Origin: a virus
Virus record (IMG/VR): IMGVR_UViG_3300031952_000029
Span: 1-48,518 of that record
Length of the DNA: 48,518 bases
Strand: one strand, 5' to 3'
Under the pieces are notes generated by a model. It had not been told where the DNA came from. It worked only from the letters and a program-made list of their open reading frames with translations, and did no database searches. How positions within the stretch are numbered: position 1 is the stretch's first letter; each line of letters starts with the position of its first letter. A program made the translations under genes and the position numbers. Below are positions 1 through 48,518 of the stretch, piece after piece.

Positions 1-1
1 T

Positions 2-34
2 GCATACGTTGGAGCATTTGCCATTATTATATAA
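2..34 (+). CDS. 3' end of an upstream gene (partial)
   Basis: A frame open from the window edge ends at TAA (32-34) and reads AYVGAFAIII. Only ten codons are visible, so the product cannot be identified. In siphophage head modules the gene before the protease is usually the portal, so a portal C-terminus is possible by position alone. Confidence 0.3.
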   Translation, partial: AYVGAFAIII

Positions 35-70
35 AATTTTTAAGTAAGCGTATTTTACTATAGAACCTTT

Positions 71-100
71 AAGTAAAATATGGTTTATTATATTTTACTT
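71..100. repeat. 11-bp inverted repeat before the protease gene
   Basis: AAGTAAAATAT (71-81) and ATATTTTACTT (90-100) form a perfect inverted repeat with an 8-nt loop, immediately before the ribosome binding site of the protease gene. A degenerate copy of the same words (AAGTA near 43 and TATTTTACT near 51-59) precedes it. It could be a weak intercistronic hairpin or a DNA-binding site. It has no proper T-tract for a terminator. Confidence 0.45.
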
Positions 101-119
101 GAAAAGGAGGTGAACGGAT

Positions 120-1961
120 GTGACAGATAAACAAAAAATAATTTTTGCCATTGATAATATTGATTTTGAAGATCAGGATCTCGATTCTCATTTTGTTACA
201 GCTAAAATTGATGCTTTTAGTACGGGCGATACTTTAAATAAGACAACTTGTGACGTAGAGACATTGACAAGAACTGCATCTACTATTTATGAAAAACCTA
301 TTATATTTGAATTAGATGAAAAATCATTTGATTTTGGATCTCATAATGATGGAATAACTGTTCCTGCTGGATTTATAATGCCCGACAGTGCTAGTTTTAG
401 GGAATTACCCGATGGACGTATTCAAATGTCTGTTCTTGGAAAGGTTTGGCGTAAATATAGTGGAAAATTTATAGATATTTTTAGAAGTGACAATACTAAG
501 AAAAAACAAGTAAGTGTCGAAGTCGAAGTTTACGATAGTGAAAAATTACCAAATGGATTTATGAAAATGATAGACTTCGCATACATGGCAATATGTATTT
601 TAGGTGATCAAATTTTAGGAGCATCAAAAGATGCTCAAATAGAACTTATGACTTTTGCTGCTAAGGAAAAAGCAGAATACCAAGAGGCAATAGAATTTGA
701 ATTTGGAAGATATGATAATGTTGATTTTTCTATTCCTGATAATATTAAAAATAATGTTGAAAAAGGAATTAAATTATATAGGGAATATGGGGGAGCAACA
801 AGTGTAATACTCTCTCTCGCAAATCATATTATCAAAAATTCTAAAGCAACATCAGAAAAAATTCGATATATGGCAAAAATTCATAACTCTAAAAAATTTT
901 ATCAAATGAAAAAATCCCCTCCGTCCAGTGAATATATTACATATATGCTTTGTGGTGGTAATGAAGGAAAACAATGGTCACAAACAATTGCAGGACAACT
1001 TGATGAATTAGATAATACTCAAGTATCTTATTTTGGTGATATTATGACTTTTCCTTATGATTCTCTTAAAGATGTGAATCCTGCGTTAAAAGGAATTGAA
1101 CCTTCTATAAGTTTAGTTCAAGCTAACCAAATTGCAACTCAGGCAGATGCTATTGGTACAGATGAAAAGAAAAATGGATGGGCAATAGCAATAAGTCAAT
1201 TTAAGAAAAATCATATTATCAAGGACGGAAAATGGGTCAAAAAGGAGAAATTAAATATGAAGGATTTGGAAAAGGATAAAAAGGAGGAAGTAATGGCTGA
1301 AAAAGAGTTCGAAGATGTTGAAAAGAAAAAGGAAGAAGAAACTCCTGTCGAAGATAAAGCGATAATGGCAGAAGACGAAGATAAGAAGAAAGCAGAAGAA
1401 ACTGCAAAGACTAAAGAGGAAGAAGTCAAAAAGGAAAAAGCAGAGGGCGAAGAATTTAGTTTGGATGCAAATTTAGATACAATGGCTATGCTTACCCTTT
1501 TAGAGAATGAGACAGAATCTTATAAGAAACTTGTTGCTGAGCTGAAAAAGCCCAAAGGCATTAATTATGCATTTGTTTTAGGATATATGTATGATTATAT
1601 GCAAAAAATCACCACAGACATGACAAAGATACAAGAAGAAAATAAGGTATTCGCAACAGAAAATGAAGAATTGAAGGCTTTTAAAGCATCTGAAGATGCA
1701 AAAGCATTCCAGTTTGCAATAGAATCCACTTTGAAGGAAATCGAATCTACTGTAGAGATGCCAAAGAATGAAATTGAAGCATTGCGAGAATCTGCCAAGG
1801 GGTTTTCTTTAGAAACTATTGATGCTTGGAAAAACTCCGCGAAAGCAAAGGCATTTAGTTTTTCTTCTAAAAAAGTTGAAAAAGACGAAAAAGTAAAGGG
1901 TGCAGGATTACCTTGGATTCGTGAAACTACAAGTGCGACTGGGTCTCTTTGGAAACGTTAA
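120..1961 (+). CDS. Prohead protease fused to scaffold region (XkdF-like)
   Basis: This is probably the capsid maturation protease and internal scaffold made as one 613-aa polyprotein. The N-terminal ~190 residues look like the XkdF/U35-type prohead protease fold, with candidate catalytic His75 (FGSHNDG) and Ser132 (VSVEVEV). Residues ~205-310 carry a small domain often seen next to phage proteases, ending in the PSSEYITYMLCGGNEGKQW segment. Residues ~350-395 carry a second one ending in FKKNHIIKDGKWVKK. A highly charged Lys/Glu stretch (~400-460) and a helical, coiled-coil-like C-terminus are typical of scaffolds. The start is GTG at 120, nine bases after AGGAGG, because the ATG at 118 is followed at once by a stop. 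It lies directly before the decoration and capsid genes. Domain assignment is from remembered family patterns; residue roles are inferred. Confidence 0.75.
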   Translation: MTDKQKIIFAIDNIDFEDQDLDSHFVTAKIDAFSTGDTLNKTTCDVETLTRTASTIYEKPIIFELDEKSFDFGSHNDGITVPAGFIMPDSASFRELPDGRIQMSVLGKVWRKYSGKFIDIFRSDNTKKKQVSVEVEVYDSEKLPNGFMKMIDFAYMAICILGDQILGASKDAQIELMTFAAKEKAEYQEAIEFEFGRYDNVDFSIPDNIKNNVEKGIKLYREYGGATSVILSLANHIIKNSKATSEKIRYMAKIHNSKKFYQMKKSPPSSEYITYMLCGGNEGKQWSQTIAGQLDELDNTQVSYFGDIMTFPYDSLKDVNPALKGIEPSISLVQANQIATQADAIGTDEKKNGWAIAISQFKKNHIIKDGKWVKKEKLNMKDLEKDKKEEVMAEKEFEDVEKKKEEETPVEDKAIMAEDEDKKKAEETAKTKEEEVKKEKAEGEEFSLDANLDTMAMLTLLENETESYKKLVAELKKPKGINYAFVLGYMYDYMQKITTDMTKIQEENKVFATENEELKAFKASEDAKAFQFAIESTLKEIESTVEMPKNEIEALRESAKGFSLETIDAWKNSAKAKAFSFSSKKVEKDEKVKGAGLPWIRETTSATGSLWKR

Positions 1962-1994
1962 TAAAAATAGAAAAATTTAGGAGGATTTAAGAAT

Positions 1995-2525
1995 ATGGCT
2001 GCTGTATTGATTAAGAATAGAACCGCATCTATGAACGTGGATATGTACAATCGTTCTGCTGTGGGGACTACGGATTTAGATAATGGCAAGGTTTTTCATT
2101 TGAATGCACAGAGTACAGCTAGTGGTTCTGCTGAATGCTGGACTGCTGTTGCTTCTGCTGGTAGTTCTTTGGGAATATGGATGGCTGCAAGTCCCGAAAG
2201 CGTTTTGACCTCTAGCAAATATCGAGGTATTGATCCTGATCCTAGAAACTTTACCAATGTTTCTGGTTTAGCATTTGATGCTTTCAAACCCGTGGTTGGC
2301 GATATTATTACGATGACTGCTGCTGGTATTTCAGGGTCTCCATCGACTGGTGCTTTTGTCATTTCGGGAAGTCAAGCATATACATTGGTTTGGAATGCTG
2401 CTGCTCCTGCTTCTGGTAGTGTCCTAGCGTTTAGATTGATTGCTGAGACCTATATTTCATTTGGTACTGGTGCAATTGATACTCAACGTGTTTTAGCTTA
2501 TAAGTTGGAGTGTATTTATAATTAG
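1995..2525 (+). CDS. Head decoration/stabilisation protein
   Basis: This 176-aa protein is Gly/Ser/Ala rich with alternating small and hydrophobic residues, as expected for a beta-rich capsid surface protein. It sits between the protease/scaffold gene and the major capsid gene, the usual place for a decoration (gpD-like) protein that stabilises expanded heads. It starts at ATG with a GGAGG site about 10 bases upstream. No motif identifies it on its own, so the call rests mostly on size, composition and position. Confidence 0.6.
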   Translation: MAAVLIKNRTASMNVDMYNRSAVGTTDLDNGKVFHLNAQSTASGSAECWTAVASAGSSLGIWMAASPESVLTSSKYRGIDPDPRNFTNVSGLAFDAFKPVVGDIITMTAAGISGSPSTGAFVISGSQAYTLVWNAAAPASGSVLAFRLIAETYISFGTGAIDTQRVLAYKLECIYN

Positions 2526-2568
2526 TTTGTTTATTTTAAAAATATAATAAAAAGGAGATAGTATTATT

Positions 2569-3678
2569 ATGAAAGTTCCTAGCTCTGTTGTAAAGTTTGC
2601 GGCTGGAAATATGGATTTGTTTATGCAATTCCGTGATTATTGGAATCATTGGAAAAACTTGAATGGTAACAAGAATTTAGAGTTTGCTACTACTGATTCC
2701 AACGGTCAAGCTTTAAGTTTTGATGAAAAAGAATCTTTGATGAATAAGGCATTGATAAAAGAAGTTATTCGTAGAAGTGGTATTGTTTATGCGTCAGAGG
2801 TTTCTTTAGAGCAGTGGTTCAATCATCCCGCTGTTCGCTATGAAACATTTGCTATTGTTTCTGCTATGGTTGATATGATTTTACCTGAGTCTGTGATTGA
2901 TACGATTGGTCTATACACAGATGTTCGTACCATTGGTTGGGGCGATTCTGCTTCATTTACTATAAAGCCTCGTGATTTATTTGTAGTTTCTAAGGCTGGA
3001 CATGCTCAGAGGTCTTCTGAAGTCAGGAAACAATTCAATGGCCAGGTAACTGTCATTCCAGAATGGCATGAGATTACGGTTTCAGTTTCATTATATAAAG
3101 TTCTTTCTGGAGCGGAGTCGCTTGCTGATTTCACTGCAAAAGCAGTGCGTTCTATTGAGACTCGAATGACCCTGGACGCGTATAATTGTTTTGCTACTGC
3201 TATGGCTGCACTTCCTAGCACTTCTGATACTGGTTTATTGAACGCTGGATATACTCAAGCAATATTGACCAGAATTTGTGAATCTGTAACTGCGTGGAAT
3301 CAAGGTGCAAAAGCGATTATTGCAGGAACGAGATTGGCACTTGCCAATGTTCTGCCTACAGATGCAAATTATCGGTATACGCTAGATGATCCGTATGCCA
3401 AATTGGGTTATGTTCCTTCTGCTTTTGGGTTTGATATTTTGATGTTGCCTCAAGTGGCAGATATAACCACACCCTGGGGGCTCGCACTATCAAATAGTGC
3501 ATTATGGATAGTTTCTCCTTCGTCTCAGAAGATTGTTAAGCTAGTTTTGGAAGGAAATACTCTGTCTAATACGACTGGTGCATTTGATCTTGCAGATCTT
3601 AGTCAAAACACAGTATTGTATAAATCATGGGGAGTTGCAATTGCAACTGGTGCCACCGCTGGCATTATTACCCTGTAA
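2569..3678 (+). CDS. Major capsid protein
   Basis: This 369-aa protein has the length and position of a major capsid protein, directly after protease and decoration genes. The N-terminal ~110 residues are helical and charged. The middle (~110-230) has the mixed beta/alpha pattern of the HK97 fold, and the C-terminal part is hydrophobic and rich in Gly/Ala/Thr. The start follows AAGGAGA by 12 bases. The frame ends cleanly at TAA (3676-3678), before a homing endonuclease gene, so the endonuclease has not split the capsid gene. The HK97 fold is inferred, not demonstrated. Confidence 0.78.
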   Translation: MKVPSSVVKFAAGNMDLFMQFRDYWNHWKNLNGNKNLEFATTDSNGQALSFDEKESLMNKALIKEVIRRSGIVYASEVSLEQWFNHPAVRYETFAIVSAMVDMILPESVIDTIGLYTDVRTIGWGDSASFTIKPRDLFVVSKAGHAQRSSEVRKQFNGQVTVIPEWHEITVSVSLYKVLSGAESLADFTAKAVRSIETRMTLDAYNCFATAMAALPSTSDTGLLNAGYTQAILTRICESVTAWNQGAKAIIAGTRLALANVLPTDANYRYTLDDPYAKLGYVPSAFGFDILMLPQVADITTPWGLALSNSALWIVSPSSQKIVKLVLEGNTLSNTTGAFDLADLSQNTVLYKSWGVAIATGATAGIITL

Positions 3679-3740
3679 GAAAAATATAGTAACAAAATAG
3701 ATTAGTTAGGGATGCAATATTCCCTACTAATCATTGATAA

Positions 3741-3804
3741 AATGAGAGAGATAGGACGGATTAATTACCCGACCGACAAGAGAGACTCCATCTTCTCTCT
3801 CATT
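3741..3804 (+). terminator. Large hairpin after the capsid gene (possible terminator)
   Basis: AATGAGAGAGA (3741-3751) pairs perfectly with TCTCTCTCATT (3794-3804), followed by TATTTTT. The 42-nt loop contains an inner pairing of GGACGG (3754-3759) with CCGACC (3769-3774). A second hairpin, TTAGTTAGGGA (3702-3712) with TCCCTACTAA (3721-3730), lies just upstream. This could end capsid transcription or shield the endonuclease gene from translation. The long branched loop is unusual for a simple Rho-independent terminator. Confidence 0.45.
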
Positions 3805-3828
3805 TATTTTTGGAGTATGGAGAATAAC

Positions 3829-4530
3829 ATGTTTACAAAATTAGGTAATATCAGTGGGATTTATTGTATTAAAAATTTGATAGATATGAAAAGGAGTGTG
3901 GGACAAGCTCAAAATCTTAATGTAAGAGCAAGAACTCATGATTCTGTTTTAAGAAGTAAAAAGATTAAAGATAGCAAATATCTTCAATGTGCTTGGAATT
4001 TTTACGGCGAAGATAATTTTGAAATGTATCTAGTTGAAGAATGTCCAATTGAATTATTGAATGAAAGAGAAGAGTATTGGATTAAAGAATTACATTCTCA
4101 TTTCTCAGAATGGGGCTATAATTTAACTTGGGGAGGAGATGGAATAAGAGGGCATAAGCATTCGTCTGAAACCAGGAAAAAGCAATCAGACGCTAAAAAA
4201 GGAAAACACCCGTGGAATTATGGAAAGAAAGCAACGCAAAAAGCGATCAGAAATCAATCAATTGCTCATTTTGGCAAACATCATTCGTTGGAAACAATAC
4301 AAAAATTAAGGAAAGCAAATAAAGGAAAAAATAATCCAATGTATGGTAAGAGAGGAAAACAAAGTCCTAATTGTGGAAAAGCTAGAAAAAAATTTTCCGC
4401 TCAAATACGACATATGGGAAAACGTTATTATCTAGGAACTTTTATCACTGAAGAAGAAGCTGCAATCGCATACAATTTAAAAGCACGTGAACTTTATAAT
4501 CTTGATTATGACATAAACCAAATCAAATAA
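3829..4530 (+). CDS. GIY-YIG homing endonuclease with NUMOD3 and AP2 modules
   Basis: This is a free-standing homing endonuclease of 233 aa. Residues 10-12 are the GIY motif, with Arg33 and Glu81 (in REEYWI) matching conserved catalytic positions. The second half-motif reads SVG (23-25), so the usual tyrosine of YIG is a serine. After the catalytic domain come two or three NUMOD3-type DNA-binding repeats (KHSSETRKK, HHSLETIQKL, NNPMYGKRGK). An AP2-like C-terminal domain with KRYYLGTF and EEEAAIAYNLKARE follows. ATG 3829 is chosen because GGAG lies six bases upstream and it starts just before GIY; the frame stays open back to 3712. It is inserted between the capsid gene and the next head gene. 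Confidence 0.85.
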   Translation: MFTKLGNISGIYCIKNLIDMKRSVGQAQNLNVRARTHDSVLRSKKIKDSKYLQCAWNFYGEDNFEMYLVEECPIELLNEREEYWIKELHSHFSEWGYNLTWGGDGIRGHKHSSETRKKQSDAKKGKHPWNYGKKATQKAIRNQSIAHFGKHHSLETIQKLRKANKGKNNPMYGKRGKQSPNCGKARKKFSAQIRHMGKRYYLGTFITEEEAAIAYNLKARELYNLDYDINQIK

Positions 4531-4541
4531 TAAAATAATCA

Positions 4542-4570
4542 TTGACAAAATTATCTTTTTGTGGTATAGT
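4542..4570 (+). promoter_or_regulatory. Sigma70-type promoter with extended -10
   Basis: TTGACA (4542-4547) is followed after exactly 17 bases by TATAGT (4565-4570), with TG one base before the -10 (TGGTATAGT). It lies right after the homing endonuclease stop and about 45 bases before the next gene. It probably restores expression of the downstream genes past the inserted endonuclease and the hairpin at 3741-3804. Confidence 0.8.
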
Positions 4571-4615
4571 ATAATATTGAAAATATAAAAATATTTATAT
4601 ATAGGAGAATAATTA

Positions 4616-5293
4616 ATGACCGGTAGTGTGGGGCGTCCAAAGAAGAACGCAGAAAATATAACATTAGATCAAAAGTCTAAAGATGATTTGACAAATGAAT
4701 TAGAAGCTTTAAAGAAAAAAATTGCCAAGTTGGAATCTGAACAAAAAGATTTAGTGATAACAGAAAGAAATGAGGGATACAGTGATGATATTCGTCTTGA
4801 TGAATATATAAAGGTTATATCATTAACTCCCTATGGGCTAAGTCTTTCTACACAACCCAAGGGCACTGGAAAGGGTGTAAACTTTAAAAAGTTCGGCGAG
4901 TCTAAAAGAGTTTTGTATAAAGACCTGGTGGATATTATGGATAATCACACTGAGTATACAAACTTTTTGGAAGAGGGATATTACTATATTGCAGATGAAA
5001 GGGTAATCCGCCGTCATGGATTGGAAGAGCTTTATGAAAGACTGCTTACCAAAGAAAAGATAGAACAAATAATCAATGGTCATTCTGATGCGGATGCATT
5101 ATTTAGGGCTGCTAACAATATACAAAAAACTTTTATTTGTGATATTATTATTGGGAAAATGAGCAGGAATGAAACAGTTGATTTAAATTTAGTAGAAACT
5201 CTTTCTATTATAGCTGATGTTGATATTAAAGCAAAAGCAACTGAGGTCAAAGAGTATATAGAAATCAATAATCCTCAACCAGTAAAAGTGTGA
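4616..5293 (+). CDS. Conserved phage protein, probable head/neck function
   Basis: The 225-aa product is not assigned to a known enzyme. The N-terminus carries GRPKK, an AT-hook-like basic motif, then a short coiled coil (~22-46). The core (~58-150) has the pattern LDEYIKVISLTPYGLSLST, KFGESKRVLYKDLVDI and EEGYYYIADERVIRRHGL. I associate this pattern with conserved proteins near the head-tail junction of Bacillota phages. It starts at ATG with AGGAGA nine bases upstream and has its own promoter at 4542-4570. Its place after the capsid gene suggests a head-completion or regulatory role, which is inference. Confidence 0.7.
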   Translation: MTGSVGRPKKNAENITLDQKSKDDLTNELEALKKKIAKLESEQKDLVITERNEGYSDDIRLDEYIKVISLTPYGLSLSTQPKGTGKGVNFKKFGESKRVLYKDLVDIMDNHTEYTNFLEEGYYYIADERVIRRHGLEELYERLLTKEKIEQIINGHSDADALFRAANNIQKTFICDIIIGKMSRNETVDLNLVETLSIIADVDIKAKATEVKEYIEINNPQPVKV

Positions 5294-5298
5294 ACTAG

Positions 5299-5526
5299 TT
5301 GTCTATAACAAAGGTATTTGAAGTAACAATTTGGTATAGTATTGGATTGCATAGTGTCAGGACAACGCACAATCATACAACATATAATATACTTGCTCAA
5401 GATGATCTTGATGCCAGAAATGTTGCGGTGGAAAAATTGAATAATTGGTTGTGTGACCAGAAAATACATCCTGTCCAACTGACAATATATTATTGTGAGG
5501 TGAAATTCTTATTGGAGTTAAACTAA
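5299..5526 (+). CDS. Small conserved-looking protein, unknown function
   Basis: This 75-aa frame starts at TTG five bases after the preceding stop, with no clear ribosome binding site, so translation would depend on coupling. A stop lies immediately upstream in frame and there is no internal ATG. The segment YNILAQDDLDARNVAVEKLNNWL reads like a real folded protein rather than a chance frame. No function can be assigned. Confidence 0.5.
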   Translation: MSITKVFEVTIWYSIGLHSVRTTHNHTTYNILAQDDLDARNVAVEKLNNWLCDQKIHPVQLTIYYCEVKFLLELN

Positions 5527-5536
5527 TATTAGACAA

Positions 5537-5554
5537 ATAAAAGAGTAATTTTAT
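5537..5554. repeat. ATAAAA-N6-TTTTAT intergenic palindrome
   Basis: A perfect copy with spacer GAGTAA, followed by TTGATT. It lies between the stop at 5526 and the terminator at 5582. It belongs to the dispersed motif described in the findings. Confidence 0.7.
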
Positions 5555-5581
5555 TTGATTATTTTGTTGTTTTATTACATT

Positions 5582-5618
5582 ATTTCCGTTAGATATGTCG
5601 GATTCTAACGGAAATTTT
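5582..5618 (+). terminator. Rho-independent terminator
   Basis: ATTTCCGTTAGA (5582-5593) and TCTAACGGAAAT (5604-5615) form a perfect 12-bp stem with a 10-nt loop, followed by TTT. The T-run is short, so read-through into the next genes is likely. Confidence 0.7.
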
Positions 5619-5651
5619 GATATTAAATTGAAAATTAAGGAGGTCTAAAAT

Positions 5652-6107
5652 ATGGCAACCTTTAGTGATACTGTTTACGATATGTTTCTTTCTTCGATTT
5701 CTGATTGGAGGCTTGATACCTTATATCAAGTGTCAGGCAGTGCATCATTGAGTACATATATGGAGCCTTGGCTATTAAATTCTATCACGGATTTTGATCC
5801 AGTATGCGATCAAGATTTGACTTATTCAAGTGGCAGTCAGATATTTACTGGTGATTTGACGCAAGAAAATATCAACATGCTTGCAAGAATTATGGAATTA
5901 TATTGGTTTCAAAAAAGAACACAAGATACATTGCAATTTGAAAATAGTTTGCAAGATCATGACTACAAATCCTTTAGTCAGGCACAAAATTTACGTGAGA
6001 AAAAAGACTATTTGAATATGAAAAAAGAAGAGATAAGCCAATTGATAAACGATTATGCTTTTCGTAAAAATGATTTTGCAAGTTGGAAATTGCAAGTCTT
6101 TGATTAA
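5652..6107 (+). CDS. Probable head-tail connector protein
   Basis: This 151-aa protein starts at ATG after AAGGAGG. The first half is mixed and the C-terminal ~60 residues are strongly helical and charged (LREKKDYLNMKKEEISQLINDYAFRKNDF). Size and position between capsid and tail-tube genes suit a connector or adaptor. There is no diagnostic motif, so the function is inferred from context. An IS remnant follows it directly. Confidence 0.55.
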   Translation: MATFSDTVYDMFLSSISDWRLDTLYQVSGSASLSTYMEPWLLNSITDFDPVCDQDLTYSSGSQIFTGDLTQENINMLARIMELYWFQKRTQDTLQFENSLQDHDYKSFSQAQNLREKKDYLNMKKEEISQLINDYAFRKNDFASWKLQVFD

Positions 6108-6113
6108 GTAATG

Positions 6114-6177
6114 CGGGGAAAGATAGGACGAAAGTCATGAGTCGTCAGAAAAGAATATCCCTCTTTTTCTTTCCCCT
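6114..6177. other. Branched hairpin region
   Basis: GGGGAAAGA (6114-6122) pairs with TCTTTCCCC near 6169-6177. Inside it GACGA (6127-6131) pairs with TCGTC (6142-6146). It shares the words AGATAGGACG with the hairpin after the capsid gene at 3741-3804. It overlaps the 5' edge of the transposase remnant. It may be a mobile-element end or an independent RNA structure; no known RNA family is recognised. Confidence 0.4.
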
Positions 6178-6300
6178 CCGAAAGAACTTGGAAAATATTT
6201 CTGGAAAGAGAAAATTTTTTGGAGCAAAGGATATTTTGTGTGTTCAATAGGTAACGCAAACATAGAAACTATTGAAAAATATATTTCAAATCAAGGATAA
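6175..6300 (+). pseudogene. tnpA: IS200/IS605 TnpA remnant (C-terminal 41 codons)
   Basis: A frame ending in TAA at 6298-6300 encodes KYFWKEKIFWSKGYFVCSIG followed by NANIETIEKYISNQG. This matches the C-terminal signature of single-strand Y1 transposases of the IS200/IS605 family (W-S-x-G-Y-F-V, S-x-G-N, then I-x-x-Y-I-x-x-Q). The upstream two thirds of the gene, including the HUH motif and the catalytic tyrosine, are absent, and there is no start. A right-end-like hairpin follows at 6315-6341. The gene is a decayed or internally deleted insertion in the neck module. Confidence 0.78.
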
Positions 6301-6314
6301 TTCTCGCTATTCAT

Positions 6315-6341
6315 CCCAAGAACTAAAGATTCTTGGGTTTT
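6315..6341 (+). mobile_element. IS200/IS605 right-end hairpin
   Basis: CCCAAGAA (6315-6322) and TTCTTGGG (6330-6337) form a perfect 8-bp stem with loop CTAAAGA, followed by TTTT. A CTAAAG loop preceded by TTCATCCC is the form I know for right ends of IS200/IS605 elements. With the TnpA remnant upstream, this marks a relic element. It may now act as a transcription terminator. Confidence 0.65.
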
Positions 6342-6374
6342 CTAGTGAGTAATTTATAAAAAAGGAGGATTGAT

Positions 6375-7649
6375 ATGAGTTATCGCTACTATTTATCTGG
6401 TTCACCCTCCAATTTTATCTCAACCGGCAGCACATTAATTGATGGATTTCAGGCATTATTGAATGAACAATTTGAAAACTCATCTACTGTTTTTACTATT
6501 CAAGAAGAAACAGCTTTTGCATCTGGATCTATGACAAACATTAGAGCTAGGGTAAACAGAGCAGTTTCGAGTGTAACAGGAGAAAAGCTGGGAGACGATT
6601 TTAAGACATTGCTATTCAAAAACATATCGCATCCTATTGCAATTGGGAGAAAATATTACTTTGACTCTGAGTGGTGGATAACCGTTTTTACAGAAGCAAT
6701 CAAAAACCTTGCAGCGTCCTGTACTGTAAGACGTGCAAATAATTTACTTAGATGGGTAGATGCAAATGGCAATTTGTTTTCAGAGCCTATTTCTATAGAC
6801 TACCCTATAAATCGTCCTTCAGACAGCGCTGGTACGACCAACCCTGTGGAACCGGAGGGCTTCATTCGTGGATACACACAATTGAATTCAAATACAAAGT
6901 ATTTGAAAGAAGGGCAAAGATTTCTTTTTGGGAATAGCGCGAATTGGAGGGCTTTTCAAATTTTTGGCGGAGGTATTCGCAATTTTCTTGAGACATCAGG
7001 GTCTTGCAATTTACTCCAAATCATAATGAACACTAACTATATTAATGAAGAAACGGATGACATCGTTAATGGTATAGCCGATTCCGAAAAAGTATCATAT
7101 GCAATAACAACAAATATATCAAGTGGTAGCATATCCGGAAGTCCCGGAATGGGGATTCAAATTTCTCCTATTATTACTCGTAATTTAATTCCAGTTGACG
7201 AGGGTATTTCGTATAGTACCAGCGCAAGTCCTATTGCATCTGTAAGCGGAAGTGGTTTAGTAACCTTGATAGCCACTGGTTCTGCTACGATAACAGCATC
7301 AATGACAGATAATGTTTCTATACATTCTCATGTGACGGTAATTGTTTCATCAGGAAGTGTTGCAAATTATGAAATTAGAGTAACCCCCGATACTGGATAT
7401 ATCTTAGAGGGTGACACAGAATCGTATACAGTATTCTTGTATTTAAATGGAACTATTCAGAGTGATGTATTTACTTTTAGTATCGCTAATGCAAATGTTC
7501 CTGCAGAAAACTATATTTTCACAGTTACAGGAGATAATGGATTTAATTTACATAATCATTATATGTATATGAATGATCCATTATTGATAAATGTCGTTTC
7601 TGGTTCTCAATCAAAACAAATTAGTATCCTATTGCGAGGGAGTTGGTAA
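6375..7649 (+). CDS. Neck/tail structural protein with Ig-like domains
   Basis: This 424-aa protein starts at ATG after AAAGGAGG. Residues ~1-210 form a domain with conserved-looking aromatic patches (YYFDSEWWITVF, TCTVRRANNLLRW, GQRFLFG), as in head-tail joining proteins of related phages. Residues ~240-330 resemble a bacterial Ig-like (Big_2) domain, with the IASVSGSGLVTLIATGSATI segment. A second beta domain (~335-424) follows. Ig-like domains on phage virions commonly bind surface sugars. The structural role is inferred from position between connector and tail-tube genes. Confidence 0.65.
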   Translation: MSYRYYLSGSPSNFISTGSTLIDGFQALLNEQFENSSTVFTIQEETAFASGSMTNIRARVNRAVSSVTGEKLGDDFKTLLFKNISHPIAIGRKYYFDSEWWITVFTEAIKNLAASCTVRRANNLLRWVDANGNLFSEPISIDYPINRPSDSAGTTNPVEPEGFIRGYTQLNSNTKYLKEGQRFLFGNSANWRAFQIFGGGIRNFLETSGSCNLLQIIMNTNYINEETDDIVNGIADSEKVSYAITTNISSGSISGSPGMGIQISPIITRNLIPVDEGISYSTSASPIASVSGSGLVTLIATGSATITASMTDNVSIHSHVTVIVSSGSVANYEIRVTPDTGYILEGDTESYTVFLYLNGTIQSDVFTFSIANANVPAENYIFTVTGDNGFNLHNHYMYMNDPLLINVVSGSQSKQISILLRGSW

Positions 7650-7651
7650 AT

Positions 7652-8197
7652 ATGACAGGTACAGAAAATAATTCATATAACAAATTCGAATTACTTCCCA
7701 AAATATCATATAACTGTATATCATACTTAATAGAGAACAATGAGTTAATTTGGAAGCTTTTGCATTACACAACTCCTGATGCTTGGAATAAAACTAATCT
7801 AACAAAAGCAGAGAAGGGCGCATTAATTTACGCAGGACAACCAGACGAAACTTCATATCGGGTTTTCCAAGATACAGGTCAAGATATTTCCTGGGTTAAA
7901 GAATGTGCTATTTTGCGAATTTCTGTCTTCGAGCTTATACCAACAACGTATGTATACGGAAACATTTCTTTGGGGGCAGAGGTATACGCGCATCATAAGG
8001 TGAACCACATGTCAAATTACCAGACTCGCGTAGATACGATCGTTCAGCAATTAATAGAGACGCTCAACGGCGCAGAAATTGGAGGTTTGGGTCGTCTTTA
8101 TTTTGATGCTAGCGAATACAGTCGTAGTAAAGCGATCACCATAGGCCAAATTCCCTATAAGGGAAAAGTTGTGATCTTCCAAAACTGGATAGTATAA
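7652..8197 (+). CDS. Probable tail completion/terminator protein
   Basis: This 181-aa protein probably starts at ATG 7652, about ten bases after GAGGGAG; a TTG at 7643 would be too close to the ribosome site. The C-terminal half has the pattern SNYQTRVDTIVQQLIETLNG, then IGGLGRLYFDAS and a terminal KGKVVIFQNWIV. I recognise this as a conserved neck protein pattern in Gram-positive siphophages. It lies between the Ig-like neck protein and the tail-tube genes. A role capping or joining the tail tube is inference. Confidence 0.6.
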   Translation: MTGTENNSYNKFELLPKISYNCISYLIENNELIWKLLHYTTPDAWNKTNLTKAEKGALIYAGQPDETSYRVFQDTGQDISWVKECAILRISVFELIPTTYVYGNISLGAEVYAHHKVNHMSNYQTRVDTIVQQLIETLNGAEIGGLGRLYFDASEYSRSKAITIGQIPYKGKVVIFQNWIV

Positions 8198-8224
8198 AAT
8201 CACAACAACAGGAGATAACAAAAA

Positions 8225-9013
8225 TTGAATAATATAATCTCCTCAATATATGATAATAATAATGATATTTGGGGAAATCCGCAAAAATATAAAGATATAA
8301 ACTTTTATCCCCTTAAACTCAAAGAACAACAATATAAAAAAATATTTTATAACCTTTTCTGTTTTCCCAAGAATTCTATTCAAGATAAAGATATATTAAA
8401 AATGTCATATCTTAAATTTTTGATAATAATTCTTGCTGGTTCGAATCGACCAGAATTAATAAAGGATCTCACGTCTTTTTTCCAACACATAACACAAGAA
8501 AACAAAATAGAAATATTATATGGAGAAAATAAAAATATAAAAGATGAATTATCAAAAATAACATTGAAATTTATTATTGGAGAAGTAGAATTTACAGAAT
8601 CAGAATTTGATAATATTCGTGAAATAATTTTAGAACAGAATGGTACGAGCATTGATTTTATAGAACAGTACAATCCAGAATTAGAAGAAAAATTAAATAC
8701 ATTTAATAAAACAACAGATACTACAGAATTCAAAGATGAAGTTTTTGTATTTTGTTCGTTATTGGGAAAAACAATAACAGAAATAGGCGAATATACTTTG
8801 TTTCAGTATAGAGCACATATAGAAAAATTATTATTATTACAAGAATATCAATTATACAGACTATTAGAGGTAACAGGTCAAATTACATTAAAAAAGGGTG
8901 AAATCAAACACTTTTTATCTAGTTCTAAAAAATCTGGAAGATACGATAGCATTTTAATTGGAAAAGAATCTTTTAAAAATACAGGTGATATTTTTAAGGC
9001 AATAAATAATTAA
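8225..9013 (+). CDS. Conserved phage protein before the tail tube gene
   Basis: This 262-aa, Lys/Ile/Asn-rich, mainly helical protein starts at TTG, with AGGAG about ten bases upstream. The stretches KMSYLKFLIIIL and FQYRAHIEKLLLLQEYQLYR look like conserved helices. No enzymatic motif is present. Its position just before the tail tube gene suggests a tail assembly role, but its function is unknown. Its base composition is more AT-rich than the structural genes beside it. Confidence 0.6.
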   Translation: MNNIISSIYDNNNDIWGNPQKYKDINFYPLKLKEQQYKKIFYNLFCFPKNSIQDKDILKMSYLKFLIIILAGSNRPELIKDLTSFFQHITQENKIEILYGENKNIKDELSKITLKFIIGEVEFTESEFDNIREIILEQNGTSIDFIEQYNPELEEKLNTFNKTTDTTEFKDEVFVFCSLLGKTITEIGEYTLFQYRAHIEKLLLLQEYQLYRLLEVTGQITLKKGEIKHFLSSSKKSGRYDSILIGKESFKNTGDIFKAINN

Positions 9014-9041
9014 TTTCAAATCAAAAAGGAGTGAATAAATT

Positions 9042-10100
9042 ATGTCAAATGAATTTTTGGTATCAGTGGCCGATGCAATTCTTCGTGATCCCACTACAGG
9101 AAACGCAATTGCATATGGTAAAGCAAATATAGAATCTTCGTTTACGCTTTCAACAGCGGAAACAGAGGTTCGAGGTGGAATTAATAATCCACTATTATAT
9201 ACATATATTCATGATAGATCATTAGCAATTAATATTAATCAAGCAACTTTTGATAAAGTAGTCCTTGGTTTAAATGTTGGTCAATTGTCCGAGAGTGGAG
9301 CAGTGGATGTTACTCAAACAGATTGCATAGTTTTATCAGGTGGCTCTGGCACATTGTCAGTAGTTCCAACAGCAGATACTATAACAGTCTTCTTGCCTAA
9401 TGGGCTTACAGAAATTGTGACAGCAACTGCTGGGTCTAATATTTATGTTAGTGCGGGAGCAAGTCAAAAAGTTGATGTTGTTTACACAACTTCTGTTACA
9501 GCAGATCAAATTACAATTGAAAGCACAACTCCGCCTAGTGTGGTTGATTTAACTATGATTGCTGAGGTTCGCGATAATACTGGTGCTATTTCTGAATATT
9601 TGCAAATTAGTGTACCTAGATTCCAGGTTATGGGAAATTATACTTTGGCGCTGGCTGCTAATGGTGTAAGTCAACAAGCATTGTCTGGCAAAGCGTTGCT
9701 TACTACATCTACGGATTGTACGACCGCTGATTATTATGCTAAGGTTACTTGGATACCTGTAAGTGCAACAAGTGTTGCGGTATCTAGTATTGCTGCTATT
9801 CCTAGTACGATTGCGTTTACTGGTACGAGTGCATCATGGCCTAAAACACAGCAAATTTCTGTATTGGGCATTCGTGGTGGCATTTATGCCAATGCTAATA
9901 TAACATCATCTTGTACTTTTGCAAAATCTAGTGGTAGTGCAAATTCAAACTTGGTAGTTGGTACAACGGGATTAGTTACAGCAGGGTCATCTGGTTCTAT
10001 TGTTGCAGGGAACTATATCAATTATTTTAAAGCTACTTATTATACTCCCACTACTGGTTCTTTATTGGATTATGTTGAAGCTACTGCGGTTTCGTCTTAG
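9042..10100 (+). CDS. Major tail tube protein with C-terminal Ig-like domain
   Basis: This 352-aa protein forms the tail tube by inference. Residues ~1-255 contain the N-terminal pattern DAILRDPTTGNAIAYGKANI and VRGGINNPLLYTYIHDR, which I recognise from tail tube proteins of Bacillota siphophages. Residues ~255-352 look like a bacterial Ig-like domain, with TWIPVSATSVAVSS and VTAGSSGSIVAGNYIN. The start is ATG after AAGGAG. It is followed by the tail assembly chaperone locus, the expected order. Ig domains on tail tubes decorate the tail surface and may aid weak cell binding. Confidence 0.78.
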   Translation: MSNEFLVSVADAILRDPTTGNAIAYGKANIESSFTLSTAETEVRGGINNPLLYTYIHDRSLAININQATFDKVVLGLNVGQLSESGAVDVTQTDCIVLSGGSGTLSVVPTADTITVFLPNGLTEIVTATAGSNIYVSAGASQKVDVVYTTSVTADQITIESTTPPSVVDLTMIAEVRDNTGAISEYLQISVPRFQVMGNYTLALAANGVSQQALSGKALLTTSTDCTTADYYAKVTWIPVSATSVAVSSIAAIPSTIAFTGTSASWPKTQQISVLGIRGGIYANANITSSCTFAKSSGSANSNLVVGTTGLVTAGSSGSIVAGNYINYFKATYYTPTTGSLLDYVEATAVSS

Positions 10101-10102
10101 TT

Positions 10103-10270
10103 ATGGGATTATGTAAAAACGGTGAAATAAAGAAAATTAATAGGGGGATTTTCTTTATTTGTTTATTGGGAATGTTTAAAGGAAATCAATGTAAATTTGT
10201 ACGCTGGTGTTTTAAAAATCAAATTTATCGAATGTTAGGAAAAACTACTTGTTCAGATTATCAGGGATAA
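10103..10270 (+). CDS. Small cysteine-containing protein (55 aa)
   Basis: A 55-aa frame fills the gap between the tail tube and chaperone genes, starting at ATG 10103 and ending at TAA one base before the next ATG. It has four or five spaced cysteines (LCK, FICLL, NQCKF, RWCF, TTCSDY) and many basic residues, suggesting a small metal-binding or nucleic-acid-contacting fold. The tight coupling to the next gene supports translation. There is no strong ribosome binding site. Function is unknown. Confidence 0.5.
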   Translation: MGLCKNGEIKKINRGIFFICLLGMFKGNQCKFVRWCFKNQIYRMLGKTTCSDYQG

Positions 10271-10271
10271 T

Positions 10272-10865
10272 ATGCAAAAAGATAATATTAAATTAAATAA
10301 AAATGTTCCTCAAGTTGAATTTCAATTTGAAGAAAGTACGATTAAGGTACTCAAATATGTAGACCTTAAAACCAAAACAAGAATAATTTCTTCTTATATT
10401 GGATTATTTTTTAAAGATGATGATTTGTTACAAAATTATTTAATAGCGGAAAATAGTCTTATTCTTGAGGTTACTGATTTATGCACCAATATCCAAATTT
10501 TAGGGGATAATGCTATTGAGTTGGAGGCTCTTGTAAGTTCTGGATTATGGGATATGATATATCCCAGGATTGCAAATTATGCTGAGGTTAGACGTGATAT
10601 TCAAAAACTTATTGAGATGACTCGTGCGAATATTTTTAGTGAGAAATCAGTAGGGGTTATTTTAGATTTATTATTTGAAAAATTAACAGAAGTATTAGAA
10701 AATATATCAAACGTTGATTTTGATAGCAAAAATTTTTCAGAAGTAATAGATCAATTGAAACTCGAAACAGCGAAACTTAGTGAAATTTTTATGCCTGTTA
10801 CAATTACTAAAATAAGAAAGAAAAAACCAGGGACAATCAAGAAATCAGATGAAATTATCTTATGA
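10272..10865 (+). CDS. Probable tail assembly chaperone
   Basis: This 197-aa, acidic and helical protein lies between the tail tube and tape measure genes, the standard position of the tail assembly chaperone (gpG-like) that guides tape measure folding. The C-terminus is basic (ITKIRKKKPGTIKKSDE). Its last 17 bases overlap the next frame, which is +1 relative to it. An A-rich run (AAAGAAAAAACC, 10817-10828) lies in the overlap zone where that frame is open, so a frameshift product is possible. Function is from context. Confidence 0.65.
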   Translation: MQKDNIKLNKNVPQVEFQFEESTIKVLKYVDLKTKTRIISSYIGLFFKDDDLLQNYLIAENSLILEVTDLCTNIQILGDNAIELEALVSSGLWDMIYPRIANYAEVRRDIQKLIEMTRANIFSEKSVGVILDLLFEKLTEVLENISNVDFDSKNFSEVIDQLKLETAKLSEIFMPVTITKIRKKKPGTIKKSDEIIL

Positions 10866-11055
10866 ATTTGGAAGCAAAGTTTCAAAACATTGTCCCGAAT
10901 GTGGTGAAAAACTTGAACTTTATATAGAAAAATTAGAAGAAAAAAGAATGATAAAAACTACCCAAATATTAGAATGTTCTAATTGTGGATATAATAAAAT
11001 TTTTCAAATTCATAAAAAATCCAAAAAACAAATTATTATTTTTGAGGAGGACTAA
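10849..11055 (+). CDS. Zinc-ribbon protein overlapping the chaperone gene
   Basis: The 68-aa product contains two CxxC pairs (HCPECGEKL and ECSNCGYNK) about 30 residues apart, a classic zinc ribbon, with a basic C-terminus. ATG 10849 lies inside the chaperone gene with only weak ribosome-site sequence, and the frame is open back to about 10816. It could be translated on its own by coupling, or as a frameshifted extension of the chaperone, as happens in many phages. Which is true cannot be decided from sequence. Confidence 0.65.
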   Translation: MKLSYEFGSKVSKHCPECGEKLELYIEKLEEKRMIKTTQILECSNCGYNKIFQIHKKSKKQIIIFEED

Positions 11056-11065
11056 ATAAAATATT

Positions 11066-11638
11066 ATGGTTCTCTTAAGCAATGATGCTATGTTGTATTC
11101 ATTTTTTATGTCTAAGTTTAAGAAAATAATTAAACAAATAACAGAAGAAGTATATAAGATGTTACGTGAAAGTATGTTGGACAAAGTATATCGTCCTCAT
11201 GAACCAGCATATTATGAAAGGCAAGGTGATAATGGAGGATTATTAGGTTCTTGGAATAAAGAACTCAAATCTACTTGGAACACTATCGATTCTTTAATTG
11301 AGCATGATCCTAAAAAATTAAATATTTCTCCAGAGGAATTTATTCATGGCAGCGAATATTGGTGGGCAACTGATATTAGGAGTGATTTGGTAGATATAAT
11401 TACTCAAAGCGGGGAAGGAAGATTTGGAAAATCAGGTTCTTTATTTGGTAATGGTTGGTGGAGACGTCCAAGAGATTTTTGGACGCCTATATTTAAAAAA
11501 ATAGAAGGACAATGGGTAGATAAAAGATTTCAACAATTAATGAAAGAGAACGGAATTAAATTTGTAAAGACATTTGGATATTCATCTGTGACTTATAGGC
11601 ATCCTAAAAATATATCTAATAATCCTCCGAAATATTAA
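11066..11638 (+). CDS. Probable minor tail/neck protein (HK97 gp10-like)
   Basis: This 190-aa protein has a helical N-terminus ending in VYRPHEPAYYERQGDNGGLLGS, a pattern like that of HK97 gp10-type tail completion proteins (Y-x-P-x-x-Y-x-R). The C-terminal half is rich in Trp, Gly and Arg (GNGWWRRPRDFWTPIF). ATG 11066 is used although AGGAGG lies 16 bases upstream, a long spacing. Its location before the lysin and after the chaperone locus suits a tail role. The family assignment is tentative. Confidence 0.5.
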   Translation: MVLLSNDAMLYSFFMSKFKKIIKQITEEVYKMLRESMLDKVYRPHEPAYYERQGDNGGLLGSWNKELKSTWNTIDSLIEHDPKKLNISPEEFIHGSEYWWATDIRSDLVDIITQSGEGRFGKSGSLFGNGWWRRPRDFWTPIFKKIEGQWVDKRFQQLMKENGIKFVKTFGYSSVTYRHPKNISNNPPKY

Positions 11639-11649
11639 TTAAAAGGTAA

Positions 11650-11667
11650 ATAAAACATGAATTTTAT
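11650..11667. repeat. ATAAAA-N6-TTTTAT intergenic palindrome
   Basis: A perfect copy with spacer CATGAA, 12 bases after the preceding stop and about 30 bases before the lysin start. Confidence 0.7.
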
Positions 11668-11698
11668 TATAAATTATAATATTAGTAAGGCAATATAA

Positions 11699-12373
11699 AT
11701 GATTAATTTATTATATCCTTTTGAAAAAGAATATCCAATAACTCAAACATATCAAGAACATAAAAATTGGGCAATTGCACATAACTATTGTTGGAAATCT
11801 GAGTCTGGGTGTACACGTTATTATTTTCCAGGAATAGATTTTGGAACACCGGTGGGAACTAAATTATTGGCCTCAATAGATGGTAAAGTTACATTGACTA
11901 AAGAAACAACAGGATATGGATGGTCTATTAAATTAATTGATAGTTTGGGTAATAAAATAGTTTATGGACATCTATCTAAATTTATAGTTACTCAAGGACA
12001 GACTGTAACGAGAGGCATGGTTATTGGGCTATCTGGTGGAGCAATAGGTGATATCGGATCAGGAAATTCAAGTGGCCCTCATTTACATTGGGAATATAGG
12101 ATGAATGAGATTCCAATTGATCCTTTTCCGCTTATAAGCGTACAACCAATAACTAATGATTTAGTTATTGGTAAATCTGCATATATACAAAGTAACGTAG
12201 GAGCAAATTTAAGAACAAATATAGGTTCTACAATAGCTCTTATTTATCATGAAACAGAAGTTATGATAACTGGTTCTCCAATAATAATGCGAGGTTTAAA
12301 ATATTATCCGGTAATTTTAAATGGATATATTGCTAAAGATAATGGTAGCGGAAATATTATTTTAAATCAATAG
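11699..12373 (+). CDS. M23-type peptidase with SH3-like domain (tail lysin or endolysin)
   Basis: This 224-aa protein probably cleaves peptidoglycan cross-bridges during entry or lysis. Residues ~40-145 form a lysostaphin/M23 (LytM) domain: GIDFGTPVGT with Asp47, VYGHLS with His91, and GPHLHWE with His128 and His130. The first zinc ligand, normally His in H-x-G-x-D, is Phe43 here (FPGID). Residues ~155-222 form an SH3-like wall-binding domain (ANLRTNIGSTIALIYHETEV). No signal peptide or membrane segment is seen. Its place in the tail module, before the tape measure, suggests a virion-associated lysin, although no other endolysin is visible in the window. Confidence 0.8.
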   Translation: MINLLYPFEKEYPITQTYQEHKNWAIAHNYCWKSESGCTRYYFPGIDFGTPVGTKLLASIDGKVTLTKETTGYGWSIKLIDSLGNKIVYGHLSKFIVTQGQTVTRGMVIGLSGGAIGDIGSGNSSGPHLHWEYRMNEIPIDPFPLISVQPITNDLVIGKSAYIQSNVGANLRTNIGSTIALIYHETEVMITGSPIIMRGLKYYPVILNGYIAKDNGSGNIILNQ

Positions 12374-12400
12374 TAAATAATTGTATTTCAATAAAGAAAT

Positions 12401-12434
12401 GAGAGATAGTTTGCAAAGACTGTCTCTCTTTTTT
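12401..12434 (+). terminator. Rho-independent terminator after the lysin gene
   Basis: GAGAGATAGT (12401-12410) pairs with ACTGTCTCTC (12419-12428), with one G-U pair and an 8-nt loop, followed by six T. This is a standard intrinsic terminator separating the lysin from the resolvase/recombinase pair. Confidence 0.85.
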
Positions 12435-12447
12435 AAATAAAGGAAAA

Positions 12448-12915
12448 ATGAATACTTATATTTGGGGTCTTGATTTATCTTTGTCAAATACAGGAATTTC
12501 TATATTTGATTTAAATGGAAATATTAAAAAAATAACAAATATCAAAACTAATAATAAAGAAACACATGGTCTTAGATTAAAATGTATTGCTAATAAAATT
12601 TTAGAGATGATAATAGAATTTCCTCCAGAAAAGATTATTATAGAACGAGGATTTTCACGTTTTAATATCTCGACTGCTGTATTATATAGAACACACGGGG
12701 TAATAAATTATTTGTTGTGTGATTATGAACAAATTTATTATACTATAAAAACAATTAAAAAAATAATATTAAATGGAAGCGCAACAAAACAGCAAATTTG
12801 GGCGAAGATATTGTCTGTTTATCCTGACATAAGTTTTGAAAATAATAATGAAAGCGACTCTTGCGCTGTGGGAATTACTTATTTTATAAAAAAAGGAATT
12901 ATTAATTGGAAATGA
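12448..12915 (+). CDS. RuvC-like Holliday junction resolvase
   Basis: This 155-aa protein has the RNase H-fold acidic triad of RuvC-type resolvases. Asp9 lies in GLDLSLSNTGIS, Glu66 in KIIIERGF and Asp137 in ESDSCAVG. It should cut branched DNA made during replication or recombination, allowing packaging of linear DNA. It starts at ATG after AAAGGAA and ends one base before the recombinase start, so the two are translationally coupled. The pair lies inside the tail module, an unusual place for DNA enzymes. It is well supported as a RuvC-fold nuclease; the exact substrate is inferred. Confidence 0.8.
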   Translation: MNTYIWGLDLSLSNTGISIFDLNGNIKKITNIKTNNKETHGLRLKCIANKILEMIIEFPPEKIIIERGFSRFNISTAVLYRTHGVINYLLCDYEQIYYTIKTIKKIILNGSATKQQIWAKILSVYPDISFENNNESDSCAVGITYFIKKGIINWK

Positions 12916-12916
12916 C

Positions 12917-13924
12917 ATGATAAAAAATATTTATAATGTTTTTTTTGACTCGGAAATATGGAAATTAGTCAATCAAGATAATAAAGATTTGCTTGATGAT
13001 TTTCTTATGGAATTAAAACAAAATAAAAAATCATCTGGAACAATCTCGCAATACAAAGCGGATATAAAGGGTATATATTGCTATATTTATAAAAACTTAG
13101 AGAATAAAAGTATATTAGAATTGAACAAAAGAGATTTTCGGACTTATTCTCTTTGGCTGACTGAAAATTGTAAAATTTCTTCTGCTAGACACAATCGCCT
13201 TTTGTCTTCTTTGCGCTCTCTTTTGACATTCGCTGAAAATGAGGATCAATATGAGTACCTTGTAAATACAGCATCCAAAGTAAAAGGTCTTTCTAAAGAA
13301 TCAGTAAGAGAAATTATTTTTCTTACAGATGAACAAATTATGAAATTGAAAAATAAACTTATAGAATTAAAAGAATATCAAAGTGCAACTTTACTAATGC
13401 TTGCATATGATTCTGCAGGTAGAAGAGGAGAGTTATCACAGGTTCAAAAATATTCTTTTTTGGATAATGAAAATAGCAATACTAATCAAGTTGTTGGAAA
13501 AAGACGTAAAAAATTTAGTCTCTTTTATTTTTCAGGGACAAAAGAATGTGCAAAATTATGGTTGCAACAAAGAGGAAATGATACAATAGATTCTCTTTGG
13601 GTAATGGGAAGAAGTGATAATAAATATTCTGTAACAAGGGAAATGTTATATGACTGGTTTTTACGAATTCGTGATTTATTAACTGAGATTGAGGACAAAG
13701 AAACAAAATTTGGAAGTCATAGTATTCGCCATAGTGCGCTACAAAATATGAATAATGGAACTCATTACGTATGCAGAGAATTAGGAATGGAGTCAGGATT
13801 TCCAATAGAAAAATTGCGTCTTTATGCTAATCATGAATCTGTCGATACTACTCAGGGATATTTAAAGGATAATTCTTTGGAGGAACTTGAATCAATGTTT
13901 AAAGTGAAAGTGAATAATATTTAG
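12917..13924 (+). CDS. Tyrosine recombinase (phage integrase family)
   Basis: This 335-aa protein keeps all key catalytic residues. Arg169 lies in SAGRRGEL, a basic hairpin VGKRRKKF supplies the likely Lys, and His268 and Arg271 lie in GSHSIRHS. His306 lies in YANHES and nucleophile Tyr315 in TTQGYL. An N-terminal SAM-like core-binding domain occupies ~20-115. It could integrate the phage genome or resolve multimers. It is coupled to the RuvC-like gene and followed by the tape measure. No attachment site or repressor is recognisable nearby, so a lysogenic role is unproven. Confidence 0.88.
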   Translation: MIKNIYNVFFDSEIWKLVNQDNKDLLDDFLMELKQNKKSSGTISQYKADIKGIYCYIYKNLENKSILELNKRDFRTYSLWLTENCKISSARHNRLLSSLRSLLTFAENEDQYEYLVNTASKVKGLSKESVREIIFLTDEQIMKLKNKLIELKEYQSATLLMLAYDSAGRRGELSQVQKYSFLDNENSNTNQVVGKRRKKFSLFYFSGTKECAKLWLQQRGNDTIDSLWVMGRSDNKYSVTREMLYDWFLRIRDLLTEIEDKETKFGSHSIRHSALQNMNNGTHYVCRELGMESGFPIEKLRLYANHESVDTTQGYLKDNSLEELESMFKVKVNNI

Positions 13925-13941
13925 AGAGAAATCATCTCTCT
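13923..13941 (+). terminator. Short hairpin after the recombinase
   Basis: AGAGAGA and TCTCTCT form a 7-bp stem with loop AATCA, overlapping the recombinase stop and just before the tape measure ribosome site. It lacks a T-tract, so it is at most a weak terminator or pausing hairpin. Confidence 0.3.
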
Positions 13942-13959
13942 TAAAGGAGGTGATGGTAT

Positions 13960-16900
13960 ATGAGTAGTGCAAGCTATGAAGCATTAATTAGAGTAGTTCT
14001 TGATAAGACTGGTTTACAATCACAAATAAACAGTGCCACAAAATCTGCTAAAATGACAATGAAAGCAGATCTTGACCAAAGAAGTCTTGAAATTGTACTT
14101 CAAAAGTGGAAAAATAAAGTAGAAACATTAAAAATAACAAAACCTGCAATATTTAATAATAAGGATGTCCAAGAACAATTAAGAATTTTTGATAATTTGA
14201 CTATTGGCGTTAAGAACGGAACAGTTGCTCTACAAGAGTTGCCAGCACAATGGAGCAATGTTCAAAGGGAAGTTTCAAGAGCTGGCGCAGCAATGAAAGG
14301 CACAGTTAAAGACGGTTATGCCATGAATGAAATGCTTAGTGTTGCTGCTAAAAAAGTAATAATATGGGGCATTGCTACAGAAGCCATTTATGGATCTTTG
14401 AAAAAAATTGGAGAGGGTATTCAATATATCAGAGATTTGAATAAAGAAATGGTTAATATTCAAATTGTTAATAATATGAGTTCTGCACAAATTGCTGATT
14501 TGGCAATGCAATATAATGGTTTAGCAAAAGAATTGGGTACTACTACTTTGGAAGTTGTTAAAGGAAGTTTGGAGTGGATTCGCCAGGGCAAATCCATAGC
14601 AGAAACACAAACATTGCTTAGAGCTAGTACCATGATGAGTAAATTGGCCAACATGGATAGCGCCGCAGCAACAACTACATTGACAGCGACATTAAATGCA
14701 TATAAGTTAGAAGCAAAAGATGCTACAAGTGTATTAGATGTTTTAGTTAATTTAGACAACAACTACGCCACGTCGGTACAAGAAATTAGTGATGCTATGC
14801 AAAGATCTGCAAGCGTAGCTAAACAGGCCGGGGTTGGATATAAAGATTTGGCCAGTTATATTACGGTTATTTCGAGCGTGACGAGGTTAGCGTCGGATAG
14901 TATAGGGCAATCTTTAAAAACAATTTTTCAGAGGATGGAGCAAGTAAAGTTAGGTAAAAAACTTGACGAAGAAGGGGAAGATATTTCTAATGTTGAAAAA
15001 GCCTTGCGAACACAGGGAATTGAAGTTCGTAAAAACGCTTATGAATTTAGAGATATGGATGATGTTTTGTCTGATGTTGCTAAAAAATATAAAGAACTTG
15101 GATTAGCAGGAAAAACAGTAGAACAGTCTATGATGGTTCAAACTATGGCTGGTCTTCGTCAAGGAAATATGCTGACGGCATTATTGAACAATTGGGATAT
15201 GGTAACAGAAGCTCAAAATACAGCCAATACAAGCGCAGGATTAGCAAGTCAAAGATATGAAAAATATCTCTTGGGGGTAGAAGCGGCTGCTAATAGATTG
15301 TCTGATAGTTGGCAATTATTGTGGCAACAAATGTTACCCCCAGAAAAAATAGCTCAATTTTATAATTTTTGGGCGGACGTATTATCTACAATAAATGGTG
15401 CTAGGTTTGCTACATCAAAATCACAACAAACTACGTATACGTTTTTGACAAATCAATTGAAGGCATTAGAAAGTCAAAAAGCTGATTTGGACGCTATGGG
15501 ATTAGAAAAAGGGGTTAGTTATGTTAATCCAGCTCTTGATGCAGCGATAATTGCAGTAAGAGAATCTTTGAACGAATTGTCGGATTCTTTTAAAAAAACA
15601 GGGGATGTAGCAACGGATTCTGCCTCAGACATAGATGGGTATAATAAAGTTCTAGCTGATACACAAATTTTGGCAAGGATGAAAGCAACGGAAGATCTTG
15701 ACGGAATAATGCGACAATATCTTGAGACTCAGAAAGAAGTTCCTCCTGTTGTAGGAGAAGTTGTAAAATCCATTGAAGAACTAACTACTGCAGCAGACAC
15801 ATCCTCCGCATCATTCTTTTCTTCTAATAGTATGCTTGAGTCTGTCCTTGCGGATTACGGTGAATATGGTCAAATAACAATAGATCAAGCATATAAAATG
15901 ATAGATGCTGGTTATGCTGCTGCATTAGCAATTAATGTTGAAACTGGTGCAATTACTATTAATAAACAAGTATTACGAGAATTGGCTATTCTGAAAGCAC
16001 AAGATGCCGAAGCAACCGCTTGGGCTGTTTATCAGGAACAAGATGCTGCTAATAAAAGGATGGCTATAGTTATTCCTTCTATATTGGCAGAAACTGCTGC
16101 TTTACTTGCTAAAGCAAATGCTCTTCATGGCATTACAACACTTTTACAAAAGACTCCCGAAGCAATAACCATTCCTACTCCTTTTATTTCTCCTGCTGTT
16201 GGAGGAGGAGGCGGTGGTTCTTCCGAAAATAAAGCTGAACAAGAATACCAAAAACTTCTTGATGAAACCATCAAAAAAATAAAAGATAAAAAAAATGCAC
16301 AAAAAGATGCATTAAAAGCTGAATTAGATGCGTATAAGAAAATTATAGACGCTGCAAAAGATTTATTAGATCAGAAGAAAGATGAACGTAATTATACTAA
16401 ACAAGTAGAAGAACAATCTAAGACTATTGCAGATATTCAAGAAGAATTATTAGAACTTCAATTTGATAATAGTGCAGAAGCTAATGCCAAAAGATTAGAA
16501 CTACAAGAACAACTTGTTGAAGCACAAGGTGAACTTGAAGACACTCAGTATGATAGAAGTATAGATGTCCAAAAAGAAGCTCTTAATAAAGAATATGAGG
16601 ATTATAAATCCGGTATTGATGCCAGAATAAATGAACTTGAATTATATCTTGCAGATACAGAAAGAATTACCCAAGATGCGATTAGACAAATTGGTAAAGC
16701 AGGACAAGATATGGTTTCGGCTATGGGTGGTGCTATTGCATCTGGAATATCTCAAGTTAATGCATATGCTCAAACAGTGGCAACTACAATAGGTAGTGGT
16801 TGGGCTGCTGCTCAAGATTCAATGGAAAAATATTATCATTCTGCTGCATATTATTCAACTCTGGGTTCTGGATGGTCTGGTATGCCGCCAGAGTATGAAA

Positions 16901-17289
16901 TAGGTTCTGGATGGAGTGTTTGGGCTGCTTCTCAAGATTCAATGGAAAAATATTATCATTCTGCTATGCCAGGAGTACCTTCCTATGATGATGGTGGTAT
17001 TGTATCAGGTATTGCTTCTAGCAAATCAGGAGTAGTATTTGCACAATTATTAAAAGGCGAAGTTGTCGCTACTGACGACATGATGAGAAATTTTATTAAT
17101 AGAACATTACCAAAAATATCATCAACAATTAAAAATGATAGCAATATTACTATATCAATGCCTATTAGTATAGCGGGTAATCTTGATCGTAGTGTTCTTC
17201 CTGATATGGAAAAAATGGTATTAAAAACTGTTAATAATGCCATAAAAAAAAGAGGGGTAGTTAGAAATGCTAATAGTTTTAGCGTATAG
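13960..17289 (+). CDS. Tape measure protein
   Basis: This 1109-aa protein sets tail length and helps DNA delivery. Residues ~130-330 carry the phage tape measure core (ATEAIYGSLKKIGEGIQYIR, MSSAQIADLAMQYNGLAKEL, VLDVLVNLDNNYATSVQEIS). A Gly-rich linker lies near residue 750. Residues ~765-915 are a long charged coiled coil (KKNAQKDALKAELDAYKKII). The C-terminal region has a 40-residue duplication containing AAQDSMEKYYHSA, then the PSYDDGGIVSG segment and LLKGEVV seen at many tape measure ends. The start follows AAAGGAGG. It is rather short for a tape measure; tail length is not estimated here. Confidence 0.9.
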   Translation: MSSASYEALIRVVLDKTGLQSQINSATKSAKMTMKADLDQRSLEIVLQKWKNKVETLKITKPAIFNNKDVQEQLRIFDNLTIGVKNGTVALQELPAQWSNVQREVSRAGAAMKGTVKDGYAMNEMLSVAAKKVIIWGIATEAIYGSLKKIGEGIQYIRDLNKEMVNIQIVNNMSSAQIADLAMQYNGLAKELGTTTLEVVKGSLEWIRQGKSIAETQTLLRASTMMSKLANMDSAAATTTLTATLNAYKLEAKDATSVLDVLVNLDNNYATSVQEISDAMQRSASVAKQAGVGYKDLASYITVISSVTRLASDSIGQSLKTIFQRMEQVKLGKKLDEEGEDISNVEKALRTQGIEVRKNAYEFRDMDDVLSDVAKKYKELGLAGKTVEQSMMVQTMAGLRQGNMLTALLNNWDMVTEAQNTANTSAGLASQRYEKYLLGVEAAANRLSDSWQLLWQQMLPPEKIAQFYNFWADVLSTINGARFATSKSQQTTYTFLTNQLKALESQKADLDAMGLEKGVSYVNPALDAAIIAVRESLNELSDSFKKTGDVATDSASDIDGYNKVLADTQILARMKATEDLDGIMRQYLETQKEVPPVVGEVVKSIEELTTAADTSSASFFSSNSMLESVLADYGEYGQITIDQAYKMIDAGYAAALAINVETGAITINKQVLRELAILKAQDAEATAWAVYQEQDAANKRMAIVIPSILAETAALLAKANALHGITTLLQKTPEAITIPTPFISPAVGGGGGGSSENKAEQEYQKLLDETIKKIKDKKNAQKDALKAELDAYKKIIDAAKDLLDQKKDERNYTKQVEEQSKTIADIQEELLELQFDNSAEANAKRLELQEQLVEAQGELEDTQYDRSIDVQKEALNKEYEDYKSGIDARINELELYLADTERITQDAIRQIGKAGQDMVSAMGGAIASGISQVNAYAQTVATTIGSGWAAAQDSMEKYYHSAAYYSTLGSGWSGMPPEYEIGSGWSVWAASQDSMEKYYHSAMPGVPSYDDGGIVSGIASSKSGVVFAQLLKGEVVATDDMMRNFINRTLPKISSTIKNDSNITISMPISIAGNLDRSVLPDMEKMVLKTVNNAIKKRGVVRNANSFSV
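16801..16965 (+). repeat. 45-bp direct repeat inside the tape measure gene
   Basis: The segments 16801-16845 and 16921-16965 are identical except for one base (G or T at their tenth position). The period is 120 bp (40 codons). They encode the repeated WAA(A/S)QDSMEKYYHSA segment. Such a recent duplication changes protein length in the C-terminal part of the tape measure. Confidence 0.8.
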
Positions 17290-17290
17290 C

Positions 17291-17316
17291 AAAAGAGGGA
17301 ATAAAATCCCTCTTTT
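17291..17316 (+). terminator. Rho-independent terminator after the tape measure
   Basis: AAAAGAGGGA (17291-17300) and TCCCTCTTTT (17307-17316) form a perfect 10-bp stem with loop ATAAAA, two bases after the tape measure stop. The U-tract is formed by the 3' arm itself. Confidence 0.75.
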
Positions 17317-17370
17317 ATCACTAATTAGGATACTTAATTCACTTATTTTATATAAAAACGGAGGTTTTCG

Positions 17371-18147
17371 ATGGGTTTTTATGGAAAAACTTTCGTTTGG
17401 AACTCTGTTCCTAGCGAAACTTATAATTTATATATTACCAATTTTGATACTGGTCGCAAAGATTCGTCTGGTGGAGCAGGGGTAGAAATTTTTACTCAAC
17501 AAATATATCGCAGACCAGTTCCTTATTTTCATGGCGTATCACAAACTCCAGTTTTATCATTTCCATTGACAATAAGTAGTCCTTTACCTATAGATGGTGC
17601 AACTCGAACTATTATAGAATCATGGTTATTTGGAACGCTAAGTTATAAAAAATTACAGATTATGCAATGCGATTTAGATACTGCATATTTCAATGCTTTT
17701 CTTACAGATCCCATTGCTATTTATACTGGGAATTTAAATTATGGGTATGAGTGTACTGTAGTATGTGATGCTCCCTGGGCGTGGGAATTTGCAAGAACTT
17801 TGACAAAATCGTCTGCAACAGCATTTTCATTTTATAATCTTAGTGCAAACAATGACTATTTGTATCCATCCATATCTTTTACTACATCTTCTGTTGGCAA
17901 TTCAATGTCTATAACTAATACAAGCGATGCTAGTCGCATATTTTCTTTTACTGCAATATCTCCGCTTGAAACTATTACTGTAGACAATGATAAAAAAATA
18001 ATAACATCAAGTACAGGATTATATAGATTAAGCAAATTTAATAAAAAATGGTTTAGATTTGTCCCTGGTTTAAATAATCTTACCATGACAGGACTTATTA
18101 CTAATTTGTCTATAACATATCAATTTGCTAAAAAGGTTGGGGGATAA
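17371..18147 (+). CDS. Distal tail protein (Dit)
   Basis: This 258-aa protein has the length, position and sequence style of siphovirus Dit proteins, which form the hub between tail tube and tip. The N-terminal region contains FVWNSVPSETYNLYITNFDT and RPVPYFHGVSQTPVLSFPL. The middle contains YFNAFLTDPIAIYTGN and NYGYECTVVCDAPWAWEF, typical of the siphovirus-type tail component family. The C-terminal half is a beta-rich domain. It starts at ATG after GGAGG and slightly precedes the Tal gene, as expected for a Dit-Tal pair. Confidence 0.82.
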   Translation: MGFYGKTFVWNSVPSETYNLYITNFDTGRKDSSGGAGVEIFTQQIYRRPVPYFHGVSQTPVLSFPLTISSPLPIDGATRTIIESWLFGTLSYKKLQIMQCDLDTAYFNAFLTDPIAIYTGNLNYGYECTVVCDAPWAWEFARTLTKSSATAFSFYNLSANNDYLYPSISFTTSSVGNSMSITNTSDASRIFSFTAISPLETITVDNDKKIITSSTGLYRLSKFNKKWFRFVPGLNNLTMTGLITNLSITYQFAKKVGG

Positions 18148-18151
18148 TAAT

Positions 18152-20758
18152 ATGATACAACTTTTTGATTCTTTTGATAAATTTGAAAATCCCGCAATAA
18201 TTTTATGTAATCCCGACAAAACACAATTATATGAATTAGGAACGATTTACGATAGACAATTAGAGCTAAGATATAATGCATTGTCCAATTTTTCTTTTAT
18301 TGCTCCGTCAAAAGTAAATGAAGTTACGACAGAATATTATGCATCATTAGAATATAGGCGATTGATATATATAGAAAATATTGGATATTTTATGATTACA
18401 GAAATTGACAAAATAAATGATGGAATCATAGAAACAAAAAAAATAAAATGTCAATCTCTTGAGGTTGTTTTTGCAAATAAGAAATTGACAGTGTTTGAGG
18501 GAACTTATCAATTTTATAATGTAATTAGTCCATCAGCTACTTTAATAGGAACAATGCTTAGTTATGTTCCCGGGTGGACTGTGGGAACTATTGATGCTTC
18601 ATTATGGAGTTTATACAGGACTTTTGATGTATCAGATACAACAATATATAGTTTTTTAATGACAGATGTTGAACAAGCATATCAATGTGTTTTTACTTTT
18701 GATACAATTAACAAGACTTTAAGTGCTATTGCTGCTCCAACATCTGCATCCGCTATGTCTTCTACTGATATTTTTATGTCATTTGATAATTTGATTAAGG
18801 AAGTTGATATAACAGAAAAAACAGATGAATTAGTAACTGCATTGAATGTTTATGGCGCTGGTAGTTTAGATATATTAACAGTCAATCCATTGGGAACTCC
18901 TACAATATATAATTTTGATTATTATAAAACTACTGCATGGATGTCAACTGGGTTGATTGCTGCAATTGATGCGTGGAAAGCTAAAATAGTTGTTCAACAA
19001 CCTATATATGCGGGATATTTAACCAGTCTAAAAACTGCGAATTCAGAATTGCTTATATTACAAGCTGCTCTTGCGGTTTTAAATGCTACATTACTTTCAT
19101 TACAGGGAACTCAACGGGTTAGAATAGAACAAGGACTTAGTATTACTGCGGTAAATGCACAAATAATAGCACAGCAAGCGCTGATAACAGCAAAAACATT
19201 AGAGATTACTAATAAGAATGCACAAATTGCGGGGATTTTAGTTTTACTTAGGGCAATTAATACTTTGGTTTCTTTTGCTAGCAATTTTACCGCAGGTCAA
19301 TTGTTGGAATTAGATCCTTTTATTCTTGGTTCTACATATCAAAATGAAAATTTTGTGCAGACTGATATTATGACAGATGTTGAAATTCAAACCATGGCAC
19401 AAAATCTTTATAATCAAGCAATAAATGTTTTGACAAAAGTGTCTACTCCTAGATATGAATTTGAAATTGATTCTGCAAATTTTGTGTTTTTGAAAGAGTT
19501 CTCAACCTTTATTAGTCAATTACAATTAGGATCAACTATTACATTAGAATTAACTACGGATACTTATGTTCAACCTGTTTTGTTAGGTATAGATTTAAAT
19601 TATGATGATCCTACTTATTTTAAGATGATATTTGGAAATAGGTTGAGACTAGATGGTAGTTCCTATGAGTTTAGTGATTTGTATGGATCAAATACAAGTT
19701 CTGCTCTGCAAACTACATTCAATTCGTTACAATGGGATAATTGGAATACAAATTATAGAGATCCTGTTTCATTGTTTATTGAAAGTTCTTTGAATGCATC
19801 GCTAAATAATGTTATTAGTGGCAGTAGCGAAGAAATTCGTATTGATCAAAATGGATTGAGGGGCAGAACTTTTATATCTGGAAGTAGTTATAAGGCTACA
19901 CAGGTGTGGTTGACCAGTAATACCTTAGCGTTCACGAAAGATAATTGGAATACGGCAAGTTTAGCCTTGGGCCAGATAGTGACGCCAACGGGTGGTTCTG
20001 CTTTCGGTTTGGTTGCGGATATTTTAATTGGCCGAATCGTTGCCGGAAACGAATTATTTATATCTAATGCAAACAATAGCTTTATTTTAAACGGAAGTGG
20101 AGCGACACTTACGGATGCAAGCTTTACAATTAATAAAACTGGTGGTCTAAGTAGATTATATATGAATCCTAGTACGGGGATTCAAATACAAAAAAATGTT
20201 GGAGGTACATGGGTCAATCAATTTTCAGTTGATTCTAGTGGTAATGTTACTCTCGCTGGGGTATTGAGTGGAGCGACGGGAACTTTTTCTGGAGCGTTAA
20301 GTGCTGCTACGGGTACTTTTGCTGGTTCTTTGAGTGCTGCTACGGGTACTTTTGCTGGAAATATTTCAGCGGCATCAGGGACTTTTAATGGCAATATTTA
20401 TGCCGCCAATTTGTCAGATCAAGTTCAAAATGATAAAATTGCCGATAATGCAGTCACCAATGCTAAGGTAGCAAGTGGTTTAAGTGCAGCAAAGATTACT
20501 ACAGGAACAATGGTTGCAGATAGGATAAATGGAGGAAGTGGATATGTTGATTATTTAGGCAGTGCCCAAATATTTGTCAATACTCGTCTTACTGTTGCAG
20601 GGGGAGGTATTACCACTTTGAATGGTAGCATTTATCTAAATGGAAGTATTTATACTTCTGGATATCAGGGAAAAACAATTGGTTATAACGTAAAAACGCC
20701 CTATGGCACTGGTACTTTAACTTTTACGAACGGGATATTGACTAATTATGCCGGATAA
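18152..20758 (+). CDS. Tail-associated tip protein (Tal-like) with fibre-like C-terminus
   Basis: This 868-aa protein follows Dit and probably forms the tail tip that contacts the host. Residues ~1-370 match the general layout of Tal/gp44-like hub proteins (IQLFDSFDKFENPAIILCNP, YRRLIYIENIGYFMITEID). A coiled-coil stretch (~290-370) follows. The C-terminal ~300 residues are low-complexity, beta-rich and fibre-like, with an 11-residue repeat (SAATGTFAGSL, SAATGTFAGNI, SAASGTFNGNI) near 20,310-20,400. ATG 18152 is chosen because a GGGGGA ribosome site lies just upstream; the frame is open back to 18125. No peptidase motif is seen. Confidence 0.72.
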   Translation: MIQLFDSFDKFENPAIILCNPDKTQLYELGTIYDRQLELRYNALSNFSFIAPSKVNEVTTEYYASLEYRRLIYIENIGYFMITEIDKINDGIIETKKIKCQSLEVVFANKKLTVFEGTYQFYNVISPSATLIGTMLSYVPGWTVGTIDASLWSLYRTFDVSDTTIYSFLMTDVEQAYQCVFTFDTINKTLSAIAAPTSASAMSSTDIFMSFDNLIKEVDITEKTDELVTALNVYGAGSLDILTVNPLGTPTIYNFDYYKTTAWMSTGLIAAIDAWKAKIVVQQPIYAGYLTSLKTANSELLILQAALAVLNATLLSLQGTQRVRIEQGLSITAVNAQIIAQQALITAKTLEITNKNAQIAGILVLLRAINTLVSFASNFTAGQLLELDPFILGSTYQNENFVQTDIMTDVEIQTMAQNLYNQAINVLTKVSTPRYEFEIDSANFVFLKEFSTFISQLQLGSTITLELTTDTYVQPVLLGIDLNYDDPTYFKMIFGNRLRLDGSSYEFSDLYGSNTSSALQTTFNSLQWDNWNTNYRDPVSLFIESSLNASLNNVISGSSEEIRIDQNGLRGRTFISGSSYKATQVWLTSNTLAFTKDNWNTASLALGQIVTPTGGSAFGLVADILIGRIVAGNELFISNANNSFILNGSGATLTDASFTINKTGGLSRLYMNPSTGIQIQKNVGGTWVNQFSVDSSGNVTLAGVLSGATGTFSGALSAATGTFAGSLSAATGTFAGNISAASGTFNGNIYAANLSDQVQNDKIADNAVTNAKVASGLSAAKITTGTMVADRINGGSGYVDYLGSAQIFVNTRLTVAGGGITTLNGSIYLNGSIYTSGYQGKTIGYNVKTPYGTGTLTFTNGILTNYAG
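20310..20405 (+). repeat. 33-bp repeats in the tip protein gene
   Basis: About three 33-bp units encode SAATGTFAGSL-type 11-residue repeats. The first two are nearly identical at DNA level (GTGCTGCTACGGGTACTTTT in each). They probably form a trimeric beta-helical or fibrous shaft segment. Confidence 0.6.
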
Positions 20759-20770
20759 AATGGAGAATTT

Positions 20771-20965
20771 ATGTACAAATTTGATGAAGAAAATTTAAAA
20801 AATTTGAATGATGCTTTTAACTTGCTCAATCAAATTGAAGTTAAAGGTTTACAAAATGTCAATACATTGGGGAATATTGCTGGACTACTCCAAAAATTTT
20901 TTGGTTTGATAGAAAAACTTGAAGATGGTGCGGATATAACCAATACAAAGGAGATTAAAAAATAA
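20771..20965 (+). CDS. Small helical protein, unknown
   Basis: This 64-aa, mostly helical protein has hydrophobic heptad-like spacing (FNLLNQIEVKGLQNVNTLGN, LLQKFFGLIEKLEDG). It starts at ATG after TGGAGA, and its stop overlaps the next start (TAATG), so it is co-translated with the next tail gene. It may be a small tail tip component. No family is recognised. Confidence 0.55.
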   Translation: MYKFDEENLKNLNDAFNLLNQIEVKGLQNVNTLGNIAGLLQKFFGLIEKLEDGADITNTKEIKK

Positions 20966-21315
20966 TGACGGCAACTTTTACATGTATAACCATCAATGAT
21001 TTACCAGAATATGCCTTTATTGGAGGAACTGAACAAATATTTAGTTTTCTTGTATATAATGATGTTGGACTTCCTGTTGCTTTAACTGGTGCTACTTGTA
21101 CATGGAAAATGTCTTATTATGGAATGAGCAGTGCTGCATTGACAAAAACAGGAGTTGTCTCAGGAAGTGTCACCAACCAATATGATGTAAAACTTCTGGC
21201 AAGCGATACCAGTGGTTCTTTTGGTAAATTTGTTCATCAACCAGTAATTGTAATTTCTGGTTCAACAATTAGACCTAGTCAAGGAATTTTAACAATTATT
21301 CCTGGGATTATTTAA
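20965..21315 (+). CDS. Probable baseplate/fibre beta-sandwich protein
   Basis: This 116-aa beta-rich protein has the pattern GGTEQIFSFLVYNDVGLPVALTGATCTW and DTSGSFGKFVHQPVIVISGST. This resembles the N-terminal domain of BppU-like baseplate proteins (a polar 'field' plus a 'D-LTGA' turn). It overlaps the preceding stop. A role anchoring fibres to the tail tip is inferred from position and fold style; the family call is tentative. Confidence 0.45.
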   Translation: MTATFTCITINDLPEYAFIGGTEQIFSFLVYNDVGLPVALTGATCTWKMSYYGMSSAALTKTGVVSGSVTNQYDVKLLASDTSGSFGKFVHQPVIVISGSTIRPSQGILTIIPGII

Positions 21316-21328
21316 AGGAGAAAATCTT

Positions 21329-21736
21329 ATGGCGATCACATATACAGCTTCGGCAGCTATACTTGATTATAATTTTGGAAAAACACCATATACAGTTCCA
21401 TCAACACTCTATATGGGATTATCTACAACTACAATTAATGCTGATGGAACAGGTGCAACAGAATCAACTGGGGTAGGAGCATACGCTAGAGTTGCAGTAG
21501 TAAACAATAAAACAAATTTTGGAAATGCAGGTACTGGCACTCTTACAAATGCAACTGCAATAACATTTACTGAAAGTTCTGCATCATGGGGAACAATAAC
21601 TTATATTGCATTTTGGGATGCTGCACTCGCTGGAAATATATGGTTCTATGAAGTTCTCGCTGTTCCAAAAACTGTACAAGTTAATACAACTGTTGTTTTC
21701 TCCGCTGGGGCATTAACTATTTCTATGACAAATTAG
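21329..21736 (+). CDS. Phage tail fibre-type protein
   Basis: This 135-aa protein starts after AAAGGAG. It has the layout of a small family of phage tail proteins: an N-terminal ILDYNFGKTPYTVPSTLYMGLSTT, a GVGAYARVAV segment, ITFTESSASWGTITYIAFWD, and a C-terminal beta hairpin ending in AGALTISMTN. I recognise this order from small tail fibre or tail tip proteins of diverse siphophages. It should be a structural protein, probably a sheath-like domain near the receptor-binding apparatus. Confidence 0.68.
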   Translation: MAITYTASAAILDYNFGKTPYTVPSTLYMGLSTTTINADGTGATESTGVGAYARVAVVNNKTNFGNAGTGTLTNATAITFTESSASWGTITYIAFWDAALAGNIWFYEVLAVPKTVQVNTTVVFSAGALTISMTN

Positions 21737-21745
21737 GATTAAATT

Positions 21746-22237
21746 ATGGAAAAAACATTTACATCATATGTAAAAAATACAAAAATATATACATTAATTG
21801 TTGCTGGACTAGCAGGATCAGTGAGTTGGGCAGGATCAATTATTGTTCCTACAATTGTTATGGTAGCATCTTTTATAGCGACTTTAAAAATTATTGCTAC
21901 TATAATAATTCCAAAGATTGTTGTTGCAACTACAGATAATCTAATAAAATTTACAATTTATTTCACCAATACTATCAATGTTAGAACAATTAATATTGTT
22001 GGTATTATGAGACAAACTATGCGTTTCTTAGGCAATATTATTGAAATACCTACGATATTGGTAACAGGGGTATTGCATCAAATTTTAAGAATTATTAATG
22101 CAACAATAAGAATTCCCAAAATAGTCTTGACAGGAGTTATGACTGTTGCTGTATTTTATTTATTATCTACTTATGATCCGCAATATTTTTATGATTTGGA
22201 TAGCAGAACGCTAGCAAGTATGGACTATACAGTATGA
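21746..22237 (+). CDS. Hydrophobic beta-repeat protein in the tail cluster
   Basis: This 163-aa protein consists of Ile/Val/Thr-rich repeats of roughly 25-30 residues (IIEIPTILVTGVLHQILRI, ATIRIPKIVLTGVMTVAVF). A soluble-looking tail follows (YDPQYFYDLDSRTLASMDYTV). The alternation suits beta strands better than clean transmembrane helices, although two segments are hydrophobic enough to be membrane-active. It lies among fibre genes with a good TAGGA ribosome site. Function is unknown; a tail or membrane-contact role is possible. Confidence 0.5.
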   Translation: MEKTFTSYVKNTKIYTLIVAGLAGSVSWAGSIIVPTIVMVASFIATLKIIATIIIPKIVVATTDNLIKFTIYFTNTINVRTINIVGIMRQTMRFLGNIIEIPTILVTGVLHQILRIINATIRIPKIVLTGVMTVAVFYLLSTYDPQYFYDLDSRTLASMDYTV

Positions 22238-22250
22238 GGAGGATTAAAAT

Positions 22251-23282
22251 ATGCCTACTAATACTACATTTTTAGGATTAAAAACTTACAATACAACCAC
22301 GGACGGATCTGCATTATTTCAAACTTTTAGAACAGATTTGGCTGGATTGGCTACAACTTCTAATATGAATTTAATAGATACGTTTGCAGCGAATGTAAGC
22401 GGATCGATTACTGCATTGGAGGGGAAAGAGGGAATTGTTTATGTACCTGCTACTTATATATCCCCTAATTATTATGAAGCTACAGTAGCTGATATTGCAG
22501 CATATGCAACGGGGCAATTGATAGATTTGTCATTGAATATTGTTAATGATGGAACTGTAACACTTAAAATAAATGCATTGGCAACAGTAAGTGTTTTAAA
22601 AATCGCTACATCTGGTAGTACCGCAAATATGTCTAATGGTGATTTAAAAGCCAACAAAGAATATTTATTTAGGTATAATGGTGCTGCTTGGATTTGGATA
22701 GACGCAAATAGTATAGAACAAATTAACGCACAAGGAACTTGGGGAAATCTTGTTGCAATAGCAAGTGGAAGTGTTTTAGGAGATAGTGGTATTGCTACTA
22801 TTTCTGGATCAAAAATTGCTGCTGCTCATGTTCCTATTAGCAGTGGTTTGGTCTCAAGTGCAGGTTCTATTATTGCAAATGTAGGGACTGGATTGGTGAT
22901 AAATAGCGGCTCTATTACTGCGAATGTCGGGGCAGGTTTGGTCTCAAGCGCAGGTTCTATTATTGCAAATGTAGGGACTGGATTGGTGATAAATAGCGGC
23001 TCTATTACCGCAAATATTGGGTCTGGTTTAGTCTCGAGCGCAGGTTCTATCGTTGTATCCGCTGGAAGTGGATTAAGAGTTGTTAGTGGGTCTGTAATTG
23101 TTCAGACAAGCGGAAGTATTATTACGATTGATAGTAGCGGTTCTCTGGGGCATAAAACATCTAGCGCATCTCCTATTGCTTATACAACTACGAACATTAC
23201 CTTGGACGCGTACGGACATGTAGTCGCCGCCAGCAATGGAGCTGGAGAAGCTGATATTTTGCAAATACAAATATTTAATTAA
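22251..23282 (+). CDS. Tail fibre protein with 30-residue repeats
   Basis: This 343-aa protein begins with a phage fibre-like N-terminus (NTTFLGLKTYNTTTDGSALF, then a helical linker). Residues ~75-160 form a globular beta domain. Residues ~198-285 contain two full copies and a partial copy of a 30-residue repeat (GLVSSAGSIIANVGTGLV then INSGSITANVGA). A C-terminal domain ends in AYTTTNITLDAYGHVVAAS, similar to fibre tip ends. It should form a trimeric shaft. The start follows GAGGAGG. Receptor specificity cannot be told from sequence. Confidence 0.75.
   Translation: MPTNTTFLGLKTYNTTTDGSALFQTFRTDLAGLATTSNMNLIDTFAANVSGSITALEGKEGIVYVPATYISPNYYEATVADIAAYATGQLIDLSLNIVNDGTVTLKINALATVSVLKIATSGSTANMSNGDLKANKEYLFRYNGAAWIWIDANSIEQINAQGTWGNLVAIASGSVLGDSGIATISGSKIAAAHVPISSGLVSSAGSIIANVGTGLVINSGSITANVGAGLVSSAGSIIANVGTGLVINSGSITANIGSGLVSSAGSIVVSAGSGLRVVSGSVIVQTSGSIITIDSSGSLGHKTSSASPIAYTTTNITLDAYGHVVAASNGAGEADILQIQIFN
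22845..23030 (+). repeat. 90-bp tandem repeats in the fibre gene
   Basis: Units start at 22845, 22935 and 23025 (the third partial), with an exact 90-bp period. The first two units are almost identical. They encode the shaft repeat of the fibre protein. Copy-number change by recombination would lengthen or shorten the fibre in steps of 30 residues. Confidence 0.85.
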
Positions 23283-23301
23283 TAACATAAGGAGATAACA
23301 A

Positions 23302-23664
23302 ATGTCTACATATACAAAATACACATTTTCTAGTTCTGGTAGTGGTAGGGGGATCAAAGTTGTTGCGAGTGGAAGTCCTGGTACGACTATTCATACCGTG
23401 TCCTCCGCTGCGACAAATTATGACGAAATTTATTTATATGCTTATAATGGACATACGGCCAATGTTGTTTTAACAATAGAATTAGGAGGATCAACTGTTC
23501 CAGATGACAATATAGTAATAACTGTCCCGTTTAAGCAAGGCTTATACTTAATTGTACCTGGACTTATTATTCAGGGCAATGCTAGTCCAGTTTCTGTGAC
23601 TGCGTATGCTAATGTAGCAAATGTCATATCCATTACAGGATGGGTGAATAGGATAAGCGCATGA
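23302..23664 (+). CDS. Conserved beta-rich virion protein
   Basis: This 120-aa protein has the pattern GTTIHTVSSAATNYDEIYLY, NVVLTIELGGST, GLYLIVPGLIIQGN and a final ISITGWVNRISA. I recognise this combination from small conserved virion proteins next to fibre genes in several phages. It starts after AAGGAGA, and its stop overlaps the start of the repeat protein (ATGA), linking the two. It may be an adaptor that holds the repeat protein, which is inference. Confidence 0.6.
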   Translation: MSTYTKYTFSSSGSGRGIKVVASGSPGTTIHTVSSAATNYDEIYLYAYNGHTANVVLTIELGGSTVPDDNIVITVPFKQGLYLIVPGLIIQGNASPVSVTAYANVANVISITGWVNRISA

Positions 23665-24347
23665 CAAGTACATCAGGTCAAGCTGTGCGAAACAGAATGC
23701 AATGTGGTAATAGAATACCTGGAAAAGTGGATGAATTTATTTCCAGAGCAGCAATATACGGATATTTTGCAGGCGGGGATACTACCACTTACCAGGTAAC
23801 TACAGACCAGGTTACTTTTGCAACACAAGCTACTGACGCTAAAACAACAGCAAATCTATCCCAAGCACGATACAGTTTAGCAGGACTTAGTGATGGGGCA
23901 ATATACGGATATTTTGCAGGCGGGACTAATGGCACTGACCAGGCAACTACAGACCAGGTTACTTTTGCAACACAAGCTACTGCTGCTAAAACAACAGCAA
24001 ATCTATCCCAAGCACGACAAGGTTTAGCAGGACTTAGTGATGGGGTAATATACGGATATTTTGCAGGCGGGTATACTACCACTTTCCAGGTAACTACAGA
24101 CCAGGTTACTTTTGCAACACAAGCTACTGCCGCTAAAACAACAGCAAATCTATCCCAAGCACGACGCTATTTAGCAGGACTTAGTGATGGGGCAATATAC
24201 GGATATTTTGCAGGCGGGTATAATGGCACTAACCAGGTAACTACAGACCAGGTTACTTTTGCAACACAAGCTACTGCCGCTAAAACAACAGCAAATCTAT
24301 CCCAAGCACGACGCTATTTAGCAGGACTTAGTGATGGGGCAATATAA
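23661..24347 (+). CDS. Repeat protein of four 49-residue kelch-like units (putative receptor-binding)
   Basis: The 228-aa product has a 30-residue lead and then four copies of a 49-residue unit (YGYFAGG, TTDQVTFATQATAAKTTANL, SQAR, LAGLSDG). The GYFAGG plus SQAR plus GLSDG layout resembles kelch/beta-propeller blades found in phage tail proteins. Copies differ mainly at short clustered sites: after FAGG (DTTTY, TNGTD, YTTTF, YNGTN) and after SQAR (YS, QG, RY). The frame stops two codons into a fifth unit (GCA ATA TAA instead of TAC). The first residues and the last could complement each other to close a propeller. It probably binds host surface sugars, which is inference. Confidence 0.65.
   Translation: MTSTSGQAVRNRMQCGNRIPGKVDEFISRAAIYGYFAGGDTTTYQVTTDQVTFATQATDAKTTANLSQARYSLAGLSDGAIYGYFAGGTNGTDQATTDQVTFATQATAAKTTANLSQARQGLAGLSDGVIYGYFAGGYTTTFQVTTDQVTFATQATAAKTTANLSQARRYLAGLSDGAIYGYFAGGYNGTNQVTTDQVTFATQATAAKTTANLSQARRYLAGLSDGAI
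23751..24338 (+). repeat. Four tandem 147-bp repeats
   Basis: Unit starts are at 23751, 23898, 24045 and 24192, with exactly 147 bp between each, and the fifth unit begins at 24339 before being cut by a stop. Most of each unit is identical at DNA level, including synonymous positions, so the array is recent or kept uniform by recombination. Confidence 0.92.
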
Positions 24348-24349
24348 AA

Positions 24350-26062
24350 ATGGAAATAAATAATTTAGTCAATCCTGATATTGCTTTAATGTTAGCGGCG
24401 TTTGATGAAATTCAAATGCCACGTTCGGCTTTCATGCTCGAAAACTTAGTTATTAAATCTAAGGATACAGATGCAACAGCTTATTCCCAATGTGTTCTGG
24501 AGTTATCAATTGCTTTTGACAATTTGCGTATTTCTAACAAAAGATTACAAATACTGCAAATTGAAATTGACGAACTGATTAAAAATGGTACTGAAATAGA
24601 TATACTGAATGCAGATATAAAACAAATCGAATTAGAACAGTACGAAAGAACCAGACTTGGTGCAAAAAGAGAATTTGAATGCTTGTATAGTATGTGGAGC
24701 AAATTCCCGCAGCACTATACACACGAAGAGTTAGAGGATGACCAACCGAATTATTGGAATAAACGGTTATCACGTCAGGCCAACCAGGATATGCAAGCAA
24801 TTGGTAGGGTTACCCAGGGCAATCAAGACGCATTGCGTCAGATAGGGTTGGGTACTATACCGCAACTCGATGTAGTTAGGGATATTGAGAGGAGATTTAC
24901 TGATAATTGTAATCCGCCAGGTGAATTATCCAGAATATTGATAGTAGTACCAACTCAAGAAAAAGCTATTAACGGACTAGCTTGTTTAACGGGCGTGACA
25001 ATGCCATCTACTTGTGAGCGTAAAATACTAAATGTTTATGGCAGAGAGATTGCGGACGCATATACTTATGCTGCAATGCAGGCGGTACAAGAAAATGTAG
25101 ATTATATGATTACAATCGAGGATGATACATTTCCGCAGTCTGATGCCATTATTAAATTAGTGGAATTAGCTAAACAAAATCCGGGTTGTGCGATCGGGGC
25201 GTGGTATCCGATGCGCAATCAAATACCAGTTAAAGGCGTTCATATAATACTCCATGAAACTGGTGACAGGGATTATTTATCGCCTGACAGCGGAACACAT
25301 GAAGTGTATACATTAGCAATGGGATGTACAATTTATCCTACAGAGATGTTTGTAAAAATCCCTCAACCCTGGTTTGCGACAACCAGCTTGTTAACGCAAG
25401 ATTCATTTTTCAGCCAATTGGCCAGAGAACATGGTTATAAATTACTTGTGGACACGTCAATAAAATGTACCCACCGCGACAGAAAGACACTTGATATTTA
25501 TTCAGAAACAGGAATCATACCGAGCGCTCTGCAAGTTCCATATGAATTAGAACACTTATTGGAATACGTGAAAGACAAAAAACTCATTTTGGAAATTGGC
25601 ACAATGCGTGGTGGGACATTACAAAGGTTCTTACAAGTTGCTGATGATAACGCTGAGGTGATTACAATTGATAAACCTAATGGGAAGTACGGCGGCGAGT
25701 ATGGACAACCCGATATAGATGTTATGCAATCCTGGAAACGCAACGGACAACAACTACATATTATCAGAGATGATAGCCAATCACAATATGCCAAAGAGCA
25801 GGTAGAAACAATTTTGCATGGTAGGAAATTAGATTTTGTATTTGTGGATGGTGACCATAGTTATCAAGGGGTAAAAGCTGATTATGACAGATACCGCAGA
25901 TACACTAAAGGTATTATGGCATTCCATGACATTGTGGAACACGCTCAGACTGATGTTGGAGTAAAGCGCTTCTGGGAAAAGCTCGAAGGAAATAAAACGG
26001 AAATTATAAAAGACCTTGCTCAAGGATGGGGAGGGGTAGGGATTTTGGAGGTTACAAAATGA
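24350..26062 (+). CDS. Glycosyltransferase-methyltransferase fusion
   Basis: This 570-aa protein has three parts. Residues 1-190 are helical with a region YWNKRLSRQANQDMQAIGRV of unknown role. Residues ~195-380 look like a GT-A glycosyltransferase: ILIVVPTQEKAINGLACLTG, the metal-binding acidic motif EDDTFP (257-262), AMGCTIYPTEMF, TQDSFFSQLAREHGYK and CTH (373-375). Residues ~405-570 are a class I SAM methyltransferase of the Methyltransf_24 type: LEIGTMRGG, VITIDKP, FVDGDHSYQGVKADY and FHDI. It starts three bases after the repeat-protein stop. It may add and methylate a sugar on a virion protein or on the host surface. G+C looks higher than in nearby tail genes. Confidence 0.78.
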   Translation: MEINNLVNPDIALMLAAFDEIQMPRSAFMLENLVIKSKDTDATAYSQCVLELSIAFDNLRISNKRLQILQIEIDELIKNGTEIDILNADIKQIELEQYERTRLGAKREFECLYSMWSKFPQHYTHEELEDDQPNYWNKRLSRQANQDMQAIGRVTQGNQDALRQIGLGTIPQLDVVRDIERRFTDNCNPPGELSRILIVVPTQEKAINGLACLTGVTMPSTCERKILNVYGREIADAYTYAAMQAVQENVDYMITIEDDTFPQSDAIIKLVELAKQNPGCAIGAWYPMRNQIPVKGVHIILHETGDRDYLSPDSGTHEVYTLAMGCTIYPTEMFVKIPQPWFATTSLLTQDSFFSQLAREHGYKLLVDTSIKCTHRDRKTLDIYSETGIIPSALQVPYELEHLLEYVKDKKLILEIGTMRGGTLQRFLQVADDNAEVITIDKPNGKYGGEYGQPDIDVMQSWKRNGQQLHIIRDDSQSQYAKEQVETILHGRKLDFVFVDGDHSYQGVKADYDRYRRYTKGIMAFHDIVEHAQTDVGVKRFWEKLEGNKTEIIKDLAQGWGGVGILEVTK

Positions 26063-26553
26063 TAAGCACTCACGTTATTTATTCTTTGTACGATGATGGG
26101 AAACAGCCATATTTGACAATTGAAAACACTAATACCGCAGGATTTACGGGCGGAATAGCTAACTATCAAGAACGGTATCTAGGAATAGTATTTGGTGACA
26201 CCCAAGAGATTGTAAACGATGCCATTGCAGCGTGTACCATGTTTGATATGGTTGTCGTCAATCAGCAAGATGTAGAAGATTTTAGGTGGGTTGCAGATGG
26301 CAGCCCCCCGAAATTCATATTGCAACCTGAGCGACAGTTAATAATTGCTAATGGATTGCATGTTGCTAAGGTAATTGTATCTACGTTATATCTCGCACCA
26401 TGTCCTGTCGCAGATACTCTGCTTATTAACGATGTGGAGCAAACAGTTAACTTGGTAAACGGTACTGCAACCATTGAGATAACCAGCACAACACCAGGTA
26501 CTGTATTTGCACTTGAGTATCATGGGTTGTATGCCGTTGTGGAGGCAAAATAA
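26059..26553 (+). CDS. Unknown protein after the glycosyltransferase fusion
   Basis: This 164-aa protein starts at an ATGA overlap with the fusion gene, with GGAGG upstream. The frame is open further back to 26026, but the overlap start is better supported. Residues ~1-85 form one domain (VIYSLYDDGKQPYLTIEN, GIANYQERYLGIVFG). Residues ~95-164 look like an Ig-like beta domain (RQLIIANGLHVAKVIVSTLY, TATIEITSTTPGTVFALEY). It could be a virion protein or partner of the modifying enzyme. No family is recognised. Confidence 0.55.
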   Translation: MISTHVIYSLYDDGKQPYLTIENTNTAGFTGGIANYQERYLGIVFGDTQEIVNDAIAACTMFDMVVVNQQDVEDFRWVADGSPPKFILQPERQLIIANGLHVAKVIVSTLYLAPCPVADTLLINDVEQTVNLVNGTATIEITSTTPGTVFALEYHGLYAVVEAK

Positions 26554-26738
26554 TGAAGATAACTAAGGTAGGAACTAACAAATTCCAGGTTGACGCGGAT
26601 GTAAGTGTCGAGGCTCGGATTGCGGACATGGAAAAGAAACAGGTGCTATTAGTCAAGGCGGTAGATAGTGCAAAGTTAACAAGCAAGGAACTGGCGGATT
26701 TGAAGACTGCGGTGACTAAGGAAGCTGTAGAACAATAA
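26553..26738 (+). CDS. Small charged protein, unknown
   Basis: This 61-aa protein starts at an overlapping TAATG junction. It has a beta-like N-terminus (MKITKVGTNKFQVDADVSV) and a helical C-terminus (ADMEKKQVLLVKAVDSAKL). It is the last gene of the tail cluster, before the probable lysis pair. Its stop TAA lies inside a copy of the ATAAAA-N6-TTTTAT palindrome. Confidence 0.5.
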   Translation: MKITKVGTNKFQVDADVSVEARIADMEKKQVLLVKAVDSAKLTSKELADLKTAVTKEAVEQ

Positions 26739-26752
26739 AATAATACTTTTAT
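26735..26752. repeat. ATAAAA-N6-TTTTAT intergenic palindrome
   Basis: A perfect copy with spacer TAATAC, containing the preceding stop codon and followed by TTGACA. It separates the tail cluster from the probable holin genes. Confidence 0.7.
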
Positions 26753-26783
26753 TTGACATAATGCTAAAAAGAAAAGGAGGTTT

Positions 26784-27125
26784 ATGAATATTGAGATAAT
26801 TACAGAAATATTTAAAATTATTTTAATTATGCTTATAACTATATATTTAATAATATCTATTATATTTTATTTGATATCAAATAAAAATATGCGTAGAACA
26901 ATATTAAATAATAATTTATATTTATATTTATTTGCCATGCATCGTCTATTGTTTTATATTGTATCTTATGGAGGATGGTTTAATTACATATCAGAATATC
27001 CAGTATGGATGAATAGTTGGAGTATGGCAATCAATTTGCAATTATTCTTTTCTTTGATTGGCATTAATATTAGTGATATTTTGATTAAAATAAGACGGGA
27101 AAGGGGGATGGGAAAATATGGATGA
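26784..27125 (+). CDS. Small membrane protein, probable holin component
   Basis: This 113-aa protein has a strong N-terminal transmembrane helix (IFKIILIMLITIYLIISIIF) and two further hydrophobic segments around 43-60 and 80-100. It ends in a basic tail (KIRRERGMGKYG). It starts after AAAAGGAGG and overlaps the next gene. A three-segment membrane protein paired with a one-helix partner at the end of the late block is a common holin layout in Gram-positive phages. The role is inferred. Confidence 0.55.
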   Translation: MNIEIITEIFKIILIMLITIYLIISIIFYLISNKNMRRTILNNNLYLYLFAMHRLLFYIVSYGGWFNYISEYPVWMNSWSMAINLQLFFSLIGINISDILIKIRRERGMGKYG

Positions 27126-27522
27126 TACAACGCGAATTATTTTAACTTTCCTAGTTCCTGCTGTGGTTGTTGCATTAATTGGGTCTATTTCTGGTATTTT
27201 AACTGCCCGTAACCAAAGAAACAATTCTCTTGCTGATAACGCTGAAACAATTACAAAAGCAGCATTAAGCATGGTGGAACCGATGCGAGTAGATATTACA
27301 GAATTAAGACTATTAAATAAATCACTCATTGATAAAGCCGAAATACTTACTTTACGAGTAGAAGTTGTTGAAATTAAATTAAGCGAAGCAGCATTGGAAA
27401 TAACAAGACTTGTAAAAAAATTAGAACTTTGGATACACGGAGCAGGTATATTATATGCTCAGGTGATAAAGTTTGGCGAAAGGCCAACATGGGATGTTCC
27501 TGCTGAAGAATTAGATATATAA
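27118..27522 (+). CDS. Membrane-anchored coiled-coil protein, probable lysis partner
   Basis: This 134-aa protein has one N-terminal transmembrane helix (IILTFLVPAVVVALIGSISG). A helical, coiled-coil region follows (~45-110; ITELRLLNKSLIDKAEILTL). The start overlaps the previous stop. Its architecture matches second holin-like or holin-regulating proteins of siphophages. It is the last gene on this strand before the convergent terminator. Confidence 0.55.
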   Translation: MDDTTRIILTFLVPAVVVALIGSISGILTARNQRNNSLADNAETITKAALSMVEPMRVDITELRLLNKSLIDKAEILTLRVEVVEIKLSEAALEITRLVKKLELWIHGAGILYAQVIKFGERPTWDVPAEELDI

Positions 27523-27530
27523 GTTTATAA

Positions 27531-27570
27531 AAATAACGGATATTATAATAATATATATCCGTTATTTTTT
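27531..27570. terminator. Bidirectional terminator between converging gene blocks
   Basis: AAATAACGGATA (27531-27542) and TATCCGTTATTT (27556-27567) form a perfect 12-bp stem, with T6 on the + strand side (27565-27570) and TTTTTA on the - strand side. It ends the late operon and also the leftward early operon. Confidence 0.85.
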
Positions 27571-27596
27571 ACTAAATTTTAGATTATTATTAAAAG

Positions 27597-27953
27597 TTAT
27601 TTTTCAAGTACAAATCTTTCTTTTTCTAAATTTCTTTTAATTGCATTATTTTCATCAAATCGCAAGTTTGGATAACGTGTTTCAAGTTTTTTAATATTTT
27701 TTTCTAAGATTTCGTCTATGTCGAGGTTATTGAGTTGAATAAAATTTGCTATGTACCATAGAATGTCTGATACTTCTTCTTTGACATTTATCCAATCTAT
27801 TTCTTTATTATAGGCCATATTCTTTTTAAAAGAATCTGCCAATTCTCCTACTTCCGTTAACATCCCCAATATCATATGAATATTATTTTCTAGCTGAGTT
27901 TTTAGGGGGGATCGAGTTCTACTTGCTAATTCTATGTATTTTTTGAAGTCCAT
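27597..27953 (-). CDS. MazG-like nucleotide pyrophosphohydrolase
   Basis: This 118-aa all-alpha protein belongs by motif to the MazG/dUTPase-like NTP-pyrophosphatases. LTEVGELADSFKKN and KEEVSDILWYIANF supply the E-x-x-E and E-x-x-D metal-binding pairs. It should hydrolyse a (d)NTP to (d)NMP and pyrophosphate, either cleaning the pool of a host nucleotide or lowering alarmone signals. It is the last gene of the leftward operon, behind the ribonucleotide reductase, with an AAGGAATGG ribosome site. The exact substrate is unknown. Confidence 0.8.
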   Translation of the reverse strand: MDFKKYIELASRTRSPLKTQLENNIHMILGMLTEVGELADSFKKNMAYNKEIDWINVKEEVSDILWYIANFIQLNNLDIDEILEKNIKKLETRYPNLRFDENNAIKRNLEKERFVLEK

Positions 27954-27969
27954 GATTTATACCATTCCT

Positions 27970-29874
27970 TTATTTTCCATTTGGTTTCTCCAATATTTGA
28001 AAACTTTTTGAGTTTTGACGATATATTGTGCCGCCCTTCAATCCTTTTTTCCACATATACATATATATATCAAAAATATCATCAATAGTAGAATTTTCTG
28101 GCAAGTTTGATGTTTTGCTAATAGCATTTGATACATACTCCTGCCAGGCAGATTGAATTTCAATATGTGTTTTCCAACTAATATCGTTTGCTGTCTTGAA
28201 TAATTCTTGGAATTCTTTGGATACTAATTTACATCCAGACAGACTACCCTTTGAGGCAACATAATCAAGGATTTCTTCTATTTGATCCTTGTCATATTTT
28301 GCGTCTTTTAATTTTCTTTCTAACGCAGGGTTTGTTTCAAATATTGAATTGGTTGCAATATTTCCTATTCCTTCCGTAATATTTCTTTTATATGCTAATG
28401 CAAAAAACGGTTCAATACCTCCGTTTACCCCAGCTATAATCGCTATACTTCCTGTTGGCGCTATACTGGTTACGGATACGTTTCTTAGTCCAATTTTTCG
28501 CAATTCTTTTATGTTAATGTTGCTTTTTTCAAATTGACTGTCATATAAAGTTTTAGTAACAACATGCAAATTAACTTTGTTTTTATCGTAAAATTTGAAA
28601 TGACCTCTTTCTTTTGCAAGTTCGAAAGATGTTTCCCAAGCATGAAAATTTATAAACCATGATAAATATCTTGATAATTCTATTGCTTCATTGGATTCGT
28701 ATGAAATATTTAATTCAACTAACAAATCAGCAAATCCAAGAACACCAACTCCCAATCTACGCAATCCTTTACTCATTTTGTTTATATATTCTAAAGGTGC
28801 TTCTGTAATTTCAGTTACATCTTCAAGAAATCTGGTGATAATCTTAGTAGTATTTTTTAGTTTTTCATAATCAATTTGTTTTGATTTTTTATCAAACATT
28901 TTATATAAATTAATGGATGCTAATATGCAACTTTCTCCTTCTAGGAGGGGCACTTCACCGCAGGGGTTTGATGCAGTAATATCTCCCATATAGGAAACCA
29001 TATTGTCTTGATTAATTCTGTCAAAAAATAGCTGTCCAGGATCACCTGACGAGTGGGCTTGTTTTGCCATTTGATAAAGCAAATCTTTTGCCTTTACTGT
29101 CTTAACAATATTTCCAGATAATGGAGAAATCAAATTCCAATTTTTGTCACTCTCCACTTGTTGCATAAATTTATCTGTTAAAAGAACAGAGATGTTAAAG
29201 TGAGTTAGTTGATCATCCAATAGAGTTTTTTCAAGGATTTGCTCGTATCTTGTACCATTTAATCTTCCATCTACTAAGTGAAGATTACGATCATATTCTT
29301 GCATTAATCTTGTGTTTCTTGAATTTAACACAGATTTAAAATTAATAAAATTTTCAATATCCGGACTCGATATATTCATCGTTCCAAGTTGAGCGCCACG
29401 TCTAGATGCTTGTTGAATGACTTCGCCTGTTTGATCGAACAAGGACATGAAGGACAATGCGCCAGATGCTTTTCCGCCTGTACTTTTTATATCTGCCCCA
29501 GCTTCTCTTATTTTGCTAAAATCATAGCCTACCCCACCTCCCATAGCAAAAATTTCAGCAGCATCTTTCAGGGTTTGATATATAGATTGTCTGCTATCTT
29601 CTATTCCAAGAACAAAACAATTAGCTAAATTTTTAATTCCAGTTCCTGCATTTGCGATAATTCTGCCACCAGGTAGCATCTCTAATTCTACCAATGTATC
29701 AAAGAACATATTTGCAATCGCTTGAATTTGTTCATCTGTTTTATTGTATGGTTTTTCTCCTTCTGCTATAAAATTTGCGATATTTCTACAAGTTTCTTTC
29801 CAGCTTCTTGTTTTTCTGGTTGAGTATTTTAGTGTAAATACTTTTTTTGCTTTTTCGTTCAATTCTTCTGTCAA
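27970..29874 (-). CDS. nrdJ: Class II (adenosylcobalamin-dependent) ribonucleotide reductase
   Basis: This protein makes deoxyribonucleotides from ribonucleotides using coenzyme B12. Motifs include MLPGGRIIANAGTG, LANCFVLGIEDS with the first active-site Cys, ASNPCGEVPLLEGESCILAS with the thiyl radical Cys, and VTSIAPTGSIAIIAGVNGG with GIEP. The end (GLKGGTIYRQNSK) stops soon after the catalytic barrel, and no C-terminal cysteine pair is visible. A TTG at 29874 is chosen as start (about 634 aa), because AGGAGAGGAG lies just upstream and it follows the kinase stop by 20 bases. The frame is open back to an ATG at 29952 inside the previous gene. Confidence 0.9.
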   Translation of the reverse strand: MTEELNEKAKKVFTLKYSTRKTRSWKETCRNIANFIAEGEKPYNKTDEQIQAIANMFFDTLVELEMLPGGRIIANAGTGIKNLANCFVLGIEDSRQSIYQTLKDAAEIFAMGGGVGYDFSKIREAGADIKSTGGKASGALSFMSLFDQTGEVIQQASRRGAQLGTMNISSPDIENFINFKSVLNSRNTRLMQEYDRNLHLVDGRLNGTRYEQILEKTLLDDQLTHFNISVLLTDKFMQQVESDKNWNLISPLSGNIVKTVKAKDLLYQMAKQAHSSGDPGQLFFDRINQDNMVSYMGDITASNPCGEVPLLEGESCILASINLYKMFDKKSKQIDYEKLKNTTKIITRFLEDVTEITEAPLEYINKMSKGLRRLGVGVLGFADLLVELNISYESNEAIELSRYLSWFINFHAWETSFELAKERGHFKFYDKNKVNLHVVTKTLYDSQFEKSNINIKELRKIGLRNVSVTSIAPTGSIAIIAGVNGGIEPFFALAYKRNITEGIGNIATNSIFETNPALERKLKDAKYDKDQIEEILDYVASKGSLSGCKLVSKEFQELFKTANDISWKTHIEIQSAWQEYVSNAISKTSNLPENSTIDDIFDIYMYMWKKGLKGGTIYRQNSKSFQILEKPNGK

Positions 29875-29893
29875 TGTTTGTTTTTCTCCTCTC

Positions 29894-30421
29894 CTATGAT
29901 TTTTGTAAACATCCAATAATTTCTTGGATTGTTTCTTTGATCGGTCTATCATTATTAATCACATAATCAACCTCATCCTTAATTCCCTGAAAAACTCCCT
30001 GGTCAGACAATATGCGTCTGAACATTTCCATCAAATTATCATCTCTATCTATCATTCTTTTTAATCTAATTTTTTCTGGTACATCAATAAAAAATGATAT
30101 CAATAAAATATTTTTTTCTTTACATATTTTTTTTAATGTTCTCATTCCGTATGGTTCTACAACTGCTATAGAATTTGGCAATAAATCATTTTTGGATATG
30201 CCATAATTCCAAGAGTTATATAAAGTTTTTTCGGCAAAAAATCCATTGGTATCAAAATCTAAAAATTCTTCTTTGGTTATAAAATGATAATCTTTATGAT
30301 TTATTTCGTTTGGTCGCATGGGTCGTGATGTATAGGAAATGATATTAGTATATCCATTTTTAACTAATTCCTTTTCTATGGTAGATTTACCTGCTGCTGA
30401 CGCTCCTACAATTAATATCAT
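29894..30421 (-). CDS. Guanylate kinase-like (d)NMP kinase
   Basis: This 175-aa protein has a P-loop, GASAAGKST (6-14), and the guanylate kinase signature region SYTSRPMRPNEINHKDYHF. In that signature the usual Gly is His. It should phosphorylate (d)GMP or a related (possibly modified) monophosphate with ATP. ATG 30421 overlaps the stop of the deoxynucleotidase gene (ATGA). A GTG at 30430 is also in frame. Neighbours are the nucleotidase before and the reductase after, so it works in the dNTP supply. Confidence 0.8.
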   Translation of the reverse strand: MILIVGASAAGKSTIEKELVKNGYTNIISYTSRPMRPNEINHKDYHFITKEEFLDFDTNGFFAEKTLYNSWNYGISKNDLLPNSIAVVEPYGMRTLKKICKEKNILLISFFIDVPEKIRLKRMIDRDDNLMEMFRRILSDQGVFQGIKDEVDYVINNDRPIKETIQEIIGCLQKS

Positions 30422-30996
30422 CTTACCCACTTTGCAAAAGTATCTAATGATTGATTTTGAGATATTAATAAATCATTATATTTTTTTACAAATTTTATAA
30501 ACTCTTCCCAATCATTAACTCTGGGTAAATTATAATTTTGATTCCATGGTTGCGAGAAGAGTACTCCCTTTTTTGGAAAATTTTCAATTGTTTCTGGCTT
30601 GTCATCTAATAAAATATCAATATTAATAAGACTCTTATCATAAATAGTAATAAATTCATTAATACTATTAATATATTTATGTCTGATCAACCACCCGTAT
30701 TTTGCTTCCATAGTTTTGGGCATACATGCACTTATAAAAAGTATATTATGTCCTTGTTCTTTTAATATATTTATACAATTCAAACTGTTTGGTATTTCCA
30801 AACACTTCAAATATAATATAGGATCATTAAAATATTCAAAAACTTTTTTACCGCATTCTTTTTTTACGAATTGTGATACGTCCCATTGTGTTATGTCTTC
30901 TTTTTTCAGATTATCATCGTAGTCTTGATTGTATTTTAAAATCCAAGCATTTCCTAAATCACATACAACATCATCACAATCAATTCCTATGTTCAT
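30418..30996 (-). CDS. 5'(3')-deoxyribonucleotidase-like HAD phosphatase
   Basis: This 192-aa protein begins with IGIDCDDVVCDLG, the D-x-D nucleophile motif of HAD phosphatases in the deoxynucleotidase form. It later has ILFISACMPKTMEAKYGWL and DILLDDKPETIENF, the motif II and acidic motif III/IV regions. It should remove phosphate from a (d)NMP. In phages such enzymes can eliminate dTMP or another nucleotide, or recycle host DNA products. It overlaps the guanylate kinase-like gene and has an AAGGAA ribosome site. Confidence 0.78.
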   Translation of the reverse strand: MNIGIDCDDVVCDLGNAWILKYNQDYDDNLKKEDITQWDVSQFVKKECGKKVFEYFNDPILYLKCLEIPNSLNCINILKEQGHNILFISACMPKTMEAKYGWLIRHKYINSINEFITIYDKSLINIDILLDDKPETIENFPKKGVLFSQPWNQNYNLPRVNDWEEFIKFVKKYNDLLISQNQSLDTFAKWVR

Positions 30997-31005
30997 AATA
31001 TTTCC

Positions 31006-31233
31006 TTAATGTAAAATATTACTAGAAAGTTGCGCTAGTTCTTCATCTATTTCCAGATTTTCAAAATAAAATGTTGTTTCTCCAACTGCCATATCAAAAG
31101 AATCCCATATTAATTCGGCGTCATTATTAGGTATGTTATGTTCTTTTATTAATTGTTTTGCAAACATCTTTTTATTTTTTGCATCACAATACATATAAAA
31201 AAATTTGTATAAGATATCTTGTGTATATTTCAT
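31006..31233 (-). CDS. Small acidic helical protein, unknown
   Basis: This 75-aa protein starts at ATG 31233, overlapping the previous stop as ATGA. An in-frame ATG at 31251 has a GGGGAGG sequence directly against it, which is too close. It is helical with an acidic end (FENLEIDEELAQLSS). No family is recognised. It lies at the downstream edge of the GC-richer gene island. Confidence 0.55.
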   Translation of the reverse strand: MKYTQDILYKFFYMYCDAKNKKMFAKQLIKEHNIPNNDAELIWDSFDMAVGETTFYFENLEIDEELAQLSSNILH

Positions 31234-31442
31234 ATGTTTGTTTGAGTACATCCTCCCCGCGTATATTCCTTGATTACTCCCAACTCCTCAAGCGGACAAT
31301 CTTCACGGATGCCGCCTGCGGTGGGTATTGTATAACCTGTAGCCCCGATGTCGTCATGGTCACAATATGCGGCATCACTATCATCACTAACTCTTCGGAT
31401 ATATGGACAATTCACACAATCTGCTATAAATATAACTTTCAT
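31230..31442 (-). CDS. Small CxxC protein (paralogue of 44712-44885)
   Basis: This 70-aa protein starts with MKVIFIADCVNCPYI and later has AAYCDHDD and REDCPLEEL. The four cysteines in the order CxxCPY, YC, CPL suggest a small zinc-binding fold. The same plan appears in the gene at 44712-44885. It is linked by ATGA overlaps to both neighbours. G+C is high for this genome; I count 29 G/C in the 60 bases 31321-31380. Function is unknown. Confidence 0.65.
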   Translation of the reverse strand: MKVIFIADCVNCPYIRRVSDDSDAAYCDHDDIGATGYTIPTAGGIREDCPLEELGVIKEYTRGGCTQTNI

Positions 31443-31774
31443 ATCCTATTCCTTTCATCTGTGCTCAAAGTTGTTTCCGCTTCATCTGTATACATCCTAT
31501 CGACTGCGCCAAGACGAGTATCAAAATCTATATTTGCTACATTCTTTTTTGTCTTCGTCTTTGTCTTTGACCTTATAATTATCCCAGCGATTTCTGCCGG
31601 CATATTAATTTCATACCAAGCAATTAAATCCCTGTTGTCACATCCAGGCGCAAGCTTACCTGTGGAACGAAATGTAGCGACTATGTAATCGCTGTACAGA
31701 TGCGTTACCAGTGTTGCCTTATTCATAACCTGCCGTGCCAATCCTCCGTTAACTCGTTCTGGTTTTGTTTTCAT
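31439..31774 (-). CDS. Unknown protein in the GC-richer island
   Basis: This 111-aa protein starts at ATG after GGAGA. It has a mixed fold, an SKTKTKTKK basic stretch and an acidic C-terminus. No family is recognised. It is the first gene of a three-gene ATGA-overlapping set with a more balanced base composition than the surrounding genes. A strong hairpin (31824-31872) and two palindrome copies precede it. Confidence 0.6.
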   Translation of the reverse strand: MKTKPERVNGGLARQVMNKATLVTHLYSDYIVATFRSTGKLAPGCDNRDLIAWYEINMPAEIAGIIIRSKTKTKTKKNVANIDFDTRLGAVDRMYTDEAETTLSTDERNRI

Positions 31775-31795
31775 AAATTATCTCCATTTTCTAAA

Positions 31796-31813
31796 ATAAA
31801 AGGATGATTTTAT
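31796..31813. repeat. ATAAAA-N6-TTTTAT palindrome
   Basis: A perfect copy with spacer GGATGA, 22 bases upstream of the start at 31774. It is followed on the + strand by TTGATTT, as is the copy at 31886. Confidence 0.7.
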
Positions 31814-31823
31814 TTGATTTCGG

Positions 31824-31872
31824 TGTCCCATATATGGGGGTCGCCTGTTGACCAACCCCCACCTGTGGGACA
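31824..31872 (-). other. Strong two-part hairpin between palindrome copies
   Basis: TGTCCCA (31824-31830) pairs with TGGGACA (31866-31872), and inside it TGGGGGT (31835-31841) pairs with ACCCCCA (31855-31861). The two stems are GC-rich and perfect. On the - strand it lies after the adenine methyltransferase stop and before the gene at 31774. It has no T-tract. It may end transcription, control the island genes, or be part of an inserted segment. Confidence 0.6.
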
Positions 31873-31885
31873 TAATTATTTTTCA

Positions 31886-31903
31886 ATAAAAGATAAATTT
31901 TAT
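31886..31903. repeat. ATAAAA-N6-TTTTAT palindrome
   Basis: A perfect copy with spacer GATAAA, overlapping the stop region of the adenine methyltransferase gene. With the copy at 31796 it flanks the hairpin at 31824-31872. Confidence 0.7.
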
Positions 31904-32595
31904 TTGATTTGAAATAATCTTTCAATTCTTGGTATCATTTTTCCATCTTTATTTTTTAAATCTGTTCTGGTTTCAATTTCTAAAACACATTCAAAATCAT
32001 TTGGAGCAATATATTCAGATATAAAAACTAAATTATTTTTAGACCATATTCTCACAATTTCCCAAAATTCATTGTTATCAAAACCATTGAACAAATCATA
32101 TTTGGTAGTATTAGAATAGGGTGGATCACAATATATTAGGGCATTATCTGGTTTACATTCTTTATAGTCTTTATATTTAAATATCACATCTTTGATTTTT
32201 GGTAATTGATTTATTAATGTATTGTGAGCATTCAATGCATAATTTCTTGTAGTTTTTTTATCTCTACAGTAACCACCAAACCATTTACCAGAGTAACTAC
32301 ATCCGATTCCACAAAATGCCGTCAATGGTTTATTTTCTTCTTTGTTATTTTTGACATGTTGATATTCTTTTTCTGTTATGTTTTTTGGTGGTATCCAACC
32401 ATTTTGTAATGCAATATATAAGTCAATCAAATATTCATTTTTGTCAGATGCATATCTTTTTATGTTTTCAACTTTTTCAATTACTGCACAACTGCCCACA
32501 AATGGTTCAAAATAATATTTAGATTCCTTTATATAGGGATTCAAAAATTCAACAATTTGTTTTGCTATGCGTTTTTTGCCACCTAAATATCGCAT
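31900..32595 (-). CDS. Dam-like N6-adenine DNA methyltransferase (D12 class)
   Basis: This 231-aa protein has the alpha-class adenine methyltransferase layout: N-terminal RYLGGKKRIAKQIV, then FEPFVGSCAV (SAM-binding), and later IYCDPPYSNT (the DPPY catalytic motif). It should methylate adenine in a short DNA site, protecting phage DNA from host restriction. The ATG at 32595 has AAGAGA upstream; a TTG directly before it is also in frame. No partner endonuclease is visible. Its target site cannot be predicted from sequence. Confidence 0.88.
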   Translation of the reverse strand: MRYLGGKKRIAKQIVEFLNPYIKESKYYFEPFVGSCAVIEKVENIKRYASDKNEYLIDLYIALQNGWIPPKNITEKEYQHVKNNKEENKPLTAFCGIGCSYSGKWFGGYCRDKKTTRNYALNAHNTLINQLPKIKDVIFKYKDYKECKPDNALIYCDPPYSNTTKYDLFNGFDNNEFWEIVRIWSKNNLVFISEYIAPNDFECVLEIETRTDLKNKDGKMIPRIERLFQIK

Positions 32596-32608
32596 CAATA
32601 TTCTCTTG

Positions 32609-32626
32609 ATAAAATAACGATTTTAT
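32609..32626. repeat. ATAAAA-N6-TTTTAT palindrome
   Basis: A perfect copy with spacer TAACGA, 13 bases upstream of the methyltransferase ATG. Confidence 0.7.
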
Positions 32627-32637
32627 ATGTTTTTTAA

Positions 32638-32655
32638 ATAAAACAATGGTTTTAT
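32638..32655. repeat. ATAAAA-N6-TTTTAT palindrome
   Basis: A perfect copy with spacer CAATGG, 11 bases from the previous copy. It contains the stop codon (32652-32654) of the small membrane gene. Confidence 0.7.
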
Positions 32656-32780
32656 GGGATATAAACAGGAATAAACCAATTCAATAATATTAAAATTAAA
32701 ATATTGATTCCAAGCCAAATAGCAATTGCCATTAAGAAATGCTTTTTTATCCATTTACCGAGTGGTTCAAATTCTTCCAT
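32652..32780 (-). CDS. Small single-pass membrane protein (42 aa)
   Basis: A 42-aa frame starts two bases after the previous stop. It reads MEEFEPLGKWIKKHF, then a hydrophobic segment of about 24 residues (LMAIAIWLGINILILILLNW) and a short FIPVYIP end. A charged N-terminus plus one transmembrane helix is a believable phage membrane peptide. Its ribosome site is weak and translation may be coupled. Function is unknown. Confidence 0.5.
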   Translation of the reverse strand: MEEFEPLGKWIKKHFLMAIAIWLGINILILILLNWFIPVYIP

Positions 32781-32782
32781 TT

Positions 32783-33178
32783 TTATACAATCCCCAATTT
32801 AACAATTTCTTTTTCTAATTCACAAATTCCCTGTTTAATTTTATCAAGGGTAATAACATAAACATTATTTGCACCATTTGGATTGTAATTATAATCTATA
32901 ATAATCCAATCTCCAATTTTTATTTCCTTTTGCCATTTAGATTCAAGTAATACATCAAGCGTTTCTTTAGAATCTATATATTGAAAAGTACCTAAAAAAT
33001 AACCAAAGATATCTATATCTATGTGTTTTATTTTTTCTTTTATTCTTTGTGTGCGAATATGATTTTCATGACATGCACAATCTTCTGGTCTAAAAAATTC
33101 TTTTCCATCTTCTGCGATATATATCGTAGTTTTTATAACATGGGAAGGTACTAATTGTTCCGTATTGAGTATTTTCAT
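32783..33178 (-). CDS. Unknown protein
   Basis: This 131-aa protein is Ile/Lys-rich and contains a CACHE segment and a small beta-like region (KIGDWIIIDYNYNPNG). It starts at ATG 33178, about 68 bases from a predicted promoter (33253-33280), with GGGGAG in the leader. No family is recognised. It is followed by the 42-aa membrane protein and the adenine methyltransferase gene, which may share this promoter. Confidence 0.6.
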   Translation of the reverse strand: MKILNTEQLVPSHVIKTTIYIAEDGKEFFRPEDCACHENHIRTQRIKEKIKHIDIDIFGYFLGTFQYIDSKETLDVLLESKWQKEIKIGDWIIIDYNYNPNGANNVYVITLDKIKQGICELEKEIVKLGIV

Positions 33179-33252
33179 TTAATTTTTTATTCTCCCCAAT
33201 CAAACCCAAATAAAAATCAGTAACAAATTTTTCTCTTTCTGGTATATCTATT

Positions 33253-33280
33253 AGTATACCACAATTTCCCTGTTTGTCAA
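33253..33280 (-). promoter_or_regulatory. Sigma70-type promoter, extended -10, with inverted repeat
   Basis: On the - strand TTGACA (33280-33275) and TATACT (33258-33253) are 16 bases apart, with TG before the -10 (TGGTATACT). The -10 sits inside an inverted repeat, GGTATA and TATACC (33241-33260), which could be an operator. It lies in a gene-free gap and should drive leftward genes from 33178. Confidence 0.75.
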
Positions 33281-33297
33281 GGATTTCCGCAAATTTT

Positions 33298-33552
33298 TTA
33301 TTCTTGGATACTTTTATAACAATTACAACAATAATAAGCATATGGTGGTTGTGTTCTACCATCATAGCATTTCTCAACAGGAATACCGCAACCTGGACAA
33401 AATAATTTTGGATAGATTTTTCTACCAAGTTTTAGAATCGATTTTCCATAATTAGATGGAATATCACAACCCCTATATTCAATCCAGCGAGAAAAATCAA
33501 ATAAAATTTGACTAATTTTTATTAATATTTTAGTTATTATTTTTAATATCAT
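33298..33552 (-). CDS. Small protein with zinc-binding cysteines
   Basis: This 84-aa protein starts after AAGGAA. It has a hydrophobic/basic N-terminus (MILKIITKILIKISQILF) and a C-terminal set of cysteines (FCPGCGIPVEKC and YYCCNCYKS) typical of a zinc ribbon. The N-terminal helix might be amphipathic or membrane-bound. Function is unknown. Confidence 0.55.
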   Translation of the reverse strand: MILKIITKILIKISQILFDFSRWIEYRGCDIPSNYGKSILKLGRKIYPKLFCPGCGIPVEKCYDGRTQPPYAYYCCNCYKSIQE

Positions 33553-33562
33553 AAAAATTTCC

Positions 33563-34486
33563 TTATTGATAGTTGTATGCTGGTGGAAGTAACCATTTTA
33601 AAGACCCAAGCAAATATCTTGTATCATCAAAATCCATTAAAATTGTTTCATTGGGTATACCCATACAATTTATATTATTATTACAATTTATTTTTGGTTT
33701 TTCAGTATCTAATCTTATTCCAAACACTGCGGGGATAAGATAGTTAGTATAGGGATTTAATAAATATGCTTGTATGTTGTTCTTATATTGATCCACATCT
33801 TGCAAATTATATCTTGTCATTTTGTCAAATTGTGCAAGTTGATTGATATTCCAAAAGAAAAGTCTTGACCAAATAGGATAAATCCATTCTATATGTAAAT
33901 TTTCAAGTTTAATTTTAACGTATGTTTTTTGATATTTATACATATAGAGCCAAAATGTTTTACACGCTATCTCATCTTGCATATTGCACATACTTGCTAA
34001 GATTTCTGTTGACGCCGCTTGTGTTTTTGCTTCAAATATTTTTTCAGATTCTCCTAGGAATCCGTATGCTTGAACATGAATCAGTTCATGTACAAGAGTT
34101 TCTAAGAAGTCCCTCTCATCATTCCAACTTTTATCATATAAATATCTATCATTGATTGTAATGATATTATCAAGTCCCATGTCATATTTAAATCCAGCAA
34201 CAGATAGTGATTCCTTTGCTTCATAGGGAATAAAAACGACAACATCAGGATATATAGGAATATCTATCAGCCCGTCAAATAAAAAATATGGAACAATTTT
34301 ATCAGTATAAATTGCTAAAAATTTGCTATTATAATAATTCTCGTCGAGATATTGTGAAGCTGTTACATCTATTTGGGTTTCAAATGGTATTGGTCTACCT
34401 GCTTTTATAAAAGATATTTCAGCAAGAACCATTTGTGATGGAATATGAGTTGTTTTTTCTATATTGAATATAAAAATAGACATCAA
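33563..34486 (-). CDS. Membrane-anchored HEXXH zinc metallopeptidase-like protein
   Basis: The frame has a zincin motif, LETLVHELIHVQAYGF (HELIH), with several following acidic residues (GESEKIFEAKTQ) that could supply the third ligand. The protein is at least 307 aa. The same frame stays open upstream, encoding a basic stretch and a full transmembrane helix (KIFLIIIGIILFLLMSIFIF), to an AGGAGG at 34604-34609, but no ATG, GTG or TTG is present between that site and 34486. The TTG at 34486 and ATG at 34483 lie within the helix. So the true start is unclear. A peptidase facing outside the cell or at the membrane is inferred. Confidence 0.6.
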   Translation of the reverse strand: MMSIFIFNIEKTTHIPSQMVLAEISFIKAGRPIPFETQIDVTASQYLDENYYNSKFLAIYTDKIVPYFLFDGLIDIPIYPDVVVFIPYEAKESLSVAGFKYDMGLDNIITINDRYLYDKSWNDERDFLETLVHELIHVQAYGFLGESEKIFEAKTQAASTEILASMCNMQDEIACKTFWLYMYKYQKTYVKIKLENLHIEWIYPIWSRLFFWNINQLAQFDKMTRYNLQDVDQYKNNIQAYLLNPYTNYLIPAVFGIRLDTEKPKINCNNNINCMGIPNETILMDFDDTRYLLGSLKWLLPPAYNYQ

Positions 34487-34580
34487 TAAAAATAATATAA
34501 TTCCAATAATTATTAAAAATATTTTTGTGTTTTTTGATTGTTTATTATTCTTGGAATAGCTGATTGTATTTTTGTATCTT

Positions 34581-34880
34581 TTAGTTTTTTTGATAATAAA
34601 TATCCTCCTTTATATTTGCAACAGCATTTTTAAATGCTACAATTTGGTCTTTATTAATCAATACAATTTCATAGATATAATATTCTTTTCCTGTTAAAAA
34701 ACACCAAATTGCTTTTATTGCTTCTTTAAATTTTGTATATCCTGGTTTTTGTAGAGCATAAAAAGAATCTATTTTATGAGAAATATAAACTTCTCCAAAT
34801 CCCTTTTCATCTTCCCATTGCTTGATCTCAAGACAACTACATCCGCAACTACAACTTACATGAATAACGTTAGAATTCAT
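34581..34880 (-). CDS. Cysteine-rich small protein, unknown
   Basis: This 99-aa protein begins with MNSNVIHVSCSCGCSCLEIK, a cluster of four cysteines in seven residues, then a mixed beta/alpha region (FGEVYISHKIDSFYALQK, YYIYEIVLINKDQIVAF). Cys-x-Cys-Gly-Cys-x-Cys leads like this occur in uncharacterised phage early proteins. It starts after AAAGGAGA and overlaps the previous stop. It may bind metal. Confidence 0.6.
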   Translation of the reverse strand: MNSNVIHVSCSCGCSCLEIKQWEDEKGFGEVYISHKIDSFYALQKPGYTKFKEAIKAIWCFLTGKEYYIYEIVLINKDQIVAFKNAVANIKEDIYYQKN

Positions 34881-35091
34881 TTATCTTCTCCTTTAATGAA
34901 AATATTATTTTTTTTGCTATATGTACTAGTATAGCAAGAACATAATCTTCATTGTATTTCTTTGCTTCTTGAAAATATGCAACCTCAGAATAATAATTGT
35001 ACCCATCAGATAAATCATATTCGTGTTTTAATAATATTTCAACAATATTTCTGTATTCAGGATCAACTAATTTCAAGTTATGTTCATTCAT
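34870..35091 (-). CDS. Small helical protein, unknown
   Basis: This 73-aa, mainly helical protein starts after AAAAGGAGA. It contains RNIVEILLKHEYDLSDGYNY and YVLAILVHIAKKIIFSLKEK. It overlaps the next gene by 11 bases. No function can be assigned. Confidence 0.55.
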   Translation of the reverse strand: MNEHNLKLVDPEYRNIVEILLKHEYDLSDGYNYYSEVAYFQEAKKYNEDYVLAILVHIAKKIIFSLKEKINEF

Positions 35092-35112
35092 TTTATCTCC
35101 TTTTTTAAAATA

Positions 35113-35331
35113 TTATTCTAATTGATTTGTTTCTTGTATCCAATGAGCATAATCCAATTGTTTTTTATAATAACCTAAAATCATATTTCCAATTTGATAT
35201 AGGGTTGCCACTTTAGCACTAAAGGGGTCGCTTATTTTTTCCTTTGCTATATTATAATTGATATTATCCATAATTTGAGATAATATCATAGGATAATTTA
35301 TATTTTCATGATGTATAAAATAATCAACCAT
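35113..35331 (-). CDS. Small helical protein, unknown
   Basis: This 72-aa helical protein starts six bases after the stop of the previous small gene. It reads like a compact four-helix or two-helix protein (NYPMILSQIMDNINYNIAK, KVATLYQIGNMILGYYKKQL). No family is recognised. Confidence 0.55.
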   Translation of the reverse strand: MVDYFIHHENINYPMILSQIMDNINYNIAKEKISDPFSAKVATLYQIGNMILGYYKKQLDYAHWIQETNQLE

Positions 35332-35337
35332 TATTTT

Positions 35338-35511
35338 TCACTCTCTTATACGTCTTAAAATTTCTTTTTCGCAACTATCTAATTGTGACATTAATAATTG
35401 TTCTCTTTCTACTGTATTGTCATATATTTCCAAATTAATTATTGCTTCTTTATATTCTTGTATTAGTTCAGTATTACAAAATTCAGAGATAATTTTTTTA
35501 TATTCATTCAT
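35338..35511 (-). CDS. Small acidic coiled-coil protein (57 aa)
   Basis: A 57-aa frame lies between the IMPDH-like gene and the gene at 35331. It starts at ATG 35511, about 13 bases after GGGAGG, and ends at TGA six bases before the next ATG. It is almost entirely helical (NEYKKIISEFCNTELIQEYK, VEREQLLMSQLDSCEKEIL). No function can be assigned. Confidence 0.6.
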   Translation of the reverse strand: MNEYKKIISEFCNTELIQEYKEAIINLEIYDNTVEREQLLMSQLDSCEKEILRRIRE

Positions 35512-35517
35512 AATTAT

Positions 35518-36471
35518 TTATTCCTCCCAAAATTTTTCATTCGTAGGTACAATTCTGCAATTATTGGGAATATTATGATAATCATAACATCCCAAATATG
35601 TGCAAGCTGATCGAATATCCCATAAAATACGGTTAATAATTTCAGAGGCTGGGAATTTTTTTGCAATGTCAATTTCAATTTCCTTTCCTTCAATAGATTT
35701 TATATCTTTGTTCATTACTATGTGCAATTCTTTTGAGGCCATCCCATAGATCTTTCCTGTATTGTCGGCCTCCTTACTATATGCAAGCACAGAACCCAAC
35801 ATAATATAATCTGCCCCACAGGCAAACGATTTTACCATATCTGCCGTGTGACGTATTCCTCCATCAATAACTAAATTAATATCAACATCAGAACATTCTT
35901 TTAATACAGCAAGCGCATTGCGTCCGACTCCGGTAGCTAAACGAGTGGTGCAGCAGGCGCCAGAGCCAATACTACATCTAACAAAATCATATCCAGAATC
36001 TTTCAAAAATTGTGCTGCTTGTGCTGTGACAATGTTTCCAGTCATTAAAGATATTTCGCTTCCAAACCTATCTCGCAATCTTTTCCCAATGTCTCCAAGG
36101 CGATTCAAATGTCCATTGGCGAGGTCTACGCAAAGCATCTTCGCACCTTGTTCAAATGCACAAGTCGCTATATCAAACTCAATATCCCAACAACTTACTC
36201 CTATTGCAACTCCAAATGGAATATTTAATTCTCCGAATTTATGAATACTGCGAACTCTTTCTTCTGAAGTTGCAAATCTATGTAGGATTCCCAAGCAGCT
36301 ATTTTCTGCCATTGCAATAACTAATTGTTCTCCAGATACGCCTTTCATTGGACTGGAAAAAATTGGATATAGCCCATGAAAATCAGATTCTAAGATTACC
36401 TGATTGCGAGAATCTAATAAACTAGTTTTTATCGGCAATAAATATATATTATTATAATCAGATTCTTCCAT
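35518..36471 (-). CDS. IMP dehydrogenase/GMP reductase family enzyme
   Basis: This 317-aa TIM-barrel protein has the family's catalytic loop, CSIGSGACCTTRLATGVG, with Cys174 as likely nucleophile, and the phosphate-binding VIDGGIRHTADMVKSFACGADYIMLG. The FSSPMKGVSG start and the short length without CBS domains fit GMP reductase better than bacterial IMPDH. The signature is altered (Ser for Gly and Ser for Pro around the loop). It would convert GMP to IMP or act on a related purine nucleotide. It starts after AAGG and overlaps the SGNH-like gene by 14 bases, suggesting a shared pathway. Confidence 0.8.
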   Translation of the reverse strand: MEESDYNNIYLLPIKTSLLDSRNQVILESDFHGLYPIFSSPMKGVSGEQLVIAMAENSCLGILHRFATSEERVRSIHKFGELNIPFGVAIGVSCWDIEFDIATCAFEQGAKMLCVDLANGHLNRLGDIGKRLRDRFGSEISLMTGNIVTAQAAQFLKDSGYDFVRCSIGSGACCTTRLATGVGRNALAVLKECSDVDINLVIDGGIRHTADMVKSFACGADYIMLGSVLAYSKEADNTGKIYGMASKELHIVMNKDIKSIEGKEIEIDIAKKFPASEIINRILWDIRSACTYLGCYDYHNIPNNCRIVPTNEKFWEE

Positions 36472-37150
36472 GTTTTTCCTTTTCTTTTTTAATCAAGGAT
36501 TTGATAGTTTTTTCTACTGTTTTTGCAACCACCCTGTGTCCCATGCTAGTTATATGATTATTGTTAGGTTGAACATAAAATCTTGGATTAGTTTCTTGAT
36601 CCCGCTGCCCTATTATTTTATTATCTCCAATATTTGCCACATATTCATAATTATCTTTAACAAATTTATTAAATATTTGTCTATTGGTTTCAAAAGTAGC
36701 GGCCGTGTCTAAACTACGGGGAAGTATAGTTACAGCAACAACTTTGATATTTAAATTTTGTAATAATTTGCAATAATCATTATAGTTTTTTATAACAATT
36801 TCAATATCTGCATCAAAATATAAATCATTGGTTCCACACCAGACGCAAGCTATGTCGCTGCTATGAACATTTTTAGGAGTTAATAAATTTTGAAATTTAA
36901 TTAGATGTTCCAGCTTTAACATTGTTCTGCCTAAATTAATAACTTTATATTTTTCTCCCAAGAATATTTGAAGAAAATAAGGATATCCATAATTATTTTC
37001 AGAATCGATTCCTACAGTTAAACAATCTCCTATACAGTATATCTTACGAATTTTACCAATCTTGATATTGTCATCAACAATTGCCTTGATTTCTTTATAT
37101 TGGGCATCCCAATATATCCTATCTGCATCTATGGTGTCTGGTATTGTCAT
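36458..37150 (-). CDS. SGNH-hydrolase fold protein with altered catalytic residues
   Basis: This 230-aa protein follows the SGNH/GDSL block pattern. Block I is CIGDCLTVG (the nucleophile position is Cys43 instead of Ser), block II has Gly74 in INLGRTML, block III is WCGTNDLY with Asn108, and block V is NNNHITSMGH with His199 but Asn196 where Asp is usual. It could be a thioesterase-like or transferase variant, or a non-catalytic binder. It lies between the ThyX-like gene and the IMPDH-like gene, overlapping the latter. The substrate is unknown. Confidence 0.72.
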   Translation of the reverse strand: MTIPDTIDADRIYWDAQYKEIKAIVDDNIKIGKIRKIYCIGDCLTVGIDSENNYGYPYFLQIFLGEKYKVINLGRTMLKLEHLIKFQNLLTPKNVHSSDIACVWCGTNDLYFDADIEIVIKNYNDYCKLLQNLNIKVVAVTILPRSLDTAATFETNRQIFNKFVKDNYEYVANIGDNKIIGQRDQETNPRFYVQPNNNHITSMGHRVVAKTVEKTIKSLIKKEKEKHGRI

Positions 37151-37175
37151 ATTATATCTTGTTAGAATAGAAATT

Positions 37176-37697
37176 CTATAAATTAAAAAATTCAGGATGT
37201 TCTACCTGAACCAATATTTCATCACAAAAATATCTCCACTGAGAAAGTTTGTGATTATAACGTTGATCAATAATATTTTTTAATGCTTTATAGTTAGTAA
37301 CCATAATTCTACGTTGTAAAAATCCTTCGGGGAGATTGTTTTTTATTTCTTCAAGATTCCCCTTGTCAATCATTATATTTAATTGATCAAGAATATTTTC
37401 ATTTATTAGCTCTTCAAAATCTTGTTGCGCAAGGTGTTCTTTGGTAATCGTGTACATAGTTGATTCACTCAGCCAAGAATTACCAATACGATAAGTTGCT
37501 ATTTGTTGCCAAAAATATCTTGGAGCAGTAATGTCCAACCATACTGCGATAAATTCTAAAAACTTATTATGTCCACCGTTTTTAGAAGCAAGGTTTAGAC
37601 ATACTGGAATCATTTTTTCCGGAGATTGATTTCTGCTCAAAGATGTCCCCAGCAATGCTTCTTTATATCCGTATTCGGCCAATTTTTTTACTTTCAT
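37176..37697 (-). CDS. ThyX-like (flavin-dependent thymidylate synthase-fold) protein
   Basis: This 173-aa protein resembles short phage relatives of ThyX: GHNKFLEFIAVWLDITAPRY, then a QQIATYRIGNSWLSESTMYT region where ThyX carries its RHR motif, and a C-terminal NYKALKNIIDQRYNHKLSQW. The RHR-x7-S motif is not intact (YRIGNSWLSES). It could act on a pyrimidine nucleotide in a changed way, or just bind one. No ribosome site is visible; a near copy of the palindrome touches the start codon. The family call is moderate. Confidence 0.5.
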   Translation of the reverse strand: MKVKKLAEYGYKEALLGTSLSRNQSPEKMIPVCLNLASKNGGHNKFLEFIAVWLDITAPRYFWQQIATYRIGNSWLSESTMYTITKEHLAQQDFEELINENILDQLNIMIDKGNLEEIKNNLPEGFLQRRIMVTNYKALKNIIDQRYNHKLSQWRYFCDEILVQVEHPEFFNL

Positions 37698-37698
37698 A

Positions 37699-37716
37699 AT
37701 AAAATCTAACTTTTGT
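37699..37716. repeat. Near copy of the ATAAAA-N6-TTTTAT palindrome
   Basis: ATAAAA-TCTAAC-TTTTGT has one mismatch in the right arm. It overlaps the end of the gene at 37706 and touches the start of the ThyX-like gene. Confidence 0.5.
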
Positions 37717-37978
37717 TCAATTTTTTAATTTCATCCCTAATCCATCCAGGAACACAGAACGGCAAAAATGGACTATTTAATAATCCATCATGTGCCAATA
37801 CGACTGCTGCGCCTAATAATGCTAAGGACTGAAGTCTTTCTATACTTAAATTATCTCCATCATTGTTTGGAAAAGTACATAAACAACTCCAATCTTCTTC
37901 ACTATCATCAGATTCAGAAAAATGAAGTCCCCAATCATCATCTTCCATATTTAAAATATGATAATAATCACATCCCAT
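37706..37978 (-). CDS. Acidic small protein, unknown
   Basis: This 90-aa protein starts after AGGAA. The N-terminal half is very acidic (NMEDDDWGLHFSESDDSEED) with a CLC motif. The C-terminal half is more hydrophobic (IERLQSLALLGAAVVLAHDG, PFLPFCVPGWIRDEI). An acidic, DNA-mimic-like surface is conceivable but not shown. No family is recognised. Confidence 0.5.
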   Translation of the reverse strand: MGCDYYHILNMEDDDWGLHFSESDDSEEDWSCLCTFPNNDGDNLSIERLQSLALLGAAVVLAHDGLLNSPFLPFCVPGWIRDEIKKLNKS

Positions 37979-37996
37979 CTTAATTCCTATAATTAT

Positions 37997-38215
37997 TTAT
38001 AAAGTGGATTGAATATATTTATCGACTGTCGATTGGTTATATCCAACTGACAACAAACAACATCGTATTTCTTCAATAATAGTTTCGAATTCTTGTCCTG
38101 TCCAATTTGTAAATTCTTTATGAACATGTGTTTTAGAATTTAAATCTACAAACTCTAATACAAAATCTAATACGAATTTTGATTCTTCTTCTTCTATTTT
38201 TGTATTATCTTCCAT
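37997..38215 (-). CDS. Small acidic protein under its own promoter
   Basis: This 72-aa, acidic, helical protein starts at ATG after AAAGGAG and lies about 30 bases downstream of a near-consensus promoter (38247-38275). It is the first gene after that promoter and so likely abundant early. Its sequence (EEEESKFVLDFVLEFVDLNS, FETIIEEIRCCLLSVGYNQS) gives no family. Confidence 0.6.
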   Translation of the reverse strand: MEDNTKIEEEESKFVLDFVLEFVDLNSKTHVHKEFTNWTGQEFETIIEEIRCCLLSVGYNQSTVDKYIQSTL

Positions 38216-38246
38216 GCCATACTCCTTTCTTTTTCAATATATTTTG

Positions 38247-38275
38247 ATTATAACATATTAACATAATTAAGTCAA
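38247..38275 (-). promoter_or_regulatory. Near-consensus sigma70 promoter, extended -10
   Basis: On the - strand TTGACT (38275-38270) is followed after 17 bases by a perfect TATAAT (38252-38247), preceded by TG (TGTTATAAT). It drives leftward transcription of the gene at 38215 and those beyond, including the ThyX-like/SGNH/IMPDH-like group. The end of the gene at 38267 overlaps its -35. Confidence 0.85.
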
Positions 38276-38551
38276 GTTATTATCAATATCAATATCTAAT
38301 TTTATTTTTTTTCTTCTATGATTTTTTGTTGAATGTTCGTTTGTTTTATAATAATCAATTATATCACCAAAATTTTTGGTTATATAACCAATAATTGAAT
38401 TCCACGAGTCGAAAGATTTATAACAGGAAAGATGCATAAACATATTAATATATGGATTATCAAGAGGTATCATCATATACCATACGTCATCTTTAGTTAT
38501 ATTTTTATCTTTCATAATTTCTTGTTTGCAATAAAAACAATATTTAATCAT
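38267..38551 (-). CDS. Small protein with putative zinc site, unknown
   Basis: This 94-aa protein starts with MIKYCFYCKQEIMKDKNITK and later has FMHLSCYKSF, giving a C-x2-C plus H-x2-C pattern that could bind zinc. The C-terminus is very basic then acidic (KNHRRKKIKLDIDIDNN). No strong ribosome site is seen. Its last bases overlap the promoter at 38247-38275. No function is recognised. Confidence 0.55.
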   Translation of the reverse strand: MIKYCFYCKQEIMKDKNITKDDVWYMMIPLDNPYINMFMHLSCYKSFDSWNSIIGYITKNFGDIIDYYKTNEHSTKNHRRKKIKLDIDIDNNLT

Positions 38552-38560
38552 AGATCAAAA

Positions 38561-38887
38561 TTATATTTCTCCCAAATATTTCGCTCCAAGTTTTACTAAA
38601 ATATTTGCCAACAAAACCCTATGGCAAAAATCTCCTGATTTACAAAAACAAACTAACACAACTTCTTTTTGTTTCAATAACCATTCCCATAAATCCCTAT
38701 TATTTTTATAAGATTGTCGCATTTTAATAATATATTTTTCAGTATATTGTTCTTTAGTTATGGAGTTACTTTTATAACCCATGACTATTTCCCAAGTTGG
38801 AGCAAAAGTTTTTACTCCAGTTTTTACTGTAATATCGAATCTATTGATACCGTTATATTTATATTGAGAAGTATAAATTTTTAACAT
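38561..38887 (-). CDS. DUF488-like protein
   Basis: This 108-aa protein contains EVVLVCFCKSGDFCHRVLLA. The pattern C-x-C-(x)-G-x-x-C-H-R matches the DUF488 family of small cysteine proteins. The N-terminal part (IYTSQYKYNGINRFDITV, FAPTWEIVMGYK) is also compatible. The biochemical function of this family is not established. It lies among small early genes. Confidence 0.68.
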   Translation of the reverse strand: MLKIYTSQYKYNGINRFDITVKTGVKTFAPTWEIVMGYKSNSITKEQYTEKYIIKMRQSYKNNRDLWEWLLKQKEVVLVCFCKSGDFCHRVLLANILVKLGAKYLGEI

Positions 38888-38896
38888 TTTATATTT

Positions 38897-39136
38897 TTAT
38901 AAATCTGTTTTTGTAATAAGATTATTACATTTTGTACATTGCCATTTGTATATACTACCATCTGGATTCCAAACATTTGCAAAATAAGAATGTTTTTTAA
39001 ATTTACACAACAATAACCCCAACCATTTTGGGCTATTTATTTCTCCCAACGAAGATATTGAAAAAGAAATTGAAAATATCCACCAGTTCCAATCAAATCC
39101 GTGCCAGCCTGTCAAAAGTCTTTCCCTGTTGTCCAT
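38897..39136 (-). CDS. Small CxxC protein, unknown
   Basis: This 79-aa protein probably starts at ATG 39136, with AAAGGA nine bases upstream. The frame is open to 39172, and both starts overlap the previous gene. It has a Trp-rich N-terminal part (GWHGFDWNWWIFSISFSI) and a C-terminal KWQCTKCNNLITKTD zinc-binding-like knuckle with a second Cys earlier. No family is recognised. Confidence 0.5.
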   Translation of the reverse strand: MDNRERLLTGWHGFDWNWWIFSISFSISSLGEINSPKWLGLLLCKFKKHSYFANVWNPDGSIYKWQCTKCNNLITKTDL

Positions 39137-39345
39137 CTTGAGTATCCTTTCATATCTTTTTTCTTCTGCCATGATGTCAAAAATCCAATTTCTATCAATC
39201 TTTTGCGCAATTCTTTTTCCAATAAATTCCCATCTTCTATTCTTTGTTGCGTATAACCTCCATCAATTTTGTCTGGAAGATATGATATTATAAATTTGCT
39301 AAACAAAAAATCATTGTTTAGTTTTTCTATTTCTTCTATGGTCAT
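39112..39345 (-). CDS. Small helical protein, unknown
   Basis: This 77-aa protein starts at ATG after AAAAGGAG. It is helical and charged, with DGGYTQQRIEDGNLLEKELR in the middle. It overlaps the next gene by about 25 bases. A perfect palindrome copy lies 25 bases before its start. No function is recognised. Confidence 0.6.
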   Translation of the reverse strand: MTIEEIEKLNNDFLFSKFIISYLPDKIDGGYTQQRIEDGNLLEKELRKRLIEIGFLTSWQKKKDMKGYSRWTTGKDF

Positions 39346-39370
39346 AATAACTCCTTTTTATATGTTCAAT

Positions 39371-39388
39371 ATAAAAGCAGTGTTTTAT
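39371..39388. repeat. ATAAAA-N6-TTTTAT palindrome
   Basis: A perfect copy with spacer GCAGTG, in the gap between the genes at 39399 and 39345. Confidence 0.7.
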
Positions 39389-39398
39389 CATAAATTTT

Positions 39399-39596
39399 TT
39401 ATATTTCTCCCAATAAGATGTTCATATCATGCTTGTCTTGTTCGTGACTTCTTATTCTACCTTCATTTTGACCTAAATAATAGAATGCCAAAGCAACCTG
39501 TTCGGGATCATCAAGATCAACATATTCACCAGATATCATTGCATTTTCAATTTCTCTTAATTTTCTTCTGTATGATTCTTCTAGATATTTTATCAT
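39399..39596 (-). CDS. Small charged helical protein, unknown
   Basis: This 65-aa protein starts at ATG after AAGGAAAA. It is helical and charged (YLEESYRRKLREIENAMISG, DDPEQVALAFYYLGQNEGRI). A near palindrome copy lies 12 bases before the start. No function is recognised. Confidence 0.6.
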   Translation of the reverse strand: MIKYLEESYRRKLREIENAMISGEYVDLDDPEQVALAFYYLGQNEGRIRSHEQDKHDMNILLGEI

Positions 39597-39608
39597 TTTA
39601 TTTTCCTT

Positions 39609-39626
39609 ATAGAATCTGTGTTTTAT
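39609..39626. repeat. Near copy of the ATAAAA-N6-TTTTAT palindrome
   Basis: ATAGAA-TCTGTG-TTTTAT has one mismatch in the left arm. It fills the gap between the methyltransferase stop (39627) and the start at 39596. Confidence 0.55.
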
Positions 39627-40238
39627 TTAAATATTTGTTTTCATCTCTTTTGTCAATTCAACAAAAGTTTCGCTTTTTCCCAATTGAAATCCTCTGGTCA
39701 ACCACATTGAATGGAATTGAGAGGCAGAATTACTACCATATTGTCCTGTAGGAGTAATATAATCTATGCGTCTTGTTGGAATAATTTTTTCACATCTATG
39801 CTTTTTAATTGCATTGATAACCCAGCCACAATAATCAGTTGGAATAAGCAATGAAAAAGGAATATCAAAATATATACACTTCTCAAAGAACCGTTTCTTC
39901 AAAGAAAATGGCGGATTTGTAATAATCGCCAATTTCTCAGTAACTCCAGTTGACAATCTACAAAAGACATTGCTTGGGATTTTTTCGCATGTTAAAAAAT
40001 TTATTACTTCGTCTGCATAGTCTGTTTGTTTAATGTCAGTTCCGTAAACAGCATATTTGTCTTTTTCTAATACAGAAAATATTTTACCATGTCCAACAGA
40101 GCATTCCCATATAGTCGTAATATCTTTTGGAATATATGGAATCAACAATTCTGTTGCATAATTAGGGGTTTGAAAACAATCTCGTGGTTGAGAAGTTTCT
40201 GACATTTCTTTCTGTGGATTCTTTGGTTTAGTTGGCAT
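39627..40238 (-). CDS. Phage SAM-dependent DNA methyltransferase (NPPF type)
   Basis: This 203-aa protein has DCFQTPNYATELLIPYIP, a SAM-binding IWECSVGHGKIFSVLE, a second strand AVYGTDIKQTDY and the catalytic IITNPPFSLKKRFFEKCI. NPPF is typical of N6-adenine methyltransferases. There is no large target-recognition domain. It may be an orphan protective enzyme. It starts after a weak AGGATA site, close behind the previous stop. Confidence 0.78.
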   Translation of the reverse strand: MPTKPKNPQKEMSETSQPRDCFQTPNYATELLIPYIPKDITTIWECSVGHGKIFSVLEKDKYAVYGTDIKQTDYADEVINFLTCEKIPSNVFCRLSTGVTEKLAIITNPPFSLKKRFFEKCIYFDIPFSLLIPTDYCGWVINAIKKHRCEKIIPTRRIDYITPTGQYGSNSASQFHSMWLTRGFQLGKSETFVELTKEMKTNI

Positions 40239-40246
40239 TCAGTATC

Positions 40247-40564
40247 CTAGTAATCCTTGGTAACTGATAATAATTTTTCATAATCTTCTGCATACATGTG
40301 TCCAGCATACTCTACCAATATAAAAGAAGATTCTTCTACTGCTTTAACCATTTTTACTTCCCTAGAATTTGGGGTAGAATAAAGAAGATATTTTTCATTA
40401 TCAAATTTTATAATCCATTCAGGAAGATAAACTAGCTCTAGCCCATATTTATATACGTATACGCGATAATCAGGTAAGACTTTTAAATCTTGGGTAGAAA
40501 TAGGAATGGTATCACCATTTTTCAAATCGTCCACAGTAAGTCTAACATATTTTTTGGGTAACAT
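40247..40564 (-). CDS. Unknown beta-rich protein
   Basis: This 105-aa protein starts after AAGGAGA. It is beta-rich (RVYVYKYGLELVYLPEWIIK, FILVEYAGHMYAEDYEKL). The segment LTVDDLKNGDTIPI resembles small barrel-like domains. A palindrome copy lies 11 bases before its start. No family is recognised. Confidence 0.6.
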   Translation of the reverse strand: MLPKKYVRLTVDDLKNGDTIPISTQDLKVLPDYRVYVYKYGLELVYLPEWIIKFDNEKYLLYSTPNSREVKMVKAVEESSFILVEYAGHMYAEDYEKLLSVTKDY

Positions 40565-40575
40565 TTATTCTCCTT

Positions 40576-40592
40576 ATAAAAGACTATTTTAT
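40576..40592. repeat. ATAAAA-N5-TTTTAT palindrome (short-spaced copy)
   Basis: ATAAAA-GACTA-TTTTAT has perfect arms but a five-base spacer. It lies upstream of the start at 40564 and touches the stop of the frameshifted small membrane frame. Confidence 0.55.
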
Positions 40593-40727
40593 TATACTGC
40601 TAAAATAAATCCTAAAATTCCCAAAATAATAATAGCTATACTCCAAGCACCAAAAGTAGGCAAAAGAATACTATATAATAAACAAATTATAAGCATTATG
40701 ATAAGAATTTGTCCAAATGTTTTCATC
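40592..40727 (-). pseudogene. Frameshifted small membrane-protein gene
   Basis: A promoter (40750-40778) and an AAAAGGAAG site precede ATG 40727. The frame MKTFGQILIIMLIICFII stops after 18 codons. A different frame continues the hydrophobic pattern (LLYSILLPTFGAWSIAIIIL and GILGFILAV) to TAA at 40592. The break is near a TTTT run (about 40680-40683). It may be a decayed two-helix membrane protein, a sequencing error, or a real 18-residue peptide. Confidence 0.4.
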
Positions 40728-40749
40728 TTTCTTCCTTTTCGATATCAAT

Positions 40750-40778
40750 AGTATATCACAAATGATAACTTAAGTCAA
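40750..40778 (-). promoter_or_regulatory. Sigma70-type promoter, extended -10
   Basis: On the - strand TTGACT (40778-40773) and TATACT (40755-40750) are 17 bases apart, with TG before the -10 (TGATATACT). A GATAT and ATATC inverted repeat overlaps the -10, much as at 33241-33260. It follows the polymerase stop at once and drives the small frame at 40727 and genes beyond. Confidence 0.8.
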
Positions 40779-43700
40779 CTAAATTTCCATAGTTGCAACA
40801 ATCTCGTCAAAATTTTTCTGGGGAATTATATCATAATCTTCGATCCACCAATCATAGGTATTATCATTTCGTTTTATAAATTCGCCGTCTTTAAAATCAA
40901 CGGTTTCCTTTTTCTTAAAACTTTTAATTTTAAGAATTTCCCCACCATAAAATATTTTATTATCATAAAGTTTCTTTTGTACTTTTAGGGATGCCCTTGT
41001 CCCATTATTTAAACAATACGTTTCAATACGCGGTGAAAATCTGGTATCTATTGAAAACACATAAACAAATCTCTTATCAACAGGATAAGTAGATTGCAAA
41101 TATCCTAAAATCTCTTTTTCTGCATCTAACTGGTTATTGAAATTAAGTCTCTTGTTTTCTATATTGTTGAAAATATTATGCAATTCTACAAGGCGCAATT
41201 GTTTAGTTTTATTTTTAAGTTTTTTATTATATCTGAATTTTCCTTTTGTGAATTCTTTGTAGAATAAAAGTAGTTTTTTATTGTTTCCAAATTTTTCAAA
41301 ATAATTTATTTTGATGAGGTCTTCAAACTTAGATGAAAAAATATTATTATCAATGGTATATACAAGCAAATCTACGAAATTATTATGTTGTATTTGTGTA
41401 AGATCAAACATATTGTTACCAATGTCTTTTCCAAACCCTTTAATGCTTGTTAAACTTGATGTTATTTCATTCTTTTCTGAAACTGCTACAATTTTTCTAT
41501 TGTCTTGACCAAATCTCATTGGAGGAAATTTAATTTTATAAGCTCTTTCAGCTTCATTTTTAGCATTAGTCATTCTATCTTTATTTCCATCTTGTTCCAT
41601 AAGATTTAAAAATACTTCATAGAACTCCAATGGATAATATGATTTTAAATAAGCACTATAAAGAGAATCTCCTGCCATACTATATGCGTGTGAGGCATTA
41701 AATTGGTAACGTGAACTATCTTCAATGATTTGCCAAGTTAAACTAGCTATTCTTTTTGATTCTTCTAACAATGTATTTTCTTTTAATATAAGCTGAGAAG
41801 TCATTCCATTTAAAAATTGTTCCTTATATTTCAAGACTTTCTCTACACGTTTTTTGGCAATATTTTTTAAAATATCATAGGTTTCAGAAATAGGAATTCC
41901 AGCATATGAAAGAATTTGCATAGATGTTTCTTGATAAAGCATAAATGAAAAAGGAAACTCATTTGTCTGAATAAGATTGTCTAATGACGGAACTCCGTAT
42001 TCAAAAGGTTCTCTTGTCTCAAATTGTTTATAATTTGACTGAAACCCAGGTCTTATACTACTTATAAAAGCAGCTAACTCGGATATATTTTTTGGGGCAT
42101 AAGTTGCTACTCTTCCACTTGTTGACTTTTGTTCTACTTGATTCACACCTACAACAAAAGCATTTTTATATATATCCCATACTTTTTGATTATTAGCACA
42201 TAATTCGATAAGTTTAGGTAATGAATGAGGCTCAATTCCTATTCTTTCATAAACTCTGTAAATCAAGTCTACAACAGAAACCTTTAGCAAATCATTTTTG
42301 ATAAATTTATAATCCTCTGCCCAAAGACCATCCATACATGAACAAATATGTTCTTTTGTTTTTATTAATCCAATTTCTTCTTTAATATTTTTATTATATA
42401 AAATACTGCCGCAAGGGTGTATTTTAAAATTATCAATAATGCCCAAATATTTTTCACTTTCTTTGTAATATTCCAAATATTTATTTGGAATAAATTGATC
42501 TATGAGAACAGATTCATCTTCATTATCTGAATATTTTAATGTTGTTTCATATTTATCAATTGCCTTAGATATTTCATTTGCGATATCAAAATCAATATCT
42601 ATAGCCCTTGCATACATTTTCCAGCATGATTTTTTACTAAGTGTTCCATACGCAATCATAGGATATGAATGATCTTCTCCAAGAATTTCTTGTTGTGCTT
42701 TGAAAAATACTTCTGGATTACTTAAATTGAAATCTATATCTGGTAAACTCCCGGCTTCTAGAATTCTTTCTTTGGTAATAAATCTTTCCGGAAATAATTT
42801 AATAGAAGCAGAAATTCGATCAATAGTTGTAAATTTTAATAGTTTACAAATATAGAAACTAGATGCTGAACCTCTCCCTGTTAGAGTAATATGACCACCA
42901 TTTTCTTTTCCTGTCTTGATTATCTCATAATTTAAAAGAAAATAGTCTGCCATATTTGTGGATATTATCGTATTAAGTTCTTTGGATATTTCTTCTTTGT
43001 AATGTTCCCATTTTTCTTGTGAAACATCCGTTTTTTCTATATTCCAATTACTCCAAATAAGATTTGATAAAATTGTGTTTTTTTCTTCTTGAGATTTTTC
43101 AGGATATAATGTAGGAAGCTTTATATTTTTTGTAAAGATATCTGACCTATATTCTTCGACATCTAAAAATATATTTGTATTATCAATTGCGGTTGCAATT
43201 TCCAAATCAGACAAAATTCCCTGTTGTTGAAATCTTGAAACGCAGGTATCATAATCAGTATAATCTAATAACCATCCTTCTTCATCTTCATATTTTATTT
43301 TTTTAGATAATAAGAAATTATCTCTATTTTTGGCTTGTTCTGGATAAATATAATGCGAATCACATCCCATTATAATTTTGATATTATTTTTAACTGCAAG
43401 ATTTAGAATTCTAGCATTTAGATTTTTTTGGGATTGAACATTATGATATTGAACTTCAAGAAAGAAATTGTCTTTAAAATGATTATGAACTTGTAATATC
43501 AATTCATCTGCATTATCATATTTCCACAAACCCGCAATACAGGCTGTTGTAATCCAAACAGAATTAGGACTAAGAGACAGAAGCAATTCCATATCTATTC
43601 TTGGCCGATAATAAAAGCCTGAAATGCTAGCTTCTGATAAAATTCTATTGATACCTTTGCGTCCATTCTCATTAATTCCTAAAATATTTATATGACAATT

Positions 43701-43949
43701 AGTCCTATCTTTATCGAATCTATTTTTAACAATATATGCCTCTGTTCCAAATAAGTATTTAAGATTGTATTTTTTAGCAAGCTCATAGTATTCTATTGTT
43801 CTTCCTTGCCAGCCATGATTAACAGAAGATAATACTGAATGACCCAATTCAACTGCTCTCTTTGCATATTCTTCAGGAAAGACGACTGAGTCCGGGGTAA
43901 TCGGATTTCCGTACATGTCATGACGATGGTAGTTAACATATGTATTCAT
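40779..43949 (-). CDS. dnaE: DNA polymerase III alpha subunit (DnaE-type)
   Basis: This is the phage replicative polymerase, about 1056 aa. The N-terminal PHP domain shows YVNYHRHDMYG, KYLFGTEAYIV, CHINILG and IIMGCDSHYIYPEQA. The palm has HITLTGRGSASSFYICKLL and SLPDIDFNLS with two catalytic Asp; the third is probably in KNDLLKVSVVDLI. Thumb/finger regions follow (HPCGSILYNKNI, SIRPGFQSNYKQFETREPFE). An EKEILGYLQSTYPVD tail segment is also typical. ATG 43949 is used; it follows the homing endonuclease stop by one base and has no good ribosome site. The frame is open back to 44036, inside the endonuclease gene. Confidence 0.92.
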   Translation of the reverse strand: MNTYVNYHRHDMYGNPITPDSVVFPEEYAKRAVELGHSVLSSVNHGWQGRTIEYYELAKKYNLKYLFGTEAYIVKNRFDKDRTNCHINILGINENGRKGINRILSEASISGFYYRPRIDMELLLSLSPNSVWITTACIAGLWKYDNADELILQVHNHFKDNFFLEVQYHNVQSQKNLNARILNLAVKNNIKIIMGCDSHYIYPEQAKNRDNFLLSKKIKYEDEEGWLLDYTDYDTCVSRFQQQGILSDLEIATAIDNTNIFLDVEEYRSDIFTKNIKLPTLYPEKSQEEKNTILSNLIWSNWNIEKTDVSQEKWEHYKEEISKELNTIISTNMADYFLLNYEIIKTGKENGGHITLTGRGSASSFYICKLLKFTTIDRISASIKLFPERFITKERILEAGSLPDIDFNLSNPEVFFKAQQEILGEDHSYPMIAYGTLSKKSCWKMYARAIDIDFDIANEISKAIDKYETTLKYSDNEDESVLIDQFIPNKYLEYYKESEKYLGIIDNFKIHPCGSILYNKNIKEEIGLIKTKEHICSCMDGLWAEDYKFIKNDLLKVSVVDLIYRVYERIGIEPHSLPKLIELCANNQKVWDIYKNAFVVGVNQVEQKSTSGRVATYAPKNISELAAFISSIRPGFQSNYKQFETREPFEYGVPSLDNLIQTNEFPFSFMLYQETSMQILSYAGIPISETYDILKNIAKKRVEKVLKYKEQFLNGMTSQLILKENTLLEESKRIASLTWQIIEDSSRYQFNASHAYSMAGDSLYSAYLKSYYPLEFYEVFLNLMEQDGNKDRMTNAKNEAERAYKIKFPPMRFGQDNRKIVAVSEKNEITSSLTSIKGFGKDIGNNMFDLTQIQHNNFVDLLVYTIDNNIFSSKFEDLIKINYFEKFGNNKKLLLFYKEFTKGKFRYNKKLKNKTKQLRLVELHNIFNNIENKRLNFNNQLDAEKEILGYLQSTYPVDKRFVYVFSIDTRFSPRIETYCLNNGTRASLKVQKKLYDNKIFYGGEILKIKSFKKKETVDFKDGEFIKRNDNTYDWWIEDYDIIPQKNFDEIVATMEI

Positions 43950-43950
43950 A

Positions 43951-44679
43951 TTATTTCGCATTTTCAAATAAATGTTTTTTGGGCGCAAACTCTCCATAGT
44001 ATTTTTGTTCTGCGTCTTCTCTCGCAATAATGGCATTGTCTAGAGATTCATATTGGCCTATATTTATTTCTTTTCCGTTAACCCCTAATCTAACTCTATA
44101 TTTTCCAGTATCTTTTCTCAAAGATACTCCATTTATACCAGTTAAATTTCTTTTTAATTTTATCCTGTTTTTAGAATTTTGAGAATTATTACATAATCTT
44201 AAATTAGATTTGCGATTATCTAGTGTATTATGAGAAATATGATCTATCAATATATTTCTATCAGTAACATTCATAATTAGCCTATGTAATTTTATATTTT
44301 TTTTGTTTTCTCCTCTTGCTTCAATATATGCTAAACTTCTATTTTTGTGAAAATTCCAACAATAATTTTTAATTTTATCATAATCTTCTAAGTCAAAATA
44401 AAATTCTTCTCCTTTCAAAGTATATCCTACGCCAAATTCTCCATCTAAATTATAATTATTATATTTCTTTTTGGCATTTCTTTGTTTTATTTTAGTTAAA
44501 CATCCACAATTATCTTTTCTTCCGCTTATTAAATCGTTAGTTTTTACGATGATAATTGTATTATTCTTACATTGACATTGACAAATATATTTTCTTTGTT
44601 GACCTTTTTTAACGATGTCATCTGTCATTTTTATAACAATTAAATTGCCAAATGTTTTATTTGTTAGATTATATTTCAT
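43951..44679 (-). CDS. HNH homing endonuclease with AP2 domain
   Basis: This 242-aa protein has an N-terminal cysteine module (YICQCQCKN and DNCGC) and a central HNH nuclease (LHRLIMN with His132, ILIDHISHNTLDNRKSNLRL with His147 and Asn155, and NNSQNSKNR). A C-terminal AP2 DNA-binding domain follows (GINGVSLRKDTGKYRVRLGV, INIGQYESLDNAIIAREDAE). This is the standard build of free-standing phage homing endonucleases. It sits directly upstream of the DNA polymerase gene, a conserved target type for such elements. It has a weak ribosome site and a palindrome copy 18 bases before the start. Confidence 0.9.
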   Translation of the reverse strand: MKYNLTNKTFGNLIVIKMTDDIVKKGQQRKYICQCQCKNNTIIIVKTNDLISGRKDNCGCLTKIKQRNAKKKYNNYNLDGEFGVGYTLKGEEFYFDLEDYDKIKNYCWNFHKNRSLAYIEARGENKKNIKLHRLIMNVTDRNILIDHISHNTLDNRKSNLRLCNNSQNSKNRIKLKRNLTGINGVSLRKDTGKYRVRLGVNGKEINIGQYESLDNAIIAREDAEQKYYGEFAPKKHLFENAK

Positions 44680-44697
44680 TTTATAATTTTTCTCACA

Positions 44698-44715
44698 ATA
44701 AAACTAACATTTTAT
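44698..44715. repeat. ATAAAA-N6-TTTTAT palindrome
   Basis: A perfect copy with spacer CTAACA. It contains the stop codon of the small CxxC gene (44712-44714). Confidence 0.7.
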
Positions 44716-44885
44716 CCCTCAAACATCTTAAGGGTACACCACTCAGGTATCAACCATACATTTTTAATAATATGATCTTCTGATTCGATATTATTATCTG
44801 TATTCCAACAAAATGCGTCATTATCTTCTGTATAATAATGATATGGACAATCAATACAATTTTCAACAATTATAATTTTTTTCAT
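44712..44885 (-). CDS. Small CxxC protein (paralogue of 31230-31442)
   Basis: A 57-aa frame starts at ATG 44885 and reads MKKIIIVENCIDCPYHYY, then DAFCWN and IPEWCTLKM. The order CxxCPY, C, IP-x-x-C matches the gene at 31230-31442. This supports a real small zinc-binding family present twice here. The ribosome site is weak. Function is unknown. Confidence 0.62.
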   Translation of the reverse strand: MKKIIIVENCIDCPYHYYTEDNDAFCWNTDNNIESEDHIIKNVWLIPEWCTLKMFEG

Positions 44886-44893
44886 TTATTTTA

Positions 44894-45436
44894 TTAATCC
44901 CATAAACTTGAAAAATGTTTTTTAAATAATTCAAATCCATTATTAAATTTTAATTCTAGTTCTTTATATTCTTTAGATGATGAAATTGCATTATGAAATT
45001 CTTCATAACATTCAAATCCAATCGCAATTTGTTCTAAGATATTATTAAATTTTTCTTGAGCTATTTCCATTTCATCATTGTCTGGATTATGAGATTCTTT
45101 TAAATTATTACTATCGAACATATCCATAGGAACACCATGTTTTGTTTTTTCCAAATCCCGTACCCACAATGGTATCATTTTTGCAAGGTAAAAATCTATA
45201 CTCCAGACAATTCTTTCGTCATACCCTTTAAAAATTCTTTGATATGCATATTTTATTTCATCAAAAATATACTCTAAGATTTTCCAAGGGTGAGATAAAC
45301 TATAACTGGCACGATAATCTGCAATTCCATCGGAAAACTTATTATCAATAAAATTTTCTAACCAGTTTCTTTGACTGTCCCATTCATTAAACATTTCTTC
45401 CATGGAATCATACTTTTTACCATTGCTTTCTATCAT
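44894..45436 (-). CDS. Conserved phage protein, unknown
   Basis: This 180-aa helical protein starts at ATG after GGAGG, overlapping the region just behind the methyltransferase stop. The core AYQRIFKGYDERIVWSIDFY and KMIPLWVRDLEKTKHGVPMD is a pattern I know from uncharacterised phage and plasmid proteins. The C-terminal half is acidic and helical. No biochemical role is known. Confidence 0.62.
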   Translation of the reverse strand: MIESNGKKYDSMEEMFNEWDSQRNWLENFIDNKFSDGIADYRASYSLSHPWKILEYIFDEIKYAYQRIFKGYDERIVWSIDFYLAKMIPLWVRDLEKTKHGVPMDMFDSNNLKESHNPDNDEMEIAQEKFNNILEQIAIGFECYEEFHNAISSSKEYKELELKFNNGFELFKKHFSSLWD

Positions 45437-46225
45437 TTATTTCCTCCATCTGTATTTTTCTAATCTGGGAATACATATGTTATTTATGTATTCTTTGCTA
45501 CAGTCTACTCCAATAAAATTTCGATTATTCACCCACGCCATTTTACACGTTGTACCAGATCCACACATGGGATCAAACACAACGTCTTTTTCGTTTGACC
45601 AGGATAGAATATGGTCTCTGGCTAGTTTTTCTGGAAATACCGCGGGATGTTTGGTTTTATCGTCTCCAGACGATATTCCAATTCCATAACTCCATACATT
45701 TTGTCTTTTCGATGATAACGGAGCAATTTTAGCATGAGAGACAGATGAGTATCCATTTTTTGTACTTCTTGTTTTTGCATATCTGACTAATTGCCCTGCT
45801 TTTTTTGCTACCAAATCTTTAATAGGATTAAATGTTTTTATCTTTTCTTTCGTAAAAATAAACATGTATTCAAACGACTGACTATAACTGGCAGAAGATC
45901 CACAAGAACCAACTGCTTTTTTATGATAAATCATGGTATCATGTAAATTAAATCCAGATTTTTTAAAAAATAATGCTTGTTCAAACGAGACACCAGATTC
46001 AGAACCGTCAATTGTTTTATCTGCAACTACCCATACGACAACCCCTCCCTTTTTTGTTATTCTAAATAACTCTGGAATAACTGTAGTATAATCAAAATCA
46101 TAAGAATTATATTTTCTCATGTCTGAATATGGGGGAGATGTAATCGTCAAATCTATTGTCTCTTCATTCATTTTTTGCATAAATTTAACTGCATCTGAAA
46201 TATAAAAAGAATTAAGTTGTATCAT
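45437..46225 (-). CDS. Beta-class DNA methyltransferase (SPPY)
   Basis: This 262-aa protein has the catalytic TSPPYSDMR (SPPY at 30-33) near the N-terminus and the SAM-binding VVFDPMCGSGTT (217-226) near the C-terminus, the beta-class motif order. SPPY is commonly N4-cytosine but occurs in N6-adenine enzymes. It should modify DNA at a short site. No restriction partner is adjacent. It overlaps the preceding gene by four bases. Confidence 0.88.
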   Translation of the reverse strand: MIQLNSFYISDAVKFMQKMNEETIDLTITSPPYSDMRKYNSYDFDYTTVIPELFRITKKGGVVVWVVADKTIDGSESGVSFEQALFFKKSGFNLHDTMIYHKKAVGSCGSSASYSQSFEYMFIFTKEKIKTFNPIKDLVAKKAGQLVRYAKTRSTKNGYSSVSHAKIAPLSSKRQNVWSYGIGISSGDDKTKHPAVFPEKLARDHILSWSNEKDVVFDPMCGSGTTCKMAWVNNRNFIGVDCSKEYINNICIPRLEKYRWRK

Positions 46226-46530
46226 GTGTTATCAAAAAACATTGTCAATTCGCGAATATTGAATTTGTAATGTCCACCATTCCTGGATTCTTCCCAACAT
46301 AATGTCCAAAAAAGAGTATTTTCTTGCAATGCACTAATAATTTGCTCATTTCCAGACCATCCTCCAGTATGTAATTCATAATTATTATCATCTATTTGAG
46401 TAAAATAATCATCCCAATGCCACAATCCTTTGATATATTGCATGAGATGATAATAGTCAGGAGGATCTTTATAAACCCAATGAGCAATTGTTGATAAATC
46501 TTCTTCATCTGGATAATCTAATTTGTTCAT
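46222..46530 (-). CDS. Conserved hypothetical protein
   Basis: This 102-aa protein contains HTGGWSGNEQIISALQENTL, LCWEESRNGGHYKF, a pattern found in widespread uncharacterised bacterial and phage proteins. It is Trp/Tyr-rich. The stop overlaps the methyltransferase start, so expression is linked. No function is established. Confidence 0.6.
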   Translation of the reverse strand: MNKLDYPDEEDLSTIAHWVYKDPPDYYHLMQYIKGLWHWDDYFTQIDDNNYELHTGGWSGNEQIISALQENTLFWTLCWEESRNGGHYKFNIRELTMFFDNT

Positions 46531-46532
46531 AA

Positions 46533-46820
46533 TTATTTCTTGTTTAGATTTAACATTAATACATTTTTATTTTCATAATGCTCTTTAAGTTTAGTGATAA
46601 CAAGAGCTACTGCATAATTATTAATCCATGTTTCTTGACCTTCATTAATCCAAGTCATACACGTAACCTTATCCCTATTTAAATCATATAGAATTCCTTC
46701 TGTCGGCTGTTCAATAAACTCATTGATGTCAATGAAAGCAAGTCCTTCAAGTGTATTGAATACGATTTTTCCTTCTTTTTCTTTTTTCAAAATAAATTCT
46801 TGCAGTTCTTTTTTATCCAT
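46533..46820 (-). CDS. Small unknown protein
   Basis: This 95-aa protein starts at ATG 46820 after AAGGAAAA; the frame is open further to 46844. It has a charged helical N-terminus (ELQEFILKKEKEGKIVF) and a mixed C-terminal part. A perfect palindrome copy lies 12 bases before its start. No family is recognised. Confidence 0.55.
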   Translation of the reverse strand: MDKKELQEFILKKEKEGKIVFNTLEGLAFIDINEFIEQPTEGILYDLNRDKVTCMTWINEGQETWINNYAVALVITKLKEHYENKNVLMLNLNKK

Positions 46821-46832
46821 AAAATTTTCCTT

Positions 46833-46850
46833 ATAAAATCCCAATTTTAT
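46833..46850. repeat. ATAAAA-N6-TTTTAT palindrome
   Basis: A perfect copy with spacer TCCCAA, 12 bases upstream of the start at 46820. Confidence 0.7.
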
Positions 46851-46866
46851 CTCCTAAAAATAATTC

Positions 46867-47325
46867 TTATCTGTAATTGATAAATATTATTTCTTCATTC
46901 CAATTTTTTACCATGTGCAAAATACAACACTGTACTCTCGATCCTTTAAAAATACTTCTTGGTAAATGTGTAATAGATTGCAATCCATACTCTATAATAT
47001 CTTTTGTTCTTTTTTCTCCATTAATTATAACTAACCAAGGCATTAATGCTACAATTTCATTACTAAGTTCCATACATCTATATAAAAACTTATATCCCTC
47101 TTTCATTGGAGAGAATGGTGGATTCATAACAATGCAATCATATTTTTGAATATGTTGCATTTTCCAGAAATCATCATCTGGAACAATGGGATTTAATCCA
47201 TAGCTTTTTATTGCCCTTACTATATTTCCATCGCCAGGAGTTGGTTCTAAGATCATTCCTCCTTTTGGTGCGTAAGTTATTCCAACCATATACATTGCTA
47301 TATTTAAAGGTGTTTGAAAATTCAT
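46867..47325 (-). CDS. Small SAM-dependent DNA methyltransferase (NPPF type)
   Basis: This 152-aa protein has the SAM-binding ILEPTPGDGNIVRAIKSYG and the catalytic CIVMNPPFSPMKEGYKF, as in N6-adenine methyltransferases, and little else, so it is a minimal version. ATG 47325 is chosen (no ribosome site); GTG 47334 is also in frame. The palindrome lies 10 bases before the ATG. It may modify DNA or another substrate. Confidence 0.75.
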   Translation of the reverse strand: MNFQTPLNIAMYMVGITYAPKGGMILEPTPGDGNIVRAIKSYGLNPIVPDDDFWKMQHIQKYDCIVMNPPFSPMKEGYKFLYRCMELSNEIVALMPWLVIINGEKRTKDIIEYGLQSITHLPRSIFKGSRVQCCILHMVKNWNEEIIFINYR

Positions 47326-47330
47326 AATTT

Positions 47331-47612
47331 TCACAATAAAAGACAGGTTTTATTTCTTTTAAGTTTTTCCCTTTTTAAAACGCTATTTAGCGCATTATTA
47401 TAGGCTATCATTGTTGTTTCGCCATCAAATATCAATTCTGGATATATTTCTCCTATTTTTTCACGAGCATCTTTGAATAAGGTTTCATCAGTAAATTTTA
47501 ATTCATTATATTTTGCAAGTTTTTGTAATTTCCTACTTACTTGTCTTGCAACCTCAAAATCTTTTTTTGCCCATTCTGGAATGGTATTTTGTTCTATGTG
47601 TTTTTTATTCAT
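47331..47612 (-). CDS. Small unknown protein
   Basis: This 93-aa helical, charged protein (EVARQVSRKLQKLAKYNELK, MIAYNNALNSVLKREKLKRN) starts at ATG 47612 without a clear ribosome site; a palindrome copy lies 10 bases upstream. Its last codons (NKTCLLL) run through the next palindrome copy at 47336-47353. No family is recognised. Confidence 0.5.
   Translation of the reverse strand: MNKKHIEQNTIPEWAKKDFEVARQVSRKLQKLAKYNELKFTDETLFKDAREKIGEIYPELIFDGETTMIAYNNALNSVLKREKLKRNKTCLLL
47336..47353. repeat. ATAAAA-N6-TTTTAT palindrome
   Basis: A perfect copy with spacer GACAGG. It overlaps the 3' end of the gene at 47331-47612 and lies 10 bases before the methyltransferase ATG. Confidence 0.7.
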
Positions 47613-47622
47613 AATTTCGCCA

Positions 47623-47640
47623 ATAAAATAGGCATTTTAT
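47623..47640. repeat. ATAAAA-N6-TTTTAT palindrome
   Basis: A perfect copy with spacer TAGGCA, where the symmetry extends to AATAAAAT and ATTTTATT. It fills the gap between the genes at 47641 and 47612. Confidence 0.75.
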
Positions 47641-47901
47641 TTATTCAAAATAATTAACTATGAATTCATACAATTTCAAATATTCTCTTCTGGCATTATC
47701 CAAACATTTTTCTTCATACCCTTTTGCTGTTATTATATTACTCTTTAATAATTCATTTAAATTATTATTACTAAATGTATGTCCAAATAATTCTAGCCAA
47801 TCACTTAAATTTTCAACAATATTTTCTTCTCCCCAAGGATATAAATAAAAACAAATTTTTAAAGAAAATGGAAGATTTTTTACTTGTTGATAAGTTAACA
47901 T
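47641..47901 (-). CDS. Small unknown protein
   Basis: This 86-aa helical protein starts at ATG 47901, with AAGG upstream; a TTG at 47919 is also in frame. It contains PFSLKICFYLYPWGEENIVE and CLDNARREYLKLYEFIVNYF. An AAATAAATTTATTT palindrome (47919-47932) lies upstream, related in style to the dispersed motif. No function is recognised. Confidence 0.55.
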   Translation of the reverse strand: MLTYQQVKNLPFSLKICFYLYPWGEENIVENLSDWLELFGHTFSNNNLNELLKSNIITAKGYEEKCLDNARREYLKLYEFIVNYFE

Positions 47902-47933
47902 TTTTTGCCTTTTTAACAAAATAAATTTATTTT

Positions 47934-48212
47934 TTAATATCTATATCTTGCGATAACATCATCTGTGCAGGGAATAACTCTTTGAATATGTTCTTCGCTG
48001 CCAACCTTATCACCGCTTCTTTTTATAAACTCAAAATCATTATCTGCAAAATGAGCATAAATACACCAATCTTCAGCATATCCTTTAATTGCTATCCATT
48101 TAAGTAGTTTATCACTATTTGTCATATTTATTCCAGATGAATTGTCTGAGACAGTTCCTCGTGCAAATTCCAGTCCATCTTCAAGTTCTAAAAATTTTTC
48201 TAGTGTCAACAT
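47934..48212 (-). CDS. Unknown protein, first gene after tRNA-Tyr
   Basis: This 92-aa protein starts at ATG after AAAGGAG. It contains FLELEDGLEFARGTVSDNSS, LLKWIAIKGYAEDWCIYAHF and VIPCTDDVIARYRY, the look of a small conserved early protein. No family is recognised. It follows the tRNA gene and may share its promoter. Confidence 0.6.
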   Translation of the reverse strand: MLTLEKFLELEDGLEFARGTVSDNSSGINMTNSDKLLKWIAIKGYAEDWCIYAHFADNDFEFIKRSGDKVGSEEHIQRVIPCTDDVIARYRY

Positions 48213-48307
48213 TATATTTTTCTCCTTTTATGTATAAATTTTATTTAATCTTTTTTATGGTCTGTACAAGAATCGAAATCGTTTTTTCTGGTTGGCAGCC
48301 AGACCAA

Positions 48308-48394
48308 TGGCGACAGAGAGATTCGAACTCCCAACGTCCATTTAAGGAAACTGCTCTACAGGCAGCTGCGACCAACCGTATTCGCCTTATCGCC
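48308..48394 (-). tRNA. tRNA-Tyr: tRNA-Tyr (GTA)
   Basis: An 87-nt tRNA folds fully on the - strand. The acceptor stem is GGCGATA with TGTCGCC (one G-T pair), discriminator A. The D stem is GCGA with TCGC. The anticodon stem is GCTGC with GCAGT around loop CTGTAGA, anticodon GTA. A long variable arm of 17 nt follows, as expected for bacterial tRNA-Tyr, and a T stem GGGAG with CTCTC around TTCGAAT. CCA is not encoded. It has its own promoter. Confidence 0.95.
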
Positions 48395-48405
48395 TTGATT
48401 ATTAT

Positions 48406-48434
48406 AGTATAACACAATAAACATATTTTGTCAA
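48406..48434 (-). promoter_or_regulatory. Sigma70-type promoter for tRNA-Tyr, extended -10
   Basis: On the - strand TTGACA (48434-48429) is followed after 17 bases by TATACT (48411-48406), with TG before the -10 (TGTTATACT). It lies about 12 bases from the tRNA 5' end and overlaps the stop of the upstream partial gene. Confidence 0.85.
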
Positions 48435-48518
48435 GCAATTATTTTACGATCACAAATTTCTCTCATTGAACAAATTTCAGAACAGAAATACTTATTTTTC
48501 TTATCAGTATTAGCAAAC
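48431..48518 (-). CDS. 3' end of a gene entering from the right edge (partial)
   Basis: A frame open from the window edge ends at TGA (48433-48431) and reads ANTDKKNKYFCSEICSMREI then CDRKIIA. Three cysteines in a short stretch suggest a small metal-binding end. Too little is visible for a call. Confidence 0.45.
   Translation of the reverse strand, partial: FANTDKKNKYFCSEICSMREICDRKIIA

What the first reader, a model, noticed from the sequence alone, without database searches (positions are those of the whole stretch)
5537..47640. Dispersed 18-bp palindrome ATAAAA-N6-TTTTAT at gene boundaries on both arms
Perfect copies start at 5537, 11650, 26735, 31796, 31886, 32609, 32638, 39371, 44698, 46833, 47336 and 47623. 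Near copies lie at 37699, 39609 and 40576 (five-base spacer). The six-base spacer length is fixed but its sequence varies (GAGTAA, CATGAA, CAATGG and so on). Copies lie in the gap between a stop and the next start; several contain the stop codon, and in the leftward block many end 10-13 bases before the ATG. If A and T were each 35% of bases, about 0.2 perfect copies would be expected by chance in a window of this size. Options are a dimeric DNA-binding site (operator or stoperator-like), an RNA processing or translation hairpin, or a phage transcription signal. The variable spacer with fixed arms fits protein binding or a hairpin loop.
Basis: partly seen in the sequence, partly recalled or inferred. 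Interest (0 to 1): 0.75.

Follow-up and report, generated by a model that had tools for sequence, protein, structure and literature searches.

The report
Barcoded gene-swapping sites in phages
The short palindromes between this phage's genes look like recombination sites, each with its own six-letter barcode, through which related phages, including the classic Bacillus phage SPbeta, appear to swap genes at matching positions.

Summary
In detail: 14 perfect ATAAAA-N6-TTTTAT copies (reader listed 12; about 0.25 expected), spacer length almost always 6. The element recurs in many large Firmicute phages, including SPbeta, phi3T, FADO and Geobacillus virus E3. In a relaxed form (WTRAAA-N6-TTTYAW) each of 10 SPbeta-like phages has 34-43 sites. 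It is not best read as an operator or RNA hairpin. The spacers are position-specific barcodes: 1,173 spacer matches between phage pairs all fit one circular order, no tested genome repeats a spacer, none is self-palindromic, yet DNA between matching barcodes is often unrelated. Homology between phages breaks within 25 bp of 262 of 364 sites, against 44 of 260 control palindromes; the spacer is shared and the far arm more often changes with the new flank. This is the signature of site-specific recombination at tyrosine-recombinase core sites. The best candidate enzyme is a XerC-like recombinase (YomM family, window 12917-13924): of 50 phage records picked by this protein, 41 carry 4 or more sites (531 sites; 21 in the reversed-pattern control). 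The recombination history is well supported; the enzyme is inferred. My searches of open papers found no description.

The parts
5537..5554 (.). site, spacer GAGTAA
11650..11667 (.). site, spacer CATGAA
17301..17318 (.). site, spacer TCCCTC, overlapping a terminator-like hairpin just after the tape measure gene; may be chance
26735..26752 (.). site, spacer TAATAC
31796..31813 (.). site, spacer GGATGA, left border of a 72-bp mini-cassette
31814..31885 (-). 72-bp GC-rich insert between two sites, no gene assigned; the 92 nt 31804-31895 fold at -31.3 kcal/mol, z -3.6
31886..31903 (.). site, spacer GATAAA, right border of the mini-cassette
32609..32626 (.). site, spacer TAACGA, 11 bp from the next site
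32638..32655 (.). site, spacer CAATGG
39371..39388 (.). site, spacer GCAGTG
41264..41281 (.). perfect copy inside the DNA polymerase gene, spacer GTAGTT; possibly chance
44698..44715 (.). site, spacer CTAACA, beside the HNH endonuclease gene
46833..46850 (.). site, spacer TCCCAA
47336..47353 (.). site, spacer GACAGG
47623..47640 (.). site, spacer TAGGCA
47845..47862 (.). relaxed site ATAAAA-ACAAAT-TTTTAA (outermost base T/A variant, common in SPbeta relatives)
39609..39626 (.). near copy ATAGAA-TCTGTG-TTTTAT (variant seen 6 and 9 times in pooled genomes, 0.7-0.8 at other spacers)
12917..13924 (+). YomM-family tyrosine recombinase, 335 aa, R169-K195-H268-R271-H306-Y315 read from its sequence; proposed enzyme of the sites
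12448..12915 (+). RuvC-like Holliday-junction resolvase directly before the recombinase gene
13960..17289 (+). tape measure gene directly after the recombinase gene

Best explanation
Each 18-bp palindrome is the core site of a phage-encoded tyrosine recombinase: two inverted 6-bp arms (W T R A A A) bind the enzyme and the 6-bp spacer between them is the strand-exchange region. Recombination needs identical spacers, so each site reacts only with the site of the same spacer in another phage genome in the same cell. Because the sites of one genome have different, non-palindromic spacers, deletion and inversion inside one genome are avoided, while two relatives in one cell can swap the gene cassette lying between two matching pairs of sites: natural, position-addressed cassette exchange. 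Shown by comparison: the sites, the barcodes, their order, and homology switching at them. Inferred: that the recombinase is YomM (window 12917-13924), that exchange happens between co-infecting or resident genomes, and that the exchange point is inside the spacer.
For: Enrichment and 6-bp spacer in the window and relatives. Four SPbeta/phi3T junctions read base by base fall inside sites, spacer shared, arms different at two. In 10 SPbeta-like phages 46 spacers occur in 3 or more; 1,173 shared labels over 45 pairs, 0 out of circular order. Same-spacer pairs: 348 with both flanks alike, 433 with one, 392 with neither. In the 433, far arm differs 120 times, near arm 34. Homology break within 25 bp: 262 of 364 sites, 44 of 260 other-spacer palindromes, 28 of 364 random positions. 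Between the same adjacent barcodes 224 of 884 comparisons hold unrelated DNA. 435 sites in 13 divergent genomes: 0 repeated spacers (10.8 expected), 0 self-palindromic (10.2 expected). Window relatives G015/G012 share 16 spacers in collinear order, with one-flank cases. YomM in all 10 SPbeta-like phages; 41 of 50 records chosen by YomM have 4 or more sites. The window protein is XerC-like with all six catalytic residues.
Against: No biochemistry. Lactococcus phages 949 and PMBT69 have a YomM but no enrichment (2 and 1 sites), Sundance has one with only 3 sites; 9 of 50 YomM records have 0-3 sites. In partial records G012, G011, G006 and G003 sites occur but no gene in the YomM position was found (no tape measure gene was found there either). 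SPbeta, phi3T, E3 and Perkons YomM have Lys for the second catalytic Arg. KKP_3916 has 12 sites but its YomM reads as two overlapping frames. Most homology breaks are not at sites (494 of 2,569 are). In SPbeta/phi3T homology passes site 132746 by 36 bp and starts 46 bp before 39885, and phi3T has no clear site opposite 12495; left of the TATAGA site homology runs about 100 bp on in Goe11, L1, SPR and others. Gene gaps without a site also often hold breaks (53 of 101). Distant relatives G015 and G008 share 5 spacers out of order, probably chance. No single divergent genome shows significant spacer uniqueness alone, and the lack of palindromes comes mainly from the outermost spacer pair. A lab hybrid (Hyb1) shows long parental blocks that fit homologous recombination. 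Barcode TGATAA is inverted in two phages.
Confidence: 0.82

Rival explanations
1. Dimeric operator or stoperator of a phage regulator such as MrpR, placed at many promoters; recombination at it is a by-product.
For: Palindromic, intergenic, many copies; MrpR binds ten peaks in SPbeta (PMC10516654), and 3 of these 10 genes (yorE, aimR, yosX) have a site within 300 bp upstream.
Against: 7 of the 10 MrpR target genes have none. An operator with a free spacer does not explain one spacer per position, none repeated and none palindromic. No clear MrpR was found in G008 (one weak cross-hit), G015, G001 or MT835469, which carry the motif, though some of these records may be incomplete. MrpR of phi3T is only 30% identical to that of SPbeta while many sites are shared.
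Confidence: 0.07
2. The sites are conserved gene-boundary linkers at which ordinary homologous or illegitimate recombination joins modules; no dedicated recombinase acts.
For: Breaks are common at gene boundaries in general (53 of 101 gaps without a site) and Hyb1 shows long-homology crossovers.
Against: Does not predict inverted arms, a fixed 6-bp spacer, the absence of repeated and self-palindromic spacers, or far-arm replacement; 18 bp is very short for homologous recombination (established knowledge).
Confidence: 0.08
3. RNA hairpin for processing, stability or translation.
For: Perfect inverted arms close to stop and start codons.
Against: Sense-strand G.U 50 against A/C mismatch 46, p=0.76; six A-U pairs with a 6-nt loop are weak (general knowledge); barcodes unexplained.
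Confidence: 0.02
4. Promoter of the phage RNA polymerase YonO.
For: SPbeta late genes are transcribed by YonO, promoter sequence unknown (PMC5467207).
Against: The reported start is upstream of yonK; no site lies at SPbeta 58900-61400; no YonO was detected in FADO and E3, which carry 30 and 24 sites.
Confidence: 0.01

Closest known systems
pdif modules (XerCD sites bounding gene modules on Acinetobacter plasmids; recalled, not read)
   Same: dispersed tyrosine-recombinase-type sites with 6-bp spacers at module borders, variable spacers
   Different: here the arms are symmetric, a phage gene is the likely enzyme, and dozens of different spacers keep one fixed genome order
Integron attI/attC gene cassettes (recalled; PMC9892861 on phage integrons seen in a search listing only)
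   Same: a tyrosine recombinase moves small gene cassettes bounded by sites
   Different: no platform site and no shared attC core seen; each position has its own barcode and exchange is position for position
Engineered heterospecific lox sites / recombinase-mediated cassette exchange (recalled)
   Same: orthogonal spacers in one arm design allow swapping between two matched sites
   Different: natural, with tens of orthogonal sites per genome
SPBRE and MrpR of SPbeta (PMC10516654, passages read)
   Same: repeated intergenic element of the same phage bound by a protein of tyrosine recombinase fold
   Different: mostly different positions; MrpR is a repressor that lost recombinase function
Lambdoid boundary sequences / modular evolution (recalled)
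   Same: short conserved sequences at module borders
   Different: no palindrome, no barcode rule, no linked recombinase

Membership tests
Tyrosine recombinase (window 12917-13924) | integrase catalytic domain with R-K-H-R-H/W-Y | tested here: met
   PF00589 E 3.4e-9, above its cut-off; XerC model 1.3e-14 but below that model's curated cut-off; residues R169 K195 H268 R271 H306 Y315 read from the sequence
Tyrosine recombinase (window 12917-13924) | DNA strand exchange activity | not testable with these tools
   needs purified protein
Tyrosine-recombinase core site | inverted arms around a 6-8 bp spacer of fixed length | tested here: met
Tyrosine-recombinase core site | spacer identity between recombining partners, exchange between the arms | tested here: met
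   by comparison of genomes only:
Tyrosine-recombinase core site | unique, non-palindromic spacers where self-recombination is to be avoided | tested here: met
   0 repeats and 0 palindromes in 435 sites of 13 genomes
XerCD dif site | asymmetric XerC and XerD arms, one or few sites | tested here: not met
   both arms tolerate the same variants and there are tens per genome; dif features recalled
MrpR operator (SPBRE) | located at the ten MrpR-bound promoters of SPbeta | tested here: not met
   site within 300 bp upstream at 3 of 10 target genes (yorE, aimR, yosX), none at 7 (targets from PMC10516654)
Integron attC | attI platform and attC cores with an IntI integrase | not tested
   no integron search was run
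Stoperator (mycobacteriophage type) | asymmetric repressor site oriented with transcription | tested here: not met
   site is symmetric; stoperator features recalled

The most novel reading that the evidence does not exclude
A whole group of large Firmicute phages runs a genome-wide, address-coded gene exchange system: tens of orthogonal recombinase sites at gene borders, each with a private six-base barcode, let phages sharing a cell trade accessory genes (for example counter-defence genes such as nip) at matching addresses without scrambling their genomes.
Probability: 0.75. Interest if true: 0.95.

Novelty: new variant of a known kind. Interest (0 to 1): 0.9.

Why it matters
Phage mosaicism is usually put down to homologous and illegitimate recombination followed by selection (general knowledge). 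A dedicated, position-addressed exchange system would explain how accessory genes are swapped cleanly at gene borders. SPbeta is a tractable model, so the idea is directly testable. It may also predict where accessory and counter-defence genes lie: the 279-aa ORF that matches the published length of the counter-defence protein Nip sits in the phi3T cassette between barcodes ACTATC and TAAATA, where SPbeta has an unrelated 341-bp cassette. A natural set of tens of orthogonal sites for one recombinase could also be a tool for DNA assembly.

Tried and rejected
MrpR/SPBRE: first lead, rejected on position, distribution and spacer evidence. My k-mer look for SPBRE gave ATGTAT-like words in 9-10 of 10 target promoters; weak, but unlike this site.

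YonO promoter: rejected. Host XerCD/dif: rejected from recalled arms. RNA hairpin: rejected.

YopP (second tyrosine recombinase) as the enzyme: less likely; only 32% identical between SPbeta and phi3T although many barcodes are shared, and Enterocloster phage CB473P1 has a YopP-like protein, no gene found in the YomM position and no site. Not excluded.

Lab hybrids as direct evidence: Hyb1 and hybrid PP526179 could not settle the point, because parental flanks are identical or nearly so there.

A different site in Lactococcus phages: total N6 inverted repeats only mildly raised (949 z 2.0, PMBT69 z 1.4); unresolved. Sequence search of solved structures with the window recombinase: no hit at E 0.01. 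Bacterial genomes: the pair pattern matched 103 stretches in genome contigs, of very mixed organisms; not examined further, many may be chance. A search of IMG/VR with the window's DNA polymerase found no relative.

Literature: (open-licence PubMed Central papers only) showed no description of these sites in titles, abstracts or the passages I read; none of the 12 papers listed (of 13) contains 'YomM'. Subscription papers and preprints were not searchable, so priority is uncertain.
Full report
WHAT WAS CHECKED. The window is a 48,518-bp IMG/VR virus record, AT-rich (GC 0.32), with a rightward structural arm (capsid-protein homologue, tape measure, tail) and a leftward arm with ribonucleotide reductase, DNA polymerase, methyltransferases and an HNH nuclease. 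ATAAAA-N6-TTTTAT occurs 14 times; 0.21-0.26 expected. Among all hexamers and spacers 0-30 it is the top inverted repeat. Thirteen of 14 lie in or overlap gene gaps.

IT RECURS IN RELATIVES. I searched IMG/VR for two copies 5-35 bp apart (14 stretches) and, separately, for relatives of the ribonucleotide reductase (4 loci). Two contigs came up in both. Whole-record counts were 53, 32, 22 and 19 perfect copies in records of 137.7, 112.0, 63.2 and 91.5 kb (G008, G015, G012, G001), against 0.3-1.35 expected; G016, one of the four reductase relatives, has only 3 in 34.7 kb. G008, G012 and G001 came up in the motif search itself, so their counts may be biased upward; G015 was found by protein only. 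Of 13 named phages tested, FADO has 30, Geobacillus virus E3 17, Perkons 9, the others 0-2. SPbeta has 13 and phi3T 14. The arms tolerate A/T at position 1 and A/G at position 3. With ATRAAA-N6-TTTYAT, Perkons has 38, G001 65, MT835469 18, KKP_3916 12, MT835481 5; not enriched are 949 (2), PMBT69 (1), CB473P1 (0) and Phass-1 (0); Sundance has 3, mean of other spacers 0.6.

SPACERS ARE BARCODES. In 10 natural SPbeta-like phages (SPbeta, phi3T, Goe11, Goe13, Goe14, BUCT083, SPbetaL1, L4, L8, SPR; a selection from the records hit) the relaxed pattern WTRAAA-N6-TTTYAW has 34-43 sites each, spacer lengths 2-5 and 7-10 have 0-5. Of 72 spacer labels (counting also the lab hybrid Hyb1), 46 occur in at least 3 of the 10. 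Over 45 pairs there are 1,173 shared labels and none breaks a single circular order. There are 16 orientation differences; by the table the label TGATAA, reversed in phi3T and BUCT083 against 8 others, accounts for all of them. None of these genomes repeats a spacer. In 13 more divergent genomes or partial records (SPbeta among them), 435 sites have 0 repeated spacers (10.8 expected, minimum 2 in 1,000 column shuffles) and 0 self-palindromic spacers (10.2 expected, P 0.001), the latter mainly through the outermost spacer pair. No single one of 8 genomes is significant for uniqueness alone.

HOMOLOGY SWITCHES AT THE SITES. In SPbeta against phi3T, four junctions read base by base fall in sites: at spacers TGTAAG, GATCAA and TTCTAA the left flanks differ and homology begins at the site; at GTAAAA it ends there. 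Arms differ at two (TTTTAA/TTTCAT, TTAAAA/ATAAAA). The 3.2-kb segment between TGTAAG and GTAAAA is 99.97% identical while the DNA just outside differs. Three other sites looked at do not fit so cleanly: at 12495 phi3T has no clear site, at 132746 homology runs 36 bp further, at 39885 it starts 46 bp before. Over all same-spacer pairs, 348 have both flanks alike, 433 one, 392 neither; in the 433 (40 of 52 labels) identity is about 0.8-0.97 before the site, 0.45-0.75 in the first seven bases past it and about 0.25-0.47 beyond (the site itself is near-identical partly because spacer and pattern define the set). In these the far arm differs 120 times, the near arm 34, as expected if exchange lies between the arms. 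262 of 364 sites have a homology block end within 25 bp, against 44 of 260 palindromes with other spacers and 28 of 364 random positions; still, only 494 of 2,569 block ends are at sites. Gene borders are break-prone in general, so I compared SPbeta gaps: 29 of 31 gaps with a site hold a break, 53 of 101 without (Fisher p 1.4e-5); for gaps of 25-120 bp 16 of 18 against 34 of 62 (p 0.012). Between the same two adjacent barcodes, 303 of 884 comparisons hold the same DNA, 357 partly, 224 unrelated.

THE WINDOW'S OWN LINEAGE. G015 and G012, relatives of the window, share 16 spacers in one collinear order, one of them (GCATGA) reversed, with cases of only one flank alike (for example AATCTA, ATATCA, CGATGA, TAATCA) and 6 of 45 sites at block ends against 0.8 expected; G015/G016 gave 1 of 45 (0.4) and G012/G016 2 of 26 (0.3). 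G015 and G008 share only 5 spacers, out of order. I found no relative close enough to test the window's own spacers. The window holds a 72-bp GC-rich hairpin insert between two sites and two sites only 11 bp apart, which look like a tiny and an empty cassette (inference).

THE ENZYME. The gene before the tape measure gene, window 12917-13924, is a tyrosine recombinase and the positional and sequence homologue of SPbeta yomM. All six catalytic residues are present; in SPbeta, phi3T, E3 and Perkons the second Arg is Lys. It follows a RuvC-like gene. YomM is in all 10 SPbeta-like phages, 64.6-100% identical to that of SPbeta, while YopP and MrpR of phi3T and BUCT083 are only 29-32% identical to those of SPbeta, although many barcodes are shared. 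As a further test I collected loci by YomM protein (60+18+71) and counted sites in 50 of their records, all on contigs of 60 kb or more, chosen before any count; other long contigs were left out (G001 and G008, already counted; most SPbeta-like and Lactococcus-like ones; five to meet the limit): 531 sites against 21 for the reversed pattern, 41 of 50 with 4 or more, 9 with 0-3. The 50 are not independent (some are near-copies). In CB473P1 and Phass-1 no gene in the YomM position was found, and there are no sites; Phass-1 is filed in a 'code 15' clade, so the ORF-based search may miss it.

NOT RNA. For sites with mixed arms between same-strand genes in 11 genomes, sense RNA would have G.U 50 times and A/C 46 times (p 0.76); 264 of 308 sites lie between ORFs, 44 inside one.

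A KNOWN GENE IN A CASSETTE. phi3T nip encodes a 279-aa counter-defence protein (PMC11984713, passages read). The 279-aa ORF of phi3T at 83666-84505, which I take to be nip by its length, lies between barcodes ACTATC (83281) and TAAATA (84633); SPbeta has an unrelated 341-bp cassette there.

WHAT REMAINS OPEN. Enzyme assignment, timing, and the site of the Lactococcus YomM. PMC10516654, PMC5467207, PMC8270828 and PMC11984713 were seen as passages only; other papers as listings.

Noticed in passing
window 31814-31885: 72-bp GC-rich strongly folding insert exactly between two sites in an AT-rich genome.
   Followed up: partly
window 22845-23114 and 23753-24340: 45-bp and 147-bp spaced tandem repeats in the tail region.
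   Followed up: no
window 33253-33280, minus strand: Sigma-A-like promoter TTGACA-16-TATACT seen by eye.
   Followed up: no
Phass-1 (OQ749652, loci L144-L150): Another repeated palindrome around TAAAAA-N2-TTTTTA (12 copies) in a gut phage where no YomM was found.
   Followed up: no
Sundance (KT151959, loci L131-L137): Repeated AATACATGTATT palindrome, 6 copies.
   Followed up: no
phi3T 89339 and BUCT083 35339; G015 36807 and G012 50440: Barcodes TGATAA and GCATGA are reversed relative to their neighbours between relatives, as if a site or cassette had flipped.
   Followed up: no
SPbeta yorM region, spacer AAGTCA / GAGTCA / GAATCA: Single- or two-base variants of one barcode at what looks like one position in different phages, perhaps how barcodes diverge.
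   Followed up: no
phi3T 71284-74775 against SPbeta 78670-82257: YopP and MrpR are both about 30% identical alleles in phi3T and BUCT083, like an immunity switch.
   Followed up: no
Hyb1 (MT366946) 104033-109492: This part of the lab hybrid matches neither parent in blocks of 500 bp or more at 99.5%; unexplained.
   Followed up: no
G006 15186-18377 (locus L051): DNA polymerase homologue with one in-frame TAG, possible stop recoding.
   Followed up: no

Follow-up and report, generated by a model that had tools for sequence, protein, structure and literature searches.

We analysed a 48,518-nucleotide stretch of viral DNA, hereafter the window, and found that a gene at the end of its tail module most likely encodes an exchangeable tail-fibre head that binds the host receptor. 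The protein is an array of near-identical 49-residue units, each of which would form one blade of a kelch-like β-propeller. We assign a probability of about 0.72 to the whole reading, namely a fibre head of a family with a six-blade norm, host contacts on one face, recent homogenisation of the blades, and probable collapse of the array in the assembled record.

The array of 147-bp units described by the sequence-only reading is confirmed. Tandem Repeats Finder gives a period of 147 with 4.1 copies and zero indels over 23751-24346, and the four units, with pairwise identities of 90.5-95.9%, lie in a single 228-codon frame (Table 1). The last three codons of the gene are GCA ATA TAA, of which GCA and ATA begin a fifth unit and TAA stands in place of that unit's TAC. 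Upstream of the array, a 30-residue segment aligns with the N-terminus of a leucine-rich-like gene found in the same genomic slot of another contig (L080; 36% over a weak, short alignment). This sharing is no more than suggestive; the segment is a presumed anchor.

Table 1 Features of the tail module and of the propeller gene in the window
Feature	Position	Strand	Basis or remark
Tape measure	13960-17289	+	Gene order
Dit-like	17371-18147	+	Gene order
Minor tail	18125-20758	+	Then propeller cassette
Presumed fibre shaft, 343 aa, with repeats	22251..23282	+	Ends ADILQIQIFN
Presumed adaptor, 120 aa, PHROG 30535	23302..23664	+	Overlaps propeller start by ATGA
Kelch-like propeller gene, 228 aa	23661..24347	+	30-aa N-terminal segment, four 49-aa units, two codons, stop
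Presumed anchor, N-terminal 30-aa segment	23661..23750	+	Weakly similar to N-termini of other genes in the slot
Unit 1 (predicted strands B, C, D of blade 1 and strand A of blade 2)	23751..23897	+	Strand order from predicted model and kelch alignment
Unit 2	23898..24044	+	Unit alignment
Unit 3	24045..24191	+	Unit alignment
Unit 4	24192..24338	+	Unit alignment
B-C loop variable cluster, codons 10-14, unit 1	23778..23792	+	Entropy peaks in relatives
B-C loop cluster, units 2-4	23925-23939, 24072-24086, 24219-24233	+	Equivalent offsets
D-A loop / strand A start cluster, codons 41-42, unit 1, after conserved Arg	23871..23876	+	Entropy peaks in relatives
D-A loop / strand A start cluster, units 2-4	24018-24023, 24165-24170, 24312-24317	+	Equivalent offsets
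114-bp exact repeat	24086..24199, again at 24233-24346	+	Array end included
Ala-Ile codons of a further unit and TAA	24339..24347	+	C-terminal end shared with close relatives; strand A presumed to close blade 1
Downstream partner: N-terminal PHROG 1409 domain, glycosyltransferase-2-like and methyltransferase domains	24350..26062	+	

Among the accessible records, from which very near ones may be missing, close relatives were found neither by tblastn in phages at 1e-5, nor by peptide patterns drawn from the whole window protein, nor by an exact 24-mer search in viral contigs. A search of viral contigs with the aligned units retrieved 67 loci, and a bacterial genome contig (L079) gave a weak match. 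The nearest intact relatives, L003/L019, L012 and L014, have six units each. We compared the lengths of 51 intact single-propeller genes, a set that includes the window gene and from which exact duplicates were removed and near-duplicates kept. Fifty of them encode 298-341 residues, which is six-blade size, the 228-residue window protein being the only one outside this range. The family profile counts six blades in 42 of the 51; lower counts occur in genes of six-blade length in which a blade is missed. Larger cousins have 12 or 24 units arranged in blocks of six (6+6 or 6+6+6+6) with longer linkers between the blocks, as in L034 and L037. The common length and the blocks of six indicate that six is the family number. 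Hence, four units do not appear to be a natural number, and the earlier suggestion that unit number varies between phages finds no support among single-propeller genes, where no variation was seen apart from the window's four units.

The relatives also explain the end of the gene. Their C-termini (AGLSDGAV in L003/L019, AGLSDGAI in L012 and GLSDYAV in L014) stop at the same position of the unit as in the window, which argues that the TAA corresponds to normal ring closure. The stop two codons into a further unit was thus correctly read, but the shared C-terminal end speaks against a truncation event. In the proposed structure, the C-terminal strand A would pair with strands B-D of blade 1, which accounts for a frame ending two codons into the next unit. 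Other arrangements occur among the loci: L121, L123, L127, L129, L130 and L131 have two propeller genes close to each other, sometimes flanking the PHROG 1409 gene. In Synechococcus phage S-SKS1 (L004, HQ633071.1), propeller arrays span several frames and stops break the blade runs, as if the genes were decayed or mis-sequenced.

The predicted fold agrees with a kelch-like β-propeller, as had been proposed for the repeats. An AlphaFold2 model of the six-unit relative L014, computed from 52 aligned rows, has a mean pLDDT of 64 and a pTM of 0.69. Among PDB entries, it is closest to six-bladed kelch domains, with KLHL12 (6ttk) first (E 2e-10, probability 1.00) and the designed SAKe6 also among them; the top rows have TM scores of 0.54-0.63 by query length. 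Searched against BFVD, the model first retrieves proteins of uncultured phages and, after them, kelch proteins of phages, giant viruses and poxviruses. In addition, the family profile matches KLHL17 (6hrl) with an E value of 8e-4; in this alignment, YGYFgGG falls on the kelch strand that carries the double glycine. The cousin L034, which has twelve units, scores above the Pfam Kelch cut-offs (PF24681, E 6e-16; PF13415, E 1.5e-7). In the window, every unit carries YGYFAGG, whose double glycine, aligned to the kelch GG of 6hrl, ends strand B. On the other hand, the canonical kelch Trp of the strand D region is absent from all four window units, and the window protein matched no Pfam kelch model above cut-off; therefore, we call the fold kelch-like rather than a canonical kelch repeat. 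The closed ring of four-stranded blades is predicted for the six-unit L014, and the window record has four units only. In Pfam, the window protein also hit TetR_N, Seadorna_VP4 and Glyco_hydro_36C, and L019 hit unrelated families; these matches were judged spurious and repeat-driven.

The four window units differ at 16 nucleotides in nine codons (1, 10, 11, 12, 14, 16, 29, 41 and 42). Codons 10-14 and 41-42 together hold 12 of the 16 variable bases. A hypergeometric test of this clustering gives P = 3e-9 with windows picked post hoc, and a permutation of codons that includes a search for the best window pair gives P = 0.03, which is the more honest figure. The two short clusters anticipated by the sequence-only reading are therefore strong without being exclusive, codons 1, 16 and 29 varying as well. 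Between units, synonymous divergence is 0-0.037 and nonsynonymous divergence 0.057-0.117, whereas the blade cores of three relatives have synonymous divergences of 0.31-0.54. The low synonymous divergence indicates that the window copies are young and that their differences lie almost wholly at the protein level.

The same positions vary in the relatives. In an independent set of about 340 blades (up to 348 per column), entropy is highest at columns 41, 15 (window codon 14), 10 and 42, and the window-variable columns have a higher entropy than the remaining ones (P = 0.002). Among 736 blades of distant cousins, entropy peaks at matching positions and loop length varies too. Variation is thus spread unevenly over the unit in relatives, with peaks at the window-variable columns, in line with the earlier proposal. 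The B-C and D-A connections of an antiparallel four-stranded blade share one face. In the kelch register, the strand order of the window unit is B-C-D-A, codons 10-14 form the B-C loop, and codons 41-42 start strand A, directly following a conserved Arg. Kelch topology and this register would bring the B-C loop and the strand A start together, so that both variable clusters are predicted to lie on one face of each blade, as the first reading had supposed.

Gene order points to a role in host binding. The propeller gene stands at the end of the tail module, following tape measure, Dit-like and tail genes. The 120-residue gene just before it is conserved: it also precedes the propeller in L014 and L019 and, in L080-L083, precedes other genes of binding type. 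In this slot, L082 encodes a Laminin_G_3 lectin (E 5e-11), and L080 and L081 encode leucine-rich-like repeats, recognised by eye and without Pfam support; the slot in L080-L083 also includes genes without assignment. The presence of a lectin or leucine-rich-like gene in place of the propeller suggests an exchange slot behind a constant adaptor. The putative receptor-binding role put forward at the outset is supported both by this exchange with lectin-type genes and by the gene order. Downstream, a gene of the FDEIQMPRSAF type occurs in all of L003/L019, L012 and L014. A search with the N-terminus of this gene retrieved 80 loci, and propeller blades adjoin it in 73 of them. In phage CBB, the kelch protein CBB_552 is a virion protein (PMC5259590).

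Several further features of the surroundings were recorded. The presumed shaft gene contains 90-bp (2 x 45-bp) repeats at 22845-23074 of the window, which encode GLVSSAGSIIANVGTGLVINSGSITANVG. Its C-terminus is a short hydrophobic tail resembling that of a collagen-like gene, ending ADLLEVQVFL, which stands at the place of the shaft gene in L019. The + strand structural region also contains a homing endonuclease-like gene (3712-4530) and, just upstream of the tape measure, a gene for an integrase-like protein (12917-13924; PHROG 1, E 2e-27). The - strand genes at 27970-44036 include ribonucleotide reductase, IMP dehydrogenase-like, adenine methylase and DNA polymerase III alpha-like genes.

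Two other accounts of the protein and its variation were considered. Instead of a closed propeller head, the gene might encode a shaft formed as a stacked β-solenoid, or else a decoration protein. When the window protein was modelled from its sequence alone, the result matched fibril and β-helix structures in the PDB, as expected of a stacked solenoid, but with TM scores of at most 0.2 and probabilities of at most 0.12. This model was poor (pLDDT 59), gave no propeller match, and was discarded as a repeat artefact. The aligned six-unit model of L014, by comparison, strongly matches kelch propellers, and a unit number fixed at six or at blocks of six is not required of a solenoid. We regard this account as improbable. 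Still less probable is that a diversity-generating retroelement, with a reverse transcriptase and a template repeat, writes the variable codons. Such an element would account for identical scaffolds and for variable codons ending in C or T, through adenine mutagenesis of AAY template codons. Variable four-fold codons do end in C or T in 14 of 14 cases in the window and in 24 of 24 in L019, and, with each locus's own codon usage as the reference, these two genes are the only outliers among 61; they are also the two most homogenised arrays. (Per-gene tests with the blades' own conserved codons as the reference were inflated by shared ancestry and were replaced.) However, a reverse transcriptase was found in none of 115 records (the window and 114 related ones, many of them fragments), and the window holds neither a template repeat nor a second copy. 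In addition, 43 adenines per unit are invariant throughout the array, although 34 of these lie no more than 12 bases from a variable site, and loop length differs between the blades of relatives, which retrohoming does not explain. Because the blades share a recent ancestor, their third bases are not independent, and a repertoire of Tyr, Asn, Asp, Phe and Ser forces a C or T third base too. Shared ancestry and this repertoire adequately explain the window pattern, and the retroelement was rejected. In some large cousins, a strong bias of this kind is not fully accounted for. In L040 (2818, 7293, 10909), 161 of 173 four-fold loop codons end in T or C, against 82 expected from that locus, and a strong T/C-ending bias of the hypervariable loops, far beyond local usage, is also present in L041, L042, L077, L028, L031, L049 and L056.

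The remaining question is why the window gene has four units. Two blades are probably missing, through assembly collapse or through a recent deletion or loss, and we favour collapse of near-identical units by a short-read assembler over true loss at roughly two to one. One reason is that the longest internal exact repeats of 61 genes are those of the window and L019 (112-117 bp, against a median of 22 bp). The other comes from a marine study in which kelch repeats were nine times as frequent in long-read viral data as in assembled data (PMC9238414). A related contig, L002, breaks off inside its second blade. Counting against collapse, the assembly passed through a 114-bp exact repeat and hence had some resolving power. 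If two blades were instead truly lost by unequal recombination, which near-identical units favour, the protein would be defective or would build its ring from paired chains, for instance one eight-bladed ring from two four-blade chains. Such a loss is a credible but lesser possibility: the gene has an unbroken frame, building blocks of four blades from a seven-bladed WD40 propeller dimerised in vitro (PMC6805158), and disrupted and odd-numbered young propellers, one of them Kelch-like, have been reported (PMC9218822). Against it, none of the other 50 intact single-propeller genes falls below six-blade length, natural oligomeric propellers are very rare (PMC9218822), and near-identical tandem units are a documented assembly problem (PMC9238414). 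A bolder version, which we consider doubtful, treats the array as a built-in diversity generator: frequent recombination between blades would homogenise scaffolds, change their number and reshuffle contact residues, the four-blade state being genuine, functional and chain-paired. Binding specificity and valency would then change together.

The predicted protein can be compared with several known systems. It resembles kelch propellers (KLHL12, KLHL3, KEAP1 and the designed SAKe6) in the six four-stranded blades predicted for the relative L014 and in the double glycine ending strand B. In kelch propellers as in the proposed structure, the C-terminal strand completes blade 1 and the ligand surface is formed from all blades (PMC4019986). 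Unlike them, the window protein has near-identical blades without the canonical Trp, stays below Pfam kelch cut-offs, and has no BTB or other partner domain. The kelch proteins of jumbo phages CBB (CBB_550, 552, 554) and BcepSaruman are likewise phage kelch-type propellers, and both phages appeared in the fold search, but identity is about 20% and the phages are different. Near-identical blades are not mentioned for the CBB proteins in the available text of PMC5259590. The GYFGGG-repeat proteins of cyanophage S-SKS1 and of environmental contigs (L004, L020-L078) share the unit, the variable sites and the six-blade blocks, and S-SKS1 also has a PHROG 1409-like neighbour. They differ by often having 12 to 24 blades per chain, several tandem genes, and older, more diverged blades. 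Finally, recently amplified propellers (WRAP, PkwA and others; Lupas group) also show single-blade amplification and near-identical blades (PMC9218822, PMC6805158), whereas the window variation is concentrated on one face with an excess of nonsynonymous change. The word 'phage' is absent from the text of PMC9218822, and in the HFTV1 and DT57C papers 'kelch' occurs only as an author's name in the reference list.

Overall, we propose that a long-tailed phage uses the product of this gene, a kelch-like β-propeller, as its tail-fibre head. Each 49-residue unit would supply one four-stranded blade, beginning with strand B, on a scaffold built by the conserved YGYFAGG, TTDxVTF, NLSQAR and LAGLSDG. 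The residues of codons 10-14, in the B-C loop, and of codons 41-42, where strand A begins, would contact the host surface from one face. Recombination may have recently amplified or homogenised the blades, leaving scaffolds near-identical even at silent sites, while selection would have diversified the contact residues. With six blades as the family norm, the window's four would most likely reflect short-read collapse and, less likely, a real loss.

This would define a widespread and apparently uncharacterised family of phage binding heads, in which the six-blade scaffold is fixed and each blade has hypervariable positions on its face. The window would catch the family shortly after homogenisation, with substitutions confined almost entirely to the contact face. 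Blade counts taken from short-read viral contigs may be unreliable. The family would offer natural repeat scaffolds for binder design, and it would become directly testable how blade amplification gives rise to new phage specificities.
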